Assembly: GCA_027492485.1 (NCBI GenBank)
Contig: JAPUER010000057.1
Span: forward strand, 1-48,658
DNA length: 48,658 nucleotides
DNA from: Betaproteobacteria bacterium
GTDB taxonomy: Bacteria; Pseudomonadota; Gammaproteobacteria; Burkholderiales; Casimicrobiaceae
Direction: 5' to 3'
Each line of letters starts with the position of its first letter. Position 1 is the first letter of the stretch. Both the position numbers and the translations under genes were made by a program. Below, one piece after another: positions 1-48,658 of the stretch. The notes below the pieces were generated by a model. That model ran no database searches, was not told where the DNA came from, and saw only the letters and a list, made by a program, of their open reading frames with translations.

Positions 1-21
1 CTCGGTTCGCCGAGTGCGGAA

Positions 22-44
22 AACTCGTTATCAATCAACGAGTT
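22..44. other. Short inverted repeat near the left edge
   Basis: A perfect 7-bp inverted repeat (AACTCGT at 22-28, ACGAGTT at 38-44) with a 9-base loop. It could be the end of a gene lying outside the window, but there is no T-run, so its role is unknown. Confidence 0.3.
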
Positions 45-60
45 GGGAACACGATAAGGT

Positions 61-115
61 TCCCTTCGCCCGCTCCAGCACCGAAACGCCCGTCAGGGCG
101 TTTGTTTTTTTCGGC
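61..115 (+). terminator. Duplicated terminator unit, copy 1
   Basis: The stem AAACGCCC (84-91) and GGGCGTTT (96-103) around a GTCA loop is followed by a T-run (105-111), which is a standard intrinsic terminator for a plus-strand gene. The unit 61-105 is repeated exactly at 227-271. The terminator is also enclosed by a second perfect 10-bp inverted repeat (61-70 with 113-122). No plus-strand gene lies immediately upstream in the window. Confidence 0.6.
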
Positions 116-226
116 GAAGGGAAGCGAACCCTCGTCGTGTGAAGTGGTTCGACGAGACGCGCGCAGCGCGGCCGGACGCCCGCAGGGCGGGGGCGCAGCC
201 CCGCAGGACACGCAGTGCCTGCGCAT

Positions 227-280
227 TCCCTTCGCCCGCTCCAGCACCGAAACGCCCGTCAGGGCGTTTGTCTTTTCGGC
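227..280 (+). repeat. Duplicated terminator unit, copy 2
   Basis: Exact copy of 61-105 for its first 45 bases, with the same AAACGCCC/GGGCGTTT stem (250-257 and 262-269). It then continues as TCTTTTCGGC, close to copy 1. Similarity to copy 1 stops at 280, exactly where the palindromic element at 281-403 begins. The 120 bases between the copies are G/C-rich and contain no convincing gene. Confidence 0.6.
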
Positions 281-403
281 ATCAGCATTTTTGCTTGAAC
301 GCTTATCCGACAAGGGCGCTGGCGTATATTTTCTTTAAGTCGACATTGGCCGATTTGCGCCTCTGCACCCGATGCAATAGGCGTTTCACCACAAAAGCTG
401 ATC
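281..403. repeat. GTCGAC-centred palindromic element, copy A (full)
   Basis: A 123-bp imperfect palindrome centred on GTCGAC at 339-344. The left end starts ATCAGCATTTTTGC and the right end finishes CACAAAAGCTGATC, so the termini are inverted copies of each other. The right arm (GCAATAGGCGTTTC near 374-387) matches the reverse of the left arm of copy F at 41168-41291. No coding potential. It sits directly after the second terminator unit. Confidence 0.7.
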
Positions 404-462
404 CCTGATTGGCAATGTCGCTCAGCAACGGCGTGGTAGGTGTCGCGCTGGCCGAGTCACGG

Positions 463-632
463 CTCCCTCCCCGCTCGCCGGGGAGGGTTGGGGTGGGGTA
501 CGAAGGCGGCGGTCACTTTCGGGTGACTCTCCGGCGAGACTACCTACCCCCTCCCAGCCTCCCCCGGCAAGCGGGGGAGGAGCGCTCCCCGAACCTTCCG
601 CGCTCGTTTGCTGAGGCAGCTTGCGAATCAGG
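463..632. repeat. Large G/C palindromic intergenic repeat
   Basis: Two long inverted arms (about 463-500 and 541-580), each with its own inner hairpin such as CTCCCCGCTCGCCGGGGAG. The right arm and its tail (558-632) recur at 12026-12099 in the same orientation. Such boxes are common interspersed repeats in high-GC Proteobacteria. With the preceding repeats it accounts for most of the gene-free stretch 1-651. Small open frames here lack homology-like features and I do not call them. Confidence 0.55.
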
Positions 633-651
633 AGCTGATCAATCAGACCCG

Positions 652-1359
652 TTACCGCACCGGCGCCCAGTCGCCGTGGTCGCGCACTTTCCAGACCTTT
701 TCCGCCAGCTTGACGGTGGCAATGCCGCGCTGCCGGCGGCCGTTGAGGTCGGCCTCGAACACCACCAGCGCGGTGCTGCCGTCGACGCTGCCGCCGAGCA
801 CTTTGCAGCGTTGCGGCGCACTGCGGTTGTTGTCGCGGCGCAATGCCCAGTCGCGCTCGACGTATTGCCGCAGCGTCAATGACTGGCCGTTTTGCTGGTT
901 GCGCGCGGCGACTTCTGCCTCGCCGGGCAGCCGTTTTTCGCGCTGCAGCCGGCGGTAATAGGTATTGGCGTCACGATCGATCTCGAAGCCGCGGCAATAG
1001 CCAAGCACGGCGCGGCCCGGCGCACCGCCATCGGCCGGCAGGCGCTTGCCGCGCCGGGCGTAATCGGGCAGATCGACGGGCGCCGCTTCGCGCGGTGATT
1101 CCGGCGTCGCCGGAGGCGGCAGCGACTCGACGGCTGGCGGCGATGCGGCCGGGGGCGCGGGCGGTGGCGGCGGCGCCGGCGCAACTGCTGCCGGCACCAC
1201 GACCGGCGTAACGGGCGTCACCGCTGGCGGCGGCGCGGCGCAGCCGCTCAGCAGCAATGCGGTAGCGGCGACGCAGAGGCCCAACGCGGACAGTCGCGAC
1301 AACGGTCGCCGCCGCCCTTGCGGCGTGGGAGTAGCGATCGGGCGGTGGCCTGGCATCAT
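652..1359 (-). CDS. Proline-rich putative lipoprotein of unknown function
   Basis: 235 residues. An arginine-rich n-region, a hydrophobic stretch and a lipobox LLSGC (Cys40) predict a lipoprotein processed by signal peptidase II. After the Cys comes a Pro/Ala/Val-rich linker (about residues 41-90), probably a spacer away from the membrane. The C-terminal domain (about 100-235) has two cysteines (LGYCRGF and QRCKV) and ends in a beta-rich segment with VWKVRDHG. I do not recognise that domain. Two adjacent ATG codons (1359 and 1356) are possible starts; neither has a clear Shine-Dalgarno sequence. It is transcribed toward the left-edge repeats and looks monocistronic. Confidence 0.65.
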   Translation of the reverse strand: MMPGHRPIATPTPQGRRRPLSRLSALGLCVAATALLLSGCAAPPPAVTPVTPVVVPAAVAPAPPPPPAPPAASPPAVESLPPPATPESPREAAPVDLPDYARRGKRLPADGGAPGRAVLGYCRGFEIDRDANTYYRRLQREKRLPGEAEVAARNQQNGQSLTLRQYVERDWALRRDNNRSAPQRCKVLGGSVDGSTALVVFEADLNGRRQRGIATVKLAEKVWKVRDHGDWAPVR

Positions 1360-1519
1360 CGTCGGCGAGTGGTGAGCGTTGCCTGTATCGCCAAGTATGC
1401 CATCGGCATTGGTTGGCGCACCGATGGCAGCGGCGGACGGCGATCACGATCTGCCATGTTGCAGTCGTCTCGCAAACCTCAAAGCGGGTCGGGATCGCAC
1501 CGGCTCGCGTAACGGACGA

Positions 1520-2206
1520 TCAGGCTTCCAACCGCGCAGTGGCCCTGGAGATCAGTGAACCCTGTGGTACGGACAACGGCTGTAACGGTGCGAAGGCCAC
1601 GCCCCGGGCGTCCTCCTCGTCCAGCCCGAGCGCTCGCAGGAGCGTCAGAACGACCTGCTGCGGATAGTCCTCGGCAACCTCGCCGCTCGTCAAGCGGACG
1701 ATGGCTGCCAGCGCGAAGCCGCTGACCAGATCGAGGGCCACCTCGACCGGAATCTTCACGAAACGGCCGGAGGCGAACCCGGCTTCAAGGTGCGGAGGCA
1801 GGTACTCGTAGATGAGGTTGTTCGGGCTCACCAAGTGGAAAGCGGCGCTCATGACGAAACGCGCGAACAAGGGGAAGTCTCGCGCGCGGTAGAGGTATAG
1901 CCGCACGCCATGGGCGATGCGGGCAGCGGGGTCGTCGTAGCGGCTCACCGCGCCCTCGATGCTTTCCAGCAGTTCGTTGCTCATTTCCTGTGCGACGGCG
2001 GCCAGCAGTTCGTCATTGGTCCTGAAGTAGTTGTAGAAGGTCCCTTGTGAAACTTCCGCGGTAGCAATGACGTCCTGAATGACGCTTGCGCCAACGCCTT
2101 TTTCAGCAAACACGGCCAGGGCGCATTCGACGAGCCGCGCCCGCATCCGTTCCCGCCGCTCTGCGGCAACCCGGGTTCGATGATCGGCGTTTGGCATCTT
2201 GGACAT
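1520..2206 (-). CDS. TetR-family transcriptional regulator of the meta-cleavage operon
   Basis: About 228 residues from the ATG at 2206. The N-terminal helix-turn-helix is typical of TetR proteins (VFAEKGVGASVIQDV followed by VSQGTFYNYF). The rest is a helical ligand-binding domain. The frame stays open to an ATG at 2275, which would add 23 atypical residues, and another ATG lies at 2197; none has a strong ribosome site, so the start is uncertain. It is divergent from the catabolic operon beginning at 2544, and a perfect palindrome at 2491-2516 in the shared region is the likely operator. By family analogy it is probably a repressor released by a pathway intermediate; this is inference. Confidence 0.85.
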   Translation of the reverse strand: MSKMPNADHRTRVAAERRERMRARLVECALAVFAEKGVGASVIQDVIATAEVSQGTFYNYFRTNDELLAAVAQEMSNELLESIEGAVSRYDDPAARIAHGVRLYLYRARDFPLFARFVMSAAFHLVSPNNLIYEYLPPHLEAGFASGRFVKIPVEVALDLVSGFALAAIVRLTSGEVAEDYPQQVVLTLLRALGLDEEDARGVAFAPLQPLSVPQGSLISRATARLEA

Positions 2207-2437
2207 ACGTATTGGCTGGGCTGAAAAGCAAGAAAGGGGAAAGTTCGGCAGTCTATTGAGGATTGCGTAATTCATCGCGTCGCTACGACGCAGCCTGTTG
2301 CCGGCAGGCGGTAATGATCGACTGGCGGTGCTGGCCGCTTCATCACGCTCGATCGCTCATCGCTCGGGTTTCTGCGAGCTGATACCCAACGCCCCGAGCA
2401 TCCGATCAATGTCCTAATCGGATAACGCAGCAGCGCG

Positions 2438-2491
2438 CTATTGGCAGTCATGAAATATGTAATTGTCAATAGGTGAAAACGAGTATATTCT
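2438..2491 (+). promoter_or_regulatory. Candidate promoter and imperfect inverted repeat of the catabolic operon
   Basis: A candidate -35 TTGTCA (2463-2468) lies 17 bases before TATTCT (2486-2491); an overlapping TATATT (2484-2489) is an alternative -10. The -35 lies inside an imperfect inverted repeat, CTATTGGCA (2438-2446) and TGTCAATAG (2464-2472). A smaller repeat, TCCGAT/ATCGGA, lies at 2401-2422. The 337-base gap 2207-2543 holds only these regulatory sites and no gene. Confidence 0.4.
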
Positions 2492-2516
2492 CATAATGAG
2501 ATTTAACTCATTATGA
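2491..2516. promoter_or_regulatory. Perfect palindromic operator, probable TetR site
   Basis: TCATAATGAG (2491-2500), ATTTAA, CTCATTATGA (2507-2516): a perfect 10-bp inverted repeat with a 6-bp spacer. It lies directly downstream of the candidate -10 and 28 bases before the hydrolase start codon. Bound regulator would block transcription initiation. Its AT-rich composition stands out from the G/C-rich flanks. Confidence 0.7.
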
Positions 2517-2543
2517 CGGCTGTCGAGTTATCACCGATTTCAA

Positions 2544-3425
2544 ATGAACGCCAGCCCTCTCTCGAACAACCTCAAGACGCAGACCGTCGGCGTCGCGGGC
2601 AAGGATATCCACTTCGCCGAGGCCGGCTCCGGTAAGGCGCTTGTCCTGCTGCACGGTGGCGGCCCCGGCGCGTCCGGGGCGCCCAACTACGAGCGCAACA
2701 TCGCCGAGCTGGCGCGCCATTTCCGCGTCATCGTGCCGGACATGCCGGGCTACGGCGGCTCGACGAAAGGGCTGGACCGTGCCGACCCGTTCGGCGACTG
2801 TGCCAAGGCGATGCTGGCCTTGCTGGACCATCTGAAAATCCGGCGCACCTGCGTGGTGGGCAATTCACTGGGCGGCGCCTGCGCGCTGCGCATGGCGCTC
2901 GATCACCCGGAGCGGATCGCCGGCCTGGTGCTGATGGGCCCTGGCGGCGTGGACACCACCCGCAGCCTACCCACCAAGGGCCTCAGGCACCTGCTCGACT
3001 ACTACTTGGGGGATGGCCCGACCCGGGACAAACTGCGCACCTTCATCCGGGAGTTCCTCGTCTATGACGGCAGCCAGATTCCCGACAGCGTCATCGAGGC
3101 GCGCTTCCAGGCCAGCATCGACCCGGACGTCGTGGCAAAGCCGCCGCTGGTGCGACCCAAAGGCCTGCCGAAGTTCAAACTGATCGACTTCACGCGCGAT
3201 CCTCGCCTGTCCTCCCTGCAGACACCCGCCCTTGTGCTCTGGGGCGCCGAGGACCTGGTCAACCGGCCCAGCGGCGCGCATTCGCTGCAGCGCAGGATGC
3301 CCAACTGCGACGTCTACCTCTTCAGTCGCACCGGCCATTGGGTGCAGTGGGAGCGGGCTGCGGAATTCAACGCGGCCGTCCTCGCCTTTGCGCGCAAGCA
3401 TCTTGACGCAGGAGAGGCAGCATGA
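2544..3425 (+). CDS. Alpha/beta hydrolase, meta-cleavage product hydrolase (MhpC/BphD type)
   Basis: 293 residues, normal for this family. The oxyanion-hole motif HGGGPGASG (37-45), nucleophile elbow GNSLGG (Ser108), acid in WGAED (Asp237) and His265 in GHWVQWE give a full catalytic triad. These enzymes hydrolyse the C-C bond of 2-hydroxy-6-oxo-dienoates made by extradiol ring cleavage, giving 2-hydroxypenta-2,4-dienoate and a carboxylic acid. It is the first gene of the operon behind the TetR operator. No strong ribosome site precedes ATG 2544. Its stop overlaps the next start (ATGA at 3422). The side chain it accepts cannot be read from the sequence. Confidence 0.88.
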   Translation: MNASPLSNNLKTQTVGVAGKDIHFAEAGSGKALVLLHGGGPGASGAPNYERNIAELARHFRVIVPDMPGYGGSTKGLDRADPFGDCAKAMLALLDHLKIRRTCVVGNSLGGACALRMALDHPERIAGLVLMGPGGVDTTRSLPTKGLRHLLDYYLGDGPTRDKLRTFIREFLVYDGSQIPDSVIEARFQASIDPDVVAKPPLVRPKGLPKFKLIDFTRDPRLSSLQTPALVLWGAEDLVNRPSGAHSLQRRMPNCDVYLFSRTGHWVQWERAAEFNAAVLAFARKHLDAGEAA

Positions 3426-5122
3426 ATGCAAAGCTTCTGGTGGCCGGCGCTGGGCCAGTTGGCATGTGTGCCGCAATCGCGGCGGCGAGCCGCGGTATCG
3501 GCGTGGTGGTCGTGGAGGCTGGTCCAGCCGATCGACCCGCTGACGCCAAGTGCAACACGGTGGCCTCGCGCACGATGGAAACGCTGCGCGGCTTTGGCAT
3601 CGCGGAGCAGGTCCGAGACGCTGGACTGCCTGACGATTTTCCGACCGACGTGGTCTACGCCTCCAGCGTGGCCGGCCCGGAGTTCACGCGCATCGGTCTG
3701 CCGTCGCGCGCCGAGCGCAGGCCGGATCCCTTCCCCAAGGGCTTTCCCGACGCGGGCTGGAGAACTCCCGAGCCCCTCGTGCGCGTAAGCCAGCTCTACC
3801 TCAACCCGATCCTTGCTCGCCGCATGCACGCCACGCCGGGCATCACCGTCCTGCATGACACGGAGGTGCTGGCCTACGAGCAGGACGCCGAGCAGGTCCG
3901 CGTGCAGGTGAAGGACCGCACAGGCGCGTCCCGGACGTTGACCACTCAGTATGTGATCGGCGCCGATGGCGGCCGCAGCGCGATCCGGCATGCGATGGGC
4001 GTACGGCTTCAGGGCGATGCGGAACTGGCCCGCATGCGCTCGACCCTCGTGCGCGCCCCAGGCCTCAAGGCCTTGTTCGATGGACGGAGGCCGGCCTGGA
4101 TGACCTGGATCGCCAACCACAAGGTGCGCGGCGTCGCCGTCGCCATCGACGGTGCCGACACTTGGCTGCTGCACCGCCAGGTGCCTTCGGGCGCGAGTGA
4201 CTTCGCCGCGCTGGACCTGCACGGCTCGATCCGCGACCTGCTGGGCGTGCCGGAGGATTTCCGCTACGAAGTCCTGAACCACGAGGACTGGATCGGCCGC
4301 CGGATGGTGGCCTCGCGCCTGCGGGATGGCCGCGTCTTCCTGGCCGGCGATGCGGCGCACCTGTGGGTGCCCTTTGCAGGCTACGGCATGAACGCAGGCA
4401 TCGCGGACGGCATGAACATCGCCTGGCTGCTGGCCAACGTGCTCGAAGGCTGGGCCCACCCGGCCATGCTCGATGCCTACGAGGCCGAGCGCCACCCCAT
4501 CACCGAGCAGGTCTCGCGGTTCGCAATGCAGAGCATGCTGGACACGATCGACGCAATGGGCGAGAACGCCGTGCCGCCGAGCCTCGCATCGCGCTACAAC
4601 CCGGCGGGCATCGCAATGCGCAAGGTGATCGGGGCCAAACTGCACAAGCTCAACGTGCCCCAGTTCGCGCCCGAGGGGCTGAATTTCGGCTACTACTACG
4701 AAGGCTCGCCCATCATCGCCTACGACAGCGAGAAGGCGCCGCCGTACACCATGGGCAGCGTGACACCAGCGACCGTCCCCGGCTGCCGCATGCCGCACTT
4801 TTGGCTCGCGCCGGGCGATTCGGTGTACGACCGCTTGGGGCCTGGCTACACGCTGCTGCGCTTCGATTCGGCCGTGCCGGTTGAGCCTTTGATGCATGCC
4901 GCGCGTGATGCCCGCATGCCGCTGGTTTTGCTGGACGTACCAGCGCGTCGCGGCGATCCGGCTTTCCGCCATGCCCTGCTGGTCGTGCGGCGCGACCAAC
5001 ATGTCGTCTGGCGTGGCAACGCCATTCCGGCCCTGCCTTCGGATCTGATTGCTAAGCTCTGCGGGCGTGCCGTCGGCACCACCGCCAGCGAACCGCAACC
5101 CCAAGAGAAGGGCGCGGCATGA
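3422..5122 (+). CDS. FAD-dependent aromatic monooxygenase 1
   Basis: 566 residues, group A flavoprotein hydroxylase (PHBH fold, MhpA-like size). The N-terminal nucleotide-binding motif GAGPVG is at 9-14, the GADGGRS motif at 180-186 and the GDAAH FAD-ribityl motif at 309-313. The stretch after GDAAH reads LWVPFAGYGMNAG, less like MhpA than the second monooxygenase of this operon. It should hydroxylate a phenolic ring using NAD(P)H and oxygen to produce a catechol-type substrate. A good Shine-Dalgarno (AGGAGAGG, 3410-3417) precedes ATG 3422, which overlaps the hydrolase stop. The substrate is unknown. Confidence 0.85.
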   Translation: MNAKLLVAGAGPVGMCAAIAAASRGIGVVVVEAGPADRPADAKCNTVASRTMETLRGFGIAEQVRDAGLPDDFPTDVVYASSVAGPEFTRIGLPSRAERRPDPFPKGFPDAGWRTPEPLVRVSQLYLNPILARRMHATPGITVLHDTEVLAYEQDAEQVRVQVKDRTGASRTLTTQYVIGADGGRSAIRHAMGVRLQGDAELARMRSTLVRAPGLKALFDGRRPAWMTWIANHKVRGVAVAIDGADTWLLHRQVPSGASDFAALDLHGSIRDLLGVPEDFRYEVLNHEDWIGRRMVASRLRDGRVFLAGDAAHLWVPFAGYGMNAGIADGMNIAWLLANVLEGWAHPAMLDAYEAERHPITEQVSRFAMQSMLDTIDAMGENAVPPSLASRYNPAGIAMRKVIGAKLHKLNVPQFAPEGLNFGYYYEGSPIIAYDSEKAPPYTMGSVTPATVPGCRMPHFWLAPGDSVYDRLGPGYTLLRFDSAVPVEPLMHAARDARMPLVLLDVPARRGDPAFRHALLVVRRDQHVVWRGNAIPALPSDLIAKLCGRAVGTTASEPQPQEKGAA

Positions 5123-6123
5123 GCGGCAGCCTTTTTGGCCGCATGCGGCTCGGCTACGTGCTCATCGAGTCGCGCCGGCTCGATGCATGGCAGCGCTTCG
5201 CCACGGAAGGCCTGGGGCTTCACGTGGAAGCGGCCAGCGATGGCACTTTGGCCCTGCGCGTTGATGACCGGCAGCGCCGCATCGTCATTCGGCCCGGCCC
5301 GGCCGAGGATGTGGTGGCAACAGGCTGGCAGATGGACGACGATGAAGCGCTCGGCCTTGCCTTGACGCGCCTGCGCGCCCTGGATCTGCGCCCCGAGCGA
5401 CTGCCCAACGTGGAGGCCACGCTGCGAGGAATCAACGAAGGCTGGTACTGCCGTGGGCCCAAGGGCACGCTCATCGAGCTGTTCACCGAGGCATGCGCCC
5501 AGCGAACCGATGCGCCTTTGCGCATGCGCGCCAGCGGATTCGTCACCGGTGCTTCCGGGCTCGGCCACATGGCCATCACCAGTCGCGAGCCCGAAGCGAT
5601 GGAACGCTTCTGGACCGGGGCCTTCGATGCGCGCCTGTCCGACCGCATCGAGGACCGGCTGAGCGGCGTGACCATGGACTTCGCCTTCCTGCGGCTCAAC
5701 GAACGCCACCATTCGATCGCAATCGCCTCGACGCGCGGACTGCGCCTTGATCCGCTGCGCACGAGCATCCACCATCTCAATCTGCAGGCCACCTCGTTCG
5801 ACGACGTGGTGCGGGGCTATCGCCAGTGCCGGGCGCTGGGCTATCCGATCGCCAGCGCCATCGGCCAGCATCCCAACGACAAAGAGCTGTCCTTCTACGT
5901 CCAGTCACCGTCGGATTTCGAGATCGAGCTGGGCTGGAATCCGCTCACCGTGAGCGAGGAAGACGAGCCCACCTGGCAGCCTGGGGCCTATCGGGGCATC
6001 AGCCTGTGGGGCCATTTCCCGGAAAACCTGACCGCAGGCCTGAAAGCCCGGCAGTTCGGCCGCAGCCTGCTCTCGCTGACCCGGCGCGAGATCCAAGGGG
6101 GAGATGCGGGAGATGCGGCATGA
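5119..6123 (+). CDS. Extradiol ring-cleavage dioxygenase (VOC superfamily, BphC/catechol 2,3-dioxygenase type)
   Basis: 334 residues with two vicinal-oxygen-chelate modules: a degenerate N-terminal one (about 10-125) and a catalytic C-terminal one (about 145-280). The iron(II) ligands appear to be His150 (GLGHMAI), His218 or His219 (SIHHLNL) and Glu270 (FEIELGW), matching the His-His-Glu pattern of type I extradiol enzymes. It would open a catechol ring next to a hydroxyl, feeding the hydrolase at 2544. The tail after residue 285 is about 50 residues longer than the core. It is translationally coupled at both ends (ATGA at 5119 and at 6120). Confidence 0.87.
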   Translation: MSGSLFGRMRLGYVLIESRRLDAWQRFATEGLGLHVEAASDGTLALRVDDRQRRIVIRPGPAEDVVATGWQMDDDEALGLALTRLRALDLRPERLPNVEATLRGINEGWYCRGPKGTLIELFTEACAQRTDAPLRMRASGFVTGASGLGHMAITSREPEAMERFWTGAFDARLSDRIEDRLSGVTMDFAFLRLNERHHSIAIASTRGLRLDPLRTSIHHLNLQATSFDDVVRGYRQCRALGYPIASAIGQHPNDKELSFYVQSPSDFEIELGWNPLTVSEEDEPTWQPGAYRGISLWGHFPENLTAGLKARQFGRSLLSLTRREIQGGDAGDAA

Positions 6124-7871
6124 CCGCAGCCATCGACCACGACGTCGTCATCGTCGGGCTCGGTCCCACGGGGCTCGTGCTGGCGCATACCCTGGGTCAG
6201 CAGGGCGTGAGCGTTTTGGTGCTGGAACGCGAGCCGGCGTTCTACGGCAATGCCCGCGCTGTCTATACCGACGACGAGTGCATGCGGATCTTCCAGGCGC
6301 TCGGCATGGCGGACAGGCTGCAGCAGGACATGCTTGAAGACGTGCCCGTGCAGATGGTGTTGGCTGACGGAAGCTGCCTGATCTCCACCCGCAACCCCGA
6401 TCGGCCGCATGGTTGGGCGGGCAGCAATTTCTTCTACCAGCCTTTCCTTGAAACAGCGTTGGCTGAAGGGCTGGAGCGCCATCCCAGCGTGAGAGTTCTT
6501 CGCGGTCGTTCGGTTGTGCGCTTCGAACAGGATGGCGAGGGTGTGGACGTGTACCACGTCGCCAGCGCCGGCACGGGTTACGACCGCACGAACCAGGCAA
6601 CGGCCCCCGACAACGTCGCCGCCATGCGCGTGCGTGCGCGCTACCTGGTCGGGGCCGATGGCGGTCGCAGTGCCGTGCGCGCTAAGCTCGGAATCACCAT
6701 GACGGGACGCTCGTTTCCGACGCCCTGGCTGGTGGTCGACATCAAGGCCAAGGATGGCATCAACGGGTTGCGGCACGTGCCCTACTTCTCGTTCGTCTGC
6801 GATCCCGAGCGTCCGACGGTGAACTGCGTGCAGCCCAAGGGACACCATCGCTTCGAGTTCATGCTCAAGCCTGGCCAGTCGCGCGAGGAGATGGAGGCGC
6901 CCGAGACGATCCGGCGGCAGCTTGCCAGGCACGTCGACGTGGATCGTTTCGAGGTGCTGCGCCACCTTGTGTACACCTTCAATGCGCTGATCGCCGACCG
7001 CTGGCGCGACCGGCGCGTGCTGCTCGCGGGTGACGCCGCCCACATGACGCCGCAGTTCATTGGGCAGGGGATGAATGCAGGGGTGCGCGACGCCTTCAAC
7101 CTCGGCTGGAAACTGCATGCCGTGCTGCGCGGCCAGGCCTGCGAGGGGCTGCTCGACACCTATGAATCCGAGCGCCGCCCGCATGTGAAAGCGATGATCC
7201 GCGAGGCGGTGCGCATCAAGAACCTCGTGTCGCTGCAGAGCCGCAGTGCGGCGTGGCTGCGCAATCTCACGCTTCGCGGCATCCTGCGATTGCCTGTGCT
7301 GGGCCGAATGTTCACACGCGGCGAACTCATTCCCAAGCCCGTCTATGCCCAAGGAAGCTACTTCGGACTTCCGCGCCGGTGGCGTCGGCCCGAGGGCACC
7401 CTGATTCCCCAACCGCCAGTGCGCGGGCCGGACGGCAGGCGGCACCGCTTCGACGACTGCATCGGGGCGGGCTTCTTCATGCTCGGTATCGGTGTCGATC
7501 CGCGCGCTCATCTGTCGGCCAGCGACAAGTCCTGGTGCGGCCGCCTGGGCATGCGGCTGGCGACCTTGTACGCATGGGGTGAACGCCCCCAGGGCGCGAT
7601 CGCCCCGGTCTGGTCGGAGGATTGGCTGGAACTGGAAGACGTGACCGGACAGTGGCATGACTGGCTGCGCAAGCGCCGCGTGGATTCCGGCAACGTGCTT
7701 GTCGTGCGTCCCGACCGCTTCGTCTTCGCCGCAGTTCCGGCCACCGAACTGGGCACGGCACTGGACGCTCTGCGCGCTCAATTGGGCGCGTCCGACCGGC
7801 AGCCAGCCGCGACGGAGCAACCCGTGAGCCACACCCATGGCACCCCTTTGCAAACTCTGGAGTCCGCATGA
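6120..7871 (+). CDS. FAD-dependent aromatic monooxygenase 2 (MhpA-like)
   Basis: 583 residues from ATG 6120, chosen because it overlaps the dioxygenase stop (ATGA) and begins the flavin fold directly; the frame is open further upstream but only inside the dioxygenase gene. GLGPTG at 13-18, GADGGRS at 178-184 and GDAAH at 304-308 are the three flavin motifs. GDAAHMTPQFIGQGMNAG with RDAFNLGWKL follows MhpA closely, suggesting a 3-(3-hydroxyphenyl)propionate hydroxylase relative. It is not a near-identical duplicate of monooxygenase 1, so the two may act on different substrates or in sequence. Confidence 0.86.
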   Translation: MTAAIDHDVVIVGLGPTGLVLAHTLGQQGVSVLVLEREPAFYGNARAVYTDDECMRIFQALGMADRLQQDMLEDVPVQMVLADGSCLISTRNPDRPHGWAGSNFFYQPFLETALAEGLERHPSVRVLRGRSVVRFEQDGEGVDVYHVASAGTGYDRTNQATAPDNVAAMRVRARYLVGADGGRSAVRAKLGITMTGRSFPTPWLVVDIKAKDGINGLRHVPYFSFVCDPERPTVNCVQPKGHHRFEFMLKPGQSREEMEAPETIRRQLARHVDVDRFEVLRHLVYTFNALIADRWRDRRVLLAGDAAHMTPQFIGQGMNAGVRDAFNLGWKLHAVLRGQACEGLLDTYESERRPHVKAMIREAVRIKNLVSLQSRSAAWLRNLTLRGILRLPVLGRMFTRGELIPKPVYAQGSYFGLPRRWRRPEGTLIPQPPVRGPDGRRHRFDDCIGAGFFMLGIGVDPRAHLSASDKSWCGRLGMRLATLYAWGERPQGAIAPVWSEDWLELEDVTGQWHDWLRKRRVDSGNVLVVRPDRFVFAAVPATELGTALDALRAQLGASDRQPAATEQPVSHTHGTPLQTLESA

Positions 7872-8653
7872 ATTCGACCGAGGTCATCATGGCCGCTGCT
7901 TCAACCCTGCGTCAGGCACGGCTGCATGGAACTCCGGTGCCGCCAGTTTCAGCCAAGTTCGGACTTTCCGGGCTGGCTGATGCTTACCGAGTGGCTGAAA
8001 TCAACACGGCTGCGCGGGTGGCCGAAGGCCGCCGCATCGTCGGCAAGAAGATCGGCCTGACGGCCAAAGCTGTGCAGCAGCAACTCGGCGTCGACCAGCC
8101 GGACTTCGGCGTGCTGTTCGACGACATGGAGTTCCTGCGTGGTGCCGATATTCCAAGCGAGCGCCTCATCCAGCCGAAGGTCGAGGCCGAGGTCGCGTTC
8201 GTGGTCGAGCGCGACATCGACGGCGAGGCGCCGACCTATGGGGAGTTCCTCAACGGCCTGGCCTACGCACTGCCGGCGCTGGAGATCGTCGACAGCGCGA
8301 TCACCGACTGGAAGATCACGCTTTTCGACACCGTGGCCGACAACGCCTCGTCGGGCCTGTACGTGCTCGGCGACCAGCCAGTGACCATCGGGGCACTGTC
8401 CCTCGGCGACCTGGGCATGGCGATGGCGCGCGGCGGCGAGACGGTATCGGTGGGCACCGGCGCCGCCTGTCTCGGTCATCCCCTGCGGGCCGCGTATTGG
8501 CTGGCCCGCACGATGGCGGCCCAAGGGCAGGGACTGAAAGCCGGCGAGGTGATTCTTTCCGGCGCGCTCGGACCGATGGTGCCGGTCCAGGCTGGGGACT
8601 TGATCGACGCCCACATTGCGGCGCTGGGCCGAGTGGCCTGCCGCATCGTGTGA
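7868..8653 (+). CDS. mhpD: 2-keto-4-pentenoate hydratase
   Basis: 261 residues, full length for the MhpD/BphE/DmpE family. Conserved segments visible are KKIGLT (residues 59-64), [21 protein letters not shown] and [11 protein letters not shown], which build the metal site and active pocket. It adds water to 2-hydroxypenta-2,4-dienoate to give 4-hydroxy-2-oxovalerate, the substrate of the aldolase encoded at 9629. The start ATG 7868 overlaps the preceding stop by ATGA. The family also contains decarboxylase paralogues, but neighbours for both dehydrogenase and aldolase favour the hydratase assignment. Confidence 0.9.
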
Positions 8654-8666
8654 AGAGGAGCAAGCA

Positions 8667-9620
8667 ATGGCAGCACCCAAGTTGAAAGCCGCAATCATCG
8701 GTAGCGGCAACATCGGCACCGACCTGCTGATCAAGATGATGCGCCAGGGCCAGCGCGTGGAACCGGTCGCGATGGTGGGCATCGATCCCACCTCCGATGG
8801 GCTGGCGCGCGCCAGTCGGCTCGGCGTCGCGGTCACGCACGAGGGCATCGAAGGCCTGGCCCGGTTGCCGGTGTTCGAGGATCTGGACTTCGTCTTCGAT
8901 GCCACCAGCGCCTCGGCCCATGTCGCCAACGATGCGTTCTTGCGCCGCATCAGGACCGCGTTGTGCATGATCGACATGACGCCTGCGGCGATCGGCCCGT
9001 ACTGCGTCCCGGTGGTCAATGGCGACGAGCACCTCGATGCGTTGAACTTGAACATGGTCACTTGCGGCGGTCAGGCCACGATCCCGATCGTGGCCGCCAT
9101 CTCTCGCGTGGCGAAAGTGCACTATGCGGAGATCGTCGCCAGCATCTCCAGCCGCAGCGCCGGACCGGGAACGCGCGCCAACATCGACGAGTTCACCGAG
9201 ACAACGTCCCGTGCCATCGAGATCATCGGAGGTGCCTCGAAGGGCAAGGCGATCATCGTGCTCAATCCGGCAGAACCGCCGCTGATCATGCGCGATACGG
9301 TGTATACGCTCAGTGACGAAGCCGATGCCGAGCAGATCGAATCCTCGGTCACGCGAATGGTCGAGGCCGTTCAGGTCTACGTTCCCGGCTACCGGCTGAA
9401 GCAGCGCGTGCAGTTCGAGCGTATCGGCAGCGATCGGCCGCTGCGCATCCCCGGGGTGCGTGACCGCCTGTGCGGTCTCAAGACCTCCGTCTTCCTCGAA
9501 GTGGAAGGTGCGGCGCACTACCTGCCAGCCTATGCAGGCAATCTCGACATCATGACCAGCGCTGCCTTGCATACGGCCGAGCGCATCGCCGCCCGGCTGC
9601 AGCAAGAGGCGCGTGCCTGA
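8667..9620 (+). CDS. mhpF: Acetaldehyde dehydrogenase (acylating)
   Basis: 317 residues. The NAD-binding motif GSGNIGTDL is at 12-20 and the catalytic Cys133 lies in NMVTCGGQA. The enzyme oxidises acetaldehyde to acetyl-CoA and normally forms a channelled complex with the aldolase encoded next. The start ATG 8667 follows an AGAGGAG ribosome site (8654-8660); an earlier in-frame ATG at 8616 lies inside the hydratase gene and is less likely. It is 13 bases downstream of the hydratase and 8 bases upstream of the aldolase. Confidence 0.93.
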
Positions 9621-9628
9621 ACGCAACC

Positions 9629-10645
9629 ATGACGCGCAAAATCTACATCTCCGACGTGACGCTACGCGATGGCAGCCACGCCGTTCGCCACCAGTACAGC
9701 GTCGAGCAGGCGCGGCGCATCGCGCAAGCGCTCGATGAAGCCCGTGTCGATTCGATCGAAGTCGCCCACGGAGACGGGCTCCAGGGCGGAAGCTTCAACT
9801 ATGGCTTTGGTGCGCACACCGATGTCGAGTGGATCGAGGCGGTAGCCAGCGTCGTCCGGCACGCCAAGATCGCAACCCTTCTGCTGCCGGGCATCGGTAC
9901 GGTGCACGACCTGAAAGCCGCCCACCAGGCAGGCGCCAGCATCGTGCGCGTGGCCACGCACTGCACGGAGGCGGATGTCAGCCGCCAGCACATCGAGTGC
10001 GCGCGTGACCTGGGCATGGAGGCGGTCGGGTTCCTGATGATGAGCCACATGACCACGCCACGGAACCTTGCGCAACAGGCCCGGTTGATGGAGTGCTATG
10101 GCGCGACCTGCGTCTACGTGGTCGATTCCGGCGGTGCGTTGACGATGACCGACGTGCGGGACCGCTTCCGCGCGTTCAAGGAAGTGCTCAAGCCCGAGAC
10201 GCAGACCGGCATGCACGCGCATCACAACCTGAGTCTCGGCGTGGCGAACAGTATCGTCGCCGTCGAGGAAGGATGCGACCGTGTGGACGCCAGTCTCGCC
10301 GGCATGGGCGCCGGCGCCGGCAATGCACCGCTGGAAGTGTTCATTGCCGCCGCCGAGCGCATGGGCTGGCCGCACGGCACCGATCTTTACAAACTCATGG
10401 ATGCCGCCGACGATATCGTGCGTCCGCTGCAGGATCGTCCTGTGCGCGTAGACCGCGAGACGCTTGCGCTCGGCTATGCCGGTGTGTACTCCAGTTTTCT
10501 GCGCCATGCCGAAGGCGCCGCCGCGCGCTATGGGCTGAAGACGGTGGACATACTTGTCGAACTGGGGCGCCGCCGCATGGTGGGCGGGCAGGAGGACATG
10601 ATCGTCGACGTGGCTCTGGATTTGCTCGCTGCGCGCTCGCCATGA
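9629..10645 (+). CDS. mhpE: 4-hydroxy-2-oxovalerate aldolase
   Basis: 338 residues from ATG 9629; the open frame extends upstream but only within the dehydrogenase gene. [12 protein letters not shown] (residues 11-22) carries the family's Arg and Asp active-site residues, and HAHHN near residue 200 is the divalent-metal motif. It cleaves 4-hydroxy-2-oxovalerate to pyruvate and acetaldehyde, the latter passed to the partner dehydrogenase. This completes the lower meta pathway in the operon. Confidence 0.93.
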
Positions 10646-10716
10646 CGTACCACCCCTTGCCTGCACCGCCCGACTGATCGGCCCGAGTCACTCGCCTCCA
10701 ACCTTCGCGTCCATCG

Positions 10717-10735
10717 GAGCCCTCGCGCAGGGCTC
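10717..10735. other. Hairpin between aldolase and outer-membrane channel genes
   Basis: GAGCCCT (10717-10723), CGCGC, AGGGCTC (10729-10735) is a perfect 7-bp stem in the 148-base gap. Only a weak T-rich stretch (GCTTTTCCC) follows, so it may attenuate or process the transcript rather than terminate it fully. Confidence 0.35.
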
Positions 10736-10793
10736 GAGGGCGTGCTTTTCCCTGATTTGCACGAAGCCATCGATAAACCTATAGGAGACAACC

Positions 10794-11894
10794 GTGTCAG
10801 TTCCAATCACAAAGCCTGTCGTCATCGCCTCGTTCAGCCTGCTGAGCCTGCTGGGAAGCACTGCTCATGCGGCTGAAGACTTCCAGGTCCGTTACAACAT
10901 CGCCGGCAGCCTGGGCGGCGAGGTGTTCGCGCCGCCTGAGCGAGCCGGCTTGGCGGTGGGCATCGCGATGACCTACATCGATGTCAACAAAGTCACGGGC
11001 AACGACGGCAGCCGCCTGAAGAGCCCGGTACCTGGCGGCATCGTGCCATTGCCAGCGCCAACTCCGAGTGCCCTGTATCCATCCTATGGCGCCAACTTGG
11101 CGGAGGTTGACGCGCGCGGAACGCTCAAGCTCTACAACCTGGCCGTCGGCTACGTCACCACCGAGCGCTATGCCGGTGGACGAGTCGTGCTGGGCGTCAA
11201 CGTTCCCTACGGCGTGAAAACCCAGAGTTTTGGAGTGAACGCTGCGACTCCGGCACTCCAATGGAATCCCGCCGTCCCAGCGCCGACCCGTGCAGCGGTG
11301 CAGGCCCAGTTCAGCGCCGGCTATCAGGGAGGACTTGCGGCACAGGCGGCAGCTCAAAGCGGCGAGGTGTCCGGCATCGGAGATGTCGAGATGCAGGGCG
11401 GCTGGCTCTATGTGGAGGACAAGTTGCGCGTGTTGGCCGGCGCTTCGCTGGTCCTGCCCACCGGACGGTACAACGCCAGCGCGGGCCCGGACATCGGTTA
11501 CGGCAACTTCTACACGCTCCGACCGGCGGTGCAGGCGGGCTACCTCTTTACGCCGGACGTTGCCGGTGCCGTCAAGATCACGCTTGGCCTGAACACCAGG
11601 AACAAGGACAACGATCTGCGCAGCGGCAACTGGGTCGGCCTGGAGGGGGCACTGGCCTACAAGACGTCCATCGGAGCAGTCGGCGTTCACGGGGTGTTGG
11701 TGCGGCAGTACCAGGACGATAGCGGGAACGTGTGGGGGGCAAGCCGGTTTAGCAGTTCCAATGCGGGCGTCTTCTTCACGACGAAGATCCCAGGACTCGA
11801 GGCCGCCGTTACCGCTCAGGTCATGAAGACTTTCGACTCGCGCAACGCCAAGTCGGGCTCTTTTACTCAGTTGCGAGTGATCAAGGTGTTTTGA
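10794..11894 (+). CDS. SphA/MetA-family outer-membrane channel of aromatic catabolism
   Basis: 366 residues with an N-terminal signal peptide ending about THAAED (cleavage near residue 25). The mature part is rich in alternating beta-strand sequence with many Gly/Tyr residues and ends in a C-terminal aromatic (VIKVF), typical of an outer-membrane barrel. It resembles the phenol-degradation MetA family found beside aromatic meta-pathway operons. It probably admits the hydrophobic substrate across the outer membrane. GTG 10794 is chosen as start because a clear AGGAG (10783-10787) lies at the right distance. It ends the locus. Confidence 0.78.
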   Translation: MSVPITKPVVIASFSLLSLLGSTAHAAEDFQVRYNIAGSLGGEVFAPPERAGLAVGIAMTYIDVNKVTGNDGSRLKSPVPGGIVPLPAPTPSALYPSYGANLAEVDARGTLKLYNLAVGYVTTERYAGGRVVLGVNVPYGVKTQSFGVNAATPALQWNPAVPAPTRAAVQAQFSAGYQGGLAAQAAAQSGEVSGIGDVEMQGGWLYVEDKLRVLAGASLVLPTGRYNASAGPDIGYGNFYTLRPAVQAGYLFTPDVAGAVKITLGLNTRNKDNDLRSGNWVGLEGALAYKTSIGAVGVHGVLVRQYQDDSGNVWGASRFSSSNAGVFFTTKIPGLEAAVTAQVMKTFDSRNAKSGSFTQLRVIKVF

Positions 11895-12025
11895 ACGGAT
11901 TCAGTTGCCAGCGGGGCATTCAGCTCCTCTGCGATTCATGTCATGGCGGCCTGAAGAACGCTGCGCCGGCGCCGTCCACGCGGCACCCGCTTTGTCCGCT
12001 TCGCCAGTCCAACAACAGCCCCCAT

Positions 12026-12099
12026 CCTCCCCCGGCAAGTGGGGAGGAGCGCTGCTCGGTCCTGCGGCGATTGGCTGCTGAGCCAGCCTGCGAATAGGG
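12026..12099. repeat. Half copy of the G/C palindromic repeat
   Basis: About 74 bases closely similar to 558-632, both starting CCTCCCCCGGCAAG and both containing GGGGAGGAGCGCT, then TGCTGAG and TGCGAAT. Same orientation as the left copy. The two copies bracket the lipoprotein gene and the whole aromatic locus. The rest of the gap 11895-12147 contains only the half element described next. Confidence 0.55.
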
Positions 12100-12100
12100 T

Positions 12101-12165
12101 GTCGACATTGGCCGATTCGCGCCTCTATGCGGCGTGCAATGGGCGTTTCACCTAAAAAGCTGATC
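12101..12165. repeat. GTCGAC palindromic element, copy B (right half only)
   Basis: Starts at the GTCGAC core (12101-12106) and ends AAAAAGCTGATC (12154-12165). It is nearly identical to the right arm of copy A (GGGCGTTTCACC shared). The left arm is missing and the G/C repeat abuts the core instead. Its last 18 bases overlap the 3' end of the PAS-GGDEF-EAL gene, so they encode that protein's C-terminal residues and stop. Confidence 0.65.
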
Positions 12166-14289
12166 ACGTAGATCGGTCGCCGCACCAGGCCCATTTGCTG
12201 CGGTCGCCACGGTCACCGCGGCGGTTGGCGGGCTCGCGGCGCGGGTCGCCGAGCTTGCGATCATGGCCTCGATGTCGGCGGCGCACATCGGGCGCCCGAA
12301 CAGGTAGCCCTGACCTTCGCGACAGCCGCAGGCAAGCAGGTACTCGCGCTGATCTTCATGCTCGATGCCTTCGGCGACCAGTCGCAGGCTGAGGCTGTCG
12401 GCCAGCGCGATGATCGAGCGCGCAATCGCCGCATCGACCCGGCTGTGCGGCAAGGCGGCGACGAAACCGCGGTCGAGCTTGATGCCGTGCACCTGAAAGT
12501 GCTTCAGATGCGACAGCGCCGAGTAGCCCACGCCGAGGTCGTCGAGCACCACGCGCACGCCGGACTGGCTGAGTAGCCGTAGCGCGTCGGGCGTGCCCTC
12601 GATGGCGTGCACCAGCGCCGTCTCGGTGATCTCCAGTTCGAGCTGCTGCGCGACACCGGGGTGACGCGCCAGCAGCGCCTGCATCTCGCGCACGAAATCG
12701 GGGTCGCGCAGTTGATACGCCGAGATGTTGAGCGCCATCACCAGCGGCCGGCCATAAGTCGTCAGCCAACGCGAAAGCTGGGCCAACGCCTGCTCCGCCA
12801 CCTGAAAGCCGATGCGGCCGATCAGGCCCAGCTCCTCGGCGTCGCCGATGAACGCGGCCGGCTCGATCAGACCGCGCTCGGGGTGGCGCCAGCGCACCAG
12901 CGCCTCGACGCCGAGCAGGACGCCGTTTTCGAGCGACACCTGGGGCTGGTAGAAGACCTCGAATTGCCTCGACTCGATGGCCGAGCGCAGTTCCGCCATC
13001 AGCGTGATGCGGATTTCGGCGGCGGCTGCGAGCGGTGGCTCGAAGATGCGGAAAGCGTCGCGCTGCTCGGACTTGGCGCGGAACATGGCGAGATCGGCGT
13101 TCTTGAGCAGCGTTTCGAAGTCGCCGCCGTGCTCGGGGAACAGGCTGACGCCGATGCTGGCGCTGATCTGGAAGCGGATGCCGTCCACGTCGATCGGCTC
13201 GGCGAGGATGCGCAGCAGCTCTCGGGCGGTGGCCCCGGCGGCGTTGCGCGCGCGGTGGCCGACCGGTTCCAGCACGGCGAATTCGTCGCCGCCCATCCGC
13301 GCAACGACCGATCCGCCAGGTGCCGCGCTGCGCAGGCGGCGGGCGATGGCGCGCAGCACGTGATCGCCGACGGCATGGCCGAGCGAATCGTTGATCAGCT
13401 TGAAACGATCGAGATCGACGAAATGAACGGCGATGCGTTCGCCGTTGGCGATGGCTTTGCGCAGTGCGGTCTCGAAGGCAGCCCGGTTTTGCAGACCGGT
13501 CAGCGAATCGATGCTGGCCATCGCACGCAGGCGCTCCTGGGCGAGATGGGAATCGGTCACATCGCGCAGGTTGAGCACGATGCCGCGCACGGCTTCGTCG
13601 TCGAGACGATTGTTGGCGAGCGTGGCAAGGTAGCGCCAGCTGCCGTTGCTGTGCAGGAGGCGAAACACGGTCTCGGTGCCGGAGTTGGTGTTGGCGATCA
13701 CCTGTGCGAATTCAGCCTCACTGCTGGCCGCATCCGACGGATGCACGAAGTCTGACGCCCGCATGCCGAGCATCGACTCCGGCTCGCGGCCGAGGATGGT
13801 GCGGGTGGCGGCGCTTGCGTAGCGGATACACAGGTTCCGGTCGCAGAGCAGCGTGATCACCTGCGCCTTCTCGGTCAGCGCGCGAAAGCGGCGTTCCGAC
13901 GCGCCGAGTTCGATCTGCGCCCGGCGCTGGGCGGTGATGTCCTCCACCGTTCCTTCGTAATAGCGGGTGCCGGCGTCGGCGTCGACGACCACGTGCGCAT
14001 GCTCGCGGATCCAGATCCGCTCGCGATTCTTGTGGCGATAGACCTCGGAGACGAAATTGGACACGAAGCCCTGGCTGTCCATCGCCTGTCGGAACTCGTC
14101 GCGCCGGCTTGGCAGCACGTACCACTCGCTGTCGAGATCGTTGACGGCGGCGAGCATTTCGGCCTCGCTCGTGTATCCGTTCAAGCGCACCAGCGCCTCG
14201 TTGGCGCGCAATTGCTTGCCCTGCGGTGAGGAGCGATAAGCCCCGATCGGCAGCAGATCGAACAACGACGAAAAGTTGTCGCCTGTCAT
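12148..14289 (-). CDS. PAS-GGDEF-EAL cyclic-di-GMP signalling protein
   Basis: 713 residues. Two PAS sensor modules (about 1-125 and 130-255), then a GGDEF domain with intact GGDEF at 333-337, then an EAL domain with EAL at 462-464. Other phosphodiesterase residues are present: ELEITET, the DDLGVGYS loop, KLDRGF and AEGIE. Both diguanylate cyclase and phosphodiesterase activity are possible; which one dominates cannot be told. There is no transmembrane segment, so it should be cytosolic. ATG 14289 is preferred over a TTG one codon earlier because AGGA precedes it. The C-terminal residues are encoded within palindromic element B. Confidence 0.92.
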   Translation of the reverse strand: MTGDNFSSLFDLLPIGAYRSSPQGKQLRANEALVRLNGYTSEAEMLAAVNDLDSEWYVLPSRRDEFRQAMDSQGFVSNFVSEVYRHKNRERIWIREHAHVVVDADAGTRYYEGTVEDITAQRRAQIELGASERRFRALTEKAQVITLLCDRNLCIRYASAATRTILGREPESMLGMRASDFVHPSDAASSEAEFAQVIANTNSGTETVFRLLHSNGSWRYLATLANNRLDDEAVRGIVLNLRDVTDSHLAQERLRAMASIDSLTGLQNRAAFETALRKAIANGERIAVHFVDLDRFKLINDSLGHAVGDHVLRAIARRLRSAAPGGSVVARMGGDEFAVLEPVGHRARNAAGATARELLRILAEPIDVDGIRFQISASIGVSLFPEHGGDFETLLKNADLAMFRAKSEQRDAFRIFEPPLAAAAEIRITLMAELRSAIESRQFEVFYQPQVSLENGVLLGVEALVRWRHPERGLIEPAAFIGDAEELGLIGRIGFQVAEQALAQLSRWLTTYGRPLVMALNISAYQLRDPDFVREMQALLARHPGVAQQLELEITETALVHAIEGTPDALRLLSQSGVRVVLDDLGVGYSALSHLKHFQVHGIKLDRGFVAALPHSRVDAAIARSIIALADSLSLRLVAEGIEHEDQREYLLACGCREGQGYLFGRPMCAADIEAMIASSATRAASPPTAAVTVATAANGPGAATDLRDQLFR

Positions 14290-14464
14290 CAATCCTGCGA
14301 ACCGTCCGCCAGACTACGCTGCGACGGCACCGCCCCTTCTACAAATTCGGTCTCGGCAACCACTCTACGCCGGCGACGGACGCAGCGCAAGCGGACAAAG
14401 TGAAATTCGACGCCCATCGTTGTGGCCGGCACGGCGGGCATCGGCAACGCGCTGTGGAAGGGCG

Positions 14465-14932
14465 CTACGCCGCCATGTAAGTCAGCGGCAACACGGTGGT
14501 TTCCTTCACCTTTTCCAGCACGAAACTGGACTTCACGTTGATGACGCCGGACAGCGTCAGCACGCGATCCATCAGAAACGCCGTGTAGTGCTTGAGATCG
14601 GGCATCACCACCTGCATCGTGTAATCCATCTCGCCGGACAGCGAGTGACACCACGTCACTTCGCTCCAGGTCTGCACGGCGGCCTTCAGGCGGTCGCGCG
14701 CCTTGGCATCGCGCTTGTCGAGCGCCACATCGAGATGCACCGTCAGCCCGAGGCCCAGCTTCTCCGGGTCGAGCAGGGCGGCGTAGCCGGCGATGATCCC
14801 GGCCTCCTCCAACGCGCGCACCCGACGCAGACAGGGCGACGCCGACAGCGACACCTTCTCGGCCAGTTCGATGTTGGAGAGACGGCCATCCCCTTGCAGT
14901 GTCTCCAAAATGCGCAAATCGGTGCGATCCAT
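14465..14932 (-). CDS. Lrp/AsnC-family transcriptional regulator
   Basis: 155 residues from ATG 14932, where the family's usual beginning (MDRTDLRILE) is found; upstream residues in the open frame do not fit. An N-terminal helix-turn-helix (NIELAEKVSLSASPCLRRV) is followed by a ligand-binding RAM domain (about 65-150). It is divergent from hpd (15080) with 147 bases between them. The gap has three short palindromes suited to Lrp-type octamers. By analogy with HPPD-linked Lrp regulators it probably controls tyrosine/phenylalanine catabolism; the effector is unknown. Confidence 0.9.
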   Translation of the reverse strand: MDRTDLRILETLQGDGRLSNIELAEKVSLSASPCLRRVRALEEAGIIAGYAALLDPEKLGLGLTVHLDVALDKRDAKARDRLKAAVQTWSEVTWCHSLSGEMDYTMQVVMPDLKHYTAFLMDRVLTLSGVINVKSSFVLEKVKETTVLPLTYMAA

Positions 14933-14960
14933 TGATGAAATATCTTGGCAAGCTACAGTC

Positions 14961-15020
14961 GCGCAATTATGCGCCTCGAAATTGCACAATTGTGGATGTT
15001 TTTGCGCTTTCATTGCGCAA
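14961..15020. promoter_or_regulatory. Three palindromic sites between the Lrp regulator and hpd
   Basis: GCGCAATTATGCGC (14961-14974), CACAATTGTG (14985-14994, perfect) and TTGCGCAA (15013-15020, perfect). Centre-to-centre spacings are about 22 and 27 bases, which would place sites on a similar face for a multimeric Lrp-type protein. The region lies between the two divergent start codons. Confidence 0.5.
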
Positions 15021-15079
15021 GATCAACGCCAGAATTTCGTGCTTTGATTCGTAACCCCTCAGTGACGCAGGAGCAGCAA

Positions 15080-16171
15080 ATGGCAGCGCAATTTCAGACT
15101 TGGGACAACCCGATGGGTACCGACGGCTTCGAGTTCATCGAATTCGCCGCGCCCGATCCTGCTGCGATGGGACGCATGTTCGAGCAGATGGGGTTCGTCG
15201 CGGTGGCCAAACACCGGTCGAAGAATGTGCTGCTCTACAAGCAGGGCGACATCAATTTCATCCTGAACGCCGAGCCGGGCTCGTTCGCGCAGAGCTTCGC
15301 CCGCGTGCACGGGCCGTCGATCTGCGCGATGGCCTTTCGCGTCAAGGACGCTGCCTTCGCCTACAAGCGGGCGGTGGCGCAGGGCGCCTGGGGCGTTGAA
15401 GCGCACCCCGGTCCGATGGAATTGAATATCCCGGCGATCAAGGGCATCGGCGACTCGCTGCTCTACTTTGTCGATCGCTACGACGGCAACTCGGTGCATG
15501 GCGGTAACAACGTCACCATCTACGACATCGATTTCGTGCCGATCGCCCATGCGCAACCGGCGGGCGCCGGCGCCGGCCTCACTTATGTCGACCATCTCAC
15601 CCACAACGTCCATCGCGGCCGCATGGAAGAATGGGCCGGCTTCTACGAGCGCATCTTCAATTTCCGCGAGATTCGCTACTTCGACATCGAGGGCAAACTG
15701 ACCGGGCTCAAGAGCAAGGCGATGACCAGCCCCTGCGGCAAGATTCGCATCCCGATCAACGAATCGAGCGACGACAAATCGCAAATCCAGGAATACCTGC
15801 ACGCCTATCACGGCGAAGGTATCCAGCACGTCGCCTTCGGCACCAACGACATCTATGGCACGGTGACGGCGCTCACCGCCGAAGCCATTCCGTTCCAGAC
15901 CACGCCAGCCACCTACTACGAGCAATTGCCGACGCGCATCCCCAACCACGGCGAAAACGCCGCGCTGCTCGAAAAGCTCTCGATCCTGGTCGACGGTGCG
16001 CCAGAAGATTCGGGCCTGCTGCTGCAAATCTTTACCCAGAACATCTTCGGCCCGATCTTCTTCGAAATCATCCAGCGCAAAGGCAATCAGGGTTTCGGCG
16101 AAGGCAATTTCCGGGCGCTGTTCGAATCGATCGAACTCGACCAGATCCGCAGGGGCGTGCTTCAGGCGTGA
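15080..16171 (+). CDS. hpd: 4-hydroxyphenylpyruvate dioxygenase
   Basis: 363 residues, the usual bacterial size. Two VOC modules; the C-terminal one holds the iron(II) ligands His172 (YVDHLTH), His250 (GIQHVAF) and Glu329 (FFEIIQRKG). It converts 4-hydroxyphenylpyruvate to homogentisate in tyrosine breakdown. ATG 15080 is chosen because GCAGGAG (15068-15074) precedes it; a longer in-frame extension to 14945 would cross the regulatory palindromes. No homogentisate dioxygenase or fumarylacetoacetase gene is adjacent, so the rest of the pathway must lie elsewhere. Confidence 0.96.
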   Translation: MAAQFQTWDNPMGTDGFEFIEFAAPDPAAMGRMFEQMGFVAVAKHRSKNVLLYKQGDINFILNAEPGSFAQSFARVHGPSICAMAFRVKDAAFAYKRAVAQGAWGVEAHPGPMELNIPAIKGIGDSLLYFVDRYDGNSVHGGNNVTIYDIDFVPIAHAQPAGAGAGLTYVDHLTHNVHRGRMEEWAGFYERIFNFREIRYFDIEGKLTGLKSKAMTSPCGKIRIPINESSDDKSQIQEYLHAYHGEGIQHVAFGTNDIYGTVTALTAEAIPFQTTPATYYEQLPTRIPNHGENAALLEKLSILVDGAPEDSGLLLQIFTQNIFGPIFFEIIQRKGNQGFGEGNFRALFESIELDQIRRGVLQA

Positions 16172-16183
16172 CCGCGTGAGCGA

Positions 16184-16216
16184 GCGGGCGTTGCCACCGC
16201 GAAGGTGGCGGCCCGC
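16184..16216 (+). terminator. Hairpin downstream of hpd
   Basis: Inner stem GCCACC/GGTGGC (16193-16198, 16204-16209) with outer pairing GCGGGC/GCCCGC (16184-16189, 16211-16216). There is no T-run, so this is a candidate only. Confidence 0.4.
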
Positions 16217-16239
16217 CGGTCGATCGAACAAGGGAACTC

Positions 16240-16261
16240 ACCGGTCAAGGGCTTGACCGGT
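16240..16261. other. Perfect 10-bp inverted repeat
   Basis: ACCGGTCAAG (16240-16249), GG, CTTGACCGGT (16252-16261), extended by CTCACC/GGTGAG with a small bulge. It may be a second hairpin ending hpd transcription or an operator for the gene at 16319. No T-run follows. Confidence 0.4.
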
Positions 16262-16318
16262 AGGTGAGCGGCGTCTAGACTGAATGACAACAGCATTCTC
16301 CGCGCCCAACGCTCTCGC

Positions 16319-16756
16319 ATGGCCTCATCTCGGGGTGCCCGCTACGCAGTAGCGACTCTGCTCCTTGTATGCGTTCAGGTAGCCGCGCAGGCTACGTCAA
16401 CGGCCTGGCGGGCGACGGCCGGTACGGCGCCGGGAAATCAGACCGCGACCGTTACCCTGACCGCAGCCGCCGCCGGCGGGCGCCAGATCGGCAAGGTCGT
16501 GTTCAACGCTGGCGCAACGCGCCTTGCCGCCACCACCACCAATCCGCTACCGCCTAGCGTCGCATCGCGAGCAGGGTGCCACGGCGGTGGCCTGGCGAAC
16601 GCGTCGATGTGGCTGGGAACGGTGACGGATACGGCGCTGGCGGGTGACCGTTGCGAACTCAAGGTGCAGCGCTTCTCGAACGGAAACTGGAAGATCTTCC
16701 GCATACAAATGTTGCGCGACACCTACGACGGCTTGTGGCGTGTGGCGGACATGTGA
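16319..16756 (+). CDS. Small exported protein of unknown function
   Basis: 145 residues. An N-terminal signal peptide (hydrophobic VATLLLVCVQVAAQA) suggests export. The mature part is Thr/Ala/Gly-rich, with two cysteines (AGCHGG and DRCELK) that could pair. I do not recognise the family. It overlaps the next gene at ATGTGA (16751-16756), implying translational coupling. No good ribosome site precedes ATG 16319. Confidence 0.55.
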   Translation: MASSRGARYAVATLLLVCVQVAAQATSTAWRATAGTAPGNQTATVTLTAAAAGGRQIGKVVFNAGATRLAATTTNPLPPSVASRAGCHGGGLANASMWLGTVTDTALAGDRCELKVQRFSNGNWKIFRIQMLRDTYDGLWRVADM

Positions 16757-17418
16757 CCGAGGTGGCCGTGCAGTCTTCTCTTACCGATTGTTTTTCCCGA
16801 GTGTTGCGCTTGCTGCCTGCGGTCATCGCGCTGGCGGCGATGACACCAACCCACGCCGCCAGTTTTGGTGGTGGCAGCGGGTTTGTGCATGATGCGGAGG
16901 GCAAGCCGATCGCCGGGGTGCACGTGATTGTGTACATCATGTCGCGCGACAGCAACAACATTCCGCTGCCGTTTGCGCGCAGCTCGCCGGTGTGCGGGCC
17001 GGACTACTACACCACGACGGATGCCCAGGGGCGTTTCACGATCCCGGAGGACGAGTTGGCGTTTCCGTGGCAGTTATCGTTGTTTGAGGACCGGCGACCG
17101 CGCTTTCTGCCGGTGGTGTATGCGAAGGACTACGTGGACACGGGCATCGAGGTTCGAGCCGGGCTGGAGACGAAGGATGGCGGGGATCGCAAGACCGGGC
17201 CGATCGTGCTGGATGTGACGATGAAGGCGGACACGGGCAGCAGGGTGGAGCGGGCAAAGTACCTGTCCTACATCGGTGGGGCGGGTTGCCGTTGCTGGCC
17301 GTTTCATGAGGCGTTGAATAAGGAGTTTCGCGTGGTGTATGACCTAGCGAAAGGGCAAATGCTCAAACAGGGGAGCATTGGCATGCCCGGACTAAGTCCA
17401 ATGAGGTGTCGCGAATGA
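16753..17418 (+). CDS. Exported protein with carboxypeptidase-regulatory-like fold
   Basis: About 221 residues from GTG 16753, which overlaps the preceding stop; GTG 16762 and 16768 are alternatives. A signal peptide (LLPAVIALAAMTPTHAA) is followed by a region resembling a carboxypeptidase regulatory/Ig-like domain: GFVHDAEGKPIAGVHVIVYI then TTTDAQGRFTIP. Four cysteines are present (VCGPDY, GCRCWPF and CRE). It probably acts in the periplasm or on the surface. It overlaps the following gene (ATGA at 17415). Function unknown. Confidence 0.6.
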   Translation: MTEVAVQSSLTDCFSRVLRLLPAVIALAAMTPTHAASFGGGSGFVHDAEGKPIAGVHVIVYIMSRDSNNIPLPFARSSPVCGPDYYTTTDAQGRFTIPEDELAFPWQLSLFEDRRPRFLPVVYAKDYVDTGIEVRAGLETKDGGDRKTGPIVLDVTMKADTGSRVERAKYLSYIGGAGCRCWPFHEALNKEFRVVYDLAKGQMLKQGSIGMPGLSPMRCRE

Positions 17419-17843
17419 GGACTATTGTTTTCGGCATTGCCGCTTCAGCAGTGATTAACGTCGTCAGCGCGTATGAGATAGACACGCATTCACGTATCAC
17501 CTATGAGGCCTACTTCCGCAGCACAGCGAAAGCGTCAGCGACGCTGCGTCGGCTAGGACTGAGCAAAGCCAGAGCGAGCACATTCAACGTCTCCGCCGGC
17601 GAGACTGACTACCGTTTTTACCTCGGCAGTAAATACTACGACCAAAGCAACAGCACACGTGACCCGCGGGACGCCACGGATTTCGACGCGCTGAACAGTT
17701 GGGTGATGAAGGCGTACAAGGCGCCGCAGCCGCAACGGCGCTGGGCGTTCTCGACGTTCGATGGCCGCGACGAGCCGTATTTTCCGGTGGACTGGATGGC
17801 GCGCGGTGTTTTGAGGCATGATTCCGGTTGTGACCGCACATAA
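17415..17843 (+). CDS. Exported protein, possibly C-terminally truncated
   Basis: 142 residues from ATG 17415, which overlaps the previous stop. The N-terminus is a signal peptide (IVFGIAASAVINVVSAYE). The mature start EIDTHSRITYEAYF has a His-containing pattern reminiscent of zinc-dependent phospholipase C/nuclease-like proteins, but this is a weak resemblance. The frame ends abruptly after DWMARGVLRHDSGC and overlaps the next gene by 26 bases, so it looks like the N-terminal piece of a longer protein. Its first half is visibly less G/C-rich than its neighbours. Confidence 0.5.
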   Translation: MRTIVFGIAASAVINVVSAYEIDTHSRITYEAYFRSTAKASATLRRLGLSKARASTFNVSAGETDYRFYLGSKYYDQSNSTRDPRDATDFDALNSWVMKAYKAPQPQRRWAFSTFDGRDEPYFPVDWMARGVLRHDSGCDRT

Positions 17844-18507
17844 CCATCGTCGCTTCGCCCTGCTCAGATACATTCACGCCCGGCCGCGCTTGTGGTCGTC
17901 GCTGGCGTTTGGCATTGCCGTGACGTTGCTGCTTCCTGCGGCGGCGGCCCACGAGGGGGTGACGCGGGCGCTGATCGGCTGGAACGCGGGCTCGCTGCTC
18001 TATCTGGTGCTCGTGTTTGTGATGATGCGCGGCGCCGATGCCCGGCGCATTCGTTTACAGGCGGAGCGTGAGGACGAAGGCCGCAACACCATTCTGCTGC
18101 TGGTCAGCGCGACGATGGTGGCGGTGTTGCTGGCGATTGCGGTGCAGCTCTCGCTTGCCAAGGATGCGCACGGCACGCTGAAGGCGGCTCACATCGGGCT
18201 GGCGGCGCTCACGGTGTCCACCGCCTGGCTGTTCGTACAGACTATTTTCGCGCTGCACTATGCGCACGAATACCAGTTGCAACACTCGGCGAAATCGCCG
18301 TCGCTGCTGTTTCCCGGCAACGAAGCCCCCGACTATTTCGATTTTCTCTACGTGTCCTGCGTCATCGGCACCTCGGGGCAAACGGCGGACGTGGCGTTCG
18401 CCTCGCGGCGCATGCGCCGGGTCGGCCTCCTGCATTGCATCCTCGCCTTCGTTTTCAATACGACGCTGCTGGCGCTGACCATCAACATTGCGGCGAGTTT
18501 GATCTAG
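17818..18507 (+). CDS. DUF1345 family inner-membrane protein
   Basis: 229 residues with five to six predicted membrane segments (about 28-45, 53-70, 92-112, 124-145, 200-225). The signature APDYFDFLYVSCVIGTSGQT matches the DUF1345 family. Function is unknown. ATG 17818 lies in the previous gene; GTG 17830 is a possible alternative. The stop codon overlaps the first bases of the MITE-like repeat at 18506. Confidence 0.8.
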   Translation: MIPVVTAHNHRRFALLRYIHARPRLWSSLAFGIAVTLLLPAAAAHEGVTRALIGWNAGSLLYLVLVFVMMRGADARRIRLQAEREDEGRNTILLLVSATMVAVLLAIAVQLSLAKDAHGTLKAAHIGLAALTVSTAWLFVQTIFALHYAHEYQLQHSAKSPSLLFPGNEAPDYFDFLYVSCVIGTSGQTADVAFASRRMRRVGLLHCILAFVFNTTLLALTINIAASLI

Positions 18508-18676
18508 GGAAGCGCTGAACAAGCCCCCGTTCGCCCCCGGCCTTCGCCGGGGCAGGCTCTGAGCGCAGTGTCCTTCGCAAGCTCAGGATGATCGGAGGTT
18601 TGACGATTGGATGGGGGTTTCAGACCCTTCGCCGATGGCTCAGGGTGAACGGAACCTACTTATTCAGCGTTCCCTT
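18506..18676. mobile_element. MITE-like repeat with terminal inverted repeats
   Basis: About 171 bp, starting AGGGAAGCGCTGAACAAG and ending CTTATTCAGCGTTCCCTT; the termini are inverted copies with about 15 of 18 positions matching. The interior has nested hairpins (CCCCGGCCTTCGCCGGGG) and the TGAGC/GAAGG-type words common in interspersed repeats of high-GC bacteria. There is no open frame for a transposase, so it would be non-autonomous. It separates the DUF1345 gene from vapBC. Confidence 0.55.
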
Positions 18677-18741
18677 GGGCGGCATCAGCTCCGCAGCAGC
18701 AACGGCTCTCTTGCAATTGACGGTGCTTTTTTGTCTAAAAT

Positions 18742-18767
18742 GCACGTAATACGTGCGCACGCATTAC
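18742..18767. promoter_or_regulatory. Overlapping palindromic operator of the toxin-antitoxin pair
   Basis: Positions 18746-18767 form a 22-bp palindrome broken only at positions 6 and 17. An overlapping perfect repeat, GCACGT-AAT-ACGTGC, occupies 18742-18756. It lies 7 bases before the antitoxin ATG and just after a TAAAAT (18736-18741) that could be the -10. This is the expected place for autoregulation by the VapBC complex. Confidence 0.65.
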
Positions 18768-18773
18768 TTTTGT

Positions 18774-19004
18774 ATGGCGAATCTCACCCTCTCCGTCGAC
18801 GAAAACACCATCGCTCGTGCGCGCGAGGCGGCGCAGGCGATGGGTACCAGCCTCAATCAACTGGTGCGCGAGCACATCGAGCGGCTAGCCGGTGCCGGGC
18901 AGCGGGTGGCCGAGCATCGCGCCTATGAAGCACGGGCGGTTGCGGCAAAAGGCGCCCTTCGCGGCTGGAAATTCGACCGCGAAGAAGCCAACGCGCGTGG
19001 CTAG
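18774..19004 (+). CDS. VapB-type antitoxin
   Basis: 76 residues. The N-terminal MANLTLSVDENTIARARE and following helix resemble a ribbon-helix-helix DNA-binding fold. The C-terminal part, charged and rich in Ala/Arg, would wrap the toxin. ATG 18774 is preferred because it starts the strand segment directly. The gene overlaps the toxin by 8 bases, typical for translationally coupled toxin-antitoxin pairs. It should repress its own promoter through the palindrome at 18742-18767. Confidence 0.82.
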   Translation: MANLTLSVDENTIARAREAAQAMGTSLNQLVREHIERLAGAGQRVAEHRAYEARAVAAKGALRGWKFDREEANARG

Positions 19005-19434
19005 CTTCATCGATTCCAACGTCCTCATCTACGCCGAAGCGAGCGACGAACCGGCCAAGCAATACGCCGCGCTTGCGTTGTTGTCGCGACTGAAGCTCGA
19101 TGCCGAAGGCGTGATCTCCACCCAAGTGCTGCAAGAGTTTGCCAATGTGGCGTTGCGCAAAATGGGGCTGAACGCAGCGCATGTGCGTGCGCAGCTTGCT
19201 GCGCATGAACAGTTCGAGGTGGTGCAGGTGACGCCGCGCATCATTCGCGGCGCGCTCGACCTGCACCAGACGCGAAGCCTGTCGTTCTACGACGCGCTCC
19301 TCGTCGAAGCCGCGCGCATTGCCGGATGCGACACGTTGTACAGCGAAGACCTGACCACGGGCGAAGTGATCGACGGCGTCAAGATCGTCAATCCGTTTGC
19401 AGAGCCGGTCGCCCGCGCGGTGCACGAAGCCTGA
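18997..19434 (+). CDS. PIN-domain toxin (VapC-type ribonuclease)
   Basis: 145 residues from GTG 18997. The first acidic residue is in FIDSNVLIY, the second in LQEFANV, and later ones in SFYDALLVEAA and LYSEDL, giving the acidic metal site of PIN nucleases. Such toxins cut RNA when the antitoxin is degraded. The frame is open upstream inside the antitoxin gene, but only GTG 18997 gives a normal PIN start. Confidence 0.88.
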   Translation: MASFIDSNVLIYAEASDEPAKQYAALALLSRLKLDAEGVISTQVLQEFANVALRKMGLNAAHVRAQLAAHEQFEVVQVTPRIIRGALDLHQTRSLSFYDALLVEAARIAGCDTLYSEDLTTGEVIDGVKIVNPFAEPVARAVHEA

Positions 19435-19485
19435 GCGCCCCGGCGCTCATTGCCTACATCACGTCGCCCGCTGCCGTTGAACGGC

Positions 19486-21741
19486 CTACCCAAAGTCATA
19501 CGGGTCAACGTCGACCGCCCAGCGCACCTTCGGCTTCGCGGCCTGCATCGTCTGCCGTAAGGTGAGCAATGCCTCGGCGAGCGGCCGCACTTTCACGGCG
19601 ACGGTCGTCATCGACCAGCGCGTAAAGTCGGCCTTGCGGGCGAGCGGTGCCGGCTGCGGCGCGAACACTTCACCTTCGTCGGCGAGCGCTTCGCGCAGCA
19701 CCGCGTGCGCCTGCGCGAAGAAGCCGGCCACGGCCTGCGCATCCTTCGATTCGGCGCGCACCAGCGCCATGCGGGTGGCCGGCGGCAGGCCGATGGCTTC
19801 GCGGCTGGCGAGCGTCTGTTCGGCGAAGCCCTCATAGTCGTTGGTCAGCAACGCATGAAACACCGGATGGTCGGGGAATTCGGTCTGGATCAGCACTTCG
19901 CCGGGCAAGGCATGGCGGCCGGCGCGACCCGCAACCTGCGTCAATAGCGCGAACAGATCTTCCTGTGCGCGGAAGTCGGTGGAGAACAGCGCGCGGTCGG
20001 CATCGACCACGCCGACCAGCGTCAGCGCCGGGAAATCGTGCCCCTTGGCGAGCATCTGGGTGCCGACGACGATGTCGACCTCGCGCGCCAGGATGCGCTC
20101 GTACAGCGCGCGCCAGGCGTGCTTGCCGGACAGCGAATCGGTGTCGGCGCGGGCGATGCGCGCCGCGGGAAAGGCCTCGATCAGCGCGGCCTCGAGCTTT
20201 TGGGTGCCGACGCCGGCGCCAACCAGCTCCGGGTGGCCGCAGGCGGGGCATTTGTTCGGCACGCCGGACTGCGCGCCGCAGTGATGGCAGCGCAGCGAAC
20301 GGGTCGTCTGATGCAGCGTCATCTTGGCGTCGCAGCGCTTGCAGGGCGCGCTCCAGCCGCAATGCGGGCAGTACAGCGCCGGCGCGAAGCCACGCCGGTT
20401 GACCAGCACCAGGCTTTGCTCGCCGCGCTCGAGGCGCGCGGCAATGCCATCTGTCAGGGCTTCCGACAGGCCGGCCTTGACGCGGCGGCCGCGCGCCGGA
20501 ACCAGCCGCAGCGCGGACGGTGCCGCAGCAGTAGCGCGTTCGCGCAATGCAATGTACTGATAGGCGTCGCTGCGTGCGCCCTGTGCCTGTGCGGCGTAGC
20601 GCACGTTGCGCCAGGTTTCCAGGCTTGGCGTGGCGCTGGCGAGCAGCACCGGAATGTTGGCCTGTTTGGCGCGCACGATGGCGACGTCGCGGGCGTGATA
20701 GCGCGGCGATTCATTCTGCTTGTAGCTGCCGTCGTGCTCCTCGTCGATGACGATGAGACCGAGATTCGCCGCCGGCGCGAACACGGCAAGCCGGGTGCCG
20801 ATGATGAGCTGTGCGCGGCCCTGATGCACGTCGTGCCAGGCGCGGTTGCGCTCGCCGGCGGCGAGCTTCGAGTGCAGCACTGCAGTGGCGACGCCCGGCA
20901 GCGCGGCGGCGACGCGGTCGATCAGTTGCGGCGTGAGGTTGATCTCGGGCACCAGCAACAGCGCCTGCCGTCCGGCATTGAGCACCGTGGCGACCAGATC
21001 GAGATACACCTCGGTCTTGCCGCTGCCGGTGACGCCGTGCAGCAGCGAAACGGAAAAAGCGTCGGCGCGACTGCGCAGCGCCGCGGCGGCTTCGCGTTGC
21101 GCCGCTGTGAAGTCTGGCAATTGCGGCAGCACCAGTGACGGTTGCGGCGAATCGAACAGCGGCGTCAGCCCGCCCGCCTGCCACCAGTCGCGCAGCAGGC
21201 GCCGCGGGGTCGCCGCGAGCGCTGTCGCCGTCGCCGCATCGATGGCGTGCGCGGCCTGGCGCAGGAACAGATCGGCCAGCGCACGCTGCGCGCGGTGGCG
21301 TGCCGGGATCGTCGCCAGATGCGACCGGCCCGCGGTGGATAACGCCCAGCCGGTCGGTTCCGGGGCCGGCGGCGCGTCGGCCGCGGTGATCAGTCCGGCC
21401 GCCATGCCCAGCGGCACCTGGTAGTAGTCGGCCACGAAGCGCGCCAGCGCAACCAGCGAAGCCGGCAGCGCGCCGCTCAGCACCCGTCGTACCGGTTTCA
21501 GTTTGCCGACTGCGGCGTTACTGTCGGTCGGCTCGTTGTGAATGGCAGTGACCAGCGCCGCGTAGGGACGCACGCCGACGGTGACTTCGACGCAGCCGTG
21601 CAGTTCGACACCGTCATGATCGACCGTGTAGTCCAGCGCGCGGCCGATCTGGTCGATGGCGAGCGGCACTTCCACGGTGATCCGTGTGAGCGCTTGCTCT
21701 CCATTTTTGACCAGCATTTTCGGCATCTTTACAGACGTCAA
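19486..21741 (-). CDS. priA: Primosomal replication protein N' (PriA helicase)
   Basis: 751 residues. N-terminal DNA-binding domain (about 15-110), helicase core with Walker A GVTGSGKT and DEEH box, then a zinc-binding insert with four CxxC-type pairs (CPHCG, CKRC, CHHCG, CPACG). C-terminal helicase motifs include GTQMLAKGHDF and QVAGRAGR. It reloads the replisome at stalled forks. The frame begins with TTG 21741, preceded by GGGGAC at a good distance; ATG 21726 is an alternative without such a site. It is 269 bases downstream of hemE on the same strand. Confidence 0.97.
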   Translation of the reverse strand: MTSVKMPKMLVKNGEQALTRITVEVPLAIDQIGRALDYTVDHDGVELHGCVEVTVGVRPYAALVTAIHNEPTDSNAAVGKLKPVRRVLSGALPASLVALARFVADYYQVPLGMAAGLITAADAPPAPEPTGWALSTAGRSHLATIPARHRAQRALADLFLRQAAHAIDAATATALAATPRRLLRDWWQAGGLTPLFDSPQPSLVLPQLPDFTAAQREAAAALRSRADAFSVSLLHGVTGSGKTEVYLDLVATVLNAGRQALLLVPEINLTPQLIDRVAAALPGVATAVLHSKLAAGERNRAWHDVHQGRAQLIIGTRLAVFAPAANLGLIVIDEEHDGSYKQNESPRYHARDVAIVRAKQANIPVLLASATPSLETWRNVRYAAQAQGARSDAYQYIALRERATAAAPSALRLVPARGRRVKAGLSEALTDGIAARLERGEQSLVLVNRRGFAPALYCPHCGWSAPCKRCDAKMTLHQTTRSLRCHHCGAQSGVPNKCPACGHPELVGAGVGTQKLEAALIEAFPAARIARADTDSLSGKHAWRALYERILAREVDIVVGTQMLAKGHDFPALTLVGVVDADRALFSTDFRAQEDLFALLTQVAGRAGRHALPGEVLIQTEFPDHPVFHALLTNDYEGFAEQTLASREAIGLPPATRMALVRAESKDAQAVAGFFAQAHAVLREALADEGEVFAPQPAPLARKADFTRWSMTTVAVKVRPLAEALLTLRQTMQAAKPKVRWAVDVDPYDFG

Positions 21742-21759
21742 TTATTCGTCCCCAACGCC

Positions 21760-21948
21760 TGTGGATAAATTTGTGAGCATTTCGGCCTCACTGGGCCGCA
21801 AAGCGCCTGTGGTTGCGGTTGTCGGGTCTCTGCACGATTCTGTGGCGCCCTAAAAACAACCAGATAAATCAATGATTTAAGTGCTTTTTCGCGGTTTTCC
21901 GGCGGGGCGCTCGCTCACTCGTCGCGGTACCGGCATTTTTGTGCATAA
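21760..21948. promoter_or_regulatory. Two DnaA-box sequences upstream of priA
   Basis: TGTGGATAA at 21760-21768 (minus-strand TTATCCACA) and TGTGCATAA at 21940-21948 (minus-strand TTATGCACA), both in the same orientation. An A/T-rich stretch (about 21850-21895) lies between them. The 269-base hemE-priA gap has no gene. These may let DnaA influence priA transcription; two boxes are too few for an origin. Confidence 0.4.
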
Positions 21949-22010
21949 CTGGCGCGGTGGAGCGCCTTTTGCCCTGCTTGTCAAGCCGGGGTGCAACCCG
22001 TTTGAGGAGT

Positions 22011-23078
22011 TCAGGCTTGGCGCAGCTCGTTAACGAGAAAACCCACCAGTGCCGGGTCGGCGTCCGGCGTGATGCCGTGGCCCAGATTGGCGATGTAGCG
22101 GCGGCGCGTGTCGAATCCGGTCAGCGCCGCGGCAAGCTCGCGCCGAATGGTGGCCTCGTCGGTGGTCAGCAGCAGCGGATCGAAATTGCCCTGCAGCGTG
22201 ACGTCCGGTCCGGCGGCCGCCCGTGCGCCCGCCAGATCGCTTTGCCAGTCGACGCCGAGGCCGAGCGGCGATGCGGCGGCGCCGGCCGGACGCGCGGCCA
22301 TCGCCGCCACGCTGTGCGCTGCGCCGCGGCTGAACATGACCACCGGCAGCGTCGGGAATTCGGCGTTCAGACGCGCCACGATGCGCTGCATCGGCGCCAG
22401 CGAGAACTGGCGATACAGGCGCGGCGCCAGCACGCCGCCCCAGGTGTCGAACAGCATCAGCGCGTCGGCCCCGGCGCGCACCTGCTCACGCAAGTACGCG
22501 GCGACGGCGTCGACGTTGATGTCGAGCACGCGCTGGAAGAGATCGGGGCGCGACAGCAGCATGCGCCGCGTGATCGGGAAGCCATCGCCAGAGCCGCCGC
22601 CCTCGATCATGTAGCAGGCCAGTGTGAACGGGCTGCCGGAAAAGCCGATCAGCGGCACCCGCTGCTTGCCGTCGCGGGTCAGCGCGCGCCTGCATTCGGC
22701 CACGGCGTCGAACACGTATTGCAACTGCGCCATGTCGGGCACGGCGAGCGCTTTGACCGCCGCCTCGTCACGCAGCGGGCGGGCGAAGCGCGGCCCTTCG
22801 CCGACGCCGAACGAAAGGCCAAGCCCCATCGCGTCGGGCACGGTCAGGATGTCGGAAAACAGGATCGCGGCGTCGAGATCGTAGCGCTCGAGCGGCTGCA
22901 GCAGCACCTCGGCGCAGAACGACGGCGAACGGCAAAGCTCGAGAAAACTGCCCGCTTTGGCGCGGGTGGCGCGGTACTCGGGCAGGTAGCGCCCGGCCTG
23001 CCGCATCAGCCAGATCGGCGGGCGCGGCAGCACTTCATCGGTGAAGGCACGCAGGAACAGATCGTTTACAAAAGGCAT
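22011..23078 (-). CDS. hemE: Uroporphyrinogen decarboxylase
   Basis: 355 residues from ATG 23078. Signature motifs are WLMRQAGRYLPEYR near the N-terminus, FSDILTVPDAMGLGL, GFSGSPFTLACYMIEG and the C-terminal NLGHGI. The enzyme removes four carboxyl groups from uroporphyrinogen III to give coproporphyrinogen III in haem synthesis. Its start codon overlaps the stop of the retropepsin-like gene by one base (TGATG), so the two are coupled. The open frame continues upstream but only in a shadow of that gene. Confidence 0.97.
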   Translation of the reverse strand: MPFVNDLFLRAFTDEVLPRPPIWLMRQAGRYLPEYRATRAKAGSFLELCRSPSFCAEVLLQPLERYDLDAAILFSDILTVPDAMGLGLSFGVGEGPRFARPLRDEAAVKALAVPDMAQLQYVFDAVAECRRALTRDGKQRVPLIGFSGSPFTLACYMIEGGGSGDGFPITRRMLLSRPDLFQRVLDINVDAVAAYLREQVRAGADALMLFDTWGGVLAPRLYRQFSLAPMQRIVARLNAEFPTLPVVMFSRGAAHSVAAMAARPAGAAASPLGLGVDWQSDLAGARAAAGPDVTLQGNFDPLLLTTDEATIRRELAAALTGFDTRRRYIANLGHGITPDADPALVGFLVNELRQA

Positions 23079-23815
23079 CAGCGGCGGACCAGGGTAAGCG
23101 TGCGATTGGACCACGACGGTGCCACGCGTTTGAGGAAGTCGCGGCCGATCACCGTGTTGGTGAGGCCAGGTTTTTCGCTGACGACGGCGGTGACGCCGTA
23201 GACATCGACGGCGCCGACGCGCACCGAATTGAGCGGCAGCACCCAGGTGCGATAGGTGGCCGGCTTGCCGTCCTTGTCTTTGGGTTCGACGACGGTCTTC
23301 ACTTCCTTGCCGTCCTTGGTCTCGACAATGGTCTGCTTCGGCGTGCGGTGGGTCTGCACTTTCTTGTCCTTGTACGGCAGATTCAGGCGGTCGGCGTCGG
23401 CGACCGGAATCACCACGAGATCCATCGTGCGGTCGATTTCGGCCTGCACATTGCCGCCGTTGAGCAGCGCCGGCGTCATGTACCTGTTCTTCTGGTCGGC
23501 CTTGATCTGGTGGCTGATGAAGCCCTGCGTCTGCGAATCGAACACCGCCGTTTCGCCGACCCGCATGCTGTGCGGCAGGCCGTTGAACATGAAATGCGCG
23601 GTGTCGTCGCGGACTTTTTCGAGCAGCAAGCCTTCGTCGGTGAATTGCCCGAGCCGGGCCTCGCGGCGCTCGCCGTCGACGACGAACTGGGCGCTCGAAC
23701 GGGCGCCGACGGATTTCAGTTGCAGCGTGGTGGCGGTGGCGGCGGTGCAGGCGGCGAGCGCCAGCAGGGCCGCGAACGGCGCGCCGCATCGACGGAAAAA
23801 CTGCGGAAACTTCAT
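23078..23815 (-). CDS. Exported retropepsin-like protein lacking the Asp-Thr-Gly catalytic motif
   Basis: 245 residues from ATG 23815 (ATG 23824 is an alternative). An N-terminal signal sequence ends LALAAC, possibly a lipobox. The middle and end resemble the bacterial clan AA aspartic protease family: a strand-plus-helix segment ending VIPVADADRLNL, then LNSVRVGAVDVYGVTAVV and VIGRDFLKRV. Where that family has DTGA, this protein reads DRTM (Asp about residue 128), so Thr-Gly is gone. A Lys-rich insert (about 145-180) is also present. It is probably non-proteolytic or catalytically altered. It is coupled to hemE. Confidence 0.65.
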   Translation of the reverse strand: MKFPQFFRRCGAPFAALLALAACTAATATTLQLKSVGARSSAQFVVDGERREARLGQFTDEGLLLEKVRDDTAHFMFNGLPHSMRVGETAVFDSQTQGFISHQIKADQKNRYMTPALLNGGNVQAEIDRTMDLVVIPVADADRLNLPYKDKKVQTHRTPKQTIVETKDGKEVKTVVEPKDKDGKPATYRTWVLPLNSVRVGAVDVYGVTAVVSEKPGLTNTVIGRDFLKRVAPSWSNRTLTLVRR

Positions 23816-23885
23816 GGGCAGCATGCTAATACGCGATCACCAGACGGCATTGACCGCCGGCAAGTCGGGCGCGTTCCGGATGCAA

Positions 23886-24004
23886 CATCTTTTTGCTCAA
23901 AGCCCCAATCAATATGGGCTACCACCGCGAAAACGCAAATAGTCGACTTTTGCGCTTTAAAGCCGTAAGCCCTTATCCAATCGGCGTTGGCACGAAAAGC
24001 TGAT
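23886..24004. repeat. GTCGAC palindromic element, copy C (full)
   Basis: About 119 bp centred on GTCGAC at 23942-23947, from CATCTTTTTGC to CGAAAAGCTGAT. The two arms match each other well: read outward from the core both give a TTGCG-like start, then GTAGCCC/GTAAGCCC, then AT and a GG(C/G)G word. The right end lies one base before the gltD stop codon (24006-24008). It fills most of the gap between gltD and the retropepsin-like gene. Confidence 0.7.
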
Positions 24005-24005
24005 A

Positions 24006-25487
24006 CTAGCGCGGCAGCGTCGACGCGCCCATCAGGAAGCTGTCCACCGCCCGCGCGCACTGCCTGCCTTCGCGGATTGCCCACACCACCAGCGACTGGC
24101 CACGACGCATGTCACCCGCCGCGAACACCTTCGCCACGTTGGTCTCGTACGCCATCGGCGCACCTTGCGCGTGACCCTCGTCGGTGTGCGCCTTGGCGTT
24201 GCCGCGGGTATCGCGCTCGACGCCGAAGGCGTCGAGAATGCCCGCCACCGGATGCACGAAGCCCATCGCCAGCAGCACCAGGTCGGCCTTCATTTCCCAT
24301 TCGCTGCCCGACACTTCGCTCATCCGGCCGTCTTTCCACTCGACGCGCGCCGCCTTGAGGCCGGTCACCTGACCGTCCTTGCCGACCAGCGCCTTGGTGG
24401 TCACCGACCAGTCGCGGATCGCGCCTTCCTCATGGCTGGACGAGGTGCGCATCTTGAGCGGCCAGTTCGGCCACACCATCGGCTTGTTCTCTTTCTCCGG
24501 CGGCTGCGGCATCAGTTCGAACTGGGTGACGCTCGCGGCGCCGTGACGGTTCGAGGTGCCGACGCAGTCGCTGCCGGTATCGCCGCCGCCGATCACCACG
24601 ACGTGCTTGCCTTTGGCCGAGATCACGTCGATCTGGTCGCCGGCGTTCACCTTGTTCTGCAACGGCAAGAACTCCATCGCGTAGTGCACGCCGGAAAGCT
24701 CGCGGCCCGGCACCGGCAGATCGCGCGGATGCTCGGCGCCACCGGCGAGCACGACGGCGTCGAATTCGGCTTGCAGCGCTGCCGGTGAGATCGTTTCCGT
24801 CGCATCATTGCCAACGCCGACCGGCAGTTTGGCATCGGTAATCATCACGCCGGTGCGGAAGCTCACGCCCTCGTCCTGCATCTGTGCGATGCGGCGGTCG
24901 ATGTGGTGTTTCTCGAACTTGAAATCCGGGATGCCGTAGCGCAGCAGGCCGCCGATGCGGCTGGATTTTTCGAACACCGTCACGTCATGCCCCGCGCGGG
25001 CGAGCTGCTGCGCGGCGGTGAGCCCGGCCGGACCGGAGCCAACCACGGCGACCTTCTTGCCGGTTTTGGTGGCCGCGACCTGCGGCGCAATCCAGCCTTC
25101 GTCCCAGCCCTTGTCGACGATGAAGTGCTCGATCGACTTGATGCCCACCGCATCGTTGTTGATGTTCAGCGTGCAGGCCGCTTCGCACGGCGCCGGGCAG
25201 ACACGGCCGGTGAACTCCGGGAAGTTGTTGGTGCTGTGCAGCGTGTCGAGCGCCTGGCGATAGTTGCCGCGATAAACGAGGTCGTTCCAGTCGGGAATGA
25301 TGTTGTTGATCGGGCAGCCGGTCTGGCAGAACGGAATGCCGCAATCCATGCAGCGCGCGCCCTGCTGTTTGGCCTCGTCGTCCTTCAGTGTGACGACGAA
25401 TTCGCGATAGTGACCAACGCGGGATTTCGGCGCCTCCGCCGCTTCGGTGAGGCGCTGAAATTCCATGAATCCGGTGATTTTTCCCAC
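24006..25487 (-). CDS. gltD: Glutamate synthase (NADPH), small subunit
   Basis: 493 residues. N-terminal cysteines [14 protein letters not shown] and CPAPCEAAC bind iron-sulfur clusters. [15 protein letters not shown] is the FAD motif and [11 protein letters not shown] the NADPH motif. It passes electrons from NADPH to the large subunit GltB for glutamate formation. The frame starts with GTG 25487. It is the third gene of gltB-DUF1272-gltD. The natural C-terminus (MGASTLPR) is intact although element C begins just past the stop. Confidence 0.97.
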
Positions 25488-25505
25488 GGTGTGACTCGTT
25501 CTTGT

Positions 25506-25757
25506 TCAGGCTGCAGTCTTCAGGCAGCCATCGGGTTTGTAGATACGCTGGATGGATGGGGAATATTTCCCCAGTTTCGACGCCGGGCGGCGCGGTCGCC
25601 GCACCAGTTCGCCGCCGCAGTTCGGGCAGACATTGGCCAGCCGCTCCTCCGCGCAGCGCACGCAGAACGTGCACTCGAACGTACAGATGCGCGCAGCGGT
25701 CGATTCGTTGGGCAAATCGACGTTGCAGCATTCGCAGTTGGGGCGGATGTCGAGCAT
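25506..25757 (-). CDS. DUF1272 family zinc-ribbon protein
   Basis: 83 residues from ATG 25757. Cysteine-rich: CECC, then CTFECTFCVRCAE and CPNCGG, the pattern of the DUF1272 family, probably a zinc-binding fold. The C-terminal tail is basic (RRPRRPASKLGKY). Function unknown. It sits between gltB (23 bases upstream) and gltD (18 bases downstream), so it is co-transcribed with glutamate synthase. Confidence 0.82.
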   Translation of the reverse strand: MLDIRPNCECCNVDLPNESTAARICTFECTFCVRCAEERLANVCPNCGGELVRRPRRPASKLGKYSPSIQRIYKPDGCLKTAA

Positions 25758-25780
25758 GGCTGGCCTGTGCCGGAGCGCCG

Positions 25781-30484
<4,704 letters not shown>

Positions 30485-30684
30485 TGTGACACTCCAGACT
30501 TATGCAGTCGACCCATTTGCTGCTGCCCGCGACACCCCAAGGAGTCGATGCTGAAACGGTATAGTTTTATTCGCGGGCCGCATAGTTTATCGAAAAAGCA
30601 AAATTGCTGCAATGCGGCGCAATGTTGTTTTGCTGCCCGAAAATGACGGTGCAGCCAACATAGGGCTTGCACCATGCCATTGTC

Positions 30685-30714
30685 TTGCGGTTAAATCTAG
30701 AAGTTGCTTATAAA
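30685..30714 (+). promoter_or_regulatory. Candidate promoter of the Ig-like lipoprotein gene
   Basis: TTGCGG (30685-30690) and TATAAA (30709-30714) separated by 18 bases, in an A/T-rich part of the gltB upstream gap. The start codon lies about 54 bases after the -10. The remaining gap 30485-30684 should hold the divergent gltB promoter, which I cannot place. Confidence 0.45.
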
Positions 30715-30767
30715 GTATTGATTGCGCGTCAGTTTTGCGTGCACATCAAAGCCAGAAAGGGTCAAAC

Positions 30768-32150
30768 GTGATTTCAATGAAAACGTCAATCAAGTCGCTG
30801 GCAACGGTGGCTATGCTGTCGGTGCTTGCGCTGATTGCCGGCTGTGGCGGCGGCGGCGCGAAGGATCCGTACGCGACGGTGACGATTCCATCGCTGATTG
30901 TCAGCCCTGGCGTTTTGAATGTGTATTCGGGCACGCCGGCTGTCGTGACCATCAACAGCGGCGTGGGCCCGTTTCAGGTCTTCAGTTCGGATTCGGTGGT
31001 GCTGCCGGTAACGCAGGTGGTCTCGGGCGCGGCCATCACGCTGACGGCCAATTCCGTGGACGCCGAAAAGGCAGTCAGCTTGACGGTGCGCGATGCATAC
31101 AACCAGTCGACATCGGTGAGTGTCACCGTCAAACCATCGCCTTTGCTGGGTGCGCTGACCATTACGCCGCGCACCTCTTCGCCGTGCGGCGCGGCTGCAA
31201 CAACGACGACCCCGGCGTCCATTTGTTCCGGCGAAACGGCAACTGCGAGCATTCTGCTGCGGGGCGCCAACACGCAGCCGCTGGCGAACCGGCAGGTTCG
31301 TTTTGACGTGCTGCAAGGGCCCTATAGTTTTGTGCTCGACCAGGCAGCAACGACTCTGGCGAAGACAATCACCGTGCTTACCGACCAAAACGGCCAGGCC
31401 ATCGCCACGATCAAGTCGGACAACGTGATCCCGTCCCAGGCGGCGCTGATTCGCGCGACCGATCTGACCAGTGGCAACCGGGTCGACGCCACGTTCACGA
31501 TCATTGAGCTGACCAATGGCGCGTCGGTCCTCAGCGTGGTGCCGGAAAAATACACCGTCAAAGGGGTCTACAGCAACGAATGTCCCGGCTCCACGTCGGA
31601 CTATGTGGTTTACGGGGGGACGCCTCCCTACACCGTGACAACCGGTTTGCCGTCGTTCATGACCCTCAGCGTGCCGGGAACCTCGGGACAAACGGTGACG
31701 GTGACTCGTTCGGGCGGAACCTTCAGCGCGAGCAACATCGGCTCGTCGCAGTGCTCCGCCTTCTCCGCGCCAATCACGATCACCGATGTTGCGGGGAGAA
31801 CCATCACCGCGTCTTACGACGTGGAACCAGGGACAACGAACAGGCCGGTGGTGACACCGGATGCGCTGACGATTTCGCCCTCCACCGTGACGCTGATCGC
31901 AAACGCCGGTACCTGTACGCCAGTCAGCGGTACGCGCACGGTTCGCTTTACCGTGGCCGGCGGGACGCAGCCCTACCGACCGGGCGCATCGCAGCCTGGC
32001 TTCACTGCAAACTTCGTAGGGGGAAATGACAACCAGACGCTGGAAATCAGTTGGTCAACGCTGGCGTCGTTCCCGGCCGGCACGTCGGTGACCGTCATTG
32101 CACTTGACAATGCGGGCAAAGTTGTGACCGCAACGCTGACCTGCCAGTAA
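30768..32150 (+). CDS. Putative lipoprotein with Ig-like repeats
   Basis: 460 residues from GTG 30768, favoured by AAAGG seven bases upstream; ATG 30777 is the alternative. The lipobox LIAGC puts the modified Cys at residue 26, followed by a Gly run. The rest is beta-rich and Thr/Val/Ser-rich with at least three Ig-like modules (for example LIVSPGVLNVYSGTPAVVTI and LTISPSTVTLIANAG). Cysteine pairs are present in several modules. It is probably anchored at the cell surface. I do not recognise a specific family. It is convergent with aroK and has a strong terminator just after it. Confidence 0.7.
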   Translation: MISMKTSIKSLATVAMLSVLALIAGCGGGGAKDPYATVTIPSLIVSPGVLNVYSGTPAVVTINSGVGPFQVFSSDSVVLPVTQVVSGAAITLTANSVDAEKAVSLTVRDAYNQSTSVSVTVKPSPLLGALTITPRTSSPCGAAATTTTPASICSGETATASILLRGANTQPLANRQVRFDVLQGPYSFVLDQAATTLAKTITVLTDQNGQAIATIKSDNVIPSQAALIRATDLTSGNRVDATFTIIELTNGASVLSVVPEKYTVKGVYSNECPGSTSDYVVYGGTPPYTVTTGLPSFMTLSVPGTSGQTVTVTRSGGTFSASNIGSSQCSAFSAPITITDVAGRTITASYDVEPGTTNRPVVTPDALTISPSTVTLIANAGTCTPVSGTRTVRFTVAGGTQPYRPGASQPGFTANFVGGNDNQTLEISWSTLASFPAGTSVTVIALDNAGKVVTATLTCQ

Positions 32151-32170
32151 CCGCGTTACGGTCCCCGTAA

Positions 32171-32205
32171 AACGGCGCCAGTCATATGGCGCCGTTTCTG
32201 TTTTT
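32171..32205 (+). terminator. Intrinsic terminator after the Ig-like lipoprotein gene
   Basis: AACGGCGCCA (32171-32180), GTCATA, TGGCGCCGTT (32187-32196), then TCTGTTTTT. A perfect 10-bp stem with a T-rich tail. It may also serve the convergent aroK transcript. Confidence 0.85.
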
Positions 32206-32275
32206 GCCGTCAGTCGGTTGCTCGTGCTGCGTCGCGAAATGCCGGGCCGACTTGTGCTGTGCCCGCATATGAACG

Positions 32276-32836
32276 CTATTTCATCGTCGTCAATGTAGAC
32301 ATTGATGGTGCGGTGTTTGTGTCGTCCGACGAGAGCGACGCGACAATTTCGGCGACGACTGCGCTCGGGCGATCACGATAAGACTCGACAACGTGGTGCG
32401 CGGCTTCCAGGTACAGGGGATGACGGTACTCGTAAAGCTGCCTTAACCGAGCGAGCGGGTCGGTCACCATGAGCAGTGGACGGTCGCGATTGCGCCGCAC
32501 GCGCTCGTAGGAGGTTTCCGGCGTCGAATGCAGGTAGAAGGTCGTGCCACGCGACCGCAACGTGCGCCTGCTGGCTTCATTGAGTACGGCGCCGCCACCG
32601 GTACCGAGCACCACGCCATCGCGTTGCGTTAATTCATCGATCATCGCCGCTTCCCGCGCACGAAATGCGGCCTCGCCCTCAATCTCGAAAATCGTCGCGA
32701 CGCTGACGCCGGTGCGACGCTCAAGCTCGTGATCGGAGTCGACAAAGGGCAGCCCGAGTCGTTTGCCGAGCATCTGGCCGATGGTTGTCTTGCCCGACCC
32801 CATCAGGCCAACCAGAAAGACGTTGTGGTTGTTCAC
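32276..32836 (-). CDS. aroK: Shikimate kinase
   Basis: 186 residues. Walker A GLMGSGKTTIG (10-20), DSD (33-35) for shikimate binding, GTGGGAV and the lid arginines in RNRDRPLL are all present. It phosphorylates shikimate in aromatic amino-acid synthesis. The start is GTG 32836 with AGGA five bases upstream. It follows pilQ as in many betaproteobacteria, but the usual next gene, aroB, is not here. The C-terminus (SDDTNTAPSMSTLTTMK) is a longer polar tail than usual. Confidence 0.96.
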   Translation of the reverse strand: MNNHNVFLVGLMGSGKTTIGQMLGKRLGLPFVDSDHELERRTGVSVATIFEIEGEAAFRAREAAMIDELTQRDGVVLGTGGGAVLNEASRRTLRSRGTTFYLHSTPETSYERVRRNRDRPLLMVTDPLARLRQLYEYRHPLYLEAAHHVVESYRDRPSAVVAEIVASLSSDDTNTAPSMSTLTTMK

Positions 32837-32861
32837 TGTTCCTGCAAATCAGCAAGGCACA

Positions 32862-32887
32862 AAAAAGCGCGGCTCGCCGCGCTTTTT
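32862..32887. terminator. Bidirectional terminator between pilQ and aroK
   Basis: AAAAAGCGCGG (32862-32872), CTCG, CCGCGCTTTTT (32877-32887). A perfect 11-bp stem with A and T runs, so it should terminate in both directions. It lies 17 bases after the pilQ stop and 25 bases before the aroK start. Confidence 0.85.
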
Positions 32888-32904
32888 GCCCAGCGCGTAT
32901 TAGA

Positions 32905-35130
32905 TCAGTTCACGGTGCCGGTCGAGTCGGTGATGATTCTCGGGGTCAGGAAAATCAGCAATTCCTGTTTGTCGGTGCCGCGGTTGGTCCGCTTGAACAG
33001 ATTGCCGACCGCCGGCAAATCGCCAAGGACGGGCACCTTGTCAGTCGAATCGGTAATGACCTCCTCGTAGATACCGCCCAGGACAGCGGTATCGCCGTTG
33101 TTGACGATGACCTTGGTCGACACCCGGCGCGTGTTGACGATCGGGCTTCCGTCCTGGAAGCCGGCAATTGAATCCTTGGTGACATTGACATCTAGGATGA
33201 CGCGACCGTCCGGTGTGATCTGCGGCGTAACGTCAAGTCCCAGCACAGCGCTTACGGTGACCACCGATGACTGTCCGCCGACGCCGCCGGACACCCGCAG
33301 CTTGAACTCCTGGCCTTGCGAAATCGACGACTTGGTGTTGTTGGTGGCAACGACGCGGGGGCTGGAAATCACTTTGCCGCGATTGGCTGCCTCGGCTGCC
33401 GATATCTCCAGATTGACCAGATTGCCGTTACCGAGGTTGAGGAAGGTCATCGCCAGTGTGCCGGCCGGGTTGCTCACCGGCAAATTGACGTTGTAGGGCA
33501 CCGAGTTGATGTACTCGCCGGTCAGCACGCCGGTTGTGGTGTCGGGTTTGACTCGCCAGTAGTAGCTGGATAGCGGGAACCCGGTGGCGATGCCGGTGGT
33601 AGGGACATTGGCCTGGGCGGCGTCGGCGATCGGTGTGCCCGATATGCCGATATTGCGACCGTTGCTGTAGATGCCGGCGCCAATGCCGAAGCGCGCTCCG
33701 AGTTGACGACTGAACTTGTCGTCGGCAATAACCACCCGCGCTTCGATCAGCACTTGTTTCACGGAGATATCGATGCGCTGGATAAGCGCGCGAACCTCTG
33801 CCAGCTTGGACGGCGTATCCTGAACGATGATCATGTTCGTGCGCGCGTCGATCGTGGCGCCGCCGCGCTTGGACAGTACCCCGCCCGAGTTACCGCTCGA
33901 ACCGCCGCCTGTGCCGCCACCGGCGGTCGGTGTCAGCATCCTGCGAACATCTTCCGCTTTCTGGTAATTGAGCTGGAAAATCTCCGTACGCAACGGTTCG
34001 ATGTCGGCAACCTGTGCCTTGGCTTCGAGTTCCTGCTTTTCCTTCAGCGCCAGCTCTTCCTTGGGCGCAATCCAGACCACATTGCCGTTCTTTCGCATAT
34101 CCAGCGATCGCGCCTGCATCACCAGATCGAGCGCCTGGTCCCAAGGCACGTCCTTCAAGCGCAAAGTCACATTGCCGGTCACCGTATCCGAAACGATGAT
34201 GTTGAGCCCCGTAAAGTCGCCGATCACCTGCAATACGGAGCGCACGGCGATGTCCTGGAAGTTCAGCGACAGCTTTTCACCCTTGTAACCCGGCCGCGAA
34301 CCCTGCGTCAGTTTGTTGGGGTCTTCGACGATCGGCTTGACTTCGATGATCAAGCGGTTGTCCGTCTGGTAGGCGGAGTGCTCCCACAAGCCTTTCGGTT
34401 CGATCACCATGCGCGTGTTGTTGCCCTGCGCGAAGGTATCGACCAACACCACCGGGGTACCAAAATCCGACACATCCAGCTTGCGCTCAAGATTGCGCGG
34501 CACCTGGGTGCGCAGGAAATCGACAATCAGTACCTTGCCTTGCGGCTTGATGTCGATGCCCGAATTGGCGTCCGAGAGATCGACGATGATCCGTCCCTCG
34601 CCGGTTTGGCCGCGACGAAAATCGACGTCCCGCAGCGCGAACGTCGCGCCTTCGGTCTTGCTGGACGCCGAGAAACGTCCGCTGTCGGGCGCCGAATCGG
34701 CAACGGCAGTACCCGGCGCATCGAACAACGTGACGGCAAACTTGTTGCCGTCGTTCTTGATTTCGTATGACTGCGGCTTGATCAGATTGAGCACCACACG
34801 AGTGCGGCCCTGCGCCTGCACGATGTTGTAGCTGCGCAGCGTCGAATCGGTGACCTCGTTGGAGGCTTTGCCCACGCTGGTGGTGTTTGCAAAATCGAGC
34901 ACCAAGCGCGGCGGCGTCGCAATCGTGAATACCGATGGTGCCGCCGCTAACGGCGATTTCAGGGCAAAGGTGAGCGTGGTCCGGCCAGCAGCCCCCTTGG
35001 CGACCGCGACATCTTCAATGACGTTCTGTGCCGATGCCGTTGTGCCAAGCGCGAAAGCTCCCCACAGTGCGACGACGAACGACGCCCGGCCCCCTTTGCG
35101 AAACGCACGCAATAGTTGAGTGACGTTCAT
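32905..35130 (-). CDS. pilQ: Type IV pilus secretin PilQ
   Basis: 741 residues. Signal peptide (to about residue 34, ending ASAQN), two AMIN domains (about 40-140 and 160-260) for peptidoglycan binding, an STN/N0-type domain (from about 300), an N1 domain, a Gly/Ser-rich linker and the secretin barrel (about 500-735) ending in PVLGDLPAVGNLFK and LLIFLTPRII. It forms the outer-membrane pore for the pilus. ATG 35130 overlaps the pilP stop (ATGA). A terminator follows the gene. Confidence 0.97.
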   Translation of the reverse strand: MNVTQLLRAFRKGGRASFVVALWGAFALGTTASAQNVIEDVAVAKGAAGRTTLTFALKSPLAAAPSVFTIATPPRLVLDFANTTSVGKASNEVTDSTLRSYNIVQAQGRTRVVLNLIKPQSYEIKNDGNKFAVTLFDAPGTAVADSAPDSGRFSASSKTEGATFALRDVDFRRGQTGEGRIIVDLSDANSGIDIKPQGKVLIVDFLRTQVPRNLERKLDVSDFGTPVVLVDTFAQGNNTRMVIEPKGLWEHSAYQTDNRLIIEVKPIVEDPNKLTQGSRPGYKGEKLSLNFQDIAVRSVLQVIGDFTGLNIIVSDTVTGNVTLRLKDVPWDQALDLVMQARSLDMRKNGNVVWIAPKEELALKEKQELEAKAQVADIEPLRTEIFQLNYQKAEDVRRMLTPTAGGGTGGGSSGNSGGVLSKRGGATIDARTNMIIVQDTPSKLAEVRALIQRIDISVKQVLIEARVVIADDKFSRQLGARFGIGAGIYSNGRNIGISGTPIADAAQANVPTTGIATGFPLSSYYWRVKPDTTTGVLTGEYINSVPYNVNLPVSNPAGTLAMTFLNLGNGNLVNLEISAAEAANRGKVISSPRVVATNNTKSSISQGQEFKLRVSGGVGGQSSVVTVSAVLGLDVTPQITPDGRVILDVNVTKDSIAGFQDGSPIVNTRRVSTKVIVNNGDTAVLGGIYEEVITDSTDKVPVLGDLPAVGNLFKRTNRGTDKQELLIFLTPRIITDSTGTVN

Positions 35131-35651
35131 TTCTTTTGCTCCCGCTCTTGCAGCATGATCTTCGTTTGACGTTCGGCCCAGTCGCCGGCGCCGTCCTGAA
35201 ACAATTCCTTCAAATTGATCTCCCCCTCGGAAATGGCGGTGATCACCCCGAAGTTCTGGCCGACATAGTTGCCTTGCCGGACCTGGAATACGCGATTGTC
35301 ATTGGTACTGACCAGACCAATCAGCGCCTGCCCTTTCTGCATGGTTCCCACCATCTTCAAGGTTTCCAGCGGGTAGGCCTCGAGGGCTTCCTTGCGACGG
35401 GTCATGTCGGGTCCACGGGCGCCCTTGCCGGTCTCGATCTTGCGGGGTTTGAACGGGTCTGCCTGATCGAAGGCGTTGTACGTGAAAGCCTCGTAAGGCC
35501 GCATGGCCGGTATCGGTTCGATCTTGCCGCGCGACGCCACCCCTTGCTCGTTCATCCAGGCGCGCAAATCCTCGTCGTCGCTGCCACCACAGCCGACCAG
35601 CAATAAGGCGACGGCGGTGCACAAGCCACCGGTTAGCAAGCGCGAGTTCAT
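35127..35651 (-). CDS. pilP: Type IV pilus assembly lipoprotein PilP
   Basis: 174 residues. Lipobox LLVGC with Cys21, followed by a Gly/Asp/Glu-rich spacer. FKPRKIETGKGA and the C-terminal beta domain (about 85-160, with LKMVGTMQKGQALIGLV and GNYVGQNFGVI) match PilP. It links the PilNO inner-membrane complex to PilQ. Overlaps pilQ and pilO by four bases. Confidence 0.95.
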   Translation of the reverse strand: MNSRLLTGGLCTAVALLLVGCGGSDDEDLRAWMNEQGVASRGKIEPIPAMRPYEAFTYNAFDQADPFKPRKIETGKGARGPDMTRRKEALEAYPLETLKMVGTMQKGQALIGLVSTNDNRVFQVRQGNYVGQNFGVITAISEGEINLKELFQDGAGDWAERQTKIMLQEREQKK

Positions 35652-36283
35652 TGCTTTGGCGCCTTCTGCGCGTCCTTGGCCCTGCGCTGGGCAGCGACTT
35701 CTTCGTCGTCAAGGTAGCGGAACGTCTTGGCCACTGCTTCCATGGTCAACACCATGTCTTTCGGATCCTTGTTGGTGATCGTGATGTCGTTGAGGGTTAC
35801 GATGCGCGAGAGCTGCGATACATCGCTGGTGAACGCGCCGATGTCGTGATAAGTGCCGGTGACCCGCACGTCGACCGGCAGTTCGGCATAGAAATCCTGC
35901 AGCCGCTCCTGACTTGGCTTGAACAGTTCGAATTGCAGCCCGCGGCCCAAGCCGGCTTGATTGATGTCGGACAGCAAGGCATCCATTTCGCTCTTGCTCG
36001 GAAGCTGGCGCAGCAAGGCGCCGAATTGCTGCTCGACCTCCTTGAGTTGCTGGATATGCAAATCGAGGTTGATGGCCTGAGCCTTTTTGGCGGTGTACTC
36101 CTGACGCAGGGTTTGTTCCTGATTTTGTTTGCCTTCCAGCTCATCGTACTGCGGCATCCAGCCGAAGTACGCGGCAAGGCCGAGCAACAAGAGGATCAGC
36201 AGCAAAATTGCAGCGATCTTCGCCGGCAATGGCCAGATCCCGATGTCGCGCGGGTTCAGGCGTCGGATTTCGTCCAAGGTCAT
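35648..36283 (-). CDS. pilO: Type IV pilus inner-membrane protein PilO
   Basis: 211 residues. A short cytoplasmic N-terminus with NPRDIGIWP, one membrane segment (about 24-44), a coiled-coil (about 50-95) and a ferredoxin-like periplasmic domain. It pairs with PilN and binds PilP. The ATG at 36283 lies 9 bases after pilN. Confidence 0.95.
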   Translation of the reverse strand: MTLDEIRRLNPRDIGIWPLPAKIAAILLLILLLLGLAAYFGWMPQYDELEGKQNQEQTLRQEYTAKKAQAINLDLHIQQLKEVEQQFGALLRQLPSKSEMDALLSDINQAGLGRGLQFELFKPSQERLQDFYAELPVDVRVTGTYHDIGAFTSDVSQLSRIVTLNDITITNKDPKDMVLTMEAVAKTFRYLDDEEVAAQRRAKDAQKAPKQ

Positions 36284-36292
36284 AGCTGCGCC

Positions 36293-36931
36293 CTATTTCG
36301 TGATTGCCTGCATGACTTTTTCGCGCGAAGTCGGTGCCGCTGCGGCAGCGGCCTTCGCAGCTGTCGGGCTGGCATTGGTTGGCGCCTCGATGCCCTTCAG
36401 GCTGATGTTGAGGCTGAATTCGTTGGTGCGCTGCTGATTTTTGTCGCTGACCGCCTTGATCTCGACCAGCTCGGCCGATTGCAGATAGGGCGACGATTCC
36501 AGGTTGCGCATCAGCGTCGATACGCGCGCATTCGATTGCGCAATGCCCACGAGATTGATTTTCTGGCCATTTTGCTTGACCGATTTCAGGTAGACGCCGT
36601 CGGGCAACTGGCGCACCAGTTGATCGAGCAGCTTCACCGAGGCGCTGCGGTTCACCTGCAAGGTTTCTACTACCTGCTTGCGGGCGAGCAACGCCGCCGT
36701 CTGATCCTTGAGCTTCTTGATTTCATCGATCTGTTCGGTGAGCTTCTTATTCTCGACCACCAGCAAATCGTTGCGACGCTGCTGCGAGGCGATGCGCTCA
36801 TCGAGATAGAGCTTGCCGACATACCAGAGCGCGGCGACGCCGATAACGGTGCCGAGCAGGATGAAATTGAACTCGCGCTTGCGCAGCGCCCGTTTGGCCG
36901 CGCGGTGCGGCAGCAGATTGATGCGGATCAT
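36293..36931 (-). CDS. pilN: Type IV pilus inner-membrane protein PilN
   Basis: 212 residues from ATG 36931, where the conserved cytoplasmic IRINLLPHR motif that docks into PilM begins; the open frame runs ten codons further into pilM. One membrane segment (about 22-42), a coiled-coil (about 45-95) and a periplasmic domain follow. The tail is Ala-rich. Start overlaps the pilM stop (ATGA). Confidence 0.95.
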   Translation of the reverse strand: MIRINLLPHRAAKRALRKREFNFILLGTVIGVAALWYVGKLYLDERIASQQRRNDLLVVENKKLTEQIDEIKKLKDQTAALLARKQVVETLQVNRSASVKLLDQLVRQLPDGVYLKSVKQNGQKINLVGIAQSNARVSTLMRNLESSPYLQSAELVEIKAVSDKNQQRTNEFSLNISLKGIEAPTNASPTAAKAAAAAAPTSREKVMQAITK

Positions 36932-38019
36932 GCGTCGAACCTCCGCATGGCGAGGCCGCAAGCGACCAGCAGCGCCGGCGCATCGGCCGCCAGCTGCCGC
37001 GACTTCACCCCCGGGCTCAGACCCATCTCGGAGAATGGGTTGGCGACCGAGGCGACCACATTGGTGCGCCGCGACACGGCGTCGGCCAGTCCGGGCAGCG
37101 ACGCGCAGCCACCGGCCAGCAGCATGTAGTCCAGCTGTCCTTGTGCGCTGGAGGTCAGAAAGAACTGTAGCGCCCGCGCCGCTTCGATGGCCAGGGTATC
37201 GACATAGGGGCGCAGGACGTCGTTGTCGTAGTTCGCCGGTAGATTGCCCGAGCGTTTGGCCGCTTCGGCTTCCTCGTTGGTCATGTTGTAGGCGCGCTGG
37301 ATCTCCTGTGTCAGTTGATTGCCGCCAAAGGGGCTTTCGCGCATGAAAATCTGTTCATCGTTGCGGAAGACGTAAAACCGGGTCGACGTCGCCCCTACGT
37401 CGAGCACTCCGATGTTCTGGTCGATGCCCTTGCCGGGCAGCGCTTCCGCCATCAATTCGTAAGCGCTCATCACCGCCATCGCCTCGACGTCCATCACCTG
37501 CGGTTTCAGGCCGGCAGATTCGAGCGCCGCGACCCGATCCTCGACTTTTTCCCGCCGCGCCGCCGCAATCATCACCTCGACCTGCGTTTCATCGTTGGCG
37601 ACCGGGCCGATAACCGCAAAGTCAAGATTGACCTCGTCAAGCGCGAAGGGGATGTATTGATTGGCCTCGCCTTCGACCGCCTGTTCGAGATCGTCTTCCC
37701 GCTCCGCCGCCGGCAGCGTGATCTTTTTGGTAATTACCATGCTGGTCGGCAACGCCGCCGCCGCGCCTTTGGTCCGGCTGCCGAGTTTGCGCAGCGCGCG
37801 TTCGATGGCGGCGCCGACCGCTTCCACATTGGCAATATTGCCGTCCGCCACCGAATCACGGGGCAGCGGCTCAATCGAGTAGCGGTTGAGTTCGGGTTTT
37901 TGTCGGGTTCCCGCCAACTCGACCAGCTTCACCGACGTGCTGCTGATGTCAACCCCGATGAGTGGCGTGCTTTTTGCCCCAAACGCGCCCCGGAGCTGAG
38001 CCAAAAAATCTTTTTGCAT
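36928..38019 (-). CDS. pilM: Type IV pilus actin-like protein PilM
   Basis: 363 residues, FtsA/actin-like ATPase. GVDISSTSVKLVEL is the phosphate 1 loop, GVLDVGATSTRFYV the phosphate 2 loop and LLAGGCASLPGL the adenosine motif. The protein sits on the cytoplasmic face and binds the PilN N-terminus. First gene of the pil operon, divergent from mrcA, with 226 bases between. No clear ribosome site precedes ATG 38019. Confidence 0.96.
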   Translation of the reverse strand: MQKDFLAQLRGAFGAKSTPLIGVDISSTSVKLVELAGTRQKPELNRYSIEPLPRDSVADGNIANVEAVGAAIERALRKLGSRTKGAAAALPTSMVITKKITLPAAEREDDLEQAVEGEANQYIPFALDEVNLDFAVIGPVANDETQVEVMIAAARREKVEDRVAALESAGLKPQVMDVEAMAVMSAYELMAEALPGKGIDQNIGVLDVGATSTRFYVFRNDEQIFMRESPFGGNQLTQEIQRAYNMTNEEAEAAKRSGNLPANYDNDVLRPYVDTLAIEAARALQFFLTSSAQGQLDYMLLAGGCASLPGLADAVSRRTNVVASVANPFSEMGLSPGVKSRQLAADAPALLVACGLAMRRFDA

Positions 38020-38245
38020 TGAGAGTTTAGGCCACTTTTGTCGCCTGAAACTTTAAGTTGAGTGAGGAGTGTTGCATAAGGCTCGCGCCGTGGCAAGACG
38101 TGCCCCGGATTTGCCGGCCTATAATCGGCGAAAAAAACAACATTGGCATAACCAGTAGTCTTGCGGCGGCGACCTCGCGGCTTGGCTGGCACGATCAGCC
38201 AGAATACGGACAAGTTCTAAGCCTCCGGGGGAATAAGGGACGTCA
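38020..38245. promoter_or_regulatory. Divergent pilM/mrcA promoter region
   Basis: A perfect -10 hexamer TATAAT lies at 38120-38125 on the plus strand, probably serving mrcA; no good -35 is visible at the right distance. AAGGGA (38235-38240) is the mrcA ribosome site. The pilM promoter should be in the same gap but I cannot place it. No gene is present. Confidence 0.35.
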
Positions 38246-40609
38246 ATGTTCAAGCGTTGGGTGGTGTACCTTGCTTCCGTGCTAGCGGGACTGCTGCTGG
38301 TCGGCGGCGTGCTCGCGACCCTGGTCTGGGCGCTGATCAGCGCCCGCCTGCCGTCGCTCGACGTGCTGACCGACTACCAGCCCAAGCTGCCGTTGCGGGT
38401 GTTGTCGGAAGAGGGCCTGGTGCTGGCCGAATTCGGCGAAGAACGGCGCAGCATCGTCAAGCTGGCCGAGGTGCCGGTGCATGTTCGCCAGGCGATCCTG
38501 GCGGCGGAAGATGCCAATTTCTATGAACACTCTGGCGTCGACTGGCTGGCCGCGCTGCGCGCCGCCTACACCAACACGATGGGTGGGCCGCGCTCCGGGG
38601 CCGGCACCATCACGATGCAGGTGGCCCGCAATTTCTTCCTGACGCGCGAGCGCTCCGGCGTCGCCGGCTACCTTCGCAAGGCCAATGAGGTAGTGCTCAC
38701 TTTCAAGATCGAGCACGACCTGACTAAAGATCAGATTCTGGAGCTGTACATCAACCAGATCTATCTCGGCCAGCGCGCCTATGGTTTTGCCGCCGCCGCC
38801 AAGGCGTACTACGGCAAGCCGCTGGACAAAGTCACCGTCGCCGAGGCCGCCATGCTGGCCGGTTTGCCGAAGGCACCCTCATCGTTCAATCCGTTTGTCA
38901 ATCCCAAGCGCGCCGCGCTGCGCCAGCAATACGTGCTGCGCCGGATGCATGAGCTGGATTATCTGAACGACGCCGACTACAAGGCCGCGCTGGCCGCACC
39001 GCCGTCCCTGAAGTCCGACACCGGGCCGACCGTCCACTCGGAATACCTCAACGAAATGGTTCGCCAGTTCGTGGTCGATCTGGTCGGCGAGACGGCGTAC
39101 ACGCGCGGGCTGTCGGTCACCACCACTATCAAGGCGCGGGATCAGGAAGCGGGCTATCAGGCGCTGCGCCGTGGCGTGCTTGACTACGAGCGCCGGCAGG
39201 CTTTCCGCGGTGCCGAGGGCTACGTCGAGCTGCCGGCGCCGCCGAAAGACGGCAAGGAGAGCAAGGAGTCGAAAGAAGCGCTCGCCGAGGCGGTCGAAAC
39301 CGCGTTCTCGCAATTCCCCGACGCCGACGATTTGCTGACCGCCGTGGTGCTCGAGGCCAGCCCGAAACGGGTGGTCATTACCCGTGGCGAGGGCGAAACC
39401 TACACGCTGGAAGGCGAAGCGATCCGCTTCGTGCGCAACGCGCTGGCCGACAACGTTTCGTCCGGCGAGCGGCTGCGTCGCGGCGCCGTGCTGCGCATCA
39501 CCCAGGACGACAAGGGCGCGGTTCGTTTGACTCAGATGCCGCAGGTCGAGGCGGCGCTGGTGGCGGTGGACCCAAAGGACGGCGCGGTGCGCAGCCTGGT
39601 CGGCGGTTTCGACTTCGGCAAGAACCAGTACAACCACGTCACCCAGGCCAGCCGGCAACCCGGCTCCTCGTTCAAGCCGTTCATCTATTCGGCCGCACTG
39701 GAAAAGGGCATCACCTCGACCACGGTCATCAATGACGCGCCGCTGTTCTTCCCGGCCGCCCAGACCGGCGGCGAGGACTGGGAACCGAAGAACTACGACG
39801 GCAAGTTCGAAGGCCCGATGCGGGTGCGCACGGCGCTGGCGAAATCGAAGAACATGGTGTCGATCCGCGTGCTGCGCTCGATCGGCCCGAGCTACGCGCA
39901 GGACTACATCACCAAGTTCGGCTTCGACCCGAAGCAGCATCCGGCTTACCTGACGCTGGCGCTCGGCGCCGGGCAGACCAATCCGATGCAGATGGCGGCA
40001 GCCTATTCGGTGTTCGCCAACGGGGGCTATCGCATCAAGCCGTACTTCATCAAGAAGATCGTCGACCCCAAGGGCACGGTCATTTTTGAGGAAACGCCGG
40101 TGGTGGCGGGCAAGGACGCCGAGCAGGCGATCGATCCGCGCAACGCCTTCATCATGACCACCATGCTGCGTGACGTGGTGCGCGTCGGTACCGCCGCCAA
40201 GGCGATGGCGCTGGGCCGCGGCGATCTGGCCGGCAAGACCGGCACCACCAACGACAGCGTGGATGCCTGGTTCGCCGGCTTCAACCAATCGCTGGTGGGC
40301 GTGGCCTGGGTCGGGTTCGACCAGCCGAAATCGCTGGGCGAACGCGAAACCGGCGGCGGCGTGGCGTTGCCGATCTGGATCAACTACATGAAAACGGCGC
40401 TGAAAGGCGTGCCGGAAACGCCGCTCAAGCCGCCGGCCGGCGTGATCAGCGCGACCGTCGGCGGCGATGGCGAAGGCCTGGTCGACAGCGGTGCCGTGTC
40501 CGACTGGTTCTATTCCGAGTTTCCGCCGCGCCGCTTCGTCGACCCGCTGACCGGCAACGAGGGCGGGCGCAGCAAGCAGGACGAAGAGGTGCGGCAGCAG
40601 CTGTTCTGA
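38246..40609 (+). CDS. mrcA: Penicillin-binding protein 1A, bifunctional peptidoglycan synthase
   Basis: 787 residues. Membrane anchor (about 6-32), then a GT51 glycosyltransferase domain with catalytic Glu88 in AAEDANFYEHSGVD. An OB-like insert carries a Lys/Glu-rich loop (GKESKESKEA). The transpeptidase domain has Ser474 in SSFK, SKN at 534-536 and KTG at 664-666. It polymerises and crosslinks peptidoglycan in the periplasm. Position opposite pilM is conserved in many betaproteobacteria and gammaproteobacteria. Confidence 0.97.
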   Translation: MFKRWVVYLASVLAGLLLVGGVLATLVWALISARLPSLDVLTDYQPKLPLRVLSEEGLVLAEFGEERRSIVKLAEVPVHVRQAILAAEDANFYEHSGVDWLAALRAAYTNTMGGPRSGAGTITMQVARNFFLTRERSGVAGYLRKANEVVLTFKIEHDLTKDQILELYINQIYLGQRAYGFAAAAKAYYGKPLDKVTVAEAAMLAGLPKAPSSFNPFVNPKRAALRQQYVLRRMHELDYLNDADYKAALAAPPSLKSDTGPTVHSEYLNEMVRQFVVDLVGETAYTRGLSVTTTIKARDQEAGYQALRRGVLDYERRQAFRGAEGYVELPAPPKDGKESKESKEALAEAVETAFSQFPDADDLLTAVVLEASPKRVVITRGEGETYTLEGEAIRFVRNALADNVSSGERLRRGAVLRITQDDKGAVRLTQMPQVEAALVAVDPKDGAVRSLVGGFDFGKNQYNHVTQASRQPGSSFKPFIYSAALEKGITSTTVINDAPLFFPAAQTGGEDWEPKNYDGKFEGPMRVRTALAKSKNMVSIRVLRSIGPSYAQDYITKFGFDPKQHPAYLTLALGAGQTNPMQMAAAYSVFANGGYRIKPYFIKKIVDPKGTVIFEETPVVAGKDAEQAIDPRNAFIMTTMLRDVVRVGTAAKAMALGRGDLAGKTGTTNDSVDAWFAGFNQSLVGVAWVGFDQPKSLGERETGGGVALPIWINYMKTALKGVPETPLKPPAGVISATVGGDGEGLVDSGAVSDWFYSEFPPRRFVDPLTGNEGGRSKQDEEVRQQLF

Positions 40610-40646
40610 GCGAACGCTGCCCCGCACCCCCTGAGGCCCAGCCGCC

Positions 40647-41210
40647 ATGGCCCACGAACGCGCCACGCTGGCGGCGGTCGCCGCCCGCATCATCGTCGAA
40701 TCCGAACTGACCGACTGGGCGCTGGCGCGGCGCAAGGCGGCGGCCGAGTTGGGGCTGGCCGCGCGCGGTACGCCGCAGCCGTCGGACGCCGAAATCATCG
40801 CCGAAATCCAGACCTGGCAGGCGCTGTACGGCGGCGCCGAGTGGCTGGCGCAACTGCGGGCGCAGCGCGAATACGCGCTGGAGGCGATGCAGGCGTTGCT
40901 GCGATTTCATCCGGTGCTGGTCGGCCCGGTGGCGGAAGGCTGGGCACACGCCGGCAGCGAAATCCGCATCGAACTGACGCCGGACAATCCGAAAGAAATC
41001 GAGTACGCGCTGATCGACCTCGACGTCGAGTTCACGCCGCTGCTCAGCCGCGACGGCGGCGCGCAGTACGAAATCGTCGATGGCGACTGGCCGCTGCGGC
41101 TGGTGGTGCGCGAAGCCGGCCGGGCGCCTGACCCGCGCCACCGGCACCGCTTGAGCGGCCCGCAATTGCAACAGCTTATTGCCGAAACGCCTATTGATAA
41201 AGGCGAATAG
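40647..41210 (+). CDS. Conserved protein, nucleotidyltransferase-like family of unknown function
   Basis: 187 residues. The N-terminal helical part (ARIIVESELTDWALARRKAAAELGL), the AEI..EIQTWQALYGG segment and the central RFHPVLVGPV..G strand match a conserved proteobacterial family that I associate with a nucleotidyltransferase-like fold. I cannot confirm catalytic residues. It lies 37 bases after mrcA. The last residues (about ETPIDKGE) and the TAG stop are encoded inside palindromic element F, so the natural C-terminus appears to have been replaced or extended. Confidence 0.7.
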   Translation: MAHERATLAAVAARIIVESELTDWALARRKAAAELGLAARGTPQPSDAEIIAEIQTWQALYGGAEWLAQLRAQREYALEAMQALLRFHPVLVGPVAEGWAHAGSEIRIELTPDNPKEIEYALIDLDVEFTPLLSRDGGAQYEIVDGDWPLRLVVREAGRAPDPRHRHRLSGPQLQQLIAETPIDKGE

Positions 41211-41291
41211 CGCATTTTCCTTGAATGTCGACTCTCGCAATAATTGGCGTATATCCCTTACAAACAAACGCTTGCAACCAAAAAGCCGATC
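41168..41291. repeat. GTCGAC palindromic element, copy F (full)
   Basis: About 124 bp centred on GTCGAC at 41227-41232. The right end is AAAAAGCCGATC; the left part, read in reverse, gives CAATAGGCGTTTC as in copy A. Its left 43 bases overlap the end of the gene at 40647. The rest of the gap to 41432 includes GTTACAAA at 41333-41340, shared with the upstream region of the second Spy-like gene. Confidence 0.7.
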
Positions 41292-41432
41292 ACCGGCGAT
41301 CGCGAACCGGACAAAACGCCAGGCAACAAATCGTTACAAACGAAAGCGGCCGTCCACCGCTTGTTTTGCCGCGACCCGAGTCCATGTAGCGAGCAAACGC
41401 CGCCCCGGCGTTCCTCCTCAAGGAATCGAAAC

Positions 41433-41861
41433 ATGAAAAAGATCGTGAAATCCGCCCTCATCGCGTCCACGCTGATCGCGGCGGGCGCCAGTCTCGCGCA
41501 CGACGGCCCGATGGGCGGCGACGGCATGCACAAAGGCATGGGCCCGATGGGCCAGGGCATAGGCATGCAGCGGCAGCCGGTCGACATCGCCAAACTGCTG
41601 AATCTTGACAGCGCCCGCGCCGACAAGGTCAACGCCATCCTCGCCGACGAACGCAAGGAGCGCCAGGCGCTGTGGGAATCGCGCAAAACTGCCGGCCACG
41701 ACGATGCCAGCAAGCAGGCGTTCCGCGACAAGATGATCGCGCTGCGCGACGCCACCAAAACCAAGCTGACCGCGGTGCTGACGGCCGACGAGTTGCAGAA
41801 GCTGCGCGACGCCACCGCCGGCCAGCGTATGCATCGCGGCATGCACGCGCCGCAGTCGTAG
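41433..41861 (+). CDS. Spy/CpxP-like periplasmic protein 1
   Basis: 142 residues from ATG 41433 (AAGGA at 41420-41424). Signal peptide (KKIVKSALIASTLIAAGASLAH). A Met/Gly/His-rich stretch (GPMGGDGMHKGMGPMGQG) follows, which could bind copper or other metals. The rest is helical with the LTADELQKL motif of the LTXXQ family. Such proteins are periplasmic chaperones or stress sensors. The C-terminus again has Met and His (QRMHRGMHA). Paralogous to the next gene. Confidence 0.75.
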   Translation: MKKIVKSALIASTLIAAGASLAHDGPMGGDGMHKGMGPMGQGIGMQRQPVDIAKLLNLDSARADKVNAILADERKERQALWESRKTAGHDDASKQAFRDKMIALRDATKTKLTAVLTADELQKLRDATAGQRMHRGMHAPQS

Positions 41862-41911
41862 ACCGAAGGCGGCGAGCACCAGCACGGCTTAACTAAGCCC
41901 GCAGTCGCCAG

Positions 41912-41947
41912 AAACCCCGGTTGCCCGCGCGGCGCCGGGGTTTTTTG
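41912..41947 (+). terminator. Intrinsic terminator after Spy-like gene 1
   Basis: AAACCCCGG (41912-41920) pairs with CCGGGGTTT (41935-41943), and the T-run continues to 41946. The loop is G/C-rich. It separates the two tandem Spy-like genes, so each has its own promoter. Confidence 0.8.
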
Positions 41948-42135
41948 TTGCCGCTGCCGGCACCGCGTTGCGCGACAACATTTGCTTACAAAGCAGTCGT
42001 GCGATTCGCGGCTATTTTCCGTCGCCGCGCGTTCAAATACTTACCAAGCCGATAGCGTTGCGCCTGCTCACCGACCGCCAGCGCTTTGTTTCATCAAGAC
42101 AACGTGTTCAACGAACGAACGAAAGAGAGACCGCA

Positions 42136-42510
42136 ATGAAACTGCTCAAGACCTCCCTGATCGCCGCGGCGCTGCTGGCCACCGGCGCTGCTTTCGCGCA
42201 ACCGGCCGCGGGCCTGCACCAGCCCGGCGAGCGCATCGTCAAATTCCTCAACCTTGACGCCACCCGTGCCGCGCAGGTGACGGCCATCATGACCGACGCG
42301 CAGACGCAACGCCGCGCCGTGTTCGAATCGATGAAAGGCAAGCGTGGCGACCCGGCGGCCCGCGAAGCGGCGCATGCGCAGATGAAGGCGATCGGTGACG
42401 GCACCCGCGCCCAGCTCGCGCAGGTGCTGACGGCGGACGAACAGGCCAAACTGAAAGAAGCCCGCAAGGCCATGCGCCACCACGGCTTCGGCCCCGGCCC
42501 GCGCGGTTAG
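42136..42510 (+). CDS. Spy/CpxP-like periplasmic protein 2
   Basis: 124 residues from ATG 42136. Signal peptide (LKTSLIAAALLATGAAFAQ), a helical body with FLNLDATRAAQVTAIM and LTADEQAKLKEARKAM, both shared with gene 1. It lacks the Met/Gly/His-rich stretch of gene 1, and the tail is HHGFGPGPRG. An upstream TTACAAA (41986-41992) in a similar setting to that before gene 1 suggests common regulation. Role inferred only from family. Confidence 0.75.
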   Translation: MKLLKTSLIAAALLATGAAFAQPAAGLHQPGERIVKFLNLDATRAAQVTAIMTDAQTQRRAVFESMKGKRGDPAAREAAHAQMKAIGDGTRAQLAQVLTADEQAKLKEARKAMRHHGFGPGPRG

Positions 42511-42522
42511 CGCCGTCGCAGC

Positions 42523-42681
42523 ATCGTGGCCGACTCGCGGCCACGATCGATTAAACCAGCCGCTAGGCGCAGGTCAACTCCTGGCAAAGCGTGCATCGAA
42601 CGTGGATGCACGCGAGTCCGGCGCCAACTGCAGCGCCGACGTCAATCCCTCCGCGCACCAGCCGTGCTAAGGATGCACGGC
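42523..42681. other. Hairpin-rich gap between Spy-like gene 2 and the anchor C protein
   Basis: The 311-base gap 42511-42821 has no gene. It contains a 10-bp stem ATCGTGGCCG/CGGCCACGAT (42523-42547), a 9-bp stem GCGTGCATC/GATGCACGC (42589-42613) and a 7-bp stem GCCGTGC/GCACGGC (42661-42681). The word GGATGCACG occurs at 42604 and again at 42671. The first hairpin may end the Spy-like transcript; the others could be operator sites. GGAGG near 42808 is the ribosome site of the next gene. Confidence 0.45.
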
Positions 42682-42821
42682 GCCGCGTCATCGGCAAAGT
42701 CCGCGCTCAACCGACTCCGTTGCAGGCTCAGCAGAAGGCCGCTGGACGGTGAGGAAGCGCTTGCGCCGCGCGGTAGCCTGCTGGACAATTCGAAGGTTCA
42801 CAAAACCGGAGGTCGGGGGCG

Positions 42822-43478
42822 ATGGTCAGTCGAGTCAACTCATTTCTGGCGCTTGCAGTCTGCGCCACGCTGGCGGCGGCGGCGGGCGCTGCGCCGTTTC
42901 AGAATGGCAGCTTCGAAACCGGAACCTTGACCAACACCGGTACGTTTGACACGCTGGCGCCGGGCTCCACCGCGATCACTGGCTGGACGGTGATCGGCGA
43001 TGGCGTCGACTACATCGGCGGCACCTGGACGGCGGCTGCCGGTGCCCGTTCGATCGATACCCTCTCTTGTGGCATCAGCGGCGGCGTCAGCCAGACTTTC
43101 GACACCGTGGCGGGCGGCACTTACGTGGTCAGCATTGCGCTGGCCGGCAACCCGGACGGCGGCGTCAAGACGCTGGCGGCCTCGGCGGCTGGCACCACGG
43201 CGAATTTCACCTTCAACACTGTAGGCCGCAGCGCCTCCAGCATGGGCTGGACCACTGCCAGCTTCGCCTTTGTGACCAACAGCACCACCACCACGCTGTC
43301 GCTGCTTGGCGGCGTGCAGGGCGGCAGCAGCAGTTGTGCCGGTGCGGCGATTGACAACGTGACGGTGACCCAGGTCGCCGGGCCGTCGTCGGTGCCGGTT
43401 GGTGGCGGGCTTGGCGCTGCCGTCGCGCTGGCGGCTGCCGCGTGGCTCGGCTTGCGTCGCCGCCAGCGGCAGGGCTGA
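42822..43478 (+). CDS. Choice-of-anchor C family secreted protein with C-terminal sorting-like tail
   Basis: 218 residues. Signal peptide (to about AAAGAAP). The body matches the choice-of-anchor C / DUF642-like pattern: NGSFETG, APGSTAITGWTVIGDGVDYIGG and GGVSQTFDTVAGGTYVVS with AGNPDGG. The C-terminus has a Gly/Pro-containing VPVGGGLG followed by a hydrophobic segment and RRRQRQ, the layout of PEP-CTERM/IPTL-CTERM sorting signals but without the usual PEP or IPTL word. It is likely surface-anchored through an exosortase- or rhombosortase-like system that is not in the window. Confidence 0.75.
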   Translation: MVSRVNSFLALAVCATLAAAAGAAPFQNGSFETGTLTNTGTFDTLAPGSTAITGWTVIGDGVDYIGGTWTAAAGARSIDTLSCGISGGVSQTFDTVAGGTYVVSIALAGNPDGGVKTLAASAAGTTANFTFNTVGRSASSMGWTTASFAFVTNSTTTTLSLLGGVQGGSSSCAGAAIDNVTVTQVAGPSSVPVGGGLGAAVALAAAAWLGLRRRQRQG

Positions 43479-43536
43479 GTCGCGTCTCGCCAGGCGCTGC
43501 GCTGGCGGTGAACGACCGCACCGTCCAAGCGGGTCG

Positions 43537-43661
43537 TTGCAGCTTTTTGATGGAAGCCCCATTTCATGGGGCCGAACGGCTGCTTTTGCGCTTTGTCGAC
43601 TATTGACGATTCGGGCCTTGAGCCCTGATTCAGCCTTGATTTCAACGACGAGCCAATGATC
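43537..43661. repeat. GTCGAC palindromic element, copy D (full)
   Basis: About 125 bp centred on GTCGAC at 43595-43600. The left end reads GCAGCTTTTTGATGG, and a perfect GCCCCAT/ATGGGGC hairpin (43556-43562, 43566-43572) occupies the left arm. The right end is diverged (CGAGCCAATGATC). It lies between two convergent genes, 25 bases from the stop of the delta-60 repeat gene. Confidence 0.65.
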
Positions 43662-43685
43662 TCGTCTGGCTGCCGTTCCGTTCGC

Positions 43686-45530
43686 TCAGGGCAGGCAGTC
43701 GGCGCCGTGCGTTGACGTGATCCAGCTGCGAATTTGTGCGGCAGTGCGGGCGTTGGGATGCCCGGTGTTGACCGCGCCCGTGCTGAGGCCGACATCGCTG
43801 GCGCCGGCGAGCGCTCGCAGCAGCAGCAGGCCATCGGTGGCGGCCCGCGCGACGCCATCGCCATCGGCGTCGAGGTCGAGTCCGGCCAGCCAGCTTTCCA
43901 GCGCCGTGCCAGTACGCTGCGGGTTCGCGCCCAACGCGCCGGCCGTGAGCGCCGCGCCGCGCAGACCCAGCAGATAGCGCACGATCAGCACGCCGTCGGT
44001 TGCCGCGTCGAGCAGCAGATTGCCGTCCACGTTCAGCGCGCAGGTGGGTGCCGCGACCGGCCCGCCCTCGAAGCGCGCGGCGCAAAACACCTCCGGCGCA
44101 CCGCGAAAACAACTGCCCGCCGCCACGATCTTGCCGTCCGCTTGCAGCAATGCCGCATTCACCAGGTCGCGCTGATTGGCGATGGCCGGCGCCAGCGCTT
44201 TGCCGCCGCTGCCGAACGACGCGTCGAGACTGCCGTCGCTCGCCAGCCGCGCAAGGCAGAGCACGCCGGTGCCGGTGGCCTGGTCGGCGTTGCAGCGGCC
44301 GACCAGCAGCAGCTTGCCGTCCGCCTGCCGCAGCAGCGCGTTGGCGCCATCGTAGCCGCTGCCCATGTCGATCTGCACCATGCCGCGCCCGGCGGCTAGC
44401 GCGCTGGCGTTGAAACCGGCGCTGTCGAGCGTGCCGTCGGCGAGGTAGCGTACGGCGCAGAAACGCGTCACGCCGTTGTTGGAGAACACCCAGCCGGTCG
44501 CACAGGCGCCCGCGGCAACGATGCTGCCGTTCGGCTGCACGGCCAGCGCCATCAGCGCGTCCTCGCCGTCCGCCACCGACGTGATTCGCTTGCCGCCGGC
44601 ATCGCTGGCAAAACCGGTGTCGAGCGTGCCGTCCGCGTGGAGCCGCATCAGGCAGAAATCGTTGGCGAGCCTGGCATAGCAGCCGCCGCCGAGCAGCAGC
44701 TTGCCGTCCGCCTGCAGCGCGATCGCCGTCGCCTCGGCGCCACTGCCGTCACCGATCGGCTCGACGCGGGTGCCGGGGCGCGGGCCGCCGGCGTTGAAGC
44801 TGGTGTCCAGCGTGCCGTTGGCGTGATGGCGGCTGACGCACATGGCGCGGTCGATGATCGAGGTGCCGCAGCCGCCCGCGACCACGATCTTGCCGTCGCC
44901 CTGCAACACGACGTCGCGCGCCGTGTTGAAGAAGTTGCCCGGCGCCACCATGGCCAGCCCCGGCACCGCGCCGCCGGCGTTGAAGGTGATGTCTTCGTCG
45001 CCATTGGGCAGCAGGCGCACGATGCAGAAATCGTTGAAACCGCTGGTCGGATCGCCACAAGTGCCTGCCAGCACGATCTTGCCGTCCGGCTGTAGCGCCA
45101 CGCGGCCGTCGTACCACTGCGTCGTTACGATCTGCACCACCTTTTCGCCGGGCTCGAAGAAGCTGCCCTGCGTTGCCGCATTCGGGTTGAAGCTGGTGTC
45201 GGGCGTGCCGTCGGCGTTGAAGCGCGCCACACACGGCCGCCGCGTCAGCAGCAGGTCGCAGGAGCCGGCGATGAGCAGCTTGCCGTCGGGCTGCCGCGCC
45301 ACGCCGGCGCCGGTGTCGTTGGCGCTGGTGGTGACGCCAAGCCGCGCGGTCACCTTGCCGCGATTGCCGACGACCGGGTCGGCCGCGTTGAAGCCGGCGA
45401 CGTCGAGGTCGCCCGGCGCGGCAACGGCGCGGGCCGCCAGCGTCAGATGGGCAAGCAGCAGGGCCCAAGGCCGCCACGGCGACCGTCGCAGATGCAGTGC
45501 TCCGGTGCGCCCGGTCGCGTTTGTTGCCAT
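43686..45530 (-). CDS. Secreted delta-60 repeat protein with dockerin-like C-terminus (paralogue 1)
   Basis: 614 residues from ATG 45530 (AAGGG seven bases upstream; the longer open frame from 45650 is less likely). Signal peptide ends about AVAAPG. Seven delta-60 units follow, each with a DGKxxxAGxC start and, 8-20 residues later, a second Cys before R-F/L, then GxxDxSF; the paired Cys suggests one disulfide per unit. Seven units could form a beta-propeller. The C-terminal 115 residues hold two dockerin-like calcium loops (ALNVDGN and DLDADGDG, each followed by a TDG-hydrophobic helix) and end THGADCLP. Function unknown. Confidence 0.8.
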   Translation of the reverse strand: MATNATGRTGALHLRRSPWRPWALLLAHLTLAARAVAAPGDLDVAGFNAADPVVGNRGKVTARLGVTTSANDTGAGVARQPDGKLLIAGSCDLLLTRRPCVARFNADGTPDTSFNPNAATQGSFFEPGEKVVQIVTTQWYDGRVALQPDGKIVLAGTCGDPTSGFNDFCIVRLLPNGDEDITFNAGGAVPGLAMVAPGNFFNTARDVVLQGDGKIVVAGGCGTSIIDRAMCVSRHHANGTLDTSFNAGGPRPGTRVEPIGDGSGAEATAIALQADGKLLLGGGCYARLANDFCLMRLHADGTLDTGFASDAGGKRITSVADGEDALMALAVQPNGSIVAAGACATGWVFSNNGVTRFCAVRYLADGTLDSAGFNASALAAGRGMVQIDMGSGYDGANALLRQADGKLLLVGRCNADQATGTGVLCLARLASDGSLDASFGSGGKALAPAIANQRDLVNAALLQADGKIVAAGSCFRGAPEVFCAARFEGGPVAAPTCALNVDGNLLLDAATDGVLIVRYLLGLRGAALTAGALGANPQRTGTALESWLAGLDLDADGDGVARAATDGLLLLRALAGASDVGLSTGAVNTGHPNARTAAQIRSWITSTHGADCLP

Positions 45531-45626
45531 TGTCAGCCCTTCCCGATGTCGCCCGCCATGCGTCGTCCGCGGCGCGGCTATCGCGATTACGAATTGCGCC
45601 CGCCGCGGCGGACATCGGCGCGATAT

Positions 45627-45748
45627 ACAGCTTTGCACGGAAAGCGCCATTGAATAAGGGCTAACAGGCCTAAATGGCCATTAGTCGACTTGCAGCATTT
45701 TCGGGCCGTAGCCCAGTATTTTTGGGCGTTTTGTCCAAGAGGTGTTTG
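45627..45748. repeat. GTCGAC palindromic element, copy E (full)
   Basis: About 122 bp centred on GTCGAC at 45685-45690. The left arm (GCGCCATTGAATAAGGGCTAA) matches the reverse of the right arm of copy C, and its right arm (CGGGCCGTAGCCCAGTAT) matches the reverse of C's left arm, so E lies opposite to C. It ends about 5 bases before the stop codon of paralogue 2 (45753-45755). Confidence 0.68.
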
Positions 45749-45752
45749 CCGT

Positions 45753-47486
45753 TCAAGGCAAACAGGCCACGCCGTGCGTCGATTCGATCCAGCTGAGGAT
45801 TTGCTGCGCATTGCGCGCATTCGGATGCGCCGTGTTCACCACACCCGCCGTCAACGCGTCGCCAGTCAGCCCCAGCATCGCGCGCAGGATCAGCAGCCCA
45901 TCGGTCGTGGCGAGCGACTGGCCGTCGCCGTCGGCGTCGAGATCAAGCGAGGCGAGGTAGGTTTCGAGGGCTTGGCCGGTGCGGGTCGCGTTTTGTCCAA
46001 GTGCGTCGTCGGTTAGCGCATTACCGCGATAGCCGAGCAGGTAGCGGGCTAAAAGCAGGGCGTCAGTGCTGGGGGTAATAGTGTCGCTGGCGTCGGCGTT
46101 CAGGGCACAGGTTAAGGGGCTGTAGGGGCCGCCTTTAAGGCGCACCAGGCAGCCGAAAGACTGGGAATTGGTCTCATCATTGCAAGTCCCTGCTAGCAAT
46201 ACTTTGCCGTCGTCCGCCGTGTTGCCGAGACTAAAAAAATCCAGTCCGCGGGCGAAGTCGATGCGGACTTTGCCGTTTTCGCCAAACGTCGAGTCAAGCG
46301 ACCCATTCGCATTGAGACGAATCAAGCAAACATCAAAGAAAATCCTTGAAGCCCCAACGCATTGACTGGACAAGACAATTCTTCCAGATGATTCGACGTA
46401 GATTCCATTTGCGTGCTCGCTGCCCGAGACGTCATAAACAATTGTCGCTCCACCAGTTCCGAAGGCCGCATCTAGCGTGCCGTTCCCGTGCAACTTGCTG
46501 ACGCACACGTCTGCTTGCGCTCCGTCTTGGCACGCTACTGCCATCAATATGGAGCCGTCAGTCTGTACCGCCAGATCCCGTACGCCCGACGACGATACCG
46601 CTGGCATGCTCGCAACAGCCCCCAGATTCACGATCAGCGAACCACTTCCATTGAACGTCGGATCGAGACTCCCGTCTGCGTCATATCGCGCGACGCAAGT
46701 TGTCGGCGGTGACAGCCCGGAATAGCAATAACCACCTACAACTAGCTTTCCATCAGCCTGCACCGTAGCAGCCTCAGCGTAAGTGCCGCCGGAGTCAATG
46801 GCGGCGACCAATTCGGTTTGGACAACGCCGTTGACACCAAAACTGACGTCTATCGTGCCATTCGACTGGTATTTCACGAGACAAAACTTGGTAGTCGATG
46901 TCGGCGTTCTGCATTGGCCTACGGCAATCACCCCGCCCATGGGTGCGATCAACAAATGCGTTAGTTGTTCGACACCACCGAGGTTAGTCACGACCGTTCC
47001 TCCACTGTTGAACGATGTATCCAGACCTCCGTTTGCGAGAAATCGAGCGATGCAGAAATGAAACAGCCCGCCATTGACACAACTACCACCTACAGTGATG
47101 CGGCCAATCGAATCGACGACCAACGCCCCCGCTGCATGATTCTGTGAACTCAAAGATACGGTTGCGATGCCGCCGGAGCCAAAACTGAAATCCATTTCTC
47201 CGCTAGCAGAGAACTTGGCCGCACAAAATCTCGTCTCCGCTCCTATGCTGCAGGCGCCGACCGCAACGATGCTTCCGCTTGGTAAACGAACCGTTTTATA
47301 AAACCCCGTGTTGCCCGTTCCCGTTTCGACGCGCACTTTGCCATCCTGCCCAAACGTCGGATCAAGCTGCCCCGGCGCGGCGGCTATAGCGCCGCAGAAA
47401 AAAATGCTAAGCAGCGCGTAAATCGCCGCAGATGGCTGCTTTCGGCACAACGTGAGCAGTCGAGAATAGCGGGAAACTGCAAACAT
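45753..47486 (-). CDS. Secreted delta-60 repeat protein with dockerin-like C-terminus (paralogue 2)
   Basis: 577 residues. Signal peptide ends about AIAAAPG. Again seven units with the GxC...C-x-x-(R/K) pattern, though less regular (SSQC in unit 6). The C-terminal 115 residues align closely with paralogue 1: CALNADASDT, YLLGYRG, DLDADGDG, TDGLLILRAM, HPNARNAQQI and THGVACLP. The unit region is markedly less G/C-rich than paralogue 1, for example around 46170-47320, suggesting a different history. No ribosome site is visible before ATG 47486. Likely surface or secreted; function unknown. Confidence 0.8.
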   Translation of the reverse strand: MFAVSRYSRLLTLCRKQPSAAIYALLSIFFCGAIAAAPGQLDPTFGQDGKVRVETGTGNTGFYKTVRLPSGSIVAVGACSIGAETRFCAAKFSASGEMDFSFGSGGIATVSLSSQNHAAGALVVDSIGRITVGGSCVNGGLFHFCIARFLANGGLDTSFNSGGTVVTNLGGVEQLTHLLIAPMGGVIAVGQCRTPTSTTKFCLVKYQSNGTIDVSFGVNGVVQTELVAAIDSGGTYAEAATVQADGKLVVGGYCYSGLSPPTTCVARYDADGSLDPTFNGSGSLIVNLGAVASMPAVSSSGVRDLAVQTDGSILMAVACQDGAQADVCVSKLHGNGTLDAAFGTGGATIVYDVSGSEHANGIYVESSGRIVLSSQCVGASRIFFDVCLIRLNANGSLDSTFGENGKVRIDFARGLDFFSLGNTADDGKVLLAGTCNDETNSQSFGCLVRLKGGPYSPLTCALNADASDTITPSTDALLLARYLLGYRGNALTDDALGQNATRTGQALETYLASLDLDADGDGQSLATTDGLLILRAMLGLTGDALTAGVVNTAHPNARNAQQILSWIESTHGVACLP

Positions 47487-47532
47487 TGTGGTGGCGGGCG
47501 GGGAATAGCTGCTGGAAGTCAGTAATGATAAG

Positions 47533-47655
47533 GATCAGCCATTTCTATACAGGCCTTGTTTTACTTGGGCTACAGGCCTGAAATACGTAAAGTCGACTGG
47601 AGGTTGTAATTGTGGCGAGTCCAGATGAAATGGGGGCTAGCTACAAAAGCCGATC
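47533..47655. repeat. GTCGAC palindromic element, copy G (full)
   Basis: 123 bp centred on GTCGAC at 47592-47597, starting GATCAGCC and ending AAAAGCCGATC. It lies in the 385-base gap 47487-47871 upstream of delta-60 paralogue 2. The gap has no gene; it also carries a C-rich stretch (about 47745-47775) and the sucD terminator. Confidence 0.7.
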
Positions 47656-47824
47656 CGGCACAGATCGTTTCAGCGAGGCCCGCAAACCAGTGGCTTTGCT
47701 TGCTAGTGCGCGCGGCGATTAGGTGCCCATGGGCTGGATGGCACTGCCCTCACCCCCACCCTCCTCCCGCTGCGATAGAGGGCGGCTCGAAATCGGAGCC
47801 AACCAGCAACCCGCGTCGTACAAC

Positions 47825-47852
47825 AAAAAGCCCACCGAAAGGCGGGCTTTTT
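47825..47852. terminator. Intrinsic terminator of sucD
   Basis: AAAAAGCCCACC (47825-47836), GAAA loop, GGCGGGCTTTTT (47841-47852), with one mismatch in the stem. The A and T runs let it work in either direction; on the minus strand it ends the sucD transcript 20 bases after the stop. Confidence 0.85.
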
Positions 47853-47871
47853 CAGGTGACGCCGAGGCGAA

Positions 47872-48658
47872 TCACTTGAGCAAGCTTTTAAGCAACTTCC
47901 CCATCTCCGCCGGATTGCGGGTGATCTTGAAGCCGCACTCTTCCATGATGGCGAGTTTGGCGTCTGCGGTGTCGGCGCCGCCGCTGATCAGTGCGCCGGC
48001 GTGGCCCATGCGCTTGCCGGGGGGCGCGGTGACGCCCGCGATGAAGCCGACCACCGGTTTCTTCATGTTGGCCTTGACCCAGCGTGCGGCGTCGGCTTCG
48101 TCCGGGCCGCCGATTTCGCCGATCATGATCACTGCGTCGGTGTCGGGATCGTCGTTGAACATGCGCATGATGTCGATGTGCTTGAGCCCGTTGATCGGGT
48201 CGCCGCCGATGCCGACGGCGCTGGATTGACCGAGACCCAGTTCGGTCAGCTGGCCGACGGCCTCATACGTCAGCGTGCCCGAGCGCGAGACGACGCCGAT
48301 GCGGCCCTTCTTGTGGATGTGGCCGGGCATGATGCCGATCTTGATTTCTTCCGGCGTGATCAGGCCGGGGCAGTTCGGCCCGAGCAGCAGCGTTTTCTTG
48401 CCCTGCATCTTGTAGCGCGTCTTCAGCATGTCGAGCACCGGGATGCCCTCGGTGATGCAGACGACGAGATCGAGTTCGGCGTCGACCGCCTCGTCGATCG
48501 CAGCGGCGGCGCCGGACGGCGGCACGTAGATCACGCTGACGGTGGCGCCGGTCTGCGCCTTGGCTTCCTTGACGCTGGCGTAGATCGGGATGCCTTCGAA
48601 GTTTTCGCCGGCCTTCTTCGGGTTGACGCCGGCGACGAAGCAGTTCTTGCCGTTGGCG
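47872..48658 (-). CDS. sucD: Succinyl-CoA synthetase alpha subunit (5' end outside window)
   Basis: 262 codons are present; the N-terminal beginning lies beyond the right edge. The reading frame runs to the window end ([13 protein letters not shown] and [11 protein letters not shown] are read upstream of the first internal Met). [29 protein letters not shown] and the phosphohistidine motif [10 protein letters not shown] identify SucD. It makes succinate and ATP/GTP from succinyl-CoA in the citric acid cycle; sucC should lie just to the right. Confidence 0.96.

What the first reader, a model, noticed from the sequence alone, without database searches (positions are those of the whole stretch)
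281..47655. An interspersed ~122-bp palindromic element family centred on GTCGAC
Six full copies (A 281-403, C 23886-24004, D 43537-43661, E 45627-45748, F 41168-41291, G 47533-47655) and a half copy (B 12101-12165) share a GTCGAC core and termini like GATCAGCTTTT. Core-to-end distances are consistently about 60 bases on each side. Each arm also tends to contain an inner GCC...GGC hairpin, best seen in D. Copies align to each other in either orientation (C to reversed E, A right arm to reversed F left arm). They are too diverged to be recent copies, yet the architecture is kept. I do not recognise this as a named REP, BIME or MITE. It could be a mobile non-autonomous palindrome or a structured RNA/terminator element.
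Basis: partly seen in the sequence, partly recalled or inferred. Interest (0 to 1): 0.75.

Follow-up and report, generated by a model that had tools for sequence, protein, structure and literature searches.

The report
Evenly spaced 122-bp palindromic chromosome sites
A little-studied sludge bacterium carries hundreds of 122-base mirror-symmetric DNA sites, mostly just after genes and spaced more evenly than chance, which look more like docking sites for a protein that manages the chromosome than like jumping DNA.

Summary
The repeat family is real: gapless 58+6+58 bp dyads around GTCGAC with sharp ends. The window holds six full copies and one half copy; the genome holds about 320 (extrapolated from 31 in 400 kb). 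Reversed-sequence controls gave no hit. Copies are not recent duplicates (best pair 69%, mean 49% of 83). Arm-to-arm and inner-hairpin pairing show no clear covariation. Arms do not differ overall with transcription direction. Some positions are nearly fixed, many nearly random. Sites are intergenic, mostly within 100 bp of a stop codon. A pattern test shows clear excess in 10 of 17 genomes of the genus and in none of 23 outside it. At least three relatives share another inner 'dialect'. Spacing is more even than chance: 70 sites in 860 kb of a complete relative, mean 12.2 kb, CV 0.54 against 0.94 for random gene ends; own genome and a third genome agree more weakly. I read them as protein-bound DNA sites for chromosome or supercoil organisation; DNA gyrase, whose E. 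coli motif is a symmetric 130-bp pattern, is the leading but unproven candidate. Half copy B abuts a second, mobile-looking GC-rich repeat that favours these sites.

The parts
281..402 (.). Element A, full 122-bp dyad, core 339-344
12101..12164 (.). Half element B: core plus right arm only; left side abuts a second GC-rich repeat
23884..24005 (.). Element C, core 23942-23947
41169..41290 (.). Element F, core 41227-41232, at the 3' end of the gene that follows the PBP1A gene; elements at the same place in four relatives (G005, G001, G015, G006; cores vary)
43537..43658 (.). Element D, core 43595-43600, between convergent genes
45626..45747 (.). Element E, core 45684-45689, between tandem DUF5122 genes
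47534..47655 (.). Element G, core 47592-47597
404..633 (.). Second family ('type 2'), MITE-like GC-rich repeat directly at the right end of element A; AGCTGATC occurs on both sides (read from the letters)
12021..12100 (.). Partial type 2 copy (BLAST match 12021-12095) abutting the core of half element B

Best explanation
Each element is a DNA-level recognition site, 122 bp long and symmetric about GTCGAC, bound by a two-fold symmetric protein complex that contacts both arms and probably wraps the DNA. About 320 sites per genome sit mostly just downstream of genes, where transcription piles up positive supercoils, at intervals of roughly 12 kb that are more even than chance, so their job is most likely to organise the chromosome's topology: supercoil removal or domain boundaries. 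DNA gyrase is the leading candidate binder: in E. coli its motif is a symmetric 130-bp pattern about a 4-bp staggered cut, with ~10-bp phased GC/AT arms, and it acts downstream of transcription units. Shown here: site architecture, copy number, position, lack of a recent-copy signal, lack of clear hairpin covariation, even spacing, shared dialects. Inferred: protein binding, wrapping, the topological role, and gyrase as the protein.
For: Sharp 122-bp footprint, a few near-fixed positions among near-random ones, few indels: 66 of 73 profile hits in a G005 block have no net length change, 7 differ by one base. About 38 bits per arm plus half core, so ~76 per element, against ~14 bits (my arithmetic) needed to mark 320 places in 4.1 Mb. 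Arm match 0.456 within against 0.443 between elements, 287 of 5000 shuffles reach it; inner pairs about as expected. No overall arm difference with transcription direction in 79 tandem elements (Wilcoxon P 0.69). Position: no core inside a called gene in 57 own and 70 G005 elements; nearest stop codon within 100 bp for 47 of 57 and 49 of 70; own gaps of 100 bp or more that hold a site: convergent 15 of 30, tandem 34 of 119, divergent 3 of 43. Even spacing: G005 70 sites in 860 kb, CV 0.543 against null 0.935 +- 0.107, 0 of 4000 draws as low, 0 intervals under 3 kb against 13.4; own 43 intervals, CV 0.718 against 0.931, P 0.017; G012 24 intervals, CV 0.66 against 0.88, P 0.048. GC profile along the arm peaks at a 9.5-bp period in G005 (P 0.0025) and G012 (P 0.009). 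Inner motif GCCC..GGGC in own and G005 but CGACC..GGTCG in G012, G008 and G003. Gyrase features from passages of PMC6379681 and PMC12393610.
Against: No binding data exist and no binder was found. Gyrase recognises DNA largely through bendability and its E. coli motif is very degenerate, whereas these sites are sequence-specific and their inner motif differs between species of one genus. In the own genome the strongest GC period is 8 bp (P 0.0015), with 9.5-10 second, and the own and G005 profiles are nearly the same (r 0.97), so the periodicity support is modest. In G005 11 of 70 sites fall in gaps called divergent: by gap of 100 bp or more, convergent 14 of 39, tandem 45 of 219, divergent 11 of 100 (crude gene caller). 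Own genome has 5 of 43 intervals under 3 kb, three of them in this window, and counts per 20 kb in L160-L179 are not significantly even (P 0.19). Six of 58 arm columns differ with transcription direction at P<0.05, about twice chance. GyrA and HU/IHF searches showed no difference between genomes with and without sites among the 12 genus members examined. Elements fold more stably as RNA than shuffles (mean z -2.67, 30 of 42 below -2), as near-palindromes would.
Confidence: 0.42

Rival explanations
1. A dedicated, fast-evolving DNA-binding protein other than gyrase (a nucleoid protein, insulator or roadblock) binds the symmetric sites at gene ends and stops polymerases from both sides or separates neighbouring units.
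For: A shared change of the inner motif across a genome's sites is what coevolution with a changing protein would give; symmetry suits convergent genes; sites show clear excess only within one genus.
Against: No candidate protein identified, and no systematic search for one was possible; a pure terminator or insulator would not need even ~12-kb spacing.
Confidence: 0.28
2. An old non-autonomous mobile palindrome (MITE or REPIN-like), now inactive, with spacing produced by insertion immunity.
For: Interspersed, palindromic, intergenic, sharp ends; immunity could give a lack of close neighbours; Y1-type transposase genes occur in the genus; 4 of 10 syntenic places lack a full element.
Against: No pair above 69% among 83; decay is very uneven across positions; element present at orthologous places; the one own Y1 gene in fetched DNA (in L037) lies ~2.5 kb from the nearest full element, and genomes without excess sites also carry Y1 genes.
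Confidence: 0.12
3. A bidirectional transcription terminator or mRNA 3'-end stabiliser acting as folded RNA.
For: Position just after stop codons; folds more stably than shuffles; some right arms read like ordinary terminators; the inner dyad stays roughly palindromic in both dialects.
Against: No clear arm or inner-hairpin covariation within a genome; no overall direction asymmetry; no U-tract after a hairpin in the consensus (my reading); spacing not a random draw of gene ends.
Confidence: 0.1
4. A DNA uptake sequence maintained by biased uptake, as in Neisseria or Haemophilus (recalled, not looked up), with species dialects and even spread.
For: Dialects, hundreds of non-copied sites at gene ends, even spacing.
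Against: Uptake sequences are short (recalled); a rigid 122-bp symmetric footprint is not expected. Competence genes not tested.
Confidence: 0.04

Closest known systems
DNA gyrase binding motif and strong gyrase sites (Mu SGS, BIME-2)
   Same: Symmetric ~130-bp footprint about a cleavage dyad, phased GC/AT arms, gyrase enriched downstream of transcription units (passages of PMC6379681, PMC12393610, PMC11626157)
   Different: E. coli motif is degenerate, and its downstream enrichment is described there as apparently not hard-wired; here sites are sequence-specific, mostly at gene ends and evenly spaced. Binding by gyrase is untested
REP / REPIN with RAYT transposase
   Same: Hundreds of intergenic inverted pairs, lineage-specific sequence
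   Different: No near-invariant 16-mer copies, no clear compensatory changes, no linked RAYT seen in the one case checked, even rather than random spread (compare passages of PMC3116915)
ERIC / intergenic repeat unit (recalled)
   Same: About 127 bp, imperfect palindrome, intergenic
   Different: ERIC sequence was not compared by any search here; different host group
Bidirectional intrinsic terminators
   Same: At gene 3' ends, between convergent genes
   Different: No clear conserved pairing and no U-tract in the consensus; even spacing

Membership tests
REP / REPIN | Highly similar copies with a near-invariant 16-mer | tested here: not met
   Best pair 69%, mean 49% of 83 elements
REP / REPIN | Hairpin kept by compensatory changes | tested here: not met
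   Within-element arm match 0.456 vs 0.443 between (287 of 5000 shuffles reach it); inner pairs about as expected
REP / REPIN | Linked RAYT (Y1_Tnp) gene | tested here: inconclusive
   3 Y1_Tnp matches in own genome; one lies in fetched DNA, ~2.5 kb from the nearest full element; the other two not examined; Y1_Tnp also in genomes without excess sites
MITE | Target-site duplication and clean empty sites | tested here: inconclusive
   4 of 10 syntenic places lack a full element; only one of the four was examined and shows an element split by a gene
MITE | Recent near-identical copies | tested here: not met
   83 own elements, best pair 69%; about a fifth of the genome was scanned
Intrinsic terminator | Conserved stem followed by U-tract, strand-specific | tested here: not met
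   No clear covariation; no overall direction asymmetry in 79 tandem elements
Rfam RNA families | Match above gathering score | tested here: not met
   0 matches in the window
Strong gyrase site | Symmetric ~130-bp footprint | tested here: met
   122 bp, sharp bounds, symmetric consensus; footprint inferred from sequence only
Strong gyrase site | ~10.75-bp phased GC content in the arms | tested here: inconclusive
   Best period 9.5 bp in G005 (P 0.0025) and G012 (P 0.009), but 8.0 bp in own (P 0.0015); phase against the E. coli motif not compared
Strong gyrase site | Binding and cleavage by gyrase | not testable with these tools
   Needs Topo-Seq or an in vitro assay

The most novel reading that the evidence does not exclude
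The chromosome of this clade is punctuated by a hard-wired, evenly spaced array of ~320 long dyad sites that set its supercoiling domains, one about every 12 kb at gene ends, and whose sequence dialect changes genome-wide together with its binding protein.
Probability: 0.35. Interest if true: 0.92.

Novelty: categorically new. Interest (0 to 1): 0.77.

Why it matters
How bacterial chromosomes keep topological domains of about 10 kb (figure recalled) is an old question, and in E. [quoted passage not shown] A clade in which such sites are hard-wired, countable and evenly spaced would make domain placement and protein-site coevolution directly testable. If gyrase proves to be the binder, the class becomes a new variant of strong gyrase sites rather than a new kind.

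Tried and rejected
Rfam: nothing in the window. RNAalifold on 13 arms: no consensus structure. RAYT link: not supported in the one case checked. Extra gyrase-type C-terminal domains or HU/IHF copies in site-bearing genomes: none evident among genus members G000-G011 (6 blades in 11 of 12, 7 in G004 where one lies on a contig end; 2 or 3 HU/IHF matches in each). Literature: the listings showed no description of this element; only open-licence PMC papers are held, so this does not show it is unpublished. I saw passages only of PMC6379681, PMC12393610, PMC11626157 and PMC3116915, and listing lines or abstract starts of the others. That G005 may be Casimicrobium huifangae is a guess from its single 4,465,898-bp contig, not from a call.

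Corrections made on checking: the GC-period claim was narrowed (own genome peaks at 8 bp, not 9.5-10), and I lowered the best explanation from 0.45 to 0.42 and raised the non-gyrase protein rival to 0.28 for that reason. One search was run to check the G003 dialect and stop-codon distances.

The 3-kb cut-off for short intervals was chosen after seeing the G005 block and applied unchanged. The null treats the 11 divergent-gap sites as tandem draws. In one search four of 88 listed places were dropped because their printed letters lacked element-like arms; with all 88 kept there are 3 short intervals against 11.5 expected. Of the 15 one-arm places, L166 6931 looks like a full element below threshold and L187 1041 like a shifted reading of a neighbouring element.
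Full report
Observation. The seven copies are real and share one rigid design: 58 bp, a 6-bp core, 58 bp. A sequence-only model built from the 13 arms recovers those arms and nothing else in the window and hits the 150-match scoring cap in the own genome. A matrix scan of 849 kb finds 83 full elements scoring 25 or more and none on reversed sequence. Part of that 849 kb was chosen because it held hits. In 20 stretches not chosen for hits there are 31 elements in 400 kb, so about 320 per 4.12-Mb genome by extrapolation; 20 spread stretches of G005 hold 28 in 400 kb.

Not recent copies. Among 83 elements the best pair is 69% identical and the mean is 49%. Positions differ sharply: TTT at -51 to -49, A at -41, GG at -25/-24 and the core are near fixed, while others carry almost no information. 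Information ends abruptly at -58. A profile that allows indels refinds the 70 gapless elements of the G005 block plus 3 halves; 66 of 73 hits have no net length change and 7 differ by one base.

Not a conserved hairpin. If the palindrome worked as RNA or a cruciform, the two arms of one element should match each other better than arms of different elements. They barely do: 0.456 against 0.443 (287 of 5000 shuffles reach it) in own, 0.454 against 0.444 (1037 of 5000) in 28 G005 elements. Inner stem pairs occur about as often as base composition predicts. Against this reading, the elements fold more stably than dinucleotide shuffles (mean z -2.67, 30 of 42 below -2), which near-palindromes tend to do, and the inner dyad stays roughly palindromic when the dialect changes. 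Splitting arms of 79 tandem elements by transcription direction shows no overall difference (P 0.69), but 6 of 58 columns are below 0.05 and one below 0.01, about twice chance.

Where they sit. With a simple codon-based gene caller, no core of 57 own elements lies inside a gene; 17 convergent, 35 tandem, 3 divergent, 2 at edges. In G005: 45 tandem, 14 convergent, 11 divergent of 70. In G012: 16 tandem, 6 convergent, 4 divergent of 26. The nearest stop codon facing the element is at a median of 26 bp in own (47 of 57 within 100 bp) and 50.5 bp in G005 (49 of 70). The bias towards 3' ends is clear in own and weaker in G005: gaps of 100 bp or more holding a site are convergent 15 of 30, tandem 34 of 119, divergent 3 of 43 in own (partly hit-chosen stretches), and 14 of 39, 45 of 219, 11 of 100 in G005. 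The caller is crude and some divergent cases may be missed genes.

Even spacing. In 860 contiguous kb of G005 there are 70 elements, mean spacing 12.16 kb, CV 0.543; random draws from eligible 3'-end gaps give 0.935 +- 0.107 and none of 4000 is as low; no interval is under 3 kb where 13.4 are expected. Three intervals are long (26, 37 and 44 kb). Counts per 20 kb in 17 other G005 stretches are under-dispersed (variance/mean 0.36, P 0.010). A thinned set of 84 pattern hits elsewhere in G005 has 1 interval under 3 kb against 10.5 expected under uniform placement (P 0.0002), while its CV of 0.85 is not significant (P 0.07). Own genome: 43 intervals in six blocks, CV 0.718 against 0.931 (P 0.017), 5 under 3 kb against 10.2 (P 0.025); without the window, 38 intervals, 2 against 8.5. 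Counts in L160-L179 alone are not significant (P 0.19), and over all own stretches, including hit-chosen ones, 7 of 45 intervals are under 3 kb. G012: CV 0.66 against 0.88 (P 0.048), 0 of 24 under 3 kb against 3.9. So evenness is strong in G005 and moderate elsewhere, and this window's last four elements, about 2 kb apart, are an exception.

Distribution and dialects. The pattern CTTT-N-TCGA-N-AAAG is in clear excess over its backward control in 10 of 17 genomes of the genus (85-270 against 1-21); the other seven (G002, G007, G009, G010, G011, G014, G016) show 8-30 against 3-33, and none of 23 genomes outside the genus shows clear excess (largest differences 20 against 12 and 11 against 5). 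The stricter pattern agrees over 60 genomes, with small imbalances such as 11 against 4 and 6 against 0 outside the genus. The own-trained model matches 14 of 30 genomes, all in the genus, some with only 1-4 matches. Three site-rich genomes (G003, G008, G012) give only 3, 1 and 4 such matches because their inner motif is mostly CGACC..GGTCG instead of GCCC..GGGC, with the same ends, core and spacing: seen in 26 scanned G012 elements, the printed G008 and G012 places and five G003 loci. At the PBP1A locus an element stands at the same place in own, G005, G001, G015 and G006, with cores GTCGAC, GTCAAC or GTTAAC; G004 gave no model hit there. L061, whose contig has the same length as G012:C9, shows the other dialect there. 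Over 10 syntenic places 6 keep a full element; those six pairs are 42-75% identical while their flanks are 73-93%. The nearest named relatives by PBP1A are Burkholderiales and other betaproteobacterial MAGs, with a Casimicrobiaceae record further off.

Half copies and a second repeat. In 849 kb of own and 400 kb of G005, 15 places match one arm only; at least two of these are probably not true halves. In L032 two halves flank a 192-bp insert with GTCGRC on both sides. A GC-rich 'type 2' repeat occurs at 7 places in the own blocks; by coordinates 5 of them abut an element end or core, including window 404-633 beside A and 12021-12095 beside B. In G005 a 200-aa gene, lipoprotein-like by my reading of its start, lies between two halves of one element. 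The core thus looks like a favoured breakpoint, which would suit a site of enzymatic cutting but does not prove it.

Mechanism. An element recognised as DNA by a symmetric complex explains symmetry without arm covariation, rigid spacing, near-fixed contacts, lack of direction and shared dialects. Even spacing points to a chromosome-scale job. Gyrase fits the footprint, the dyad and the gene-end position; the E. coli motif is a symmetric 130-bp pattern with 10.75-bp phased arms, and cleavage sites are enriched downstream of transcription units (passages of PMC6379681; PMC12393610). Our GC profile has its best period at 9.5 bp in G005 (P 0.0025) and G012 (P 0.009) but at 8 bp in own (P 0.0015), where 9.5-10 is second, so this support is modest. 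Against gyrase: strong base specificity, species dialects, and an ordinary GyrA C-terminal domain in genomes with and without sites. I hold the DNA-site and chromosome role as more likely than the rivals, and gyrase itself at about one in four.

Novelty. No named family that I tested fits. The information per element (about 76 bits) far exceeds the ~14 bits needed to mark 320 places, so more than one contact or protein is likely, or shared ancestry still shows in part; I cannot separate these.

Noticed in passing
window 404-633; window 12021-12095: GC-rich ~230-bp MITE-like repeat with ends like CCTGATTGGCA..TGCGAATCAGG, found at ends or cores of the 122-bp elements; by coordinates 5 of 7 places in the own blocks abut one.
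   Followed up: partly
window 60-110 and 226-276: Two 51-bp stretches, 98% identical, each with a hairpin and T-run like an ordinary terminator, 166 bp apart near the contig end.
   Followed up: no
L198 6156-7027 (G005): A 200-aa lipoprotein-like gene sits between two halves of one element, as if inserted at the core.
   Followed up: partly
L163 4430 and L168 901: Half elements whose missing arm is replaced by another repeat with CCTTCGCTTYGCTCAGGATGAC-like letters.
   Followed up: no
window 43686-47486: Two neighbouring DUF5122 beta-propeller genes flanked by closely spaced elements (about 2 kb apart), an exception to the even spacing.
   Followed up: no
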